A DNA stretch of 64,000 nt, taken from Tribonema minus (taxonomy: Eukaryota > Sar > Xanthophyceae > Tribonematales > Tribonemataceae). This document shows, one piece after another, positions 1 to 64,000 of this stretch. Location of the stretch: positions 434,001 to 498,000 of the forward strand of contig JAFCMP010000550.1 in the NCBI GenBank assembly GCA_017506865.1, read 5' to 3'. A program made the position numbers and the translations under genes. How positions within the stretch are numbered: the first letter of the stretch is position 1; each line of letters begins with the position of its first letter. The notes beneath the pieces were generated by a model. That model had not been told where the DNA came from, searched no databases, and saw nothing but the letters and a program-made list of their open reading frames with translations.

Positions 1-84
1 ATGAACAGCGTCATAAATTCATAAGCAGTTCATCAATGAGCAGTGTCATGAATTCATCATCGTGCAGTGTCATGAATTCAATCA
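1..84. repeat. degenerate tandem repeat, unit about 20 nt
   Basis: Three imperfect copies of a unit resembling AGCAGTGTCATGAATTCAT lie at about 1-23, 38-59 and 63-84. Looser echoes (gatgagcaatca, catgagcagcgacac) continue to about 215. No coding potential was recognised. Confidence 0.6.
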
Positions 85-1038
85 TGGGCGATGCTCAGAG
101 ACCAAGGGGCAAATGATGAGCAATCACACAAACGCATTGTGACCAACATGAGTGAGCGCGTCACGGACCATTGATCCAATGGTAGATCATGAGCAGCGAC
201 ACACACATGAATTATGAGCGCTGGCATGAATGCGTCACAGAATCAGTGCTCAGAGAGGTGACCACGGACCACGCAGTGCAGTCTGCCACAGCAACTTGGA
301 CAAACGGACATAATGAGGACGGACATTGGGTGCATGCACCATGGGCAATAGTAGGCGACCAGAGGCAATGCAGTTCAAGGCGACGGAACAGTTGAAGTAT
401 AACCTCAGGAAGGGGCAGAGAGCAAACGGTGTCAAAGGATGGACTTCAAGTACTTGCGCTCAGCTGCCAGCTGCAGTAGTGCTCTGCTACCGGCCATAGC
501 TGATGCGTCAACGGAACAAAGGTTGATTGGCACCAGCACTCGCTGCACCATTGAGGTGGGTCAACTTGAAGTACTTCAGCGAAGGCGCATTATCAGGTGA
601 GGTGGTGTTGCATATAGTGCTCTGCTGCCAATCACAGCTCAGCGGTGATGGCCGACCACAGAATCATACGCATAGCAAGGTACCGAGGGCGTGGGGGGGG
701 GGGCAGCAGCAGCGCTATCGCTTACTGCATCGTGAGCACTGGTGCCCGCTGCTTTCATGGTACTTCAAGTATATATTTCAATAATCATGTCAAGTGTAGA
801 CAGTTGATAAAGCACCTTCTGCAAAGGCGCCCTCGGAATGTGCTGCCAGGTCCGCAGAGCTGGGTATCTGGTGCGCGCAGTCCAGCAGAAATCCCACCAC
901 AACGCTCAGCACGGTCTGAGCGGCAGACCTGCGGCGGTGCATGTCGCAGCAGGTCAGTAAAGCAAGGTGAGCAACGCAACAGTCAGCACACACCAAAGTC
1001 TCTTGTCGAAAGCTTCATACAACGCCAGGTACTAAGGA

Positions 1039-1058
1039 GGGGGGGGGGGGGGGGGGGG
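1039..1058. repeat. homopolymeric G run (20 nt)
   Basis: An uninterrupted run of twenty G directly follows the word actaagga. Its length is probably unreliable in the assembly. Confidence 0.85.
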
Positions 1059-1473
1059 ATGTGGCGCACGGCATTGTGGTGCGCCACGTGAGGTGCCGAC
1101 GTGCAACATTGATATACTTCAAGAGGAAGTACTGCTGCTGCCAGTCTACTTCAAAGAAGAAGCATATTGAATGCCCCAGCATTCGGCCTAAGACGCAGCG
1201 CAAGATGCGTATTCCTGCGGCATGCACCTCCGCCCCAACCAAGAGCCAGTCAGAGGCAGGGTTGGGCCCGCACTACACCCACAAAACTCCGCATTATGTT
1301 ACTGACTGACGCTATTTGCATGCATCACGCGCTCAACATGGCCACGGCGACCGACTCACACAAACGCGGGGTTGAGTGACTTGATTGGGTCAGCGCTTGG
1401 GCCGCCGTGTCTGGTGCAGAAGCCTGCACTGTCCAGCGCATCCTGCGTGCGCGCACGAGCAACACGGCAACGC

Positions 1474-1597
1474 AGGCAGCAGCAGCGGCAGCAGCAGCGC
1501 TTAGCGGTGGCAGCAAGAGCAGCAGTGGCACCAGCAGCTGCGGCAGCAGAGCGGCACAACCAGCACCAGGGGCGGCGGCAGTAGCAGCAAAAGTACT

Positions 1598-1628
<31 letters not shown>

Positions 1629-1629
1629 G
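1474..1629. repeat. CAG/GCA trinucleotide-rich tract
   Basis: The tract is dominated by CAG, GCA and AGC triplets and ends in about ten almost uninterrupted CAG units near 1598-1627. It is open as poly-Ala, poly-Gln or poly-Ser on the plus strand and poly-Leu on the minus strand, so the open frames here are compositional and not evidence of a gene. Confidence 0.8.
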
Positions 1630-2831
1630 TAATTTCTCATTGCAACAATTGCGCTGAGCCTCACGCATCAGATTCATTGCCAAGGGCGCGACACTCAGAT
1701 CCAGGGCAGGGCCATGGTTAGGTTTTAGGTCAGCCCTCACTCTAGCCCTCCATAAGGACAACTCAGAGCATCCTCATGAATGTGCAGGTTGCAAGGGTGG
1801 CAGCGCAGCTGAACATGGCAATGCTGTTGAGTTCAAGCTGCTCAAAACGCCATTGTTTGCAGTGCTAGCAGCAGAATGTGGCCTTGTTTGGTGCTACTCT
1901 GCCACCAAACTAACGGCGCTACATAGAATGCCTGCATGCACTCAATCAACATCATACTGGTTCCTGAGAATTCGCAGCCCTCAAGTAGTACGTGCACACG
2001 ATGCGCCCTTCAGGCTTCACGCTGACAAGAGACATGAGGCAGCTCAGAGTCTTATGCCAATGCCAACGGCACCTATTCTGACCATGGCCATGCCCTCACC
2101 TTGTCACCGCAGTCGCAGCAACCTCCAGCGTGTGCATGATAGAAGTAAACCTGCGCACCAAATGCAGTCAAAATGTCTGCGGTGTTGAGTCGAGAACAGA
2201 AGACTAAGTCTTGCCTCAACGATGCCCTAGCTCTTCACTGATGAATACATTGTGCATCTGACCCCAACTCTAATCTTGACCGCGACCTGACCCTATAGAA
2301 TCATATGGCATACATGCACACCTGGACAAAGCTTGTCAGATGCACACCTGGACAGAGATTTGTCACAGTACAAAGTCACAAGCCGCAAGTTGCAAGCACA
2401 GGTGCCAGAAATGACCACCAAGCTTCAAGCAATGCCCAGAACAAAAAAACTTCAAAGCAGCACTCAGAAGGTTCATTTGCATACGTAATCATAGTGTAAT
2501 GAGGCGCACGTACCGCCTTTGTTTGCAGTGAGCTGTACGTACATACCAAAGGCCTCATTGAACCTAAAGTGGAGATAGTAGTCACTCAAGTCACTCAACT
2601 ACTGGTACATACCGTCGCACACCTCATGGCCGCCAAAGCACTTGCTGCCAACAGAGACATCACCATGCGTATACTGTTCACGCGCAAAACCTCCATATGT
2701 ACACACTTTACGCCCGGGCTACCTGTAGAAAGGACTAAGCTCACTGCTTGAGATCTGCTGGTTGCAAGAACTGAAAGCTGTTGTCCACCAAAGCAGAGCT
2801 TGCATTAGAGAGACAGAGTTGAACTACTTGC

Positions 2832-2918
2832 CTCGTGGCCGGTGTGGTCACTGTCGCGGAAGCAGTCGTTGCACAGCACGCAGGTCTCGTCGGCCTGGCA
2901 GTTGGTGCAGATCCACAC
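2832..2918 (-). CDS. UBR-box zinc-finger exon (probable N-recognin E3 ubiquitin ligase, partial)
   Basis: An 87-nt, phase-0 exon encodes 29 residues beginning VWICTNCQADETC and ending CFRDSDHTGHE. The spacing C-x2-C-x5-C-x2-C-x2-CF, followed by two histidines (H-x2-H), is that of the UBR box. In UBR1/UBR2/PRT6-type E3 ligases this zinc fold binds the N-terminal residue of substrates and routes them to proteasomal degradation. The acceptor is ...gattag| at 2919 and the donor is a GC type (CACGAG|GCAAGT). The flanking exons that should hold the first zinc ligand and the CDCGD motif were not located, so this is one exon of a larger gene that probably runs left out of the window. The exon family is fairly certain; the exact paralogue is not. 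Confidence 0.72.
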
Positions 2919-2951
2919 CTAATCATACACACATCGAATGCGCGTGTAGGG

Positions 2952-3062
2952 CGAGTTCAAAGCAGATGATGTTTCGCAAAAGAAAACAATCCTGTGCCAG
3001 TCAGTACTGAAGTTCAAAGCAGATGTTTTTCAAAAGAAAACAATCCTGTGCCAGTCAGTACA
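2952..3062. repeat. two-copy direct repeat in the UBR-gene intron
   Basis: A unit of about 52 nt (GTTCAAAGCAGATG ... CCTGTGCCAGTCAGTAC) occurs twice in a row with minor differences, at about 2955-3006 and 3011-3061. It is non-coding as far as I can see. Confidence 0.8.
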
Positions 3063-3072
3063 TAAATTCCCC

Positions 3073-3093
3073 GCAGTTGGTGCACATCCACAA
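3073..3093. repeat. intronic copy of the UBR exon start and acceptor
   Basis: CAGTTGGTGCACATCCACA repeats, with one change, the region at 2899-2917 that encodes the start of the UBR exon on the minus strand. Read on the minus strand the copy gives LWMCTNCGEF before a stop, compared with VWICTNCQAD in the real exon. It lies about 155 nt upstream (5' on the minus strand) of the true acceptor. Confidence 0.6.
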
Positions 3094-4904
3094 CTGGTAT
3101 CATAGCGAGATCAAATGCACAGTGGTGTGACTTTTCAGAAAATAGGTGATTTGTTACTTTTTTGAAGAACATAAGGTGATTCATTATTTTTAAACCATGG
3201 GTTTTGAAGCAAGCTGCAGGACGGCGCACCGCGATAAATCTGCAGCCAGAAGCAGCAGCTGAATTGAGTTTCCAGCACATTCAAGATCAGTATACTTCAG
3301 CAGAGTGAATTACAATCATTACACTCAAATAGAGTCAAACAGCGCATGCAGTCGCAGCGTGAGTGTCAGAAAGGTTGTGATGGTGCTCACTGCCACTGAA
3401 TGCTGAGCGCTGCCATGAGGGCACAGAGCACTGCCACAATGACAATTACTGTAATGACAGTACTGAGCAAATGCATAAGGGCACAGTATCAGCACTGCCA
3501 TGAGCGATGCCATAGAGGCAGTGAACACTCTACCAGGTGTGCATTGTGAGCATAACGCATCCGCGCCAGTGGTGTCGCCTGCGGCCTTTCACACAGTGTT
3601 TTACCCCAATGCACGATCTCTCAAGGTGTGCAGCACATGATACCGCCGCAATGAGCGGCGCGTCAGCTGTTCAAAGTGCTCAGCGTTGAATGCAGCAGTG
3701 GCAATCCAAACATTGTCCATGCATGATGTTGGTATGCAAAGGCCGAGACAACAGCGGAAGCTGCACTTACGATGTCGTTCTTTGTGAAGGCATATTGGCA
3801 CACCCTCCTCATGCCTGCGCCACCGAGCCACTCCAGTGCTGAGTCTGCACCAATGGCAAACAATAGCGCAATTCACATATGTCAAATGCGTTTCATGACA
3901 ATGCCTGGTCATTGCAATGACACTAGCGCTGGCACTGAAACCTTGGTGGTGGCTAAAGACCTTCGTGTTTGAAATGTGGGAGCAACATGGCAAGGATAAA
4001 CCTTTTGCGTAAGGGTCATGGTATTTCCCCTGCGTGTGTGCACCGGCACAGTCACTCCAGCGCAGCGTCTTTGGCACCAACGGCCGATAATATCATACAA
4101 AGATTTTGAAAGGACACACGTGGAGCAACACGTAGCAAATACAAGGGCGGTATGCCAATGACTGGTGCAAAGGTGATGGTGACGGCTGACATCGTTCATT
4201 GAACATACACTAGCCCATTACAATGTGGCTCCGGTACCTTTTATGCGTGCCAGCACACAGAACCTGCAGTGACACCAGCCATGCTATCCTCATCATGTCA
4301 ACAAGATGACTTCATATCATTGCGCACTTTGCCTGCCCCTGATTGGTTAACTGAATCACTGCTGCAACAGGCAGTGGGCCAACGTAATTCTGTCCATAAC
4401 CGTAACCTGTCCCTACAAGAGGGCTCCAAGGAAGGGATTGAGGCTGATTAGATCTTGAAGTTAATGGCTGTACTGTACACAAGTGGGTGCAGTATGTAAC
4501 CCCTGCATCCAGCTGCCCCCCCGTCCCAACATCAGTGCCGCCGCATCGTTACCTAGACAGATTGTTTGTACAGATGTACATGGTTCGCTGCAGAGAAATG
4601 AAACAAAAAAATTGTCGGCACTGGATACTGCCTTCTTCTGAGCCAACGCGTAAGTGTCACCTTTGCATCGCGACAGCTGGTAGCATTAAAATACCACAGT
4701 TGTGGAGTCTGTTCTGCCAGACCAGGCTGGCAAGTGCAGCAACTTGTTCTCCGCACATGACACTGATGGCACATTCTGACGTGCAAGCATCCAGAAGCAT
4801 GCTCCTTGATCTCCACCTAACCCTAACTTTAAGACCGAGCAAATGATTGTTTCTGCGAATGACGTTTACGGCGCAACCTCGTGTGAGCATTCAGGAGCAC
4901 GCTT
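3094..4904. other. no gene recognised
   Basis: The stretch presumably includes introns and possibly unrecognised exons of the minus-strand gene. The open frames here (the longest is about 159 codons, minus strand, 3601-4080) are Cys/His-rich with no family resemblance and no coherent splice phases, so I do not call them. Confidence 0.35.
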
Positions 4905-5040
4905 GTGCAGGGCCTGCTTGTGCGGTACACTGCTATACACCCAGGTGTAGATGAGGAAGGAATGCGTCAGCAGCGGAGAGTCACACCTGGGTTTCACTCC
5001 ATGTGCAAGAGACCATCCAGTGCAGACAACTTCAGATACC
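4905..5040. repeat. diverged copy of the neighbouring exon end and donor (5139 exon)
   Basis: The segment around 4976-5042 (GCGGAGAGTCACACCTGG ... GACCATCCAGTGCAGA) matches 5124-5190, which is the 3' end and splice donor of the minus-strand exon 5139-5233. The copy has an in-frame stop (LLHME then TGA), so it looks like a decoy and not a second exon. Confidence 0.6.
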
Positions 5041-5138
5041 GCGGTTTTAGCATCCACAACACAGTTGAATGTGCGAGCGTCAGGACATACTGTGAAGCCT
5101 TGTTGTGCGGTATTCCCAGGGAAAGCGGAGAGTCACAC

Positions 5139-6426
5139 CTGGATTTCTGTCTGTCTGCAGCAGGCCATCCAGCGCAGAGTACCTCAGAACACCGCCCGCC
5201 GCGCCGGCATTGCACAGCATCAGCGTCAGTGACCTGCAATACGACATGACATGACCATTATGAGCATAATCATCAGCACGACATGTATGAGCATCACTAT
5301 CAGCATGACGTGATGAGCATCATCATCAGCATGACGTGATGAGCATCATCATCAGCACGACATGATGAGCATCATCATCAGCAGCACTACATGATTGGGA
5401 TCGATGCAGTGCAGGTTCATCTAGGGCACCAGCAAATGAGAAATGGCTCATCAACAATCAAGTCATTGTCAATAATTGCGATACGACGAGTCATTTTCAG
5501 TACACATTTCAGCTGATGTGACAGTACTCAGCAGAATGCCAGCGGCAAACCCTCGCACTGCCTTTCAAGCTGAGTCTGAGTGGCCGCACTGGGTGCGCCA
5601 GTGAGATAACAACAATGATGCGTATCCTGAGCACAAATCTGACTGATGAATGTCCCCTCTCTGTTGTTTGTTCAAAGGCTGGGCGTGTCCAAGACGTCAC
5701 TCTCGGGGACAGAAAACTTGTACAGTGATCCGTGAATGCTGTAGAAACTACACTGAATTCAGCATAATGTGCCTGTGGTCTTGAGCGGGCAACGACTCAG
5801 AGTCAGACTCCCTCAGTGCAATCACTGCCAGCCTGAATCGCCAAGGTAGCTGCCACAAAGTTTAGCAGAAATCTGATTGAATGACCTTATTCCATCCATT
5901 AAAACAGCGTTTGGAACCAGACAAACCCCTCGTCCCCCCCTACACACCTAAGCTGCCCCCCTCCTCATGTCGTTGTGCAACCATAAATGGCATGACAAAT
6001 GACAGCCGAGTGCGCTGCACTAGCAAGCAAGTACTTCAGAAGTAACATGTGCCTACCTTTTGTCTTGCAACCAACTTCCCGGGCGCTGTCTTAATGCAAC
6101 CTTTAACGCCATGACACCGTCCGAGTACACTGTACTGATCACAAGTACTGTACCTGCCTTTTGACGGCCTCTGCCCAAGCCTGCGCATACAAGTACACTG
6201 TACTGATTTCACAAGTACACTGTACCTACATACCTTTTGACGGCCTCCGCCCAGGCCTGCGCATCCGAGTACACTGTACTGATCACACGAGTACAATGTA
6301 CCTACTTCAGTTCAGGAGTACATACCTTTTGACAGCCTCTGCCCAAGCCTGCGCCTGCTCTTCCGTCCCCACCAGCTTCTCGTCGCTCTGCGCGAGCACA
6401 TCCGCCAACCATCGCTCCACGGCCGC
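5139..6426 (-). CDS. two consecutive exons of a minus-strand protein of unknown family (may belong to the UBR-box gene)
   Basis: Exon A is 6426-6326 (101 nt, phase 0 in, phase 2 out). It encodes 33 residues starting AAVERWLADVLAQSDEKLVG and ending WAEAVK. Exon B is 5233-5139 (95 nt, phase 2 in, phase 1 out). It encodes SLTLMLCNAGAAGGVLRYSA and then LDGLLQTDRNP. Splice sites: tgtcag| before A, AAAAG|GTATGT after A, tattgcag| before B, CCAG|GTGTGA after B. The phases join cleanly across a 1.1-kb intron. I do not recognise the family. The same strand and proximity to the UBR-box exon at 2832 suggest one gene, but exon B ends in phase 1 and the UBR exon starts in phase 0, so at least one exon in between is missing from my model. 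Confidence 0.5.
5246..5398. repeat. tandem repeat, unit about 26 nt (ATGAGCATCATCATCAGCA...)
   Basis: Five to six imperfect copies of a unit like ATGAGCATCATCATCAGCA followed by TGACGTG or CGACATG run from about 5250 to 5395. It is non-coding and sits in the intron between the two exons at 5139 and 6326. Confidence 0.85.
6120..6325. repeat. two intronic copies of the 6326 exon end with its splice donor
   Basis: On the minus strand the exon ends GCCTGGGCAGAGGCTGTC-type sequence, then AAAAGGTATGTA. Near-identical copies recur at about 6228-6262 and 6152-6186, each followed by GTATGT or a similar start and an echo of the flanking word GTACACTGTACTGAT. The GTACACTGTACTGAT echo itself occurs at about 6124, 6190 and 6270. 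Confidence 0.75.
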
Positions 6427-7809
6427 CTGACACAGCAGCATACAGGAGCAAGAAGTCTTAGGCGACATGAGTGCATAATTTCAACTCCAACTGCGTGCTC
6501 ACTTCCGCTCAACGGCCTTCCGCCCAACGGCCACATGCCGCAGTGTGCATACAGAAGAAGGACGATTTGAGGCGACGTGGGCGTACTTCAACTTCAACAG
6601 TGTGCTCACTCCATCACAGATGCCATCTTGTGCACACCAGCCACACAAGCAAAATAATACGACTGCATCTGCAGCGCTTCCGATTGTGACTGCTGAGCCG
6701 CCACCTGCAGCCGCAGGTGGCGTTGAAGTTTGAGATCTGGCAGCGGCGCATGCGTGCTTCATGGAAACAGCCATTGCTGCACCACCTGCTGCAGGAGAGA
6801 GTTTTCAGTCAATGGGCTGACAAGGCAGCACACTGGCCTGGAGTTGTGTTTATATCCTTTCAGAAAGTACACCACTTACTAAGACACATACCACACAAGC
6901 AGGTGGCGATCGCTTACTGAATTGCTGTGGTCAAGCACCTCACAACAGCACAACATTGTCCCACAAGGCGTCTATGCCAAGCCACGGGAAGTGAGTGGCA
7001 TATACTACAGCACTCCTCTATTGTGCTCAGCGACCAGAAGAGATCACCGCAAGCCGAATGCCAGTGCTGTTCTTCAGGCAAATCCTTTACGCTGGCAGTG
7101 AATATCACCTGCACATGAATGTGCAAATCCTGTTTGGGTCATGATCGGACTCTGTGAGCCTTCGCTCGTGAACTTGTATCAGTGTTGCACTTAGAATTCA
7201 CGATCAGTGGAAGGCACTTGCGGCTGACCACCCCTTGTCACCTAAAGGTCTACGATCTTTTGATTCATTTCTCATCAGTACAAGTCCAGCAAACTGCATC
7301 ACGCTCTGTGTAGCATGCACCAGTTGCTGTTTATGTAAAACAAGCAGGCAGGCAATGCGTCCACCGCTTAGACAAACCTACCAAGGCTTGGAGTTGGCAT
7401 TGCCAAATCCCGACCTGACCAAACTGTAAGTAGGGTCACGGTTTGGGTTAGGATTACATTACCCTCATGCTGCACTGACAGAGCGTACATTGAGTGCAAG
7501 CGATGATGCAGCTGAAGCTGGATAACAACATGCCGCACCACACACTTCAATGGCGTCCTCTGCTGCATACTTCAATTACGTGTATAGAAGACGAAGAGGT
7601 CACAACAGCTTTGGCAAGTAGCAACACGATTGTTGCTGCTGAATGTTGGCACTGATGCTACAACGCCATGGCCGATACTGACTCCTCACACAGGTACAGT
7701 ATTACAGTCAACCACAGTATCACACTCCGCGCACAACTTTGCTTGCGGCGTGAGTCGGTCATACAAATCGGACTTATGTTGAACATGTATACTTCAAGTG
7801 GACGACTGT
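6427..7809. other. no gene recognised with confidence
   Basis: Minus-strand fragments such as 6727-6660 (LKLQRHLRLQVAAQQSQSEA) and 7096-6960 look mildly protein-like and could be upstream exons of the 5.1-6.4 kb gene. I could not close their splice phases. A partial echo of the 6326 exon's 5' start lies near 6505-6535. Confidence 0.3.
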
Positions 7810-8139
7810 TTATAAATTCTTGATGCGTGCGTTGAAAAACGGTTGCCAGTTAGCAAATGTTGGCAATGTACGCATGACGTCTGCTGCTAGCTGCAGCGCA
7901 GCGTGCATCTTGTCGAGGCTGACGCCAGGGCAACTTCTGGCATCTACATCGTGTTGCAACAGCCACGTACGAAAAGCGTTTCTTGCCATCTCGTAGAGCC
8001 TGTATTCTGATCGTATAGAGTGTTAGGAGCAGTGCAGACAGTCACAACGTCCGGAGCCGGAGCTCGCGAGCGCCCGATGCCAGAAAGATCTCATAAACAT
8101 GGCACAATTCGTTCTTCGTTTGTGTGTGTCGTCAGACAT
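7810..8139 (-). CDS. small hypothetical protein (95 aa, two exons)
   Basis: The proposed model starts at ATG 8139 with exon 8139-8049 (MSDDTHKRRTNCAMFMRSFW...), then a 42-nt intron (GTTGTG...GATCAG), then exon 8006-7810. Exon 2 starts YRLYEMARNAFRTWLLQHDV and ends FFNARIKNL before TAA. Both phases close (91 + 197 = 288 nt). Exon 2 is regular, amphipathic and protein-like (DKMHAALQLAADVMRTL), but I recognise no family. The intron is far shorter than others in the window, so exon 2 may instead be the last exon of a different upstream model. The 5' end faces the F-box gene at 8859, leaving about 720 nt for a divergent promoter. Confidence 0.35.
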
Positions 8140-8858
8140 GGGTGCGAAAGTTAAATGGCCAGCAAATGACAAAACAGTATTGGTGAATGCGGGACGGCAA
8201 GCGCTGGTATTTCCAGGCAGAACGTGGGATCAAAGTCTTTCAACACTGTACCTTGCCCTCGGCAGTGGTTAGTGCCGGCGCCTCGCTGTCCATCGCAGCC
8301 AATTGCCTGTGTCCATGCACAGTCAGCTGCGGCCAGATGAGCTCCAAGGAATGGTGCTAGCACACCCGCCACCTGCTGTAAGCCGCCGATGTTCTAGGAG
8401 AGATCTTGACCCCATCGCGGAAGGTTTGGGGGGGGGGTTTGGGGGTCGAAAACTTCCTTAACTTAAACTCAAACTTCTCAGGCCTCCGGTCAATGCAAAG
8501 CTTTGCAAGCAGGCTCGTGTGTGTCTTGGCTCTGACTGCTTCTGACGCCGAAGCGGAAGCGAGCCAACAGCAACGTGGTAAGGTACGCGACTCCAAGTTT
8601 CATATGTGTTCAAAACTGTGTTTTCGTCTCGTTCGGTTGGCCGCCAGGGGCAGCAGCATCCGGTCGTAAAAATCAGATTACTAAATCTGCATTTGGCCGC
8701 ATGAGCCGACTCTTTCTTGTCTGGACGATATGTGCTGAAGTAATTGAATGATTCGCATTGTTGGACGCCTCCGTGCGCGTGTGCAGCACATGGCCTGATA
8801 CCTCTCTGATTGTCTTCTGAGGTGCACGCGACTGACCTCTCAACACGTCCACTCGCTG

Positions 8859-10004
8859 ATGCCCACAGACATGTGGATGCAAGTCCTCGAGTTCCTGCCA
8901 GACGGGCGCTACCTCCAGCTTTCATCCGTGAGCACTGCATGGCGGGCGCTCTATGCCAGTAGCATGCAGCTGAGGGGGCTGGCGACTCGTGAGAAACAAA
9001 CGAATCAGCAAGCCATGGTTGCATCAGCGCCCCTCATACAGTGGGCACTCACAAACGGGTGCAAGATGACCATAGCGCTGCTACACCACGCCTCCGTGTG
9101 CGGCACTCTAAGAGTGGTGCAGTTCGTGTTTGCGAACAACAGAGCGCCCCTCAACGACATGTTACAGGACGTGCCAGTGTGCGAGGCCGCTGCTGCACGG
9201 GGGGATCTGGAGATGCTGCAGTGGGCGCGCGCTCAGGGGTCCCACTGGAACGCTTTAACAACCGAGGCAGCGGCGCGCAAGGGGCACCTGGAGGTGCTGC
9301 AGTGGGCGCATGCCAACGGGTGCATTACATTACAACACATGCGCAGCAGCAGCCAGCGGAGGGCACCTGGAGGTGCTGAGGTGGGCACGCGACACCGGAT
9401 GCAAATTGGGCAAGGAGACATGCAATGCCGCAGCAGGGCGTGGCCACCTCGACGTTCTCCAGTACGCTCGTAGCCACGGCTGTGCGTGGAGCACTGAGAC
9501 GTCCTACAGCGCGGCCTACGGAGGTCACCTCCAGCTTCTGCAATGGGCACACGCCAATGGCTGTCCATTCGACACAAGCGCATACTCAGCGGCTGTGGAA
9601 GGCGGCCACCCGCATGTGCTTCAGTGGCTGCACGAGCTAGGCTGCCCCTGCGACGAATATGCATGCGTGTATGCCGCGGAGGGGGGGCGCCTGGACATAC
9701 TGCCGTTGCTGAGGGCGCAAGGCTGCTCATGGGACGAGAGGGTGTGCACAGCGGCCATACAGGAGGGAGCTCTGGAGGTGCTGAGGTGGGCACGCGCCAA
9801 TGGCTGCCCGTGGGATTTAGAGAGGAGCTTCTTATCCCAGAGTGCCAGCGGATCCATTACATGAGTCCGAAACGCCACATCAGCGTATTGTCAACGGTGG
9901 AGTGGGCGCTAGCAAATGGCTGCCCATGCAGCGACAGCTGTAGGGCTCAGTACATGGAGCTGCGGCGCAGTGTGGATGCTGCACAGGCGAGTGGCCCTCT
10001 TTAG
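8859..10004 (+). pseudogene. F-box and ankyrin-repeat protein, broken by two frameshifts
   Basis: The first frame (from ATG 8859) opens with an F-box-like segment (MPTDMWMQVLEFLPDGRYLQ, then LSSVSTAWRALY). F-boxes normally dock substrate receptors onto SCF ubiquitin ligases. It is followed by ankyrin-type repeats of about 33 residues of the heterokont style (GHLEVLQWAHANGC). Near 9325-9340 the repeats jump to the +1 frame: between two cysteine codons there are 13 nt where neighbouring repeats have 15, so about 2 nt are missing. That frame carries five clean repeats (for example GHLDVLQYARSHGCAW and GALEVLRWARANGCPW) and stops at 9864. A degenerate last repeat (VEWALANGCPC) resumes in the original frame and ends at 10004. 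No intron signals explain either shift. Sequencing error in a live gene is the main alternative. Confidence 0.8.
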
Positions 10005-11080
10005 CACCGCGCACTCATCAGTCAGCAGACTCATGTTGCTGCATGCAGTAGTCTATTCGTCAGCATGTGCCGCACCAATACACAGCTGTGCATTTACATA
10101 CTTGGAAGTATCATTTTCTCTCAAGTATTGTCTGGTCTGCCGTTTCTTGAAGGTTTGCAGCAGCTGCACTTGACAGCACCACATGCATGTGTAGAGTGAT
10201 GCCGTGGACAGGCAGTGTGCATGCTCCACAGGTGAGGCTGACATATCGCTTTGTAACCCTTGTGCGATCCCGGAGTATCGAGACTGCCTGCGTGCATGCT
10301 TGGCCGGATCTGCGCTTCTGGAAATGTACAAAAAAACGGTCAGGGTGTGGTAAGCTGCTGTGATGTATAGGTCAGCATGCAGATGTCTTCTCAAGAACAT
10401 GCGCGGTGTCGCAAGCAGAGTAACTTAAAAATGCATACCAATGGGGGCAGGCTACACTGGCGCTGCAGGTGCGCACCGCCAAGGGCCGCGATATCAACAT
10501 AGCAGCAGCAACTTGAAATGGTGGCGCCTATGACAATCACATGACTGGATGCCCTCCGTTTTTGCAACGTGCACAGACATGAGGCTTGGGGATAAGAAAA
10601 ACCCCAAGCTTGAGGATCACACGCCCAGAAAGTCGAGTCTCGAGTCTGGCTCGTCCTTCCCACATCCGTTGTGCAAAGTGTGACGAGGCGACAGGCTGGT
10701 GTAATACGTGCTGCCTCTGGACGATACCAAGGCTTCAGGTGAGGCGTCGTTGTTGGCGTGCGCCGGACGCTTGTTGGCAGCACATCAGGCCCGCTGCTGG
10801 CTTACGCAGAGGCACAAAATCAGCGATTCGTCAAGCGTCAGGGCAGCCAAACGATGACCGCATTCGATCGATCCCCTCAGCGCTGAACAATGATCATGAG
10901 GCCAGTTAACTTCATCGTGCTACGCCCAGTCATGCCCTTGCACTCTAAAAAACCCACGTTCTTCCTCCTTCAACCACAGCAACGTGCGGTTGGTGCATAA
11001 TTCTGTCAACCAACGCTCTCGCTGTATGCCTGTTTGCTGCTGCTCTCAGCTGGCGAAAACAACGTGACGCCATTGTCGTC
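10005..11080. other. intergenic; nothing recognised
   Basis: There is no convincing exon on either strand. The segment separates the broken F-box/ankyrin gene from the multi-exon gene starting at 11081 and presumably holds the latter's promoter and 5' UTR. I see no clear TATA or initiator element. Confidence 0.4.
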
Positions 11081-14000
11081 ATGTCGGGAGAGGGAGACGC
11101 TGTCATGGAGCTCCTGGACCCGGTGAGCATGCTAACGTAAAGTCAGGTTTGAGCCTGGTTCAACCAGGTTCAACCAGCAGTTGTTGCACCATCACTGGAG
11201 TTGCGGTATTGCTCATTGCCTGCTATAAGTGGTGAGGACTGGCCGATACGCAGTGCTGGCTATGTTTATCATAAACTAACGAAACTCTCTCATCGCATTT
11301 CGAAAACGTCACTTGACTTTGAGCGCAGCCAAAAACATTCGAGGGTTGCCAAAATAAATGCTCACGTTTACACACCTGCCTCACATACTGATACACCAAT
11401 TCAAAGCAGAGTGTGCCGCTGAAACCCGTTTGTGAAGCGTGTGCACATCGTCAACTCTGTTTTCAGGTATTTGATTAAGAAGCACGCGGACTCGCTCGAT
11501 ACAGTACATCAAGCCCATATTTACAGCCCTTCGGCCACTAGGGCTGGGGCCGCAATCCAATTAGTGTAACTATGCAAGCAGTCAAAATGGCAAAAAAAAA
11601 GCCTTTTTATAGCAACCATAAATCCGCTGTAATATGTGATTATCGTAAACAGCAATGCGACACTCAAATTAAACACTTGCGTTTGCGTTGCCGTCACAGC
11701 AATCTGACGGGTCCATGTCGATATACTTTGCCCCCCTGCTGTTTTCCAACGGACAATTGCAGCTACATCACACTTGATGAGCTAGCATGGTTTATCGTCA
11801 AAACCGCTGCAGTTGCCTTGATGTCATCGCGCATACATCGGTGTTGGTGCTTGGAGTGCTAGCACACATGCAGCAACGTGCGACCGCCGGCGAGGAGCCG
11901 CGATGGCGCTCTGTTTTGTGTTGAAGTTGAAGTTACAAGTGCGTACATACCAGCATCACAACGTCAGTATGGAATTTCGCCACAAAATTACCTGCCTTGT
12001 TCAGTCGAGTACCTGCCCCCCCGCAGTGAGTGCGCAAATCAGCGAACGACTCAGATTTTTGCGGCCACATGGTAAAACTTGTGAGACCACATGACAAGCA
12101 CCGTGGCCACACGCACAAAAAAAGAAGGATCCCAACCGCACTGTGGTCGTACTCAAGCTCACCCCGGTATCTGACTGCCACCTGCACTTTGCGTGTTTTT
12201 GCAGGACCACTTTGTTCACGACGCCGGCGCCGAAGCTGTAGCAGAGGAAATTGAGCACTTCATGGAGGAGGAGTCTCATGTGGGAGCGGACGCCGCCGCG
12301 TCTGCACTCTTTCACCCTCATGAGAAAGACGACACTCTGGTAATGATGGTTCGGGGTTAAAGTTCAACTTTTCTTTGTCATGTTGTTCACAAGGAATAAC
12401 CTGTAGAAGAATACTTTCATGGCGAGCATATGAACGCACTGGCAGTATTGATGTGCACCGAGTGCGCGCTGCAAGCTGTCATTGCAGCATTTGCGTGTCA
12501 GATGCGCCATCTTTTGGCACAAAGATACATGTCTGCGAAGAGATGTGCACTAGAGAATGGCTTTGGCATGCATGGCACAGAGCTTTCCATTGCCTGGCCT
12601 TGTGGTACATGAGTGATGTGGTGTTGTAGTGCTACTGACCATGATGGACGGCGAGCCTCATCATAAATTAAGCTGCCACAAGTCAGTCATTGGCACCACT
12701 TGCAAACTTCATTAATTAAGCTGCCATAAGCCGGTCATTAGCACCACTTGTGAAGTCTGCATCGCGACAATGCCTGTCTTAGTGGCACGTGTTTATTATA
12801 ATTAAGGTGTTTATCATTGATTAAGCTGCCATAAGCCGGTCATTAGCACCACTTGTGAAGCCGGCATGGCCTGTTTATTATTGATTAAGCTGCCATAAGC
12901 CGGTCATCAGCACCACTTGTGAAGCCGGCATGGCGATAAGGGCCGTCTTAGCGGCACACGAGCATGCATCACCTTGGACACATTCAGAACTCGCCGTGAC
13001 CTCATGCGCTGACGCTGCTTCCGCCGCCGCCGCTGCTGCTGCTGCTGCGCTGTGCTGTGCGCTGCTGCGGGGATGGCGGCGCTCAGGTGGGGAAGGTGCT
13101 GAGCGTTGTGACGCGAGCCAAGGACGCTGTGGTGGGGGTCTATGGGCAGACACTGGAGCCGTACATGGTGAGAACTGACATAATAAGAACTGTCATAATG
13201 AGCACTGACATGATGAGAACTGACATAATGCAGGGGTCTTGCTGTTGTTTTGGTTGTGTGAGTTTCAAACTTCATTTGTCACTTGTGCTCTGAGTGGGGC
13301 TCTACTCAGACTGCAGGTTGTGAGCAGTGGGCGCAGCTGCTCGGGCTGACATTATCATGCTAGGATTCATATTATCGCGAATTCATACTTGCATCCCCAC
13401 GTGAGCAATTTCTAGTCTCATAAGCCACATGTGCACATGTCACGCAAAGTGGTACGGGAGATCTTCAGCAACTCTGGATTTGCCGCCTGCTGACTTGAAT
13501 TTGCTAACCTCAATACAGCTGCGCTGACATCCTGTACATTTTGAATCAAGTCTGGAAACATTTGCTCAGCGGTCCAATTTGGTAAACTTCCAGAATGTGC
13601 ACCCTAAAAAGCTCTGTGTGTGGTTCAGTGAGGCAGAAAACAACGTCAGGACCACAGAGGCACATACTTCCAAAGTCCCATGTACGACTACTGTACACAG
13701 TACTGTGTACTGCACATTACTGTACTCGCATGGACCACCTCCCTGTTCATGGCGCAGAGTTGACGATGAACTGCGCTTGTACAAGTTCTGAGATGAATCA
13801 TTTGTTTACAATCATGTGTTCACAGACAATGCCTCAACTGTATGGACTTCAGAGAGGAATTGAAGTAGATTATGATTACTCCCGGCGCGCCACATCATAG
13901 ACAATTCGTACCAGGGAGTGAAGCCACAGGTCCATGTAACAATTTCTCTTTTCCAATGCGCCTCAATGACAGAGGCATTTATTTACCATGTACGCGGTGA

Positions 14001-17000
14001 AGCTAATCATTGACAGACGCTCTGGTTTTGTAATGTGTATGCGTTTTCCCGCTGTGCGCACGCCAGCCCAAGGATGAAGTGGGAGCTCTTAAAGCTATGC
14101 AGATGGTATTGGCTGCCATCATGGTGGCGCTAGTGCTGGCTGCCATTTATCTGGCGCTCACTGCTGAGCAAAGGTGCGTACATATGGCCCGTGTGCTTAC
14201 ATTTCAAATAAAGTCATTATTAGTGTTTGCAAATCATGAGTGTTTCGTTATTGTAATGTAAGCGTGTCATTGTATGTCATGTATGTGCATCATGATAGTA
14301 CACGCTGCTGACACCAGACCACGTGTGTACACTTGTTCAAACACTTACCTCAAGTCATGCCAGCTGGAATTAATTGCAACTTATCAGTGTCATTAAGGAC
14401 TAGTGTCTTACCTGACAACTCACCGCTCACCAAAGCGGTGTACCTCAAATGAGTAAAGTGTTGATGTTGCGTTCAAGGTAGTGTCACGTGTTTGAAGTGT
14501 TTCCAGTAGCGTTATTGCTTCCGTGTATGTTCCTACCCGCTCGTTTTCCCTCTTGCTTTGCACAAAAGTGTGCGTGCCACTGCATTGGACACGTTTGGGT
14601 GTATGCAGACAGCTGCACAACATTCACTGGGCACTATGACAGCCATCTTGATTTTTGCCAGTTCACGCAATTTTTCACAGCCTGCTTGTTGCATTTTTGA
14701 GGCGACGCAACACATTTTCATGAACTGTAACATCTGTGCAATGCATTTATTAACAACCATTGGCAGTGGATGGATGAAGAACATCCATGACAGCGCAAGT
14801 TCAAGAAATGACACTCACACATGCGACTGTAATCATCTACTTGGACGTAATAAACAGAGTGCCCTGCCGTTGTTGAATGCCGTGAGTGTTGCATTGATCG
14901 TGGATCCCGCACCATGTCGATTGTTGATGCAGCTTGCTTCTTTGATTAGCAATAGTTGGCGTCCCTCACCAAGATCTGATGATGTGCTCAATGTGCTCAA
15001 TGACATACAGCAATATTAAGACAGCAAGGGCACTGCGGGCGGAGGATGAGGGAGCGGAGGAGCACAAAAATGGCGAGATGGCAGGTAATCATGGTCACGA
15101 ATTCATCATATGTATTCATTGATGGATTTCATCAGATACAGGCAGACAGCATTCAGCACAAAAATGGCGAGATGGCAGGTACTCATATCTATAAGGAATT
15201 CATTACAGGTGTTCGTGGAAATTCACCACATCCAGAAATTGGGCAAATGCTTGGCCCCCAGTAGGTCCTTAAGCAATGCAATTCATTTGATCAGGTGCAG
15301 ACCGGCAGCATTCAGAAGGCCTGCATTCACATATCAAGATGGAGGCGGTGATAGAGCAAAACTGATATTGCACTGTGAGTAATGACTGGGAAACTCTTGG
15401 CGTGAAAGCGGCACGAAGGGAACAAGCAAATCTCATAAGGTGGCGGGGGCAAAATGCTGATCATCCGTAATCATCGATCCCTAACACCTAGACATGGGTT
15501 CAAACGTGTCCACAAAGTGCTGGCAAGGGAAGAGCACAACACTTTGCCGGGAAGGAACCTTTCACTTTTTGATGGATCTGGTGCCAGAGCGACCTACAGC
15601 TGTCCAAAGCGCTGGCAATATCAAGCGTGTTCAGCAGCTTGCTTAGTCTGATCAGACAGGTACCTCTGTTGACACCAGCTTTTGGCTGGTTTGTGGCTGG
15701 AGCTATTCCCAGGTTGTGATATTCTATATATACTAATATATAGGTTGTGAGCGGTTGTCAGAGCGCCAGTGAAATTTGATCCCATCCGAATGCAGTTCAG
15801 CAGCCAATGGCCACTGTTCGGACAGCAAAAACATTTGATCTCTCTCTCTAACAGTGATGAGCGGTGTAGACACATGTACTCATCACATGATGTACTCATA
15901 CACACATTCTATTCGATAAAGCATTGTATTTGCATCTTCTTCGTTGGCGGTATTAGGAAGTTTGCTGGCCGCTGATTTATGTATGTTTTTTTTTTCCATG
16001 CTGTCGCATCAAACCTGTACGTCGGTTCTGCAGCCTCGCTTCAGGCGCCCATTGTTCCAAGCGCCAATCTTACGCCTGCGCTTGCATGCCATGTATGACA
16101 AGTCGCGACATGTTCCGTTGCTACTGGGACAGCAACGACGCTCAACTTCTCTTCCTATGTGACAGGGACGACTCACTGACGAGTGCTGGATACACAATAC
16201 ATACATACGGTTTATACGTTGAAGCATCACACTTGCAAATATTGTTGGTGGTACATATCAAAAAGTGCGCTGGCTGACATGCTGGTTTCGTGTATGTTTG
16301 TCCATACCGTCGCATCACACGCTTGGGGCAGGTGCATCACACGACATACACGCACAGGCAAGGCTCACTGTGCTCACCAAATCGCAGGTGAGCTGACACG
16401 CATAACTCTGTATGGCGTCGTGTTGCTTGCAACAATGTACACAAGTATCGACTTTAAAGTGTACACGCACTGTAATACAATGCTTCCTGATACTGTCCTC
16501 TTGGTAATGTCATTGTGCACAAATGGTGAGAAAGCAGTACTGTGCGCGTCTTTGAATTCACTAATGATTTTAAGCCACGTGTTGGTCATGCGCGTAGGGA
16601 ATGGGGGAACAAAGCGGATATGCTAGGACCAGGTGTTGCTTTGCCTTGCATGTCATGTCATGTCATGCGCTTGGGGGATATGCAGTGAGATTCCAAGAGT
16701 GTGCTTCGGTACCTGTTGGCGCAGTGATGTAGCAGTGATGCCTTTTTTTATAATGTCCACACATCTCGCACCAGACGTGAAAAGCAATGGGATAGAGCCG
16801 TTTCAATGTAATGAGTATGACGAAATGAAACGACAGCGATCATTAGACTGAAGCACTCAAGTGCTGACTGACCTTGGTGAATTGTGCAGTGGTGCTGTGG
16901 TGGCCGCACATTGCATAACGTGCCAACTGCAGCAGTTTTGCCCCCTGTTCTTCGTGATCTTGTGTTCTGCGCTCAAGAAGTCAAGCTTCCGCTCATTGCC

Positions 17001-20000
17001 ATGTTTAATGTCCAACTGCATCATTGCATCATTCTGTGCCGTTGACTGGCAGACCAAGTTCTGTGAGGAGATGTTCTCCAGATATGGGGGCTCCATTGCT
17101 CACCTGAGTGCATCAGACGCCAAGGCTCTGGTGGAGGGGGTCAGGGGGATGACTGTGGCCAAGGTGATGAGATGAACATTATAATGAATTATATGCTGGT
17201 GAATGGTGCTATTTCAATGACTACTATGACTACTACATAACTGTGGCCAAGGTGATGAGATGAACATCATAATTAATTATATGCTGGTGAATGGTGCTAT
17301 TTCAATGACAACTACATAACTGTGGCCAAAGTGATGAGATGAACGTTATATTTAATTATATGCTGGTGAATGGTGTTATCAATAGAAGTACGAAGCTATG
17401 AGTATGTTTATGTGCTGGTAATGATGTTACCGCTGGTGGAGGGGGTCAGGGGGATGACCGTGGCCAAGGTGATAAAACTCGAAAGTAGTTGTATGCTGGT
17501 GAACAACCTCATTGTATTAGTCTAGAAAGAATATATCATGATTTATGCTCGTGAATGATGTCATCAATTATGCAAAATGCCATAAAATGTACTGTTGTGG
17601 TAGACTGTGGCCAAGGTGAGCCAGATCGGGGGATGACTGTGGCCAAGATGATGAGATGAACATGATAATAATTATATGCTGGTGAATGGTGCTATTTTAA
17701 TGACAACTACATGAAACATGCCATAAATGATGATGCACTGTTAAGATAGACTGTGGCGAAGGTGATCTATAGATTCAGGGGATGACAGTGGCCAAGCTGA
17801 TACACATGACGATATTTTTATGCTGGTAAGCAATGTTGTCAATGAAAAGCATGAATAAAGTTATGTGCTGGTGAATGATGGCATCAATAATTTCCAGGTA
17901 AAACATGTTGTTAAAATTACTGATGTTTTTCTGAGGTAGACTGTGGCCAAGGTGAGCTAAGTCGCCAGTTAGCTGATCATGCGTGCGGAGTGGCAGCAAC
18001 ATGAGAGCACCAGAGACAAGAGCACTCTTGGTGGGCCATAGTCATTCTTCATTGCAAGCAAGAGAGGGACGCGGGTGACAAGGCAAAGCAGGACAATTTT
18101 GTTGAAGTTCAGACTTGCCAGGGGGTAGGCCCCGGGGGTTCACTGCAAAAATCAGGTGTAGGTTCGCAACTAGGGTTCACATGAGCCATGACTCTGGACC
18201 AGGTTGTAGCAGGGCAAATGAACATTGTGTGCGCCTGGTTCGCTTGTCTTGTATGCAATCGCGGTGTGCGGCTGTTTGCGCGCGGCTCAAAAACGTATTG
18301 CACGGTCAACCACCGCAACCAAGGCCCAGTGCTTGTTCTGCTTGCTCACCTGTCTGAGCGTTACGTTTTGAAACAATGCAGCTCACCACACAGCTGGAGC
18401 TCATGAGCCAACAACGCGGTCGCCCTGGCGGCGTTCACGGGTCCATCGCAGCAGCGGTGCACGCCGAGCACGCTGCCGCCGCCGCTGCCGCCGCCGCCGC
18501 TGCCGTCGGCTCTGCGCCACGGCCATCGATCGGTGAGCACTGATGCATGTGACCAATGATATCATGGATAATGGCAATGTCATGCATGGCGTTCACTGTC
18601 AACATATGGATCGCAATGCGCAGCAGCAGCACTGCTTTCCGTGCCTACCTAGGGTTAGGGTTAGCGAGCTCTCGCTGCCTCCGCTGCTGCCGTCGGCTCT
18701 GCGCCGCGGCCATCGATTGGTGAGCACTGCTGCGTCTGACCTATCATAATGGCCATGTCATGAATGACAGCGGTGCGCATGGCCGCTGCTGCTGCCATTG
18801 GCTATTGGCTCTGTGCGTCAATCTCACACATTGTTGAATGAAAAACGAATCAAAAGATCGTTGAGCTCTAGGTTGAATATTGAAGTGAAAGTCCATGGCG
18901 CCCATCTCTTGTGTGCCTGTGTCTGTTGCATGACATCCTCAAGTGCCGTGTGTACACGTTCGTCACTACTTTACCTTTGACAATGATACCAGTACCAGTA
19001 GCACTGGTGTCAACATTCCAGTGGGTGCTGCTGACAAGACTCGTGCAACTTATATTTGAGACTGCAAACTCTGCTGCTCGCAGTACCGGTGGCGGCTGCA
19101 GCCAGATCCCCTGTGCGGCGCGCTGCTGCAGCATCCATTTCAGCAGCGGCAGCTGTGGGGCCACCACCATCCACAGCAAAGAAGGCCGCCGCAGAGGCTG
19201 CCAGAGCAGAGGTCAGTTCATGTATAGCAGCATTAGCGATACTGGAGAGAAAGCAGCTGCGGCGGCTGCAGACGCTGCGTTGAGTGAGTTAACCAAATTC
19301 TTTTGTAAGGTAGTTGTGATGCGCAGCAAAGGGGCTTGACAATGTCCAACAATTTCTCGTTGCTGTCAAGTGCTCCATGGCCATCACTGGCAAAGAAGCA
19401 ATTGGCCACGGGGTCCACCTGTTTGTGTTGCTTGCGCTCATGTATACCTACCCCTGTGTATGCCAATCACCACTGATGCTGTTGTTTGAGGGTTCAAACT
19501 TCGCTGCAGCTTGTGGCATGATACAAATGTATTTTTTTGGCGGAAAGAGAGCTTGCAGAGCTGGCGGCGAAGTGGATGGAAGTACCCAAAGTGTTTGCTC
19601 CGCCAATCAGTGCTCAACAAGATGTTGATCCTTTAACTTCGTCCGTGCCGACGTGAGAATGTTATGGCCATGGTGATACTTCGCGACGTGCATGCATGGT
19701 GACCCAATGCATCTCATGCACACCTCTTGCCAGACTCATGCCGACCTGCCTTGTGCTACTCCTACTGTGGCGGTTTCAGATGGAGCAACGGCAGGCGGAA
19801 CGCGCGTCAGCGCTCCTCGGGCACCCAGAACATGCGGCCAAGCCCGCGCCCGCAACCAACCACGTGCCAGCAGCTGCCGCCGCTGCTGCCAAGCCTGCGA
19901 CAGCGCCTGCGGAAGCGCCCAAGAAGCGGGGACGGCCACCCAAGTCTGCTACTGCAACTTCCCAGGAGGATGCCGCGGGTGAGGTCAAGAGGCGACGTGC

Positions 20001-20801
20001 CGCTGCTGCGGGGGGGGCGAGCGACGCGGAGGATGCGGTGATGGCGGATGCTCAGCAGGAGGGGGCGGCGGGGGCGGGGGTGAAGCGCTCCAGGGCTGCC
20101 AAGATTGAGCAGGCAAGACACAACACGGATGTTGAGAACTGTCATGTATGTTGACTTGACTGTCGTGCTGTTCCATGTATGGACCGATGTTGTAGGACCG
20201 TGGGAGTATTGTCGACGTGATTTCACAGAGATTGCGCGCCAGCAAGATGCCGGCGGTCCCGATCAGCAATGTGCAGCAATGTTCAGAAGCAAAAACAAGG
20301 CTCCAAGCTCAGCGACAGGCGGGGGGCCCGGGGTGGGCGGGGGGTGTTCTGAGGTGGTGGCAATGCCATGTGTGCAGAAGTGCGAAGTGTTGAACTGTTG
20401 GGACTTCAATGCACCAAGCGGGGTGATGATGAATAGGGGATGGTGTGTACAGCCAGTAGCTTGCTTGGCGTTGAGAGCCAAGCAAGACATTTTCATACTT
20501 CATGCGTTTATTTTCGCTTCCACTGCAAAGCATCCAGCTTTGCCCAGGATTCATCTCAGACACGCCCCACCCCCCAGTATGCAACACTTGAAAGTGCATG
20601 GTTTGACTTACACCGACGGTGGCCAACAATCTACAACGTCCTCAACTGCTGCTCTTCTGCTCGCCACCTCCTAATGGACGCATCTGCCATGCCTATCCCC
20701 CTTATCGCTTGCACATCATGCAGGAGGTCAGTGAAATGCCAATTGCCAAGGCGACGCGATCCGGCACTGCAGCGGTCAGCAAGAAGGCCAAAAAAGTATA
20801 G
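11081..20801 (+). CDS. multi-exon protein of unknown family with one membrane segment and a C-terminal AT-hook
   Basis: Proposed exons: 11081-11122, 12205-12339, 13087-13167, 14067-14173, 15029-15084, (gap), 17053-17163, 18394-18532, 19084-19211, 19780-20112, 20724-20801 (TAG). Phases close at every junction except 15084 to 17053, so one or more exons are missing there; 15588-15659 (SDLQLSKALAISSVFSSLLS...) is a candidate. Start: MSGEGDAVMELLDP. Exon 2 is acidic (AEEIEHFMEEES). Exon 4 carries one hydrophobic stretch (MVLAAIMVALVLAAIYLAL). The last 200 residues are Ala-rich and basic, with an AT-hook (KKRGRPPKSA), KRRR and KKAKK clusters. The intron after 20112 is GC-AG. An AT-hook together with a membrane segment would suit a nuclear-envelope chromatin tether, but that is inference, and the model could be two genes. 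Confidence 0.6.
12664..12945. repeat. four-copy repeat in intron 2, unit about 50 nt
   Basis: The unit (ATTAAGCTGCCATAAGCCGG ... TCATTAGCACCACTTGTGAA) occurs at about 12668, 12715, 12823 and 12884, partly separated by short spacers. The last two copies are nearly identical and share a CCGGCATGG extension. Confidence 0.85.
13165..13230. repeat. short tandem repeat growing from a splice donor
   Basis: Immediately at the donor of the 13087-13167 exon (TACATG|GTGAGAACTGACATA), a 16-18 nt unit like ATGAGAACTGACATA is repeated about four times. The repeat therefore begins with the donor sequence itself. Confidence 0.7.
15155..15183. repeat. intronic copy of an exon end plus donor (15084 exon)
   Basis: The 27 nt from AGCACAAAAATGGCGAG to GGCAGGTA at 15061-15087 (exon end plus GT) recur identically at 15155-15181, about 94 nt downstream inside the intron. 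Confidence 0.85.
17152..17965. repeat. array of about nine intronic copies of an exon end plus donor (17163 exon)
   Basis: The exon ends ...GACTGTGGCCAAG followed by donor GTGATGAG. ACTGTGGCCAAGGTGATGAG or close variants recur at about 17239, 17320, 17457, 17606, 17635, 17750, 17784 and 17939, embedded in a longer unit containing AATTATATGCTGGTGAATGG. The copy at 17431-17469 is longer and repeats the last ~37 nt of the exon (CTGGTGGAGGGGGTCAGGGG and onward). In several copies the GT of the donor is intact. Confidence 0.88.
18657..18730. repeat. copy of the 18394-18532 exon end plus donor, joined to a TTAGGG run
   Basis: CGTCGGCTCTGCGCC and CGGCCATCGATTGGTGAG repeat 18504-18537 with few changes. 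An A/G change and a C/T change flank the AT of the shared CGAT word. A short telomere-like run (tagggttagggttag) sits directly upstream at 18650-18664. Confidence 0.75.
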
Positions 20802-21629
20802 CCCCCGCAGGAAAGGAGCATACCTACCCACCAGCAGGGTGCCCTGGCGCACACACATTCGAACCCACACGATGTCGCTGTATCGCTGTGCCGTTAACGG
20901 CAAGGCGCAACCGGAGACACGCAGCGACAGCAACACTCCAGCATTGCCACGCATCGCGTTTTCGGTCCTTACCCAGCGCTAGGAGGATGGCAGGCGTGGT
21001 CGAGGTATAGCTGGGACGGCACAGTTGATGCCTTGGATCTGGAAGGTCACTGTGGCACATCCTACGGTTGTGCAGCGGCTTCCGTGATCTGCCTTGCACA
21101 CACATATGGTCATAGACGCGTCATACATGAAACTCGTATCCTAATATCTCGCTGACCTGGTTTTCTCTAGCCAATTTGTTGCTTGCTCATGTGACAACGA
21201 CCATGTGTGCAGCTCGATGGTGAGATGCCAACATGCATGTGTTAGGTGACCTGTGCATATGTGTACTTTGAAAAACTCATTTATCGTGTGAGAGCTTCGA
21301 CAACAGATACTTACCTGCCTGTTTTTCTAGTGTACACAATCCTACACCCTTCTGCATTAGAATCAAATGCTGCAATGATAACTCAGAGGCTGCTGATCTG
21401 ATGCAACAGGCTTCAGTTTCGAACAATGAAACGTGATTTTCGAGTTGCCCTTTCGAGAAATTAGAGCCGCGAGATTAAAAAGAAAGAGGCAAGGCTGGTG
21501 ACCCGGCAGCGCCTGCCAGCGACTGCACAGGAGCGTCGAGGCTCACCTTTGCAGGCGGAGGTCCTTCAGCTGCTGGCGGGCCTGGCACACCTGTTACAGA
21601 GCAGGCAGTTGCTAAAGCTCCCCACAGCA
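20802..21629. other. intergenic, or 5' region of the gelsolin gene
   Basis: No independent gene was recognised. An open stretch directly upstream of ATG 21630 (from about 21557, after a possible acceptor ...acctttgcag|) reads AEVLQLLAGLAHLLQSRQLL in frame with the gelsolin gene. An upstream coding exon is therefore possible. Confidence 0.4.
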
Positions 21630-24600
21630 ATGAGTGTGCCTGCCTCGCCGCGCAAGGCTGTTAGCAGGTTGCATGGTGATGGCCCTGTGCTGTACAGGGT
21701 CAATGGGAAGCTGCTGAGGCGGCTGCATGTGAGCGTGGAGTCCCTGAGTGGGGAGAGCGCCTTCATTCTGGCTGACTATGCGTCCAGGTGAGTGCAGAGG
21801 TTGGGCAAAGAAGCTTGGCAATGAAGCCCTGCTGAAAGTGTTGTGCTCGTCATGCTGCCAGTATGAGGTGGTAACAGGGTTACAGTCGGCTGTTGCATGC
21901 AGCAAAGCCAGTTGCTTTCCCTCCATAGCAGAGCTAGTCGTGGCCAGGCGCGTAGGCCATTGGCAAAACATGAAGACACAGAACACGCTCGCGCCAGTAA
22001 TGGCAACCGCACTGATGTATCCTTGCAGCACGGTCTTACTGTGTAGTGACTGCATGTAAGCTGGTTGTGTGCCTGGCCGAGCGAAGCTTGGTGGCAAGCT
22101 GTGGTGACCGCGGTACCAACAGCACTTATTAGTGCAGGCAAGCAAGTGATGGTTTGCTGATTGCAGGGGCGATGCAAGCCGGTGGCACCTGCTGCAGCAA
22201 GCTGTGAGGGTTTGAAGCTCCTTTGCAGATCGTGAAATGTCCAGCAGTGATGGTGAACGGCGGACTGAGATGAGAGTGCGGCATGCAAACTGATAAATTC
22301 GAAACCTGCAGTGTTCATGTTACGAAAGATCATAGTGCCACAGCATGTCAGTGGATGTGAAGAAAACGTTTCTGCCATTTACTTAGATGCCATGTAAGTA
22401 GCAGCAAAACGCTGCTGATCTCTTACTACCTACCTTTGACCCCAGCACACTGTTGTACGTATTCCTAAGCTCTCAATGGATGCGCAGGTGTGCGAGGCAA
22501 ATCGTAGATGGGCATCGCAGACAAGAAGTAGAGCGCCAGAGCACTAGTCAGGCTCACAAGGACACTTTGCTATGGCCAGCATATCAATTTAAACTTTGAT
22601 CTGGAATCTGCCACGAAAACAGCCTGCAGTCAATGCCTGCGCGGCAATTGTGAGTGGTTGCTCGGAAGCCTTTGGTAGCATGGTTTTTCCCACCGTCCAC
22701 GGTGACTGTACTACTGCGGCCGCAGTCGTCTTTAAACTGGAAAAACAGTTGCACACAGCTGTCGACTTATGCCCTCGATGCCGTGCGCTTCAACTGCCAA
22801 GCCGCAAACACAGCGCACATGAACTGCACACCTCCGAGCTGAGCAGCGATGCTCGACAACATTGTGTGGCACCGCCATGCGAGCACGGTCAACACGTGCT
22901 CAATAGACTGTATTGTCATGCAGCGCGCATTTCAGCATAGACGCTACCTCAAAACAGGGTAAGGAACGTCCACCGTACCACACGTAATGCGAACCGCACC
23001 TCTTCTGCACCCTCAGGAATGTGTACATATGGGCAGGTCGCGCGTGCTCGGCCGTATCCCGCTCGCTGGCGCGCTCTCTGGGACTGGAAATTGTGCGCGA
23101 AGAGATGCTGGAGTGGACGGGCCACTTTTTCATTATTGAAGATAACGAGGGGGCGGGGCAGACGGGGGACGAGGGGGAAAGCGAGTTCTGGAGCATTCTC
23201 GGGGGGGAGCCACTGCCGGGGGGGATGCACGTGCTCACGGATGCGGAGGTTGAGGTGGGGTCTGCTTGAAGTTCAAATGCTTGCTTGAACTTGTGGAAAT
23301 TGTTTGAATTGAACAAAAATGTATGTTTTCTCACTGGAGAGTATCAGCAGCACAGTGTCGCGATGTACGCGCTCGCGACTCAGCACTGCTGTGTGCAGTA
23401 CGCAGTACTGCATCTGTACAAGAGCATCGCGTGCAAATTGATTGTCTTCTCTGCTGTTTGCACCTAGAAACTGTTGTGCTCGCAGCGTGCTACATGCAAA
23501 CATGCTAGTCAAATCCACAGCTCAGAAGGTCACAACGCCAATGTGCTGTCCAGTACGCACATGTGGGCATCAGCTGTTGGTGACCAACAGTACAACAGTA
23601 CAGGTTTTGTTTTGCAGAGTTGCCTTTGTTTCAGACACCTTTTGTACTCATTGTCGCCATGTAGCGGCTAAGTTAAAATCATTCTTGCTGGCTTCTACGT
23701 CGGTTAAATCATGATGATTAGGGTTAGGGTTAGGGTAGGGGTGCGCCCGTTCTAGCACATAATGAGTGGCTGATTGGTTGAGCTGATGTGTGGACTTGAA
23801 GTGTGACTTGAAGTATGAAGTTGGGATTTTCTTACAGAGCTTTCGTGTTGACTTATCAAATCACGGCTGCATTCGGAGCGCGCTTTTCGTTGAGGCGAAT
23901 GCCAAGGCTCTAAGAATCATTGGATATACTTTTTGCCTTCACTGTCAACCACTTCTCTATTCCACTGTAGAGTCGGTTGTGGCGTCTGCAGCTCTGATCA
24001 AGGCGTCATGATACACGCACTGAGTCTTCATGTCTGCCATGTGTGATGCCTGAAGCGCTTCCCTCTGCATAGCAGTTGGAGTTTACTGGTACTGTGACCA
24101 GCCCACTCTTCTTTTGTGGTGACTGACCACACTGTCTCATCTTCAATTTGCGCCCAGGTGCCACTGGCGCGCCTGTACACCATGGCAGAGACAGGATACG
24201 ACTGGGAGCTGGTGCAGGAAGCCGCACAGTTTGACTCCAAGTTCCTGGTTCAGTACGCAGCTTCAGCGCTGGTGCTGGAGTGTGCTGGTGGTGCCGAGCC
24301 AGGTACGCTGCTGTGCAGTGAACATGTACAGGTGTGCATTGACCGCCTTCCAGTTACTTCACATTCTTTCCCGCACGTAGATAGGCATACAAACGGTGGC
24401 AGGACGAGAGACTGTGGTCTGCTGGCAGCGCTGAAGGCCATTGTTTGCGCGTAAACTATTTGTCACAGTGATAGTTGCTGATCACTGCCATAATGTGCAT
24501 TGTTGCAGAGTTGGTCATTTGCACAGGTGCTGTTGAGACACACGACTGCATGCGGCATCCGCAGCAAGCTGCAGGCATGTACGTATGAGCACCATACATA

Positions 24601-27600
24601 GCACGCCCCACTGACCAAAGCAATGATGAACCTTGACATTCCCGTAATAGTTTTCATTCTCGGTTTGACGGCATGCACATTGTCTTGTAGCTCATGTGTG
24701 GCACCAGACACCCCTCCTCCGCAGCGCGCCAATGGCGTGACAGCTGCTGCCTCTCGTCAACCGCTCACACCAATCGCTAACATGCGGAACGCCGCGTCTG
24801 CGATGCACCAACTTCACAATGCAGTTGAAGTCTACGTCTGGATGGGCCCCGAGGCGTCCACCGACGACCGCAAGCGCGCGCGCATGGGCGCCGTGCGGCG
24901 CTGGTGGGGCGACAGCGACCACGGAGCACTGACACTCATCGACTGCGGCGTCCAAGTGGGCATACAGACCGCACCCCCCAAGGTGTCCCTGTTTGGGCAG
25001 CGATTCACGCAGTTTGGCGCCGCCAAGGCCAAGGACGAGGGGCCCCTGACGGCGGCTTCCACGCCGCCCGGTAGCCCCAGGGCTGGCGCTGGTAGCCCCA
25101 GGGCTAGCGCTGGTAGCCCCAGGGCTAGCGCTGGCAGCCCGCGGGGCGCGCTGAGATCAGGTGAGACTGGTTTTTTTGGGGGGGGGTAGGGTTAGGGTTA
25201 GGGGGGGTGATAGTGGGGATTGGGGGGTTTGAGTGGTGGAAGGGGATGGCAACCGGTCACCTCGCTCATACAAAGCCTCGGATGCAAACAGGTGCAAGCA
25301 TGCTTGGTGTGGTGCTCGAGGTGTCGTGATGGTGGAAGGTGACTGCTGCTCTGACAATGTCAAAATACCGCCTCCCCCTGCCAGCCACTGAATGTCGATC
25401 AGGGCTGGCGTTCACTTACGAGGTGCGGTCTCACAGGTGTTTTTCCCATGCATTCAGCCAAACAATGGGAGCACTGTATGCAGCTTAGTCAAAGAGGACA
25501 ATGGTGACCGGACAGGAGGCCATGACGTTTACGTGCTCACAGCAGGATGATGTAGGCCTCCAGTAAGCCGGCGTCTTGATGTATGGCGTATGGTGGCGTC
25601 CCTGCTGACCTACCTTGCGTGACCACTATCATTGAGCCTGACTTGCTGACTCTATTTGCCTGACATCCCGCCAATTAGCCTTAACCCTTACTCGATGACG
25701 CCCATTTTCAAGCATTTGAGCCCGTCCTCTGTCTGCACTTTGTGTTCGCTTCGCTGTCAGTGAGCCCCGAACCGGCATATGCGGCATCACGCCTCAGCAT
25801 GGGCGGCGGCGGCGGCATAAGCCGCAAGACCGTGTCAAAGCTCAACGACAAGAAGCCATTCTTGTATAGAGTCGTCAAGAAGCAGTTGCAGGTGAGCCAT
25901 GCCACGTTGAGCGATGCCACGTTGCCTATTACCGCCATTGAAATCTTGATTTAATAGTGCAACCTGCATTAGTCAGACCTCGCAATGTGTGGCCATTGAA
26001 ATTGCTAGACTACCACTGACAGTGGAGTGGAGGTGCAGGTATACTCATACGACAAAATGCTGCCATGTGCTTCAACCAATGCCTGATGCTGATGCTGCTG
26101 TATGCCTTGCTTGCTTTTGGCAAGTCCTCCCTAGATGCGTCATTGTGGGGCTCAAAACTCTACTTCTTAAGTCCTTGCACTGGTCGCTACTTGAAGTAAA
26201 AATTGCATGATTGCTGCACTCTTGATTGATCCAGTACCACTGCTGACCTTTCCCGGGGCTGCAGAGAATCCCACTGGATGCATCCCTTGTGAGGCAAGAC
26301 GATGCGCTCATGCTGGTGCACGAGTCGGCACGCGACGTGACCGTGTGGATTGGTCAGGACTGCAGCGTCTTTGCTGCCTCTCTGGCAAAGCAGGTGCGCC
26401 ACTCATTGAAGTTGTTATGTTGGAGTTGTCACATTGGCGGCGCAATCGCTGCCTCTCTGGCAAAGCCGGTGCGCGGGCTAGTGATGTAGTGCCAAATATG
26501 CCCAAGTACTGCCGCTGACTCAACACACATGCTAGGGTAATGCATATTCCATGTGCCCTACACGTATACATAGGTCCGCTGTTGGCTGAGACTTGATGCT
26601 GGTCGCCGTTTGTGGACCGGATGGCTGCAGCTGTATTGCATCTTGGTTTTCACTGCAGTGCTGATATGCCAAGTGCGAGCGCAACGTTCCCACTGCCGTA
26701 TCCTGCAGCACTTTTGGAAGTGTCAAGCTCGTGCGATGCATGCTACTCGCGCAATGGCGCAGACACACTATAATCCCATAAAGCCTGTGTTGGCTTCACG
26801 CGCGACACTTCATGTGGCCTCCCTCTGCTACTCTTGTCTCGAAATGAAGAAGTTGAAAATAATTACTGTTGAAGTGTTGTTGCAGCGCTCAACCATTGTG
26901 CGCTGCCATCTTTGTCTGCTGCTGCTGCTGCCATGCGTGCTTGGCAGGTGGGACAGGAGATCTCCCATGACGAGCTCCACGAGTACAAGGACCACTATGC
27001 CTGCCTCAACCAGGTATCTACTTAACAGCACATCAAGTTGAATACTTCGAGGTATATGATTGCTTGCAGGTGTACCTTGATGCATGCGCTTGACGTGTGT
27101 CAAGTGCGCGTTGTGACGCTGACCGCGCAAATGCAAGAACCACTTGCAAGCCTCAATCAGTACAAGGACCGCTATGCATGCCTCCACCAGATAACTACCG
27201 GAGCAATACATTTTACAAATCACGTCCGCACATGGTTGTACTTGGGTGCGGTACTTGAATGTTGTCACGAACACGTCAAATGAGCCAAGACACGCAAATA
27301 TCGCTGAGATAGGCACAGCTTGTGACCAGTTGAAACTTGCATGCCTCAAAGTATTACATTATGCGGGGCAGAGGACAAAATTGCTCGGCCAGGTACAACG
27401 GGTTCAACCAGGCCACAGTCATAGTGTCATGAAACAGGGCAGTAGCGATGGCCCTGCGCAGGGTATAGAGTTACAGCACATGAATCAGCACTAGCCAGGA
27501 GCCACATAACGAATGTGCAGGTGCAACAGGCAGGCGTGCTCAACAAACATGTTCAGCGGTCTACCATAGAGTCGCTGAGTGCCATCGCAGTATAGCTGTT

Positions 27601-30600
27601 TAGTTATTGTCTCGCTCCTTGCGCCTTGAGCTCCCTTGTTGTTTATGTACAACACAAGCAGTTACTGTCATAACTGTCGCTCATGCCCTTGTTACACACC
27701 ACAACCCCCCTATTTGCTGTAATCCACACCGCAGGGCGACGACGACGACGAGTTCTCGGGAGAGTTCCGAGGAAGGTTCTGGACCGCTCTGGGGTGCCCA
27801 GATGGAAAGGAGCCCAGCGCCATTCCTGAAGGGGAGGGTGCTGCCACCGCCGACCCTCTACCGGCCAAGCTCTTCTGCTACGATCAGTCCTCAGGTGACA
27901 AATGACGTCAAATACTTGATTTGTAGCGCCTGTAGCTTTGCATGTGGTTTTGAAAACAAGTATGCTGTTGCTCTGCTCAGGCATTTATTTGAGCCCACAA
28001 GGTGTGACAGTTGGTATCGCCACGCAACATCCTGGAGGCAGGCAAATGGGACATCTTAAAATCTGCACTGTTTATCAACTTCAAACTTTTTGAGCGCTCT
28101 AAGGAGTTCACCAGCGCAGACATTGTGTCACTGTGTACTTTGAAGTGCTTTGAAGTACATACTTCTACATGCCTCAAAGTACTGCTCTGGGTGTGCCACC
28201 TCTGCAGCAAATCCAAAAGGCAATTGCAAGTTGCCATGCATACTTTCTTCAATTGCGCTGTTCATCAAGTAGCTAAGAAGTAGGGCGATTAACATCGATA
28301 CTGCGTCGCTGGGCGGCAGCTGGGAAGCAGTGCTCAGTACTCAACCTGCCACTACCATCTGAAGGCTGCCGCTGCTGTTTTTTGTGCCACAAGCACCAAG
28401 GAAAATTGAACCGCCCCCTTCAATCTGCCTACTTCAACCTGTCTACTCAGCAAGCGTTTATTTCTTACCTCTCTGCAACGCTCTTCGCTAGCAGACTCCT
28501 GGACGGTGGTGGCGGAGGCGCCTCAGTTTGACCACACAGTACTGAGCGCTGCTGCCTGCGAGGCACTGCTCATTGACTGCGACTGCGGCGAGCTGTACCT
28601 GCACATTGGGGACGAGAGCAGCGAGGACCTCAGGGCGTGCGCCAAGGCGGCTGCTGATGTCTACAGGTACACTTCAACTTTAGCGTAGTACATATAGGGG
28701 TACAGGTGTACCGCAGAGGTGTACACACTCACGTGTATACTTGTAACGCACAAGTATTCTTCAACTTCAACATGTTCCCAGATACGGATACAGGTGTACC
28801 GCAGAGGTGTACATAGTCATGTGTATATGAGGACCGCATACATAAACAAGTGTGCCGCTGTTGTCAACTGGTATACTTACTTGGATTCTACCGTAGTCCA
28901 AAGAAGTGTACAGGTCTCCAGTGTCTAGCACAAGCGCAGGAACATGCGTCCTTGCCTGCATACTTGAAGTACTTTGGTGAAATGCCGGGAAATCGATTGA
29001 CTCTTTCAAAAAAAGAGAAAGAGTTGAAACTTGATGCGCTTGGTGAGTGTTGGAATTCAATTCAAGGGCGTCAGCATGCTCTGCGAGCAATCACTGCTGA
29101 GTACCTTCATGGCGAAGGGCTTTCAGAATGCATACTGTATGATCTACCACCGCTGCTTGAAGTATGCCCGTAACGTTCAGCCCTTGGCACGGCAGTGGAG
29201 CGTTCTATTTACATTCACAAATCTGCATATGCGTTGAGCAATTCAGAATCGCCAGTTCTCCATTCAAAGTTGAGCGCTGCCTGTCGACATTGGTACATCC
29301 TTACCTCATCCATTCTTAGCCACTTGACTGTTGCCTTGTAGTGGCTGTTCTCAATGCTGAATTTGACACATGTCATAGCGACCGGCAAGCGTGTGCCACA
29401 GCGAAATGTGCGCTGATGATTGTGTTGCGTTTTCTTCTGCTCGGCTCGCCCCCCCCCCCCCCCGCACACCCACCGACCCACCTTCCCTGTGTGTGTTGTG
29501 TGCTTGCTCAGGTCCTCTCTGCCCAGAGAACTGAGGTCGAGTTTGACTATTGTGGAGCCTCAGAAGGGGCGCGCCACTGAGAAGTGCGTGCTCTTCAACC
29601 AGCGATGGAGGCAGTTCGGCGCCAAGTCTGCCGATGAGGTGAGGTTATGGCTGTTGTTGTAGTTGTTGTTGTTAAAGTAGGGCTACGGTCATAGGACTAG
29701 GGGTCCGAGGTTAAGGTCTGAGCTAGGCGTAGTTCAACTGAGGTGTGCTCAAACCGCCACTTTCTTTCCTGGGGGAGGAGGCAGAGCAGCGCGGAGGAGG
29801 GTCATGGCGCAGCACAAAGTCGATGTCACAGTGTTGTTTCTTTAGCCGATATTCAGCGGATACGCACTGCAATTTGTGCATACATGCATACATACAATCG
29901 CCTACGTGCATAAGTTCATGCACTGGTAGCGCTGAATTATTATTCACTGGAGTTTCGTCACGGTTAATTGACTTATCTATGCAAAGTATATTTCGAGTAT
30001 TAGCCAGCAATTTGCGCTGCACTTGTGTCTTACAGGCGTGCACAAGGGCCTTGTGCACCCTGTTGTGTAGAGGAAGCAGGACATTGTCATGAAATGTTTG
30101 TGTTCGACTGTATGCTAGCCGGTCAGTAAAGCGCCCCCTGAACTACATGCTATCCGTTCTGCCTACTCCGCATCTGACACGAGTGGGCAGCCATGAAGCA
30201 GTGTTTCTACCAGAATATATTCTACATCATGTGTGGTGATTTTCTTCCTTGGACTGCAGCGTGCATTCCATGCTGCGTCATTTTCCTTTTACCTTCCAAC
30301 TTTAGTTCTCATCGCTCACGGCTCGTTAATTCACCATGCATGAATAATTCATACAGGTGGGCGCAGGGCAGGGCAGTGCTCCCCCTTCCCCCTGCCACAG
30401 CAGTATGATTCCGATGAGGGACGTTGAAGCTGAGGTGGAACGCATGCACAGCCCAGAAATTGGTAAGCTTTGACTGTCACTTCTCTGTTACATGCGCTCA
30501 TTGTTGTGTTGCACCTTGTGCATAGTGCTGGTGCAGCGCAAACCCTCCCAATGCTCAAAGGGGGGGCAAGTCTTACACGAGCTTCCACAAATTGCTGTTT

Positions 30601-33600
30601 GAAGCACACGCTTGCCAAGTTCTTGGTGTTCAGGCAGCTTGTTTTGGGCTCAACATCACAATACATCATATGCTGCTGACTTCATGCCGCCTGCCACGCT
30701 AGCCTTGCATGCTGACATAGGATGCATACCAGACAAGGCCAAAGACTACGCTGGTACACCGTTTCAGTGTAAGAGTCGCGGCTTGCGTGAGTGATGAGGC
30801 TATAGCATGTGCCCCCATCTCTTCATACGTGCATGGCACTGCTTGAGATTTGTCATTGTCACAGCCAGAGCGCACTATGACCCTGAGCCAACTGCACATT
30901 TTTTTACTTGTGTATGTATGTATCGTGTGTCATCAGGCTCGCTGCGCATGCTGTCAGAGGACACAGACACAGCTATGAGTGGACATGGCATGCTCATGAA
31001 GTGGGTCGACGACGATAACTCTCTTGACATCAAAGGTGAGACTTTAGTCTACTTCAACCACTTGAAGTAATCGTCCTTGCTTGAGTTGTCGCGCTGCTCG
31101 GCACGCCTAGCCTTGTATTGTTGATATGCCTCTTCTCTACTTCTATTCGATCACCGCAGTTTGGTCAAAGAGTAATGGCGTGCAGCACAAACCTATCACG
31201 TGAAGCATCATTGATACTTTCATCGACCATGCACTTCAAAGTATAGCAGCATTGAAAGCCGAGTATGAAAGCTACGTGATGTCGCTACACATGAACATTA
31301 ATGCTTGCGACTACAAATGGCATGACTGTTCATGCCTCTCAATGTTTACCCTGCCATTTCACTCCCTTCTTGCCCAGCCTGGCATTTCACTCCCTTCTTG
31401 CCCAGCCTGGACATGAATGTTTGCAGTTCGATTCGCTTACAACTGGTCACCATTCCATTCCACTCCCCTGCTTGCCCAGCCTGGAAGGTCGTTGACGGGG
31501 GTGCTGAAGGCCTGGCCTTTAAGGACGTGCCTTCTGATGCCATCGGAGTCCTCAAGAGCAGCGACGCTACCGCCCTGCTCTGCACCCTCAAGGCCGGCGC
31601 GCGGCGCGTGCTGTACCTGTGGCTGGGCCTAGACGTGAGTAACAGTTACATTGTGACCCCGTGTGCTGGGCTGTTGAGTGGGGGTCAGCGGTGGAAAGCG
31701 CTTGCATGCTGCCCCTGACGCCATCGGAACCTTTTGTGCTCTGCGCCTTGCATACAGTAGGTAGTTGCGCGCTCAAGCTGCTGATAGGCATGATGAGAGC
31801 GGTGGTTACATGACCTGTCTGCTTTGAAAATACTACAGTGGGTGGCTGTTGCGTCTTTACCCATCCACTCCTCACGAACGTAGTCACTGTCCTCTCTCAC
31901 AATGCAGAATTGGCCGGTCTGCATGGCATACATTTCAGGCTTGATGTACCATCTGGAACCGTCCTGATGGCAGCATTGGACTTCACGTTGAACTGCGCAG
32001 GTGCCTGCCAACTGCAAGGCTTTCCTGGCCCTCCAAGCACACTTCAAGTTTTGATGTACCATCTGAAACCGTCCTGATGTCAGCATTGAACTTCTTGTTG
32101 AACTGCGCAGGTACCTGCCAACTGCAAGGCCTTCCTGGCCCTCCAGAGCACCTCTCTGGACCCACGGGCGGACCAGGTCAACACCAGCCAGGGGAGGGAG
32201 CCGCCGTTTCTCCTCAAGGCCCTGCACAAGCTGGGCAAGACTGCTGTCGTGACGCGTGCTGATACAGCCGCAGCTGGCAAGAGGTGCGATGCTTGCTCTC
32301 TATCACACAACGCGAGTCCTTTGCTGCAAGGTGTGGTGTACTACCATCTTCGTGCGCCTGCGCTGTGGCAGCAGTTGCATTTGACGAAATATGAAATGTC
32401 AGCGCAGTCTTTGTCCTGAAGTTTTCCGTGCACAGTTTGCCTTCCTTCTCAAATCTCCAGTTCCCTTGTACGTTCAGAGTGCGTGATTTGTGTGCTTGTA
32501 GGATCCTCAAAAATTGGTTGGCATACTCGCCATACATCTGCACTGTGATGGGATATTGCTGTCGGAAGCACAGGTGTGACGTCAGGCCACGAGGCCTGTG
32601 CTGCCACTTTGAGCAGCGTACTTGTCGCTAATTCTCAGCGTACTTGTCGCTAATTGCCTGTCGTAGCCTCAAGTGTCAATGAGCGGCCTTTACTGCTGAA
32701 TGCATCTCTTCACACACCAGCCCGTCAACGGTCTTGTTGCAATCGAAACGCAAGTACATCTTGGCAGCAGTAATCTGTCATGCCTAGCCCCAACACTTAT
32801 TCAATCCCTGTCTCTAGGATCGGAGCCCGGCATTGGTGCCTAGCATTGCACCATCATCAGAGCAGCACTCGCAACCATATTGACGCAAACTCCTGTTTCC
32901 CATTGCTGTGTGTGCGGGCAACCACAGACATCGCAACACTGACACCCCTTACCCTAACCCCAACCCCTGGACTTGCCCATGCCGCACAGGGTATTCGCGC
33001 TGCGAGAGTGCTCCCTCATGCCCGGCCGCGAGGCCTTTGCCATCACCGAGCACCACCTCGACTTTCTCCTGTCCAACGGCCCCGCACCAGACGCCATCCA
33101 CTTCCTAGTGCAACCCCCCGCTACTATCGCCGCAACGCACGTCGGGCCGGAAGTTTCTGCGGACTTCAAGTCTGTGGCCGCGGCAGCAACGCTCCGACTG
33201 AGTGCTGCTCTGGGCGGCAGCAGCAGCAGCAGCGGCAGCGGCAGCGGGGACTCTGTGGATGCGGCAAAGTTTGTTATGATGGCAGGGGGCAGCGCTCCCA
33301 AGGCGCCGTACGGCGAGGGCAGCAGCGCTCAGGCGGAGAGGCCCGTGGCGCACCGGCCCACGCGCCTGTTCCTGATATCGCACACGACGCGCAAGACCGG
33401 GGCCATGTTCGTGCGCGAGGTGAGTTTATTGCAGGTGTTGTTGTGATTGTTTTTGTGTCGGCCTGTTCTACATGGTCATCTCCCGTTCATGTCAATATGT
33501 GGAGTTGCGATCGTGATTTGCAGTGACAGCTGCACCAGCGCTTGCAGCAGATGGAGGCATGCTTATGGACGTGGATCGGCCAATCAGCTACCTTTGTAGT

Positions 33601-36600
33601 TGCAGCGGACCCCGTTGGGGACCTCTTGCACGACCCGTCAACTGCTCGTATATATCTTGATCATCCTTTTCAACAGACTACTGAAGTACTATATGGGGTG
33701 CACCACATACCTTGCCTCCATCCCCCTGCGGCAGATGGGCGCAGGCGCCTTGCATGACTCTCGTTGTACTGCTCTCATTTCACCCGTCCCCTCTCGACTG
33801 ACTAAATAAAGCGCACTACATGTCTTGTCCCTGTCCCCCTGCGGCAGATGGGCGCGGGCGCGGTGTTCACGCAGCGCGACCTCGCGGCCCACGAGAGCAT
33901 GCTACTGGACGCAGGCCGCCCAATCATATTCCTCTGGCACGGCCCCGACACCAAGCCCGCGGCGCGCGAACTCGGACTGAGCGTTGCGCGCTGTTATGCC
34001 AAGGCAGTGCTCAGCCCCGAGGTCTACGCGCAGATTGCACCGACGTACGCGCTGCCGGGCAAGCTGGAGGCCAGGGACGAGAGCGCCGTGGCGGCCGCCG
34101 CGCGCCTGGAGGCGATACCCGACAGCTTCGGGGAGATTCGGGTGAGTAGCAGAACTACAGCTCTGGGGAGATTCAGGTAGTTGCGATAGCTTTCATGTGA
34201 GACGCCATCGTTTTTCTGCCTGAGGTGGCCCTGCATGGAGTGAATGCTGAGGGGCTGCGTGAGTTGCCAGCATCCCATATCATCTCGTATGCATGCCGCC
34301 GCCGCCGCCACCGCCACACCTGTTCCATCTGAACACTTCTGTGACGAGTAGTATACCGTAAAGTCTATAATTAAGCCCATGGGGCGACTTTTTTATGAGT
34401 TTCCGAGCTCTCCTAAAATGATGCCCCACCCTTTGTATTTGCTCATGAAAATATGCCCCCCCCCCCTTTTTTGCATATGCATATGCAGCACAACGTGCCC
34501 TCTGCGCATGCGCATGCTGCAGGGATGATCAACTCAGTGAATCATGCCACACTACATCACCACATTATTTGGGCCCATAGAACAACGCGAAGCAGCCAAT
34601 ACCAGCAATGTGCAGAGCAGTCAGAAAGGCAACCTTCACATGAACAGGCAGCAAATACACAGAAGCATAATCGCTGTCGCTTTCAGACTCTATGTGCACG
34701 ACAACCTGCTGCGGTGTGGGGGGGGAGGCTGAGCTGAGGCTGTTGCGGAGACCGAACTGGCCCGGCTAGGCAATTGCGGAAGACGTCCAGCATGCTGCGT
34801 TGCTTGCCTTCCTGTACCTCACGCAAAGCTTTGGTCATAGCTTGGCAATGCTCGCCTACCGCCAGCTCCTGATCGGTCAGCCATCGTGCTTGAATTTTTG
34901 AACCGCCACTTCAAGTTTGAGTTTGAACCGGCTTTTTGAGGTTCGAACGCGCTGAAAAACGGCAAGGCTGGCGATGCCCGTCACTTGATGATGGTGTTAG
35001 ATAAGCTGCAATGGCTCAACTATTGATCCGCCCCACCCTTTTTTCCTCCACATATTAATGACGCCCCACCCCCCTTTTTTCGCTCTCATAAAAAAGTCGC
35101 CCCATGGGCTTAATTATAGACTTTACCGTACCTAAAATTGAGACCCCCCCCACACTCTCCTGCTTTGTGCAGGTCCAAGAGGTCTTCTCAGGCGAAGAGC
35201 CGCCCGCGTTCACGTGGCCCTTCCCGGACTGGGACGCATCCCTGCAGCGCGCCTTCGACCACTCCAAGCCCCCGCCCCCCGCCAGCCCCGTTGGCGCCGC
35301 CGCGCGCGCGACCAGGTTCAGGCACAGCACCTCCCCCAGCGGCTCCCCCACCGCCGCGGTCGCTGCGGAGCGCGCGTCACCCTTCGCCACGACGACGTCT
35401 GCAGCAGCTGCCGCCAGCGCCGAGCGACCGGTGCCCTCGGCCGCAACCAGCACTGGCGGCAGCGACGGCGGCGGCGGCAGCAGCAGACCGGCATCGCTGG
35501 AGCGGCGCCGCATGCCCGGCGCTCCCGCGTCCTTCACGACGGCCGCAGAGGCACGCGCCATACTGTCCGCGCGCTCCCAGCTAGAAGCTCCCCCTAGCCC
35601 CCCCGGCGGCAACGCTCAGCGCGAGACCGATGAGGCGGAGGCGGACGCGACGGCGGCGGTGCCGAGGATGGGCGGCCGCAAGCTGTCGAGCACCGCCGCC
35701 ATCGCCAGCCGCAGCGCCAGCCCCGCCATCAGCCGCAACGTCTTTCTGGAGGACCTGCTGGACACGGGCGCGCCGCCGGCGCCCACGGTCATGCAGGGCG
35801 AGAATCCGCTGGCGCGGATGCGGCGCGGCAGCGCCACGCCGCCGCCGCCCGATGCTGCCGGCGGCGGCACTGCTGCCATGGAGGGCGGAGGTGCGGTGGC
35901 GCGCGCGCTGCGGCACTCCCGCTCTCCCGTGGCGGCGCGCGAGGCCACCAACGACGGCTATGGCGGCGGTGCTGCCGCGAGCGCTGCTGCAGGAAGTCTG
36001 AGCGCTGCTGCTGGCGCTGGCGCAGAGTCGCCGACGCGCTACCTGCGCCAGTCCGCGCCCCCCTCGTCCCCCGCGCCCGCCGACGACCCCCCCCTTCCCC
36101 CCGCTGCTGCTGCCCCTGCAAAGGGCAGCGGCGGCAGCGGTGGGGGAGTGGCGGCACTGTACACAAAGAACCTCGGCGGCAGCTCTGCTGCTGCCGCTGC
36201 TGCCGCGGCGGCGACGCCCGAGCCCCCCTCAAAGTCTCCTGCGAATACCGCCGCGCGCGACATCGGCAAGGGTATTGCCTACGACCAGTACGGCGAGCCC
36301 ATTCTTGGGGGGCGCGCCGGCGCCGCCGCTGCCGCCAAAGCGAGCGAGCCGCCGCGGCCGCCGAGTAACCCGCTGACAAAGCCTGGTGGCAACGCTCAGG
36401 CAGTGCCTCCGGGCCACAGGTCGCAGTCGTCCATGGAGCACGCGCCCAAGCCGCCCGCGATACAGACGGCGCGGCCCTTGTCCATGCGCAGCAGCAGCAG
36501 CAGCGGCGCACTCGCGCCAGCGGCGGCGGCAGCACCTGCGCCGACGGCGGTGGTGGCGGCGGCGCCAAAGCTCATGTACAATGAGTTCGGCGAGCCGATC

Positions 36601-37149
36601 AAGGCTGCGGCGGGCGGTGACGGCGGCGCCGTGCGCGGCAAGGTCAAGGCCATCTGGACAGAGCGCCCAGCGGCGGTGGCGGCGGCAGCAGAGCCGCCTG
36701 CTGCTGCTGCTGCTGCTGCGTCCCCAGAGGCGCCCTCCACTGAGGCGGTGAGCGTGAAGGACATGGTCAGCAAGATCAAGCCTTCCGCGGCGGCGCCCAA
36801 GCCTGTTGCAGCGGAGCCTGCCGCCGCTGCCGCTGCCGCACCCGCTGCCGTGCCCGCCACCGAGACGGTGAGCGTGAAGGACATGATCAAGAAGATGAAG
36901 CCCGCGGCGGCGGCAGCGGCGGCAGCGCCTGTGGCAAAGCCCGCTGCTGCGGCGGCGGAGAAAGTGTCGTTGAAACCGGTGTCGAGGGCACAAGAGCCTG
37001 GCACGGCAGCACGGCAGGCATCTGAGCGAGTTCTGAGCGCTGAGGCTGCGGTGACGCTGGCATACGATGAGAATGGCGAGCCCATCTCAAAGGACGGCGT
37101 CAAGGGGGGTCTGAACGCGCTGCTCGATAAGTTCGGCGGCAAGAAGTAG
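21630..37149 (+). CDS. villin/gelsolin-family actin-binding protein, six gelsolin domains plus long Ala/Pro-rich tail
   Basis: Seventeen exons whose phases all close (5013 nt, about 1670 aa): 21630-21787, 23017-23254, 24158-24302, 24708-25160, 25761-25891, 26265-26393, 26948-27013, 27735-27894, 28495-28666, 29512-29638, 30357-30462, 30937-31035, 31480-31634, 32111-32283, 32990-33419, 33848-34141, 35173-37149. The hydrophobic W-x-G strand typical of gelsolin repeats occurs six times: NVYIWAG (~53), VYVWMG (~222), VTVWIG (~400), LYLHIG (~527), VLYLWLG (~705), IIFLWHG (~940). Other family marks include LYRV starts and EFWSILGG. Such proteins cap, sever or bundle actin filaments in a Ca-dependent way. 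A linker near residues 305-330 repeats GSPRA(G/S)A. The 650-residue last exon is Ala/Pro/Ser-rich with three YxxxGEPI boxes and two SVKDM boxes. No villin headpiece is visible. The start could lie further upstream. Confidence 0.88.
23718..23740. repeat. interstitial telomere-like repeat (TTAGGG)n
   Basis: Three to four TTAGGG units sit in intron 2 of the gelsolin gene. Confidence 0.8.
25187..25207. repeat. interstitial telomere-like repeat (TTAGGG)n with G run
   Basis: Two to three units directly follow a T-run/G-run just after the donor of the 24708-25160 gelsolin exon. Confidence 0.75.
26448..26474. repeat. intronic copy of a gelsolin exon end plus donor (26393 exon)
   Basis: GCTGCCTCTCTGGCAAAG followed by CAGGTGCGC (26373-26399) recurs with one change (CCGGTGCGC) 75 nt downstream, in the intron. 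Confidence 0.85.
27139..27190. repeat. intronic diverged copy of the 26948-27013 exon
   Basis: CAGTACAAGGACCGCTATGC and the following CTCCACCAG at 27159-27190 repeat the exon's GAGTACAAGGACCACTATGC ... CTCAACCAG (26982-27013). The splice donor GT is ATA in the copy, so it is not usable as it stands. Confidence 0.75.
31369..31410. repeat. two intronic copies of the exon-13 acceptor edge
   Basis: CTTGCCCAGCCTGG, which spans the acceptor and the first 5 nt of the exon at 31480, occurs at 31369-31382 and 31397-31410 as well as at the real site, 31471-31484. Each copy is preceded by a similar pyrimidine tract (CACTCCCTTCT). Confidence 0.8.
31935..32037. repeat. upstream copy (period 110) of the exon-14 acceptor region
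   Basis: About 100 nt, from the word TTGATGTACCATCTG through ACTGCGCAG and the first ~37 exon bases (TGCCTGCCAACTGCAAGGC), is duplicated exactly 110 nt upstream of the true acceptor at 32110/32111. The copy keeps an AG acceptor at about 32000. Confidence 0.88.
33711..33748. repeat. upstream copy of the exon-16 acceptor edge
   Basis: CCCCCTGCGGCAGATGGGCG and the next bases (CAGGCGC) at 33722-33748 repeat the real acceptor and exon start around 33836-33862. Both copies keep the AG and the ATG. Confidence 0.8.
34354..35130. mobile_element. 773-bp non-autonomous inverted-repeat element (MITE-like) with TA target duplication
   Basis: Terminal inverted repeats of 44 bp at 34356-34399 and 35085-35128 are identical except for one base (CCGTAAAG against CGGTAAAG at the tips) and continue through TCTATAATTAAGCCCATGG and GGCGACTTTTTTATGAG. 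Both ends are flanked by TA (34354-34355 and 35129-35130), which is the target duplication of Tc1/mariner-type elements. The interior is non-coding and includes subterminal GCCCCACCC-plus-T-run motifs in both halves. It lies wholly inside the last intron of the gelsolin gene, ending about 40 nt before the acceptor. Superfamily assignment rests on the TA duplication only. Confidence 0.88.
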
Positions 37150-38136
37150 TCCGTAGACAGGAAGGGGGGTTGTTCTGTGGTTGAGCTCAAGAAAGGAGGG
37201 CAAAGGGCGGGGGGGGGGCTGGGGGGGGCAGGGATGTTGATCGGAGCGGACAGAATGTCTTGGTATATTGAGCATCTTCGCACTGTGAGGTTCCAGTATC
37301 TGTTGAGGGCGAGTATCTGCCTTTGGACGTGGCCAAAATAAGTATGGTACATGCGGGATATGAAGGCGGAGACAATGAGGGGGCAGGCCTGCGTGGGAGT
37401 TGTCAGTTTCATGGCGATATTGAATAAAGTTGGTGTGGTCTGAGAGGTATTTGTACTGGGCTGGGACATAAGATGAGGCCTGATGCATGTGAAAAGCTCT
37501 TAATTGCGCTAATGGCAGCGTCCAGAATAGAGAAATCATCACTTGCACAAAACGAGCATCTGTCGAGTCTTTGCAGAAGCGCAACTGCCGACACGTTCAT
37601 CTGCTTGTGCATGTGTGAGTCTGCTCAGGCTGATTACTTGCGTTCGACAGAATTATACCCTCTCTAAGAAGCGCTGTCACCATGCTCACGCCTGCAACGT
37701 ATTTGTGCAGCGTGTTGTGTTGTAGCTGACACCAATCGGTGCCTTGTACCTGGAGCCGGAGTCGCTTGCTATGCGATCTGTGCTACACTACATAAAGCGT
37801 GAAAGAAGTGGGCATCATGCGCATATTGAAGCGGCAATGCGCAATTCAACTACAATGATGACGGTCATGATGCAGATCCTATATCGTCACCACAGCCAAC
37901 GACTTTGTACGTCACAACCCCAGTTGCGACAATGCTTCATAGACCGTCCCGCTGAAGCTGATGGCAGCAGCATGCAATGTAGTAGGGGCAGTGAATTGGG
38001 AACACACACACACAAGAGAGATCTGAGAACTCGCGTGCATTTACAGTTGTTCTGCGCTGATCGCGTACAAAGCCTGGGGCACAAGGGGGGAGGGGGCGGC
38101 TTGCTGCGCAGTTTCAATCATACATCTCTACACCTG
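37150..38136. other. 3' flank between convergent genes; nothing else recognised
   Basis: This region follows the gelsolin stop codon and lies downstream of the convergent minus-strand thioredoxin-fold gene. It presumably holds both 3' UTRs. A G-rich stretch follows the gelsolin stop (about 37163-37230). Confidence 0.5.
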
Positions 38137-40419
38137 TCAACAAGGGCCCCCTTTCCTGCATACTGGGCCATCAAACCCCTCTTGTGATCCGCCAGTCTCA
38201 GTGGCTGATTGCCCTGCCTTTGCAGTCCATTCATCGATGGCTGCAGCGCCCTTGAGTCTGATGTCGGCAACGCCCTTTAGAGTGATTACGTCACAAGAGG
38301 GGTTGAGGACCACTAGTGAGGGGATTCCGTCTACTCGCTTGGAGACGCCCACTGCTGACATCTCGCGCATGGCGCATATGGAGTAGCGCTGCTTGAGGGC
38401 AGTCCTGCACAGAGCAGGAACAGAAAAACAAGCAAGCGCTTGTCAGAAAGATTGCCGGTGTGTGACGCGGAAACCCGCCTCTGAGCTGAAAGAAATCACA
38501 TTGTAACAGTGTTCCGTTGCATGTTTATTTTACAAATACTTGTCTTCCTATTACTGCCAACAAGATCAGGAATGACAGAACCCTTTCTACGTCCACCTCA
38601 AAACGGTCCATCACGGTCACCCCCAAATGTTGTTCATTGATTTGGTGTCTACTCTCCCATCTTAACTTGAAGTAGAAGTTTAATGCAGGCACAGGTGTTG
38701 AGCTGGCAAAAACATATCACTGGCAATGTGTGTTGACTAAGGCTATTTGCTTCTTTGGTGATACACAGGGGGCAGGCATCTGACGTGAACCTATCGTAGC
38801 ACCACATCTACTCATTTATGTTATTATTCTACCATGCTGAGCATCAGGGCATTTGCAATCAAAGCGACACCTGCAGAGGACTTTTCCCGCTGTGATGGAC
38901 ATGTGTATATACTCACAATTGAGACACACTCACCGCCACGCAGCGCATGCCCCAGGGTTAGGGTAAGGGCAACCATGCACTGCGCAGCTGCCAGACCTAG
39001 ACCCAGACGCCACTGACAGCATACTAGGCTAACCCTAACCCTCACCCTAACCCTAACCCTAACCCTAAGCCTATGTGGACGCTCGCTTGTATAGTGCAAC
39101 ACCATAGAATATCTTGCACCTGATGAGACACTGACTACATTGTGAATGTACCCCCACAATGTATCGACACGCGTAAAGTCGCACACACGCTAGTGTAGCC
39201 CTCTCTAATGGCAAGCGGCCCATGCGTGCTGCCCTCTCTGCATGCACTGAGAACCCTGCTGGGCACTGCCACTACTAGGATTCACGCACCGTGGCAATGT
39301 GAGAGCATCCACCAATCGTGGCACTTTTTCGCCTGCGGAAAACCCACTTGAATCTTGCATCACAAGCGCGTAGACCATAGTATAGTCACTTTACCTGTGG
39401 TCTCCATCAAACGGCACCGCTGCCCACGCGGCGTGTGATCTGTCCATGCAGTCCTGCATCTCCTGAGCGCTGCCATCGCTGCTCACATACACCACGTCCA
39501 GCCTGTTCACGCGCCACACAATGTCAGTGGAATATGGCACGGCGCAAGTCAACGAGGAAGGTGACGCTCTTGACTACGGTGGATGAACTACTTGAATGCA
39601 CTACGTAGGTTTCATTCTCAGGCTGCTCAACTGCAAGGCTACCAATCTCCCAAATGCTGCCATTGTTGCCAACGCAACCTGTCGTGAGGAATAACTGTTG
39701 GCAGATACTACCACCAATGAACGAAGGCGAAGGCAACTCGCGAAGCTGCGGAAAATGCCCCTGAGGGTGCACCATCTGCTGAAAGCTGACTCAAACATCA
39801 CTCGAAACAAGCCCAAGTAAGAGCACGCGAGGACAACATGTGGCTGCTCGAGCACAAGGCACGAAAGAAGCAGGACAAAGGTCGTACATCGAATGAAGGG
39901 GTGCATACAGCCCCATGGTCACAAGCAACGGGAAGCATTGCAGTGATGTGCGTACAAGCATTGGCCATACCGCACCTGTTGGGCTGCCCAGCCGTATTAA
40001 CCGATTCATATGTAGACTTGAGTAGTGGCGTGAAATCCTTGCACTCTGGGCACCATGACGAGGAGAAGTACAAAGCCAAGCACGGAGCGCTGCCGAAGCC
40101 CTGTCAAACGGAGCAAGAGCACCAGGTGTCATGGCAGACAAATCAGAGCAGCCTGCCTTGACCGAGCAAATAAGATTCAGTGCACACACTAGCAAGGCAT
40201 CATTGGCGGTTTCGCGTCTACATGGGTGAATCTATTTGATGCATTTCCTGTGACTAACACAACAAGCCAGCAGCGTGGTCAACAAACTGCGCAATCTTTA
40301 ACTTGAGTGAGGTAGCCAACCCACTTTCCGCAAAAAGCAAGAAGCGTCGTCATTCAAAGCGATCGGCGTCAACGCACCTTTGCGGCGGCAGTAAGCAGCG
40401 GAACGCCAGGCAAGCGCAT
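38137..40419 (-). CDS. thioredoxin-fold protein, tryparedoxin/nucleoredoxin-like (WCPEC active site)
   Basis: Four exons with closing phases (543 nt, 180 aa): 40419-40378 (MRLPGVPLLTAAAK), 40100-39976, 39502-39395, 38404-38137 (TGA). Exon 2 carries LALYFSSSWCPECKDFTPLL, in which WCPEC is the redox-active CxxC. Exon 3 is RLDVVYVSSDGSAQEMQ..., matching the strand after the active site, and ends AAVPFDGDH. Exon 4 has the cis-proline region (VDGIPSLVVLNP) and ends in GGPC. Order and length fit single-domain tryparedoxin/nucleoredoxin proteins, which reduce disulphides in the cytosol or nucleus using thioredoxin- or trypanothione-type donors. No signal peptide is obvious. Exon 1 is the weakest part. 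The gene is convergent with the gelsolin gene. Confidence 0.82.
39029..39068. repeat. interstitial telomere-like repeat (CCCTAA)n
   Basis: About six CCCTAA units with one variant (CCCTCA) are present. Smaller runs in the window are at 18650-18664, 23718-23740 and 25187-25200 (TTAGGG orientation) and at 52706-52730 (CCCTAA orientation). This one is inside an intron of the thioredoxin-fold gene. Confidence 0.85.
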
Positions 40420-41969
40420 GTCGCTCGCTGCTTCCATTCTTTCCAACCCAAAGTTGCGCAATCTTCCCCATACTTCACTTTTCAATGGGGGTTGACACGC
40501 CTCCCTAGTCAAAAGAGAAAGCGAACTACCTCATCCATCATGTGGGTATCATTGCGCTCCAAGTGACAAATAAAAGTGCATGGTGTCTGTGATATGTGGT
40601 CAAGCACCCAAACGGTCAAGCATCAAAAGTGGCAGTAGCAAGTGAGTGCTGCCTCGACCAACACCCAAGAAAACACACACTGGCAATCCAAAAGCATACT
40701 ATAGCAGAGGCAGAAAGCCAGAGACTTCAGGAAAGCACACCAGAAAAGATGCTCTAAAGGCGCATCATGTGGGTGGATGCTGCAAATTGAAGTTGGCTCG
40801 CAACGGTCCCAGAATGGGAGCCCGTTTCTAGGGCGTGCAGCCCGAGCCATCAAAAAGGAAGTTGCGACCGGTGCGCGGACTTCAACAATGTCCCCCCCAG
40901 CACAGCTGCAGAGACAATCTCCCAGGCTGGAGGTACAAGAAGTAATTTTCTCCTGCGACCAAAAGACTTGGGGCAGGCTGAGACCCTGGGCCAATGCCGT
41001 AACAGGTGTTGCTGTGGCATGTTGTGGTCCGCACAGGATTCTGAAAAGTAATATGAAAAGCAACAATCTCATCCTGTGACCACAAGCCTTCGGGCAGGCT
41101 GAGACCCTGGGCCAATGCCGCAGCAGGTGTTGCTGTGGCATGTTGTGGTGTGCACACTGTCAGGTTCCTACTGCCTATAGGTGCCTTCGTGGGTCTGCTG
41201 AGGGCATCTCGCCCTTGCCTTGCGTATGAACCGGAAGAGCGGTGCTGCGTTGATCCTGAACGGGCACCTTGCATTAGTCTTTTTGTGCCGCGATCCATGT
41301 TGAGTCAACTTCCATGTTGAGTCAACTTCGCTTGTGGTGTGGGTGGATCTGCTGCCTGCCAGGCAAAGAATTACTTGTGCCAGCCGCATTAACTGCATTA
41401 TGTGCGACTGATAAAAGGGAGGCAATCCATCCCGCGACAGCATCTGAAGGAGTACCACATGTGCAGTTGTGCATTTTTGTCCAGGCCGATACCCATCTAG
41501 CAGCTGCAGCTTTGGCAGTAGTGGTCCGCATGGGTTCCTGCTGCTTGTATGTGTGCTCGTGTCAGGTGCGCTGATCCTGAACGCCTGCATGTTCGCGTGT
41601 GATGTTGTGGTTCCATAGCCTGCAGTCAAGGATTCGCTGAGCCAGCTGAATCGTCTGCAGTATATGCGACTGAGTAATGGAAGGCTATCCGTCTCTCGAC
41701 CCGCACTCATCTGTGGATATACCACAGTCGCTGCTGTCGCGGATCTGGGTATGAACGGAGTACTACGTAACTTTGCAAAAAGCGCACCATTGCAAACTCA
41801 TGGTGTACCAGCGGCGTGCGGAGTCCTGCCCCCTGCATCACTCTCAGTCACGATACCTGCTTCCAGCATCTTCTCACTGGCAGGAATGAATTGACGCCCA
41901 CCATCATACTTCACCTCTACTTGCAGTTGCGCAACGGCCATATATGAGGGCCCACCGAAACTGTTCGAT
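40420..41969. repeat. intergenic repeat region with a 121-bp direct duplication
   Basis: The block CAGGCTGAGACCCTGGGCCA ... GTGTTGCTGTGGCATGTTGT occurs at about 40975-41036 and 41095-41157 (period about 121). A short tandem, ATGTTGAGTCAACTTCC, is doubled near 41297-41329, and the word CTGATCCTGAACG occurs near 41250 and 41570. No intact gene was recognised on either strand. Confidence 0.7.
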
Positions 41970-41971
41970 CG

Positions 41972-42182
41972 GGCACTTTGGCTCAGTGGTCTCCGCTTTC
42001 ACTCTGTGAAAGGGAAGGCCACTGGTTCGAATCCCGGTGGCGAGGACCGGCTTTGCAGGGGAGGGAGTCCCTCTGGAGTTCGAGGAGCAGCGGCAGGCGG
42101 GCGAGAGGGTGGAGCGCAGCAGCTGGGAAGGGGGGGGCTTGGCTAGAATTACACACACACCAATAATAAAATTGATTTAAAA
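41972..42182 (+). mobile_element. tRNA-derived SINE
   Basis: A tRNA-like head carries a pol III A box (TGGCTCAGTGG, 41979-41989) and a B box (GGTTCGAATCC, 42024-42034) at normal spacing. It keeps an intact anticodon arm (CTTTC / ACTCTGT / GAAAG, apparent anticodon TCT). The acceptor stem cannot pair and the T stem is mismatched, so it is not a working tRNA. A non-tRNA body follows, then an A/T-rich tail (AATAATAAAATTGATTTAAA). This is the classic SINE layout. Target duplications were not identified. Confidence 0.78.
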
Positions 42183-42462
42183 TTCATCTTTTTTGACTGC
42201 TGATGCACCGTGCTCCGTGAGCTGTCAACGGTATCTTGCAACTCAGATGAGTTCTCATCCCACTCCCGGGATCCCCCACGTGTGAGTGCGATGGTGTCCA
42301 AGCTTTTTCGGGGCGCAGTTCAGACTGACCTAACTAGGACGCCTGGCCTCCGTTCGGGGCTTAAAGATGCAAATCCATGAAGTCCCCACACCCTACGCAT
42401 TGACCATATGCATCTCAACCTCAATGATTCTCACCTAGTGCAACATGGTCTGAAAAGTATAG

Positions 42463-42490
42463 AAGTACAGACCTCATTGATAAAAGTACA
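42463..42490 (+). mobile_element. left boundary of the retrotransposon stack: tail-only copy
   Basis: AAGTACAGACCTC (42463-42475) is followed by ATTGATAAAAGTACA, which resembles the bare 3' terminus of the element (AATTAATAAAAAGTACA). The same AAGTACAGACCTC occurs at the right edge of the stack (47561-47573), which makes GACCTC a possible target-site duplication enclosing the whole array. Confidence 0.55.
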
Positions 42491-42837
42491 GGCTGTGGCG
42501 ACGGAGTATGCCAGCAGGATGTCAGTGCCCGGAGGAGCGCGCCCTCAGGCTAAAGCTCTCAAGGGCATCGCCCTGGCGCGCTTACGCTCGGCACTGTCGG
42601 CAGCGCTCCACATGGCGTACTCTGGCCGTGTCATGACACACATGGCAGAATCCAGGGGGGGGGGGCACATGGAGGAGGACGTAGGGGAGGACCCCGAGAT
42701 GCCATTTGGCGGCGTCGGCGTTTGAGTGGTTGTCGTTGCGACACTTCAGACTCTCATACGACATGTAGATTCCTAACAGCTAGATGCCAATTCTCTGGGC
42801 TTTTTCGCGCCCTGAGCGAGAATTAATAAAAAGTACA
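42491..42837 (+). mobile_element. non-LTR retrotransposon, 5'-truncated copy A
   Basis: This is the last ~347 nt of the element family. It holds the end of the C-terminal coding region (starting AVATEYASRMSVPGG, stopping at 42725 after DPEMPFGG) and the 3' UTR ending GCGAGAATTAATAAAAAGTACA. It has small insertions relative to copies B and C (for example CCTCAGGCTAAAGC) and is the most diverged of the three. Confidence 0.85.
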
Positions 42838-45800
42838 GGAGCTGCACTGGAGAACGCAGCAACACATCTGTTGGCACACACAATGACGATGTTCGTCAAT
42901 GCGGCGCAGGAGCCAGATTCCGCAGGGCGGGTGCAGCGACTGCAAAGATCCACGATTCTACACCACCTCATGCCATCACTCATTACCTCCACCGATGGCG
43001 CACCTGGCATCACTCGCTCCGACAGAATCAGAATGTTGGCACGCGGTGAGCTTGACCGGTTGGTGCCAGCGCTCCTCGCACACGCGCGTGCGCACCGGCG
43101 CTGGCGCGCGCGCCAGCAAACGGAAGCAGCGATCAACGCCTACGTCCTACAGTGCATGGGCACACGGGGGGGGCTACAGCAGGCAGCGCGTCTCCTTCAG
43201 CCCAAAACGGTGGCGAGACCTGATGATGACTGCTTTGCCGCCATGCAGTCCAAACACCCCCCCGCTGCGCCAGGGGAACAACTCCATGAGCTATCCGGCA
43301 TGGTTGATCAGCTTGTGGCGAAAGCAGCCAGCAGCAGCCTGTTACAGGGGGAGGGAATTGAGCCAGAGACGGTTGCCAAGCTCATCCAGCGAGCAAGCCC
43401 TTACAGTGGAGCAGGCCCATCGGGGCTGCGCTACAGCCACCTGCAGGATGCGCTACGCACAAGCTGGGGACGGCATGAGTTTGCTGCTGTCCTCACACGG
43501 TGGCTTCAGACCGTTATGCGGGAGGCTGCGCGGCTGCCGGATGCCTTCTGGCAGTTGCATGACGCGGGGCGCCTGACGCCACTTGCAGAACAACAGGAAG
43601 ATGGTACAGCTAAGCAGCGGCCCATCGTTTGCGGCGAGGTGCTGCAGCGACTATGCACTTCGGTGTACGTGGCAGACCGCAAAGACTTCCTGGCGGAGCT
43701 CCTTGAGCCAGACGGGCAGTATGGGGTAGCCGTCTCAGCAGGAGCGGAGAAAGCGGCCATGGCCGGCAAACTCGCGTATGAGCTCGGTCACTGGCAGTTC
43801 ATGCTGGACCTCAAGAATGCCTTCTACATGGTGTTCGTCCTAGCGGCAGCGGAATGGGTAGCAGCACAGCTGCCGGACTTCCTCGACTACTTCATCGGCA
43901 CATACGTTCGCACTCGGCCACGCCTGCTGATCCAGCACGTCGACGGCTCCACGCGCATCATCATTTCTCAGCGCGGGTTTAAGCAGGGGGACCCCGCGGC
44001 ACCGATGCTCTTCTGCGGCGCCATTGCTCAGTGCTTGAAACGGTTCAATGAGGCGGCGGCCGCGCAGCGCGCGCGGAGGCGGATGGGCGCCGACATGGAC
44101 GATGCCAACGTCCGAACAGGCGCTTGCACGCTGACTCAGGATGACATACAGGCGGTGGCGCAGCTCAAACAACACTTTGCGGAGGTGGGGCTGGAGCTAA
44201 ACCTCACCAAGTCACGCGCGCTGCCTGGCAGGGGGCATGTGGTGACAGACCACGAGCGGCAACTGCTGCAGCAGCTGGGCGTTCAGCTAGTGGGGGATAC
44301 GGATGAAAATCAGAACCGTGGAGCTGTGTTGCTGGGGGTGCCGTGGGCCACAGCAGCTTTGTGGACGCATGGCTGCGCAGGGAAGCGGGTGCAGGCGGGG
44401 CAGGGGCTCGATTTGCAGAGCGATGCGCGCGCCTGACATCTCCGAGGGCTATGTTCAGGTTACTGCGCTACTGCGTGGTGCCTCGCATGACGTACTGCCT
44501 GCGCACCATTCCCACTACGCAGACAGCGCCAGCCGCCAAGGAGTGGGATCGGGTCACGCAGTGGGTGCTTGAGCACTCAATGGGCCTGCAGCCACCAGGC
44601 CAGACCTGGCGCCAGTTTGAGCAAAGTGGGGCCCACTTCCATCTGGCAGCGCACGGCCCGGCGTTACAGCAAGCGCGACTCCCAACACGGCATGGCGGCC
44701 TTGGCATTACCAACGCCTGCGACATCGCTGATGCTGCGTATGTGGCGGGCACGTTGCAAGCGCTGCAATCAGCACTCTCTGGATGGGCAGGGGTGCTGCA
44801 GCAGGCGGCTCCTCAAGCGGCTGCAGACAACGCTGCTGAGGATGCGGCAACACAAGCGGCACCGGCAGCAGCGGCAGCAGCACCAGCACCAGCAGCATCA
44901 GCAGCGGCAACTGTTACAGCGGCAGCAGCGGTTGCCAGTGGAGGCGCGACCGCTCCGGCAGCGGCAACTGCATCAGCGGCTGGCCGCGCTTATGGCGCAG
45001 CCATTCCGGCAACACACGACGCAGCTGCCGCTGGATCAGGGGCCGCGGCGGCAGCACAGGCGGCACCAGCGGCAGCAGCAGCAGCGGCGGCGCACGGCGC
45101 AACTACTCCGGCGGCAGCAGCAGCGGCGGCAGCAGCAGCTGCTCCAGCATCAGAGGCTGCTGCAGCAGCGGCAGCACATGTTTCACCTCAAGTGGCCTCG
45201 GCGGCATCACTAACTGCAGCATCAACAGCAGCGGCTGCGGGCATAGGCAACACAGCTGCTACAGGCCCTACTAGCCTAAGGGCTGCTGCAGCACCTGCAA
45301 CAGGAGCAGCGTCGGCAGGCGGCGCCCTGCAACAGGAGCAGCGTCGGCAGGCGGCGCCGCAACCGTGCCGGCTGCGACAGCGGCAATGGCGGTGGCAGCG
45401 GCCAATGCGGCAGGTGCTGCACCAACACCTGCGGCAGCAGCAACACCACTGGCAGCAGCAGCAACGGCAGGCGGCGCAGCTGCAGCACCAGCGCACGCAG
45501 CAGCGGCAGCCGTCAATGCAGGCGCTGCGCGTTCCACACCAGCAATGCTACAAGGCGCAGCAGCAGCAGAGGTGGCGCGCCTGCCCCTCATGCGGACGAT
45601 CGCCACAGCTGCCACATCTCTACGTGCAGCAACAGGTGACAAGCTGGAACATATACTGCCACCAGCGCTAACGCCACTGCAGCAGCAACCACCTACGCAG
45701 CAGCCGCCGCTGCGGCCGACAGCAGGTGGTGGCACTGGTGCGGATGCTGCTTGCGTACTGGACGCCAGTGCTCTGCAGTTGCAGTGTAGCCTGAAGCGCC

Positions 45801-46882
45801 CCAATCAGAGTGCGCTTGCAGATGCCGTCGCTACCAAGCTTGCAGATAAGGTGGAGGCGGACCTGCAACAGCTGCCGCAGGGCACGCAACGCACGCAAGC
45901 ACTTGCTCGATTCCGGTCGCAGCGCCACATGCACTTGATCGGCATGGCATTCCTCAACGAGCCCATGTACTCCACAACGGCTTCGTTCGATGGCCTATCC
46001 TGGCAGCTGGCCGTCAAACGCGCCATCGGAGTAGAGGAGCAGACGGCAGGCTGCAAGCTGTGCGGGAAGTCGCCGGGCGGCACCCTGCATGCACGGCTGT
46101 GTCAAGCGCCACGCGTCAAGGCGCACGACACCATCGTCCGCAATAGCGTCAAGAGGGCCACTGGCGGCCACGCAGCGCATCCTGCGGCAATACCTCAAAA
46201 CGGGACTGGTGGACGAGGACTACACGCCGTTTCTGGGGTCCGCCGGGCCGCCGGGGAATCGCAGGATGGACATCATGCTGCCTGCCGACGCCTTCCCGGT
46301 GACCGGCTACGACGACCCGACACGCCACCTACCGCTCATGATGGACGTTACCTGCTTCGAGGCACAGGTGGCGTCGCGGGCGGCGAAGACTGCAGCAGAC
46401 CCCGAGCGATGCTGCCGCGACCAAGAGGCCGCCAAGACTACCCACTATTCTGGTCATTATGATCAGAATTGCTACAAACTTGCCACTTTGGCAATAGGGT
46501 CATTTGGCAGCATCGGGGAGCAGGGGCGGAAGCTGCTGGAGGCTGTGGCGACGGAGTATGCCAGCAGGATGTCAGTGCCCGGAGGAGCGCGCCTTAAAGC
46601 TCTCAAGGGCATCGCCCTGGCGCGCTTACGCTCGGCACTGTCGGCAGCGCTCCACATGGCGTACTCTGGCCGTGTCATAACACACATGGCAGAATCCAGG
46701 GGGGGGGGGCACATGGAGGAGGACGTAGGGGAGGACCCCGAGATGCCATTTGGCGGCGGCGGCGTTTGAGTGGTTGTCGTTGCGACACTTTCAGACTGTC
46801 ATACGACATGTAGATTCCTTACAGCTAGATGCCAATCATCTGGGCTTTTTCGCGCCCTGAGCGAGAATTAATAAAAAGTACA
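42838..46882 (+). mobile_element. non-LTR retrotransposon copy B: reverse transcriptase plus restriction-like endonuclease, disabled
   Basis: The coding frame starts within the element (GAALENAATHLLAHTM; the upstream ATG at 42784 belongs to copy A's 3' UTR), so the 5' end is truncated. RT motifs: KQRPIVCGEVLQRLC (about 43612), MLDLKNAFYMV (43801, catalytic Asp), GFKQGDPAAPMLFC (43975), DMDD at 44092-44103 in place of the usual YxDD or FxDD, and LELNLTKS (44190). Then come a thumb region, an Ala-rich expansion (44810-45560), a CX2CX8HX3C zinc knuckle (CKLCGKSPGGTLHARLC, ~46053) and a C-terminal domain with DIMLP ... MDVT resembling restriction-like endonucleases of R2-type elements. Frameshifts occur at ~44338 (1 nt lost), 45297-45360 (32-bp tandem duplication) and ~46150 (1 nt gained). 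The 3' end is AATAAAAAGTACA. Confidence 0.88.
44780..45560 (+). repeat. Ala/Gln-codon trinucleotide expansion inside copy B
   Basis: GCA/GCG/CAG-rich sequence encodes a poly-Ala-like spacer between the RT thumb and the zinc knuckle. Alternative frames read as poly-Gln/His, and the minus strand as poly-Leu, Cys or Arg. A 32-nt unit starting GCAACAGGAGCAGCG is duplicated at 45298-45361 and alone accounts for the 0-to-2 frame change. Confidence 0.85.
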
Positions 46883-47567
46883 AAACGGGACTGGTGGACG
46901 AGGACTACACGCCGTTTCTGGGGTCCGCCGGGCCGCCGGGGAGTCGCAGGATGGACATCGTGCTGCCTGCCGACGCCTTCCCGGTGACCGGCTACGACGA
47001 CCCGACACGCCACCTACCGCTCATGGTGGACGTTACCTGCTTCGAGGCACAGGTGGCGTCGCGGGCGGCGAAGACTGCAGCAGACCCCGAGCGATGCTGC
47101 CGCGACCAAGAGGCCGCCAAGACTACCCACTATTCTGGTCATTATGATCAGAATTGCTACAAACTTGCCACATTGGCAATAGGGTCATTTGGCAGCATCG
47201 GGGAGCAGGGGCGGAAGCTGCTGGAGGCTGTGGCGACGGAGTATGCCAGCAGGATGTCAGTGCCCGGAGGAGCGCGCCCTAAAGCTCTCAAGGGCATCGC
47301 CCTGGCGCGCTTACGCTCGGCACTGTCGGCAGCGCTCCACATGGCGTACTCTGGCCGTGTCATGACACACATGGCAGAATCCAGGGGGGGGGGGCACATG
47401 GAGGAGGACGTAGGGGAGGACCCCGAGATGCCATTTGGCGGCGGCGGCGTTTGAGTGGTTGTCGTTGCGACACTTTCAGACTGTCATACGACATGTAGAT
47501 TCCTTACAGCTAGATGCCAATCATCTGGGCTTTTTCGCGCCCTGAGCGAGAATTAATAAAAAGTACA
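46883..47567 (+). mobile_element. non-LTR retrotransposon, 5'-truncated copy C
   Basis: It begins abruptly with AAACGGGACTGGTGGACG right after the AAGTACA end of copy B, equivalent to position 46196 of copy B. It runs through the endonuclease-like domain (open to the stop at 47454) and the 3' UTR to AATAAAAAGTACA at 47567. I count about six differences from copy B over about 685 nt, so the two copies are recent. Confidence 0.88.
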
Positions 47568-49484
47568 GACCTCCCAGGCGCGAGGATTTTGTGTAGGCGA
47601 TGGGAAACTACGCTGGTACATGTGTACACAAGTTTTTGCCCCCCCCGGGCCAGCTCGCCAACATCGAAAGGTGTGGCAGCGCCATGAAGTGGAGGGTGGG
47701 GGCTGCTTGTCTGGCGCGCCTAGCATGTTTCACCAGCCATGGTGCATCTGGCGCGCCGCAGCAGCCTGCCACATTTCAGCCGCACATTTGGAGCCCCTTA
47801 TCACACAGCACCAGCAGGCCAGAGGAGCATAACGTTCGAGCTCGCGGCATCGGCAAGGACATGGAAAGCTTTGCAGTTCGCCTCTCAAGCAGCACGAGCA
47901 GCTACTTCCCTCCCCTCACGCCACCCAAGGATACTATCTTCGGGCCTTTTGGCACCGTTGATTGTCATACCAATTGCTCTTCGAGCTGATCCGTGGCTGA
48001 AGCAGAAGGAGTGGGGCTCATGCAGCTGTGCGCAGCTGCTGCAGACTACGCCTGCTCGGCCGTCGCCAGGGCTCGTGCCTTTTCCGCCATGTGCCGACCA
48101 ACCTGCGCTTGAAGTTCGCCACCAAGGACACTATCCCGGGGCTTCACGGCACCCTGGATTGTTGACCCTACTCCTATGGAGTGTTGTTCGTGTGGCGGCA
48201 AACCGCAGCTTCTGCTGGCACCTCTGGCCCCGACTGCTGCATCGGCGACTGTGGACATCGGACCTGCGCTGCCTCCACCAGCACTTGCCGCCGTACACCG
48301 CATTTGCTGCCCCAGCACCTCACATCTGGCCACTATCTTGGGACCTAGCGGTACCCTTGATTGTTGTTACACACACTCTGTCAGAGTCTTGTCCGTGGGG
48401 AGGGTCAGCGATGCGGCGACGGCGCAGGCAGGTGGCGGCTTCGCCTGCTTGGTGGCCTACGCCGACGCAGCGACCGAGTGTCAAGCCTGCTGCCTGCTGC
48501 GCCAAGATCATCAACGCGAACACCAACACCTGCAACCACACCGTCGAAGACCGGAGCCTATCCGCCGCCGTCCCTGCCGCCGGCGATGGCGCACGCCTTC
48601 AACCCACAACCGACACAAGGACACTATCTTGGGGCCTCGCGGCACCCTTGATTGTTAGTCATACAACTCTGCGGAGTGTTGTCCAAGGCATGTGGTTAGA
48701 GAGCGGCGCCTGTGCGCGGCGACGGGGCAGGCGGCGGCAGCTGCTTGGCGGGAGCGGCGCGGAGGAGCAGGAGCAGGAGCAGCAGGAGGAAGGAGTTCGC
48801 AGCAGGGGTTCCAGTGTGCGGCCGGGGACACCGGGGGGGGTAACACTAGCAAATAGAAGGGCGGGTTTTAGTAGATATGCTTGCTGGAGTGACAGCATCA
48901 GCCTTTGCAGCACCAGTGCCTGGCACTTAGTGATCCATGACCATTGTCCTCAGTTCTAGGCGCTGCTACCAGTAGCCCAGGCCTGCACAAAGCTGTTCAC
49001 GGTTAGGACCATTTTGGCAGAGACACGGGAGGCCTCAAAGTGGGTCTGGTCGTGTAGAGGCAGTAGCTTAGGCACTTTGGTGCAGCATGATAGTGGGGAC
49101 CGATCGGGGTTTGGGTGGGGTTTGTTGGGGTTGGGTTGGACTCTTCGTAGCAACAGCATTGATACCCTTAGCACCAGTGCCTGGTGCCCAGTGATCATTT
49201 TGCCTAGAGGCGTGATTCAGACGTGTCAGCATGGTCCTTAGTTCTGGGCGCTGTCAAAGGCGACCCAGGCCTGCATAAATCTTTTTCAAGACAGGACAAG
49301 TGTGCCTCATGGCTGGGCAACCCTAAGTAGGGTTTGGTTGTGGGGTGTTGGTGGTAGTGTGAAGAGGGGGAAGCCTGTTTGCGTTTGAGTCTCTCTTCGG
49401 AGAAGGAATGTTGCATTGAGTGCACATCCAAAGAGAGGGCTTTTCGCGCCCCTTGCGAAGCGAAATTAATAAAAGTACATGTGT
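47568..49484. mobile_element. repeat block ending in a related retrotransposon 3' terminus
   Basis: The right end, GGGCTTTTCGCGCCCCTTGC and then GAAATTAATAAAAGTACA (about 49440-49483), matches the 3' end of copies A-C with changes. This suggests a diverged subfamily. Upstream lie four spaced copies of a ~40-nt block (like GGACACTATCTTGGGGCCTC followed by GGCACCCTTGATTGTT) at about 47928, 48121, 48334 and 48617, and two ~260-nt direct repeats starting GCACCAGTGCCTGG (about 48908 and 49170). A 406-codon frame crosses the block (47739-48959) but reads the repeat blocks in inconsistent frames, so I do not call a gene. Confidence 0.6.
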
Positions 49485-50093
49485 ACACAGAAATTATTCA
49501 AATCTTGCAACGCACGCTCTGATGGACAATTTTTTTTTAAAAAGCATGCTCCATCAAAGCCCTAGTGGAAGTGCAGCCCTGGTGCGGCGCCAATAGCGCA
49601 TGGTGACTGTGCAGCGTCATCAAAACTGTATGAAACATGCAAGATATGCAGCTCTTGTGCTTGTGCAACGCGCTGTGCGCACAGCGCATCTGTGAACTCT
49701 GCTGAAAGCAAGAACTATGGTCAGGCTGGCTAGCTGCAGACGTGTCAAGAGGACGTTCCCCGCGGCCCCTACACCTACATAGAGATCAAATAATCCACTA
49801 CTGTCTGCCGAGTTCAAAGCACTGCACCTCAGATTAGTCAACAAGTAGTTTGGAGGCAAGGTACTGGTCTGTGTTACAGCAAGCGGTGGTGGTGCATCAC
49901 CGGAGCAGACTCAGACAATGCTATACCATGACGGGGAACACTGGTTTACTATTGATATGCCAGTGTCTGACATGTGGATGGACCATGTGCACCAGACGTT
50001 CAACACAAAACTATGCAAGCTGCTGATGCTCCCTCCCGACTTTAACGATGAGCCAGGGCGCTAGAGGCGCATGGAACGGCAAGCCTGCTGCGG
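49485..50093. other. intergenic / 3' UTR of the transporter gene
   Basis: Nothing is recognised besides a T/A run near 49530. It probably includes the 3' UTR of the minus-strand transporter. Confidence 0.45.
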
Positions 50094-53000
50094 CTACTGC
50101 TTGGAAGCGGCTGTTGCGATGGCGTTGTACGTGCAGAGCACGCTCGCAAAGCACGTGACAATCAACATGACCCACGCCGCCAGCTGCAGCAACGGCAAAA
50201 TAAGCAAAGCAGGAGTGATTAACGTGAGGCAGTGACCTCAGTACTCACGGGTGCATTGCAATCATATCATACAGAACTATGCCAGCCGAATAGCACAGGA
50301 AGTAGAACTGCCTCACGACTGCGCTCAAACACGAGCATTTACTGTAGCACCAGTGCAAGTGATGGTGCATCGCTGCAGGCGCGTGATATCGAGTGCGCCA
50401 CAAATTGTATCACAGCAAACACATCATGTCACGTGTGGCTATTTACCTACCAATGTGTTGTCAAACAGTGCTGAGCATTATGCCACCGCGTCGCTACCTA
50501 CGTACCGCTGCATCTTGCACTGTTGTGCAGTGTGTGGCAGCCATGATTTGCGATTGAAGTATTCAGCTCATCAGCACTCATCCTCCCTTGGCGCAAATGA
50601 GATTTACTGTGTGCAATTGACTCGTCTATTTGGTGAAACGATGCTGCGTAGTCATGTGTTGTGCCCCCTCACCTTGCGGATGTTAAAGGCCTTCTTGGCC
50701 CTGATCTTCAGGTAGAACAGGGCCGGCAGGCCAAAGGACACAAAGAACCCCACCGATGAGCCACAGATGCTCCACACAAGTGCCACCCCCGGTATACTGC
50801 AATATGTCGCAAACACAAATGCAGAGTCATGAGGCGGCAGTGCTTGAGCTGTTGCTCAACAACCTGGAGCTTGAACCACAGGTGTGCACTGCAAACAATA
50901 AGAGAGGGCATGCGTGGGGCTCCGGCAAGGTGAAGCGTGTACGCAGTGCTGCAGCCAACCGGGGTGGGGGGATTGGGGCTTTTTGCATAGCGGAGCAAAC
51001 ACAATCAAATCAGCCAACAGGGGGGTATGGGTCAACAGGGGGGTATGGGCCTTGGTGTGTGGCAGAGCAAACATGATTTGGTTCAAATCCCAAGTATGTG
51101 AGACTGAGCGAAACGTTAACAGACAGTATGACACGTCATCAGCTTAACAGCAGCAGCAGTTGAGCCTGGCCGCGCATCACGGAAGTTGAAGGTGGCACTG
51201 CAAATTCCAATTCTCCGAGTGCTGCAACGCGGCATCATGCCCGTGGTCACCCTCTCACAACTTGAAGCACAAGAAGTCTGTCACTCACACGCTGCAACGG
51301 ATGTACCAGAAAGTATTCAAGTAAATGAGCAGTGCCTTTAAAGCATATCACACTCAATGCAGGCTACCCATTACAGTCGGCATTTAGCATTCCTGAGGTT
51401 CTCACAAGCCACGACTGGTCACTGCTTGTCCTGATACCACAAACTATTGCTTGGTGAACATGAATGTCAAAGGTGAGCTAACGCGCAAAGAGCACGCCGA
51501 GAAACTTAAAGTTTGGGAAGCAAGCGCTGGCAGGCGCCTGCTCTCAATGTGAGTGCGATAGTATATACAGAAGTACAAGCATAAGTGTGTGTGCCTGATT
51601 GACCAACGAGGTACTGTACTGTACTCACCTGACGGCAAAGAAGAGGCAGAAGATCATGAGCCCGACGGTTGTCATGAAATGGCGTGCTGCCTTCATGACT
51701 CTCCTCAGAGCAGCAGCTACATTGGCGTCCATAGACGATGTGTCAAACGACCCTGAAACGTGCACACACACAGGAACATGGGTCGGAAAGTACGGTTGAA
51801 GTACCACATGTGGAAGAGAGGAGATAGCATCAGACAAGTACTTGAACAATGATGTGCAAGAACTTGTATACCTTGAGAGATCAAGCGATTGGGCGCACGA
51901 CCATCTGTGCGGATCTTGAGTGTATGATGATGACAACGGCAGGGGCATCAGATCCCCATGCTTGCATGAGCCACACAGATGTGAAGCATGAGAAACAGCC
52001 TGCTTCATCTTCAATTATGCATCCACACGCATCGGAAGCGCCAGCGGTACACACACGACCGTGTGCATTACAGTTTGAGCATGCAACCGACCGTGCCAAC
52101 GTGTTGCACGACCGCTCTGCACACACACTGCACACGGTCGTTGAAGGTGTGAGTCCACATGCTGTGGATATGCCGCCAACACACACACTCAACAGGATCA
52201 CGCGTACATCAGCAACCACAAATTAACGTCAACAACTTGAGGTTGCACCTGTTGCGCCAAGCTCGCCGTTGAGGCTGCTGTAGTTGCCGCGTGATGAGGA
52301 CGCTCCATTGCCTGTTGCAGCGTCATGCGCCATAAATGAAATAACAGTTAGTGTGGGGCTCAAGTTCTCGAAAGCACGTCACTGCCTTGCTCGACGTCTT
52401 TCGGACTTCCAATGAGTTTTCAATTGTCTCCGTTGCCCAACATACTCTTCTACAGCTAAGGAAGCCGAATGTGCGACTACGCGTGCACGCAAGTGCAGCC
52501 TGCCATCCTAAAGCCATACGCAGCTGTGCTCAAATCCATCAACAGCGCTTTAGTGAATCCTGCTTTGGCAAACTCTGAAGTACTTGCACTGCGCATGAGA
52601 GTTGCATCAGAGCATGCCGTGCACACCCACTTACTTTAGATTTGTAATGTGGTTATGGTGCACGCACGAGCTCTTTGTGTAGCTACTGCTCGCGTGACCA
52701 CACTGTAACCCTACTAACCCTAACCCTAAGTAGTGTCAGGCACAGCGCTACATGAAGGACGAGCTTGTTGACAAGTGAGAAGCACTCTGTTAAAAGCGGC
52801 AACACAGCTCAACTATACCGTCTGGCTGAGAGGAAATTGATGGCATAAACTGAGCACAGCGACAACACAATCTGGCCCCTGCCATAAGCAAAGATTCAGA
52901 CACTTGCTTGGTGGTGCACATTGTCTGTGGGCTAAATCTGACTGCAACATACTCACGCCTGCAGCGTATGGTATGGAATGTACGCCAGCAACATTGGACA

Positions 53001-56000
53001 TTACCTGAGATGAGAGGGGTAGTCTTGCGAGCGGAGAATTTTGCTGTTACCACCTCGTACAGCTGGCTCGCCAGTTCCTCAAAAGCGTCCCTGCATAGCA
53101 GGTGATATAGTTGCAGCAGGTACAGATGATGTCAGCTGTGTATGGAATTGCATGCCACCAGGAAGTGCACTGGTTTCTAACACTTGTTGGAGAAACAGAT
53201 GCATACCACTATCATCATATTATGGCACCTGATGCACTCACCCGTGATGGAAGTACGAAAGTGCAACAAAGCTCCGGCGAGAGGTTAAACCAACACAGCA
53301 TGCATCGGCCCACATTCGCACATGCACCCTACGCAAAATCTCATGTTGTCGGCTTGTGATGCAATATGGTGAGGCCCAAGCCTAAGCCTTGATTGTTTCT
53401 CAATGAATGATTGACTCTCCATCTATGCGTTCACTTGGGCAAGGACTTCTAGAAAACACGTGACCCACATGCTTGTAGGGGGTGCATGTATGTATGCCTC
53501 ACCTGCATGGCAGCAGCAGCATGGGTATTGCCACCAGCATGGTGATGCCCAGGCCCAGACGTCCCCACACCACCACCTGTGGCACACACATACACACACA
53601 GAGCAATGAGGTGGGAATGAGGCCAACAGTGATGCAGCATCATCAGGATTTGCACGGAATCTGAGTACATAAATTGTTGATTTGTTCGCGCGCGCGCACC
53701 CACCCACCTACCCACTCACACACACACACACAAATACACATACGCACGCACAGTGAATTGCAGGTGCCTATGCTGACACCTGAGGTGCAGCAGAGTACAT
53801 CTATAGAGTGTCCAGTGCAGGGATTCGTGTTGCCAGTACAAGTGACAATTACGGTTATGGTTGCAACATAAAATGTTGGTGATTGGCCTCCAAACGTGCT
53901 TGCTGAGATATCAGACAAAAGGGTGTAGCCTGTCAACAAACATGGGCAACCAGTGAATGCTTCTATATGCACATAGTGATATATATATGCACAGAGTGAA
54001 GAGCGTGCCACGCGTAAATATATTGCATCTGCATTCCTCCGAAGGCCCGAGACTGTTGTAAGTCCACGAACAGTAATTTCTGCATCAAGTCCAGGCTACC
54101 AAGCATACCTAGTCGACACAGGCACACACGCATTGAGAGCGAGCCGAATGAAATGATATACATGTCATCATGGTGCTGCGACCGCAGCCCACCTCATATG
54201 TTCTGTTCTACAGTGTGTATATACTATGTTTGCATGCATGTACGTGAAGGTTTTAGGGCGCACCTTATCAGATGGCGCAAAGTTCAGCAGAATGTCATCC
54301 TGGGTGTTGCCATATGCGTAGAAGTAGCCCAGGAACCCCAGCGCCAAGTAGATGGAGCCACCTGTGAGAACACATGCGTGCGCAACAGTCAGCATTTCAA
54401 AGCACACCTTGCGAAGGGAGTTCTACGTTCTACTGACCACAGCCAGTGGTCATGAGCTGTACCACAGGCATCCTGTGCAATAGGTAGAGGGTCCCGTCGT
54501 TCAGCATGTTGGAGGTTGAAGTATACTTTTGAAACGTCATGCGGGAACCAAGCTGGCACAATGGACATTATGGCAATGTGGCGCTGCACGCGCATTGCAG
54601 GCAATGCTTTGTGATGAAACTAGCTGAAAGTGCTTAAGCTCATGCATCAGGTGAGGCTTGCTAACTGCAAGGAGAGCCAAAAAGCAACACAATGCAATAG
54701 CAGAAAAGCGTTTTAAGCCCTTGAGCCGCCCGCAAGTGGTATGCGTCAGGTCTGAGTCTGCACAGGGCATGCGCAGTGCCACATAAGCTAGAGACATGTT
54801 GCAGAACAGGCTATCTGAGTATCTGAGTGCAAAGTTGAGCCCCTGTTATCGCAGTGGAAGGCAGTCAGTCGCACAGCACGTCTTCGAAGTGTGCTGTAAA
54901 GGGAATCCCCAAAGCGCATCAACGACGACTACGGCGTACTCTTTCTACTTGACAGCGTGCTTGATGGATGCTGAAGGTGAACGCCACTGACATCTACTTC
55001 AAAGCATTTGGCATTTGGTGAGGGCACAAGAGATTGAGGATAGTGTGCAAAACTGGCTTCTAATGCAGTTGATAAATGCCACATCACATGGCTATAAGGT
55101 TGAATTGCTTCAGGCAACAGACAATTACCACATTACTACACTTCCGAATGCGTAAACCCCAATAATCTGAAGGATAGCACGCGCTTGCACTTCATGGAAA
55201 TAGCTGTCTAAGTTGTGCAGCTCACCGGCTCCCAGGCTAGAGTGTATGATGCCCTTCAGCCGCTCACGCGTTGGGTTGACCAAGCTGGCATGCACGCTCA
55301 GTATGTTGAACTGGCACATGAACGCCAGACTCATAATGGGGAATGCGCCGAGAATCTGGGGATGAAGTTCAGAGTTGCAGAAACAGGCGTTTGAGAGGTT
55401 GTATGCAAGAGTGTACCGGCGTCTCAGTGTCGTGTTTGTGTAAGAGTGTGCAAGCAGTTGCAGTGGAAGTGGCTTGACCGGCATGCGCCTATCTGCCTTT
55501 GCAAGTGCTGGTATGCGTGCGACCAAGTCGGCTTTGCGAAGCATAATTATGCAATGAAATTACAATGCTCGTCCTTTGCAGCGCCCAATGCATCAATGAA
55601 TGCGGCAAAAGACAAGACTACACTTTAAAATTGTAGAGAATTGAGATGTATTTGAAGTATAACTTGCATCATCAACAGAAGAGCACGGCTGAGCCTTGGC
55701 TTGAGACCCACATAAGCTTGAGACTGTCCAAAAAGAGCATTTCACTGCAGGACACTGCTGTCCAACGTTGTCAGAACTAAAGTGATTCATGGTTTCAAGT
55801 CTTACAGCTGGCAATACGTCTGCTCAGTGCACAAACACACGTAAATACATGTACTTCAGTAACTGGACATCAATTCTGTAGGACCAAGCAACACAGCTTC
55901 AAGTTTCAGTCCTGTATTCCAACATGAAGCACTTCAAAAGTAGTCAGCATCTTACAACGTTCTGCTACTGCAAGTGCTTTAGAGAGTAGCCGCTGTAGTT

Positions 56001-59000
56001 ATTAACTTCACCTGAGAGGCGTTGCTGGTGAATGCCACAGCTTGCTTCCGTGCCTCCGGGTGCTCGGTGTTGTACTCAAAGCACCTCAAACATGGTGCAA
56101 CACAGCGTCAGGTGGGTAAAGCAAGCGGTTAATTACTATGGTACTTAGAACGCTGTCTGCAGTGCAGGTGTAAATGCCTTAATTGCTTGAGACGTGTACA
56201 TGTGTCACACCACTTGTGTACGTCGGTCAGTCAGGATGGCAGAGCAGGCGGCTGATTGCGCTGCTGATTCCAGGGTCTGTGATGCAATCGACTCAAAAGC
56301 ACTTTGTTGAAGTTTGTGATGCACAAGTCAAGCTGCCTGATGGCGCAGTCCCCAGCAACATTAGAAGCGTCACCTTGGCATATTCTCTGACAGTGCTGCA
56401 GCAGGGCTCTGCGAAATGTGCTCTACATGTGTAAAAATCAAAACAGCGCTGTGCATGTGTTTCTTGCTGCACTTGCTGTAGTGCAATGGCCACACAGATA
56501 CATGTGACCAAACGGCTGGTCAACCACTTGACGCACTCAACACATCTGCACGGCACACGTTCCTCGTTTTTGAGTGTCGCATGTGATATGAATTATTTCA
56601 TTTTTGAAAGGACTTTACCACGCAAACTGCAGATACGAAGTGCTGTACCACGCACACTGAAGCTTGCCGTTACGAAGCGTCACAAGCTGAGCATACATGA
56701 TTGTGACAAGAACTTAAAGGGCACATGTATAATTGACAAAAAAATGTGAGCTGAAAGAGGGAAGACAACGCTTCAACACGTGCTTCCACACAAACTTCAA
56801 TACAAACTTCACCACACTTCAACTTTGTACCTGTAGCCGATGGCCACGGTGAGCACCAGGGCGCTGAAGAAACCCACATAGCACATGTGGCGCAGGGCGT
56901 GCAGGCTCTTGGCCAGACAAGCGGGCAGTGTCGCAATCAGGCACCCCACAAGCACCCAGTTGCTCTCCTCAGGTGTGAAGATGACTTCACCAGCTGAGAT
57001 GGGAGTAGCAAGCGGTATAAATGCAGGAGCGTTAGGTCGAGTGTATCGTGGGTGGCAAGTCAAGTACGAGTACTCCGTTCAAGTTCATGTGGTAGCATTC
57101 AAATGACATCACGCTGCCATTTCAATTCTGGCTTTGACGTGTCAGCAACTGCTATGTAGTGTGATATGTCCATTCACAGATTGGAAGCCTCACAGGGCAG
57201 TATTGATGCAGTTTGCATAGTACGCATTGCAAGAGGAATAGCAGCACTGTGGTTTGACTGTCAACCTGGCAATGAGTGGCAGACTATAAAATTATGCTCA
57301 AGCATTGCTCTGCTATGCTGTGTGGATGGCAAAGCTTATGGCAAGTGGTCTGGAAAGCCAGTGTAGTGCCGGTGACTCCCTATTGTGCTCACGCACCAGG
57401 GACACTTGGGGCATGGTGCGGGCGTACTGCTGGTAGTTGCATAACGCCAGTTGCCACATGCACTTGTGTATAGGCCATGTATGTGACGTGATTCCCTGAT
57501 GCATAGCCTGATGCATAGCCCAAGCGTATATACAGTCATATCGAAGGCTGCTGGTGATGATGACGGCTGACCGAATGTGTCAAGCTGCAAACAACCAGTG
57601 TTCTGAACGCAAATAATGTCCACTGACATGCACTTAGCACTGGCATCAGCACTGCTCTGGTGGTCACCTTCATTCTCTGTGAACCAGCCCACGAGCAGTC
57701 CAATGAGGCCAGACCAGATGTCACGAACCAGTATCATATAGGCCAGCAGCACGAATAGCGTCATGCAGAGCAGTATGAGGGTCGTCGCGTAGCCCCCTGT
57801 GGGCCCAAATGCCACCTTGGCGACCTGTGAGTGCAGTGCACACACATTGCATGTGTTGCGGAGGGGTTAAGGATATGGCCGCAAGGCATACTTGAACAAG
57901 CACTTCATACATATAAATGTATACAACACAGCAATGCTCATGGTCAACACGCACAGCGTGGAATCAACAACGACGGTGGCCCTATCACATAAGTGTTGAG
58001 TTGTGAATGGCTAACAGACCATTGTCAAAGTATTGGTACCCTGAAGCGCCTTCTCATAATAAAGCACACCGCCAAACACCAGGGCCCAGCAGATGAGACA
58101 TCAATGCAAATGGCACAAGCGCGCCTGATGCGCAGCACTGTTGTTGTACGTTGTGGTCATACTGAATGTGATTCCATGCAACCACTACTGAAATCTGTAG
58201 GTGGGTGCACCCATTGTGATAGCGCCAAGAGTGCGGTCTCTCTATGGTATGTATGTATGCAGCACACTTATACTTGTACTTGAGGTATTGCGACTCGCGT
58301 CTCAGAGCTTGTCTCAGCAGCACGTGCACGTCTGCATGCATATGTCTGAAGAAGTATACTTCTGAAGTACATTTAAGTATATCTATGTACATACAAGTAC
58401 CTGTATGTATGACTGTGTTCCCGTCCGCCGTGTGCAGGAGCACAGTATGTAAAGGCTGAAGTCCGTGGCGATGCCGCTGCAAATCAGCAGGATTGCGCCC
58501 AACACATAACCTGTCTGTTGCAGCGTAAGCGAAAGACATGCAAGCATGTGAGCACAGCATCAAAGCAATGACCATGTTCATGAAGGCCTTGTTGGCGCCA
58601 CTATGCTGCAAACAAACACTGCGTTGTCTGCTGCTTCAACATGCCACTTCATTATGTACTGGACCCTCACCACCGCCTGCTTCCAAGAGAGCTGGATTTG
58701 AGAGAGCTGTTTCGCACCACCACGGCGGTGCTCAACCCCATACTCTTCACCTGATCGCAAATCTCAACTGCACTGCACTTCCAAGCGTACACTTGCCTGT
58801 GAGAATGCGTACGGCAGACTGAGCGTGCCGCCGCCCACCACCGTGGCAATGAGGTTGAAGACTGCGCTAACGGTGTCGCTGCGTCGGCTCTGGTTGCCAG
58901 GGCTGGGGTGGATGATCTCCGGGGTCTTGAGCATATTGGCAATCTCTCTTGTAGTGGCGTGCCTGCCAGATGATGAAGGTGCGGCTGAAGCCTTGTGATG

Positions 59001-59096
59001 TGGTGCCAGTGCCACACGTGCCATCTGCCTGGCTCCCTGCGGGCTGTTGATTGGTGGCGCAGCGAGTGAAGGGAGAGTCACAGGTGGCAGGTACAT
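50094..59096 (-). CDS. amino-acid/auxin permease (AAAP, SLC38-like) transporter
   Basis: Thirteen exons whose phases all close (1596 nt, 531 aa): 59096-58797, 58514-58401, 57824-57668, 56993-56831, 56084-56012, 55355-55226, 54361-54264, 53576-53503, 53090-53005, 52311-52249, 51752-51629, 50796-50673, 50183-50094 (TAG). It opens the fold with VFNLIATVVGGGTLSLPYAF, the hallmark first helix of AAAP transporters. Further marks are FPIMSLAFMCQFNIL, GYFYAYGNTQDDILLNF and LVWSICGSSVGFF ... PALFYLKI. About eleven membrane segments can be counted, with a Ser-rich loop (SSSRGNYSSLNGE) before helix 9. Such proteins carry amino acids with H+ or Na+ across plasma or vacuolar membranes; the substrate cannot be read from sequence. 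Intron 1 is GC-AG (TCACAG|GCAAGT). The start may instead be ATG 59024, which directly follows a possible acceptor. Confidence 0.93.
52706..52730. repeat. interstitial telomere-like repeat (CCCTAA)n
   Basis: About three imperfect units (AACCCTACTAACCCTAACCC) lie in an intron of the amino-acid transporter gene. Confidence 0.7.
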
Positions 59097-59310
59097 GAAT
59101 CAGTTGTCAAGGGGTAGTACGCATCCGGTCGTCACGAGGTTACCACTACCACCGCTTGGCAGGAGTAGGTGCTGTGTCACGCCATCTGCCGCGCGCCCTG
59201 CGGGCTGTTGGAACAGGTGCGCAGCGAGTGAAGGCAGAGTCACGGGAGGAAGTCACATTGATAAGTTATCAAGCGGTGCGTAGTACCACGCGCTTGGCAG
59301 GAGTACGTAC
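59012..59310. repeat. tandem duplication of the transporter's 5' edge
   Basis: The block at about 59015-59110 (on the minus strand AACAGCCCGCAGGG ... GGCAGATGGC) is repeated at about 59190-59280, including the possible acceptor AG and ATG, the GTGACTCTCCCTTCACTCG-like segment and a CTTGGCAGGAGTA word. The outer copy reads ATGGCGTGA, so its ATG is not usable. Confidence 0.65.
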
Positions 59311-61083
59311 ACGAACCACGCGAAAAGCCAATGCAGTTTCACTGCCTATCGTTCGCTTGGTGATGGTACCAATACGGCATCATTACGCCATCATCATCAC
59401 CATCGGCTTGGCGCACTGCCGGCTGGCACTGCAAGCGACCTGCACAGAACTGCTCAGAGGGCTCTCCTTTAGAGTTGCTGCAGAGTGGCATGCATGCTGC
59501 CTAGGCACCGCGTCACGTGAGTTCAATTGCTTCTTTGAGACAGGCAGGTAGCCTAGTCTTGCATGGCAATACAGGTGATGGCAGCGTAGCTCGCGTAAGC
59601 TGCCAGGCACCTTCTTGCCAACCCGAGGACTGCTGGCAGCGAGCAACCAGAGGGCTGCTACTGGTACTCAGTGACCTCAGATTGACAACTATTGAGGTTT
59701 CTTCCACGAGCTATCAACACCTCTAAATTACTCCAGGGTACATTGCCTACTTGAAGTTTTGATCAGGTACGCAGCTAAGGTTGCGTATATCCAGCGGCGC
59801 CGTTGCTCACACCATCAGCGGCAGTGTGCCAATGGAGTGACGTAGCCTGCCGCGGCATGTCCCTACGAGCACATGTGCGCTGTGAAGGAAACGCCATGGC
59901 ATTGCCGCAAATGCCCTGAGGGCCAACAGCTCTTGCGTGTACTGATGCTGACATTCCAGAATGAACTATCTGAGGTATTATGACCATAAGGCAGTATTCA
60001 TAACATAACGCCTACATCTGTGAGCGGTCCAGTCATGAGTGGAATGCCCGCTTCCTGGATAGTTTAAGTGCAGCTGGCACTTTTGTGCAGAGGCTTGCAA
60101 GCCATAACTGCCGTGCAAATACCCCCATTAGGTCAGAGCTGGTGGCTGAGGTATGCCGCACTTCACGTTTGAAGTCTCGAGATGAGGGCGCTGTGCATGC
60201 GTGTGGCCCACTTCCACACGACACAAGTACAAGTACGGCTGCACTTCACATTTGAAGCATGCTATGCATCTAGCAAGTACTGATAATGGCCTATGATGGC
60301 CCTTCACGTGTTGTGGGCTTGGTCCTCAGCTAGTGTACTGGCTAATTGGTTTTGGCACCCCGTGAGGTTCGCTGGTTTGTAGAAGCACTATCAAATGTGA
60401 CTGCAGATCAGTGCATGGCAAGCATGCAACACGTGCTGTGTGACCACATTGAACCAACAAGCACAGCCAGTGCTTCAAGTGATAAGTTGAAGTTGTCACC
60501 AACTATATTCAATCATGCTTTGGCTTCCGCTTTCAGCTCAACAACATCAACAAGTGACATGCCCGTGCCCGTCACTTCAAGTGTTGTTGCCATGTGCCAG
60601 CCAGTTGTTGCCATAGCCAGCCATCAATGGAGTCGAAAGTATTCTGCTCACTGCTTAAATGCGCCAAAAACCTGACCTTTGTGACTTATTTCATCAGCGA
60701 ATCAATAGAAATGACGCCATGCAAGTCAGTGAATACATACGCACAGTACTCTGTGTTGTGCAAGGGTGCAGCACAGATTAGTTCAAGAATGCTTCTAAGT
60801 AGAGCGCAGGTCAACCGTATTGCGGATGCACCTCCTGCTGCTGCATGCTGCTGCACACTATTTAAAACCTGGAACGCAAGCTCTAGAGTGGTCAGTGTTC
60901 GTACGTAAATTGGATTATGTTTTGCCAGGCCTTCGCACGCACACATCGTGCTGCACATATACAATAGAGCGTTAACCTGCAGGGTTGTGCCGTTTCAAAA
61001 TTATTGAATGTAAGCTCTGTGAGTCGCCTTTCAGCGAGCCAAAGTCGTGTTGAGGTCGTGAAAGTTAGCACACAAGCACATAC
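59311..61083. other. no gene recognised
   Basis: Open frames on both strands (for example plus 60346-60675 and minus 60964-60686) are protein-like in places but show no family motif and no coherent splicing. The stretch may contain 3' exons of the minus-strand candidate that starts at 61357. Confidence 0.35.
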
Positions 61084-61357
61084 CACATCTTGCCCTCGAT
61101 CGCGAGCTTTCGGTGCTGATCAATGAGGTCTGAGATTTGAATTGCACAAAAGTTACAACAGCTCCTCTGTATTTGACATCCGGTTGCACGGATTTCAGCT
61201 ACTTCACGTACGGGAGTTCGACAAGTGCAAAACATGAGAGCAATGTCATGTATGTACTCAGTCCCTGAATATCCGCTGAGCGACCGACCCACCTGAAGCT
61301 CCCATTTTCAGCGCTATCCTGCTTGTCCGTACTCGCAGACCTCGGCCGTGTCGCCAT
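61084..61357 (-). CDS. hypothetical protein, first two exons (partial)
   Basis: ATG at 61357 begins MATRPRSASTDKQDSAENGS, followed by a donor (CTTCAG|GTGGGT at 61293). A compatible second exon is 61164-61084 (phase 2 in, phase 2 out), ending ISDLIDQHRKLAIEGKMW before GTATGT. The acceptor choice (ACAGAG|G) is one of several possible and is the weak point. I do not recognise the family. Later exons were not found. Confidence 0.35.
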
Positions 61358-61543
61358 GGCCTCTCCCTCCCTCCTGCAACCGCGCCAGCTGCTGCGTTCT
61401 TCTGAGTCTTTCTGAGGAATGCAGTTACATGCCATCGGATCAAACGCGGATTTTTGGTGGCTCCGGGTGCCGGCTGCGACACTGGCATCAACGACAACAG
61501 CCAACTCGGCGGTGTGCTACGCTTTTTCAGCTTCGACGACTGA

Positions 61544-61948
61544 ATGAAGCATCCGTGGCCTAGTCGGCGCGGACACATGCTCCATACATCGCGCAAAAAG
61601 CATATTGACCGTGGTGACTGGTCATTTGACCATTATAATCCACCACCTGCTGACACTACGCTTTCGGGATGTGAAATGATGCTGCAACAAAGCATGCTGC
61701 CTATGTCTGCCAGAGCGACAGAACACAACTGCTGGCGACTACCGCAGGCAAGCGCATCATGGAGATCCTGCGGAAATGCCATGGCAAAAATGCTTACTCA
61801 AGATGCTCGACGCACCTTTTCCGCTCTGCACCACGACTCCACCAGCAAAAGCAATCCGCAGCCGTGGGGCAATCCTGATTTCCCTCGACCTCGCCTCCTG
61901 AACGTCTTTGATCACTTCATTCGACGTGGGGAGCGTCACCAACCTTGA
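61544..61948 (+). CDS. hypothetical single-exon protein (134 aa), divergent from the 61357 gene
   Basis: The frame opens MKHPWPSRRGHMLHTSRKKH, continues DRGDWSFDHYNPPPA and ends FDHFIRRGERHQP before TGA. Composition is mixed and protein-like, and the start lies about 190 nt from the opposing ATG at 61357, which would suit a shared promoter. A chance open frame of this length is not excluded; several non-coding frames of similar length exist in the window. Confidence 0.3.
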   Translation: MKHPWPSRRGHMLHTSRKKHIDRGDWSFDHYNPPPADTTLSGCEMMLQQSMLPMSARATEHNCWRLPQASASWRSCGNAMAKMLTQDARRTFSALHHDSTSKSNPQPWGNPDFPRPRLLNVFDHFIRRGERHQP

Positions 61949-62549
61949 AGTGCCGAGAGAAGTTGCCTTTTTGCAATTCGGGTTTTGCATGCTTGCATTG
62001 TGACACAAGGCCAAGGCCAACATTCCCATTAAATCTGCTTCGGGGCCATGCATGATGGCCAATATACAGTCAGAGCAGACATGCATCCACTTGCAAATGA
62101 TGACCGAATGACACAACGAGCAAGCAACACATCCAGGGAAGACCCACATTGAACAGCAGCAGCAGCGTTCTCCATTTACAGCGAGCGGCATCGGCTGCCG
62201 CGCAGAGAGCACCTGTCTCCAGTGGTAGAGGCCATTCATGTGGCGTGCACGATATGTATCACACGGCGTATAGAGGGCAGCAATGGTACTTCCAGAGTAC
62301 ATGCCCCACACCCACAACCTCTGCACCATATGTCTCCTCCCCCTCTCTCTCTTTCCTCGCCCAGCGTATGCTCTGCGCTAATGAGTAGTGCACCCCGGGG
62401 ATCGCCACTGCAGCAGCCACCTAGCCGCGCAACGTGGCCCCCTCGCGACAGTCCGCCTAGCCTAGCTTTACACCGCCGATTACGAACCACGCACACACGG
62501 TGAGGCTGGCATCTAAGCAGTCATGGCCAAAACTAGGTGTACACGACAT
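61949..62549. other. intergenic; nothing recognised
   Basis: The long minus-strand open frame here (61757-62329) overlaps the plus-strand candidate and shows no family features. Confidence 0.4.
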
Positions 62550-63252
62550 TCAGGTGCTGGTGCCCTGCGTGCCACTGCCACTGCGCTGGTTGTAGCTCCT
62601 GTACCCCCCCCTGTATCCCCCGCGCCCCCTCCCCTGGTAGCGCCTGCACAAACGCGCACATGAGGTGTGTGCAACAGAATGAAAGAACTGCGACATGAGC
62701 ATTGTGCCAAACCAAGAGCTGCCTGTGTCAGCGTGCATCACAAAAGTGCAAGTACCGGCTGGCAATGTAGCGCAACAGCATGGCTCTCTGTCGTCAACAC
62801 AACACATGCAGTATATATATTGAGCAGCTTGAGCTGCACTATACGCACATTTCAACCCATGCACTGACTGCAATGGAATACTGCTACGGCAAGCTTCATG
62901 TCTGTGCCGAGCTTTACAATAACCATGTCTATTGATGAGCTTTGAAGGCGGCGGCATGAGCATACCCACATTGCAAACGGCATCACAAAAACTCATCTCT
63001 ATAGCAAGGCCCATATGCACGTGGGTGCTGCAACTGTCAAATTGTGATTGAAACGAACAAGCCAATTTCACCTGCCAATGCAGCAAGCCCACATTGGAAC
63101 GCGAGCAAGTGCTGCTCCTTAATAACCAAATTTAGCACGCGGTCTTGCCTGTTGCCTGTGTTGACGCCAGTAGCGCCGAATGTTTCCGTGTTGAGCTTCC
63201 GCTCCGTGAAGCCCGGCACCCTGTGCCTCCCATCCAGGGCGTCGCACGAGAT
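62550..63252 (-). CDS. LSM14/Scd6/DCP5-like mRNA-decapping regulator, C-terminal exons (5' part outside window)
   Basis: Two terminal exons with matching phases: 63252-63149 (phase 0 in, phase 2 out) and 62643-62550 (TGA). The first encodes ISCDALDGRHRVPGFTERKL and then NTETFGATG. ISCDAL closes the FFD box and ERKLNTETFG is the TFG box of the LSM14/Scd6 family. The last exon is an RGG-type tail (YQGRGRGGYRGGYRSY...). Family members bind RNA and decapping enhancers in P-bodies and repress translation. The intron is GC-AG (AACAG|GCAAGA). The exon with the FFD residues and the N-terminal LSM domain was not found before the window end, so they should lie beyond 64000. Confidence 0.75.
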
Positions 63253-64000
63253 CTGCATGCACATGTGCATAAATCACATACATACGTAGTGCACATGTCA
63301 AGGGGCAAACACGTTGGTAGGTGCGCTGACACGACGCTTCGACAGCACATGACAAGCGCACGTCTATGGGCACGATTCAGAAATCTTAAAAGTGTTGAGG
63401 TTGAGTGTTGAAGTTGGCCCTGTGTCGCCCACTCAGCAGCATGGGACACGCAACTGCAGTGAATGGCACTTTGTGACAAGCACGCAGTGAGCGTACAAGG
63501 ACTACATGCTTCCGCACTCATGGTGTTCATGGACAAGCCGGCTGTCTACTTTTTGAGGCTCTTTTTCGAAGTAGCGGCAAACATGTCCAGCTACTTTGTC
63601 ACAATCTCCCACAGGCCAGTAAGATCGCAGCAAACACTGCCTCTGACATCACTTTCCGGAAGCATAGATGGCAGCTGCCGTACCCACTTCCTACCTAAAG
63701 TAAGCTGCTGATGATATGCTTCTGACACGCAGGCACAAGAGCATGAACAGCACAGGACATTCATGCTATGTCTCAGCCACCAGCACCTTGCCCTACAACC
63801 AGCCATAACTTGATCAAAGCACATGGCACATAATGAGGAAGCGTTATGGTACATCCAGCCTGTTGCTGAAGCAGAGGCTGCGCGGTACCATTGACCACAT
63901 TGAGACTGTTGGCCCCGATCACAGCACAGACGGTGCCTGTGACACGCAACTCAGCAGCCAACAAAGCTTCTGGCATGTCGCATTTTTTTTGCTGCGCCTA
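63253..64000. other. probable intron or upstream part of the LSM14-like gene; nothing certain
   Basis: A minus-strand fragment at 63976-63860 (MPEALLAAELRVTGTVCAVI) is protein-like but could not be joined in phase to the LSM14 exons. No FFD-box codons were found. Confidence 0.35.

Follow-up and report, generated by a model that had tools for sequence, protein, structure and literature searches.

In potato RdRp, a tandem duplication across an intron-exon boundary carried the splice signals along and created an intron, as told in the parts of the account drawn on here (PMC4974935); this is the nearest known case that we have encountered. Fill-in by CST-Pol alpha at staggered double-strand breaks is described, in the part of the source used here, as producing short direct tandem duplications of under 100 bp in mammalian cells (PMC8355091), and introners are described as mobile families present at numerous loci, with target duplications of 3-9 bp in some of them (PMC9860276). 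In certain genes of Tribonema minus, introns contain copies of the adjoining exon's edge together with its splice site, at a density of which a literature search at the level of titles and abstract openings found no description. To our knowledge, intron lengthening without transposons is poorly documented.

The T. minus genome comprises 158 Mb in 554 contigs. The window analysed here is a stretch of 64,000 nucleotides of contig JAFCMP010000550.1 (GenBank assembly GCA_017506865.1, positions 434,001 to 498,000), and all coordinates below are positions within it. Comparison DNA of 213.7 kb (173.7 kb plus 40 kb) came from other places in the genome, giving a whole sample of 277 kb with the window included; the first analyses were made on the first 237 kb. 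Two sets of gene models differ slightly because the second had the 40 kb added, and the counts of 24-mers, of near and deep windows and of direct and inverted pairs in intron regions used the first set. Mapping of the annotated protein JKP88DRAFT_351513 (P0122) places its gene on the forward strand at 9015-37149. The 2068-aa product is an HP-domain protein with a gelsolin domain and a gelsolin repeat match, which we call villin-like. The mapped exons mostly match ab initio models trained beforehand, which carry several small exons absent from the annotation. With 525 aa of the villin-like gene as query, a protein search gave no match at E 1e-20, and a 1600-aa query recovered the annotated protein; an Rfam scan returned no matches at gathering score. 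On another contig, a histidyl-tRNA synthetase (HisRS) gene with 98% identity to the annotated T. minus HisRS takes its exons from that annotated protein, and the exon lists of the villin-like and HisRS genes were both set by us from protein matches. A UvrD helicase gene and a phosphofructokinase (PFK) gene were named from domain and PDB matches; their edges, and those of the other modelled genes, come from a home-made gene finder. Only the higher-scoring exons of UvrD and PFK were used (7 and 7 in the anatomy count, 7 and 6 in the edge count and site-strength tests).

The original prediction listed 12 pairs of exon edge and intronic copy in the window. All 12 are present at, or overlapping, the places where they were listed, and each scores above all of 300 first-order Markov shuffles. 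Their placement at splice junctions stood for seven, whose edges are those of exons in JKP88DRAFT_351513 (donors 17163, 18532, 26393 and 27013; acceptors 31480, 32111 and 33848), and for one more backed by a UBR-box domain (PF02207) in the exon near 2923; it is unconfirmed for the remaining four.

On the donor side of the villin-like gene, four exon edges on the forward strand were located by protein mapping and the shuffle test. The exon 3' edge and donor at 17128-17168 is the source of an array of eight donor-edge copies at 17237-17957, identified by repeat comparison and the shuffle test; about nine copies had been predicted at 17239-17965, and nine matches to GTGGCNAANNTGA are indeed found, one authentic and eight copied. 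A word search of the genome that skipped common words located the array (17226-17965) nowhere else. The edge of the exon ending at 18532 (18487-18542) recurs at 18674-18729 with 51/56 bases identical, and the likeness extends into the intron. The edge of the exon ending at 26393 (26373-26399) has a copy at 26448-26474 (26/27, shuffle test), and that of the exon ending at 27013 (26982-27021) has one at 27159-27198 (35/40, shuffle test), in which the donor GT has become AT, as foreseen for a copy without a donor. One case absent from the earlier list was added, a donor flank with 4 exon bases at 28663-28739 that is repeated at 28750-28827 (79%). On the acceptor side of the same gene, 28-bp tandem copies at 31350-31410 comprise the exon 31480 acceptor and the 5 exon bases that follow it. 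Exon 32111 has its acceptor edge copied at 31941-32040 (a 110-bp unit, 92% identical to 32051-32151), and exon 33848 has its own copied at 33700-33748 (84% to 33813-33861).

The four unconfirmed edges differ in what was found around them. The sequence at 15061-15092 is copied at 15155-15186 on the forward strand (31/32), and its presumed exon, 15011-15084, was called by the gene finder only and is absent from JKP88DRAFT_351513. On the minus strand, a presumed edge near 6327 with two copies (6124-6354) and the copy of 5124-5195 at 4972-5042 (57/72) lie where neither a domain nor a model verifies an exon. The fourth, predicted at 59190-59280, corresponds to a duplicated pair at 59020-59115 and 59181-59277 (81%; 59020-59277 overall, no strand assigned) in a region with no gene in the home-made models. 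The domain-backed case, also on the minus strand, is the UBR-box exon near 2831-2923, whose acceptor edge is copied at 3073-3104 (27/32). The claim that at least five independent genes are involved does not hold for the window, because 8 of the 12 cases lie within the villin-like gene and 3 more are minus-strand cases between 3 and 6.4 kb, close to the UBR-box exon.

The pattern recurs outside the window, very unevenly between genes. When exon-edge 24-mers were compared with their own intron at a threshold of at least 18/24 (first 237 kb, home-made models), 16/145 donors and 11/151 acceptors matched. Among the controls, the reversed intron produced 1 donor and 0 acceptor matches, the reverse complement 0 and 2, and a different intron 0 on both sides. 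Exon windows at least 60 nt from the edge matched an intron in 18/5340 (donor) and 39/6641 (acceptor) cases. Introns longer than 1500 nt, low-complexity windows, and exons scoring below 4 or shorter than 60 nt were dropped. Under a stricter local-alignment score, 27/148 annotated or modelled edges have a copy, compared with 0/148 in each of three controls, and exon interiors 60-120 nt from the edge match in 7/125 cases, 4 of these in UvrD; introns shorter than 60 nt were dropped from the 148-edge test. The prediction that the copies exceed chance is thereby borne out, and exon interiors, a comparison set in advance as its refutation, match introns far less than edges do. Gene by gene, copies were found for 11/14 edges in HisRS, 9/12 in UvrD, 3/10 in PFK, 4/50 in the villin-like gene and 0/62 in other modelled genes (where, in this as in the intron-intron pair and annotated-gene window tests, exons scoring below 5 or shorter than 40 nt were dropped). 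The description of the copies as pervasive is not supported in general, because none of these 62 edges has a copy at the threshold used.

The anatomy of the copies indicates what was duplicated. In four genes, 92 edges were examined and yielded 56 copies, of which 46 come within 12 nt of the edge. The exon part is 76-98% identical to the exon over all 56, with a mean of 89% in the 46 edge-reaching copies, in which identity extends to an average of 8.0 of the 12 intron bases adjoining the splice site; the 40-nt intron flank lies above z=2 relative to a random intron in 24/46. Exon part and intron flank were copied together, and the duplicated unit therefore contains the junction. Whole tandem units across junctions can be seen in young arrays at 31941-32151 (110 bp, 92%) and 17149-17379 (units of 79-88 bp, 88%), and in PFK, where the units are about 167 bp. 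Whole units with at least 84% identity form a small set of 13 rows, two of which belong to a single array; this gives 7 arrays overlapping model exons, 3 that stay within introns of the gene models and 2 outside any model. The copies are in direct orientation, with 145 direct and 34 inverted pairs in 298 intron regions and 424 versus 35 in the whole 277-kb sample (protein repeats included). Telomere-like TTAGGG inserts were considered as marks of repair where copies end, and rejected: of 38 loci, 9 lie within 20 bp of a repeat boundary, and random positions on those contigs gave 10.1.

In HisRS, 5/7 introns have copies at both ends and the remaining 2 at a single end. Where its introns were read base by base, each kind of copy lies towards the end it came from, donor-edge copies near the donor and acceptor-edge copies near the acceptor, separated by spacers that are diverged and unequal in length. 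These features bear on the possibility that the copies are an assembly artefact or the product of misread gene models. The copies are known from assembled contigs, and the edges of UvrD, PFK and the other genes were called by a home-made gene finder; against this, the range of identity among the exon parts and their occurrence in different spacers, where read, are unlike collapsed or repeated contig ends, and two genes (HisRS and villin-like) rest on public annotation. We consider an artefact exceedingly improbable.

The same anatomy speaks to intron gain under the Rogers model, by which an exonic AGGT segment would have been duplicated and each array would be the scar of a new intron. The copies do hold exon sequence with splice signals, and the junction-crossing duplication in potato RdRp, as that source presents it, did make an intron (PMC4974935). 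Under the model, the new intron should consist of exon sequence and have breakpoints set by AGGT, whereas the copies include intron flank and, in HisRS, keep to the side of the edge from which they derive. It fits poorly because the splice site is inside the unit (internal in 46/56 copies) and not at its breakpoint. A mutational origin of the copies, one of the meanings originally proposed, fits the data; a process that cuts at AGGT does not, given an internal splice site flanked by variable exon and intron parts. We hold intron gain of this kind to be highly improbable. Introners were rejected as a source, as 0/148 edges match one randomly drawn intron of another gene.

A regulated system of decoy or alternative splice sites had also been proposed, in which the copies would be retained since the spliceosome uses them or is titrated by them. 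Many copies keep GT or AG, so many could be recognized, and the home-made gene finder spliced several of them as exons. However, the copied sites show no sign of preservation or purging and have decayed like neutral sequence. GT or AG is kept in 38/46 copies (GT in 22/26 donor copies, AG in 16/20 acceptor copies), where 0.80 would be expected. Mean donor-site scores are 5.9 for authentic sites, 3.8 for copies and 3.7 for the neutral-mutation expectation (24 copies), and the corresponding acceptor means are 5.2, 3.5 and 3.1 (16 copies). Gap totals are not divisible by three in 14/40 copies, at least one copy holds a stop, and no copy is contained in either of the two annotated proteins (HisRS and villin-like). 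Decoy function is not supported because the copied sites have decayed at the neutral rate, and this part of the original prediction appears to us very unlikely.

A further question is why edges dominate so strongly. The HisRS introns, with a mean length of 947 nt, contain 21 pairs with an exon edge, 12 pairs derived from these and 3 intron-only pairs. We compared this pattern with simulations based on one unit-length list, a fixed exon rate and duplication rates of our choosing. Uniform neutral duplication in introns of about 350 nt gave a flat profile with a slight rise at the edge. In introns of 300-750 nt, intron-only pairs outnumbered edge pairs in 18/19 settings; the exception, with a 300-nt start, gave 7.8 edge pairs versus 5.0 intron-only pairs, but with 0.21 of edges matched. 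With starting lengths of 300-500 nt, past bursts still left the HisRS pattern unmatched under the settings used. Across these settings, then, introns that were long from the start failed to acquire the HisRS pattern by random duplication. For the villin-like gene, the edge rate of 4/50 is within the uniform long-intron range at the lowest rate tried (0.06-0.08), and by these simulations that rate, the only quantity compared, is compatible with low-rate uniform duplication.

Two kinds of model came closer to HisRS. Uniform duplication from introns of about 80 nt, a length below that of most units, produced arrays dominated by edges, with 25-26 edge, 41-45 derived and 6-7 intron-only pairs per 7 introns and 0.60 of edges matched. 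A second set of runs was similar or lower, with a mean of 0.28-0.63 of edges matched overall compared with 0.79 in HisRS, and single simulated genes reached 10/14 in up to 9/20 genes and 11/14 in 3-4/30. Where short-start introns grew beyond 750, they held 24-45 edge-derived pairs versus the 12 observed; the oldest setting gave 9.5, but with 0.40 of edges matched. Alternatively, a 10-30-fold focus of duplication on edges in long introns (rates again chosen by us, intron length capped at 1100) gave 24-37 edge, 10-21 derived and 2-5 intron-only pairs with 0.69-0.80 of edges matched, and a 3-fold focus was insufficient. Within these models, HisRS is fitted somewhat better by edge focus than by short introns, and two readings are left: introns initially below unit length, or duplication concentrated about 10-30-fold on edges.

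An edge-focused process, with ties to splicing, to transcription or to the chromatin of exons, would break or duplicate junctions 10-30 times more often than the intron interior. Beyond the HisRS pairs and simulations, it gains support from modelled introns, in which duplication affects 28/521 windows lying 0-48 nt inside the donor, compared with 6/474 of the deeper ones (60-108). On the acceptor side, however, the near and deeper counts are 27/575 and 19/545 (introns outside 120-1500 nt, low-complexity windows, and exons scoring below 4 or under 60 nt were dropped in both). In the two annotated genes (introns under 120 nt and low-complexity windows dropped), only the window that begins at the splice site shows an excess (6/31 and 5/31), with 9/124 and 4/118 in windows at 12-48 nt and 10/156 and 9/160 at 60-108, which speaks weakly against focus. 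Intron-intron pairs touching an edge number 8/32 versus 11.6 expected (introns below 90 or above 4200 nt dropped), a weak argument against focus, and their geometry is not decisive because many such pairs are copies of edge copies. The 62 edges elsewhere without copies also count against it, and the 30-fold model overshoots at 0.80 of edges matched and 37 edge pairs against the 21 observed. A single annotated gene and a simple simulation carry the case for focus, to which short ancestral introns offer an alternative. We regard a 10-30-fold preference for junctions as possible but unlikely. The wider scenario, in which duplication in a subset of genes is aimed at junctions, introns grow inward from both splice sites, and breakage or repair is tied to splicing, transcription or exon-positioned chromatin, seems to us likewise possible but unlikely.

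We lean towards DNA-level tandem duplication across junctions followed by neutral decay, in which edges would dominate through purging, slow decay and short ancestral introns. Tandem duplication would produce units of roughly 50-200 bp with one end in the exon and the other in the intron. A unit wholly inside an exon would probably be purged, since the protein would be broken, and a unit crossing the junction would be tolerated: the authentic splice site is not displaced, and splicing removes the added exon fragment along with the intron. Copies would afterwards decay neutrally, the exon-derived half more slowly, as drift would fall mainly on the intron copy. In the densest genes, introns may once have been shorter than the unit, so every tolerated duplication would have had to take an exon edge, and the introns would then have lengthened by stacked exon edges. 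Edge dominance could thus have three sources: the loss of duplications confined to exons, the slower decay of the exon-derived half, and ancestral introns that were, as we infer, short. We prefer short ancestral introns, with modest confidence, on grounds of parsimony, as no new mechanism is needed. This explanation accounts for the strong edge bias only in part, and does not account for the differences between genes (11/14 versus 0/62).

These observations could have several consequences. Tribonema introns hold locally derived blocks of graded age, and intron growth can therefore be followed one event at a time. Should edges truly be targeted, splicing or transcription would be linked to a specific duplication process. 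Abundant decoy sites of considerable strength offer a natural setting in which to study how the spliceosome passes over such sites. There is also a warning for annotation, as our home-made gene finder turned copies into likely false tandem exons.

Comparison with described systems places these arrays among junction-crossing duplications. Fill-in by CST-Pol alpha at breaks is a possible and plausible source of the Tribonema units, although the mammalian account, in the part used here, makes no link to splice junctions (PMC8355091). Introners, as described in the portion of that source considered here, resemble the arrays in placing repeated sequence bearing splice sites in introns, but they occupy many loci (PMC9860276), whereas each Tribonema array matches its own exon edge. 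The Rogers model, as relayed in part by the potato study, shares a small tandem duplication that includes splice-site sequence; it duplicates an exonic AGGT segment (via PMC4974935), whereas the Tribonema unit encloses the authentic junction and no new intron is seen. The likeness to potato RdRp lies in a junction-crossing tandem duplication with splice signals. From what that account relates, the potato case is one event with a new intron in use, whereas Tribonema has dozens of copies within existing introns, unused by two annotated proteins (PMC4974935). We therefore class tandem duplication across splice junctions as known, and its build-up as neutral intron growth in certain genes as new.

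Interstitial telomere-like TTAGGG repeats occur at 38 loci in the 277-kb sample, which comprises the window and 213.7 kb from elsewhere in the genome. They lie in the window at 4816, 18650-18664, 23718, 25187, 32951, 38955, 39029-39068 and 52714, and at 21 loci on C100, the contig carrying the histidyl-tRNA synthetase gene. The telomere-like 10-mer count was 40, versus 0-2 in five shuffles, with none in predicted exons. The boundaries of the duplicated repeats showed no association with the 38 TTAGGG-like loci of this sample.

Direct-repeat peaks at multiples of ~80 bp are probably caused by genes with 'VLQWARANGCPWD'-like repeats, a family with members on contigs C550 and C554 and at 8877-9990 of the window, where the member has an ankyrin match. 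Also on C554, a phosphofructokinase exon end is repeated at least three times (sequence L021, 2149-3049); two of the copies are spaced at ~167 bp, and the gene finder called the copies in-frame tandem exons.

Putative retroelement remnants, recognised by eye through a reverse transcriptase-like ORF, lie at 42784-47567 of the window, as does a direct duplication of 685 bp with 99% identity. Past the window end (sequence L005), a 182-bp tandem unit at 85132-85496 from the window start, with 100% identity between its copies, overlaps model exons and is a very recent duplication. On visual comparison, the protein modelled at this site has a segment in common with transposon-like models from contigs C200 and C550.
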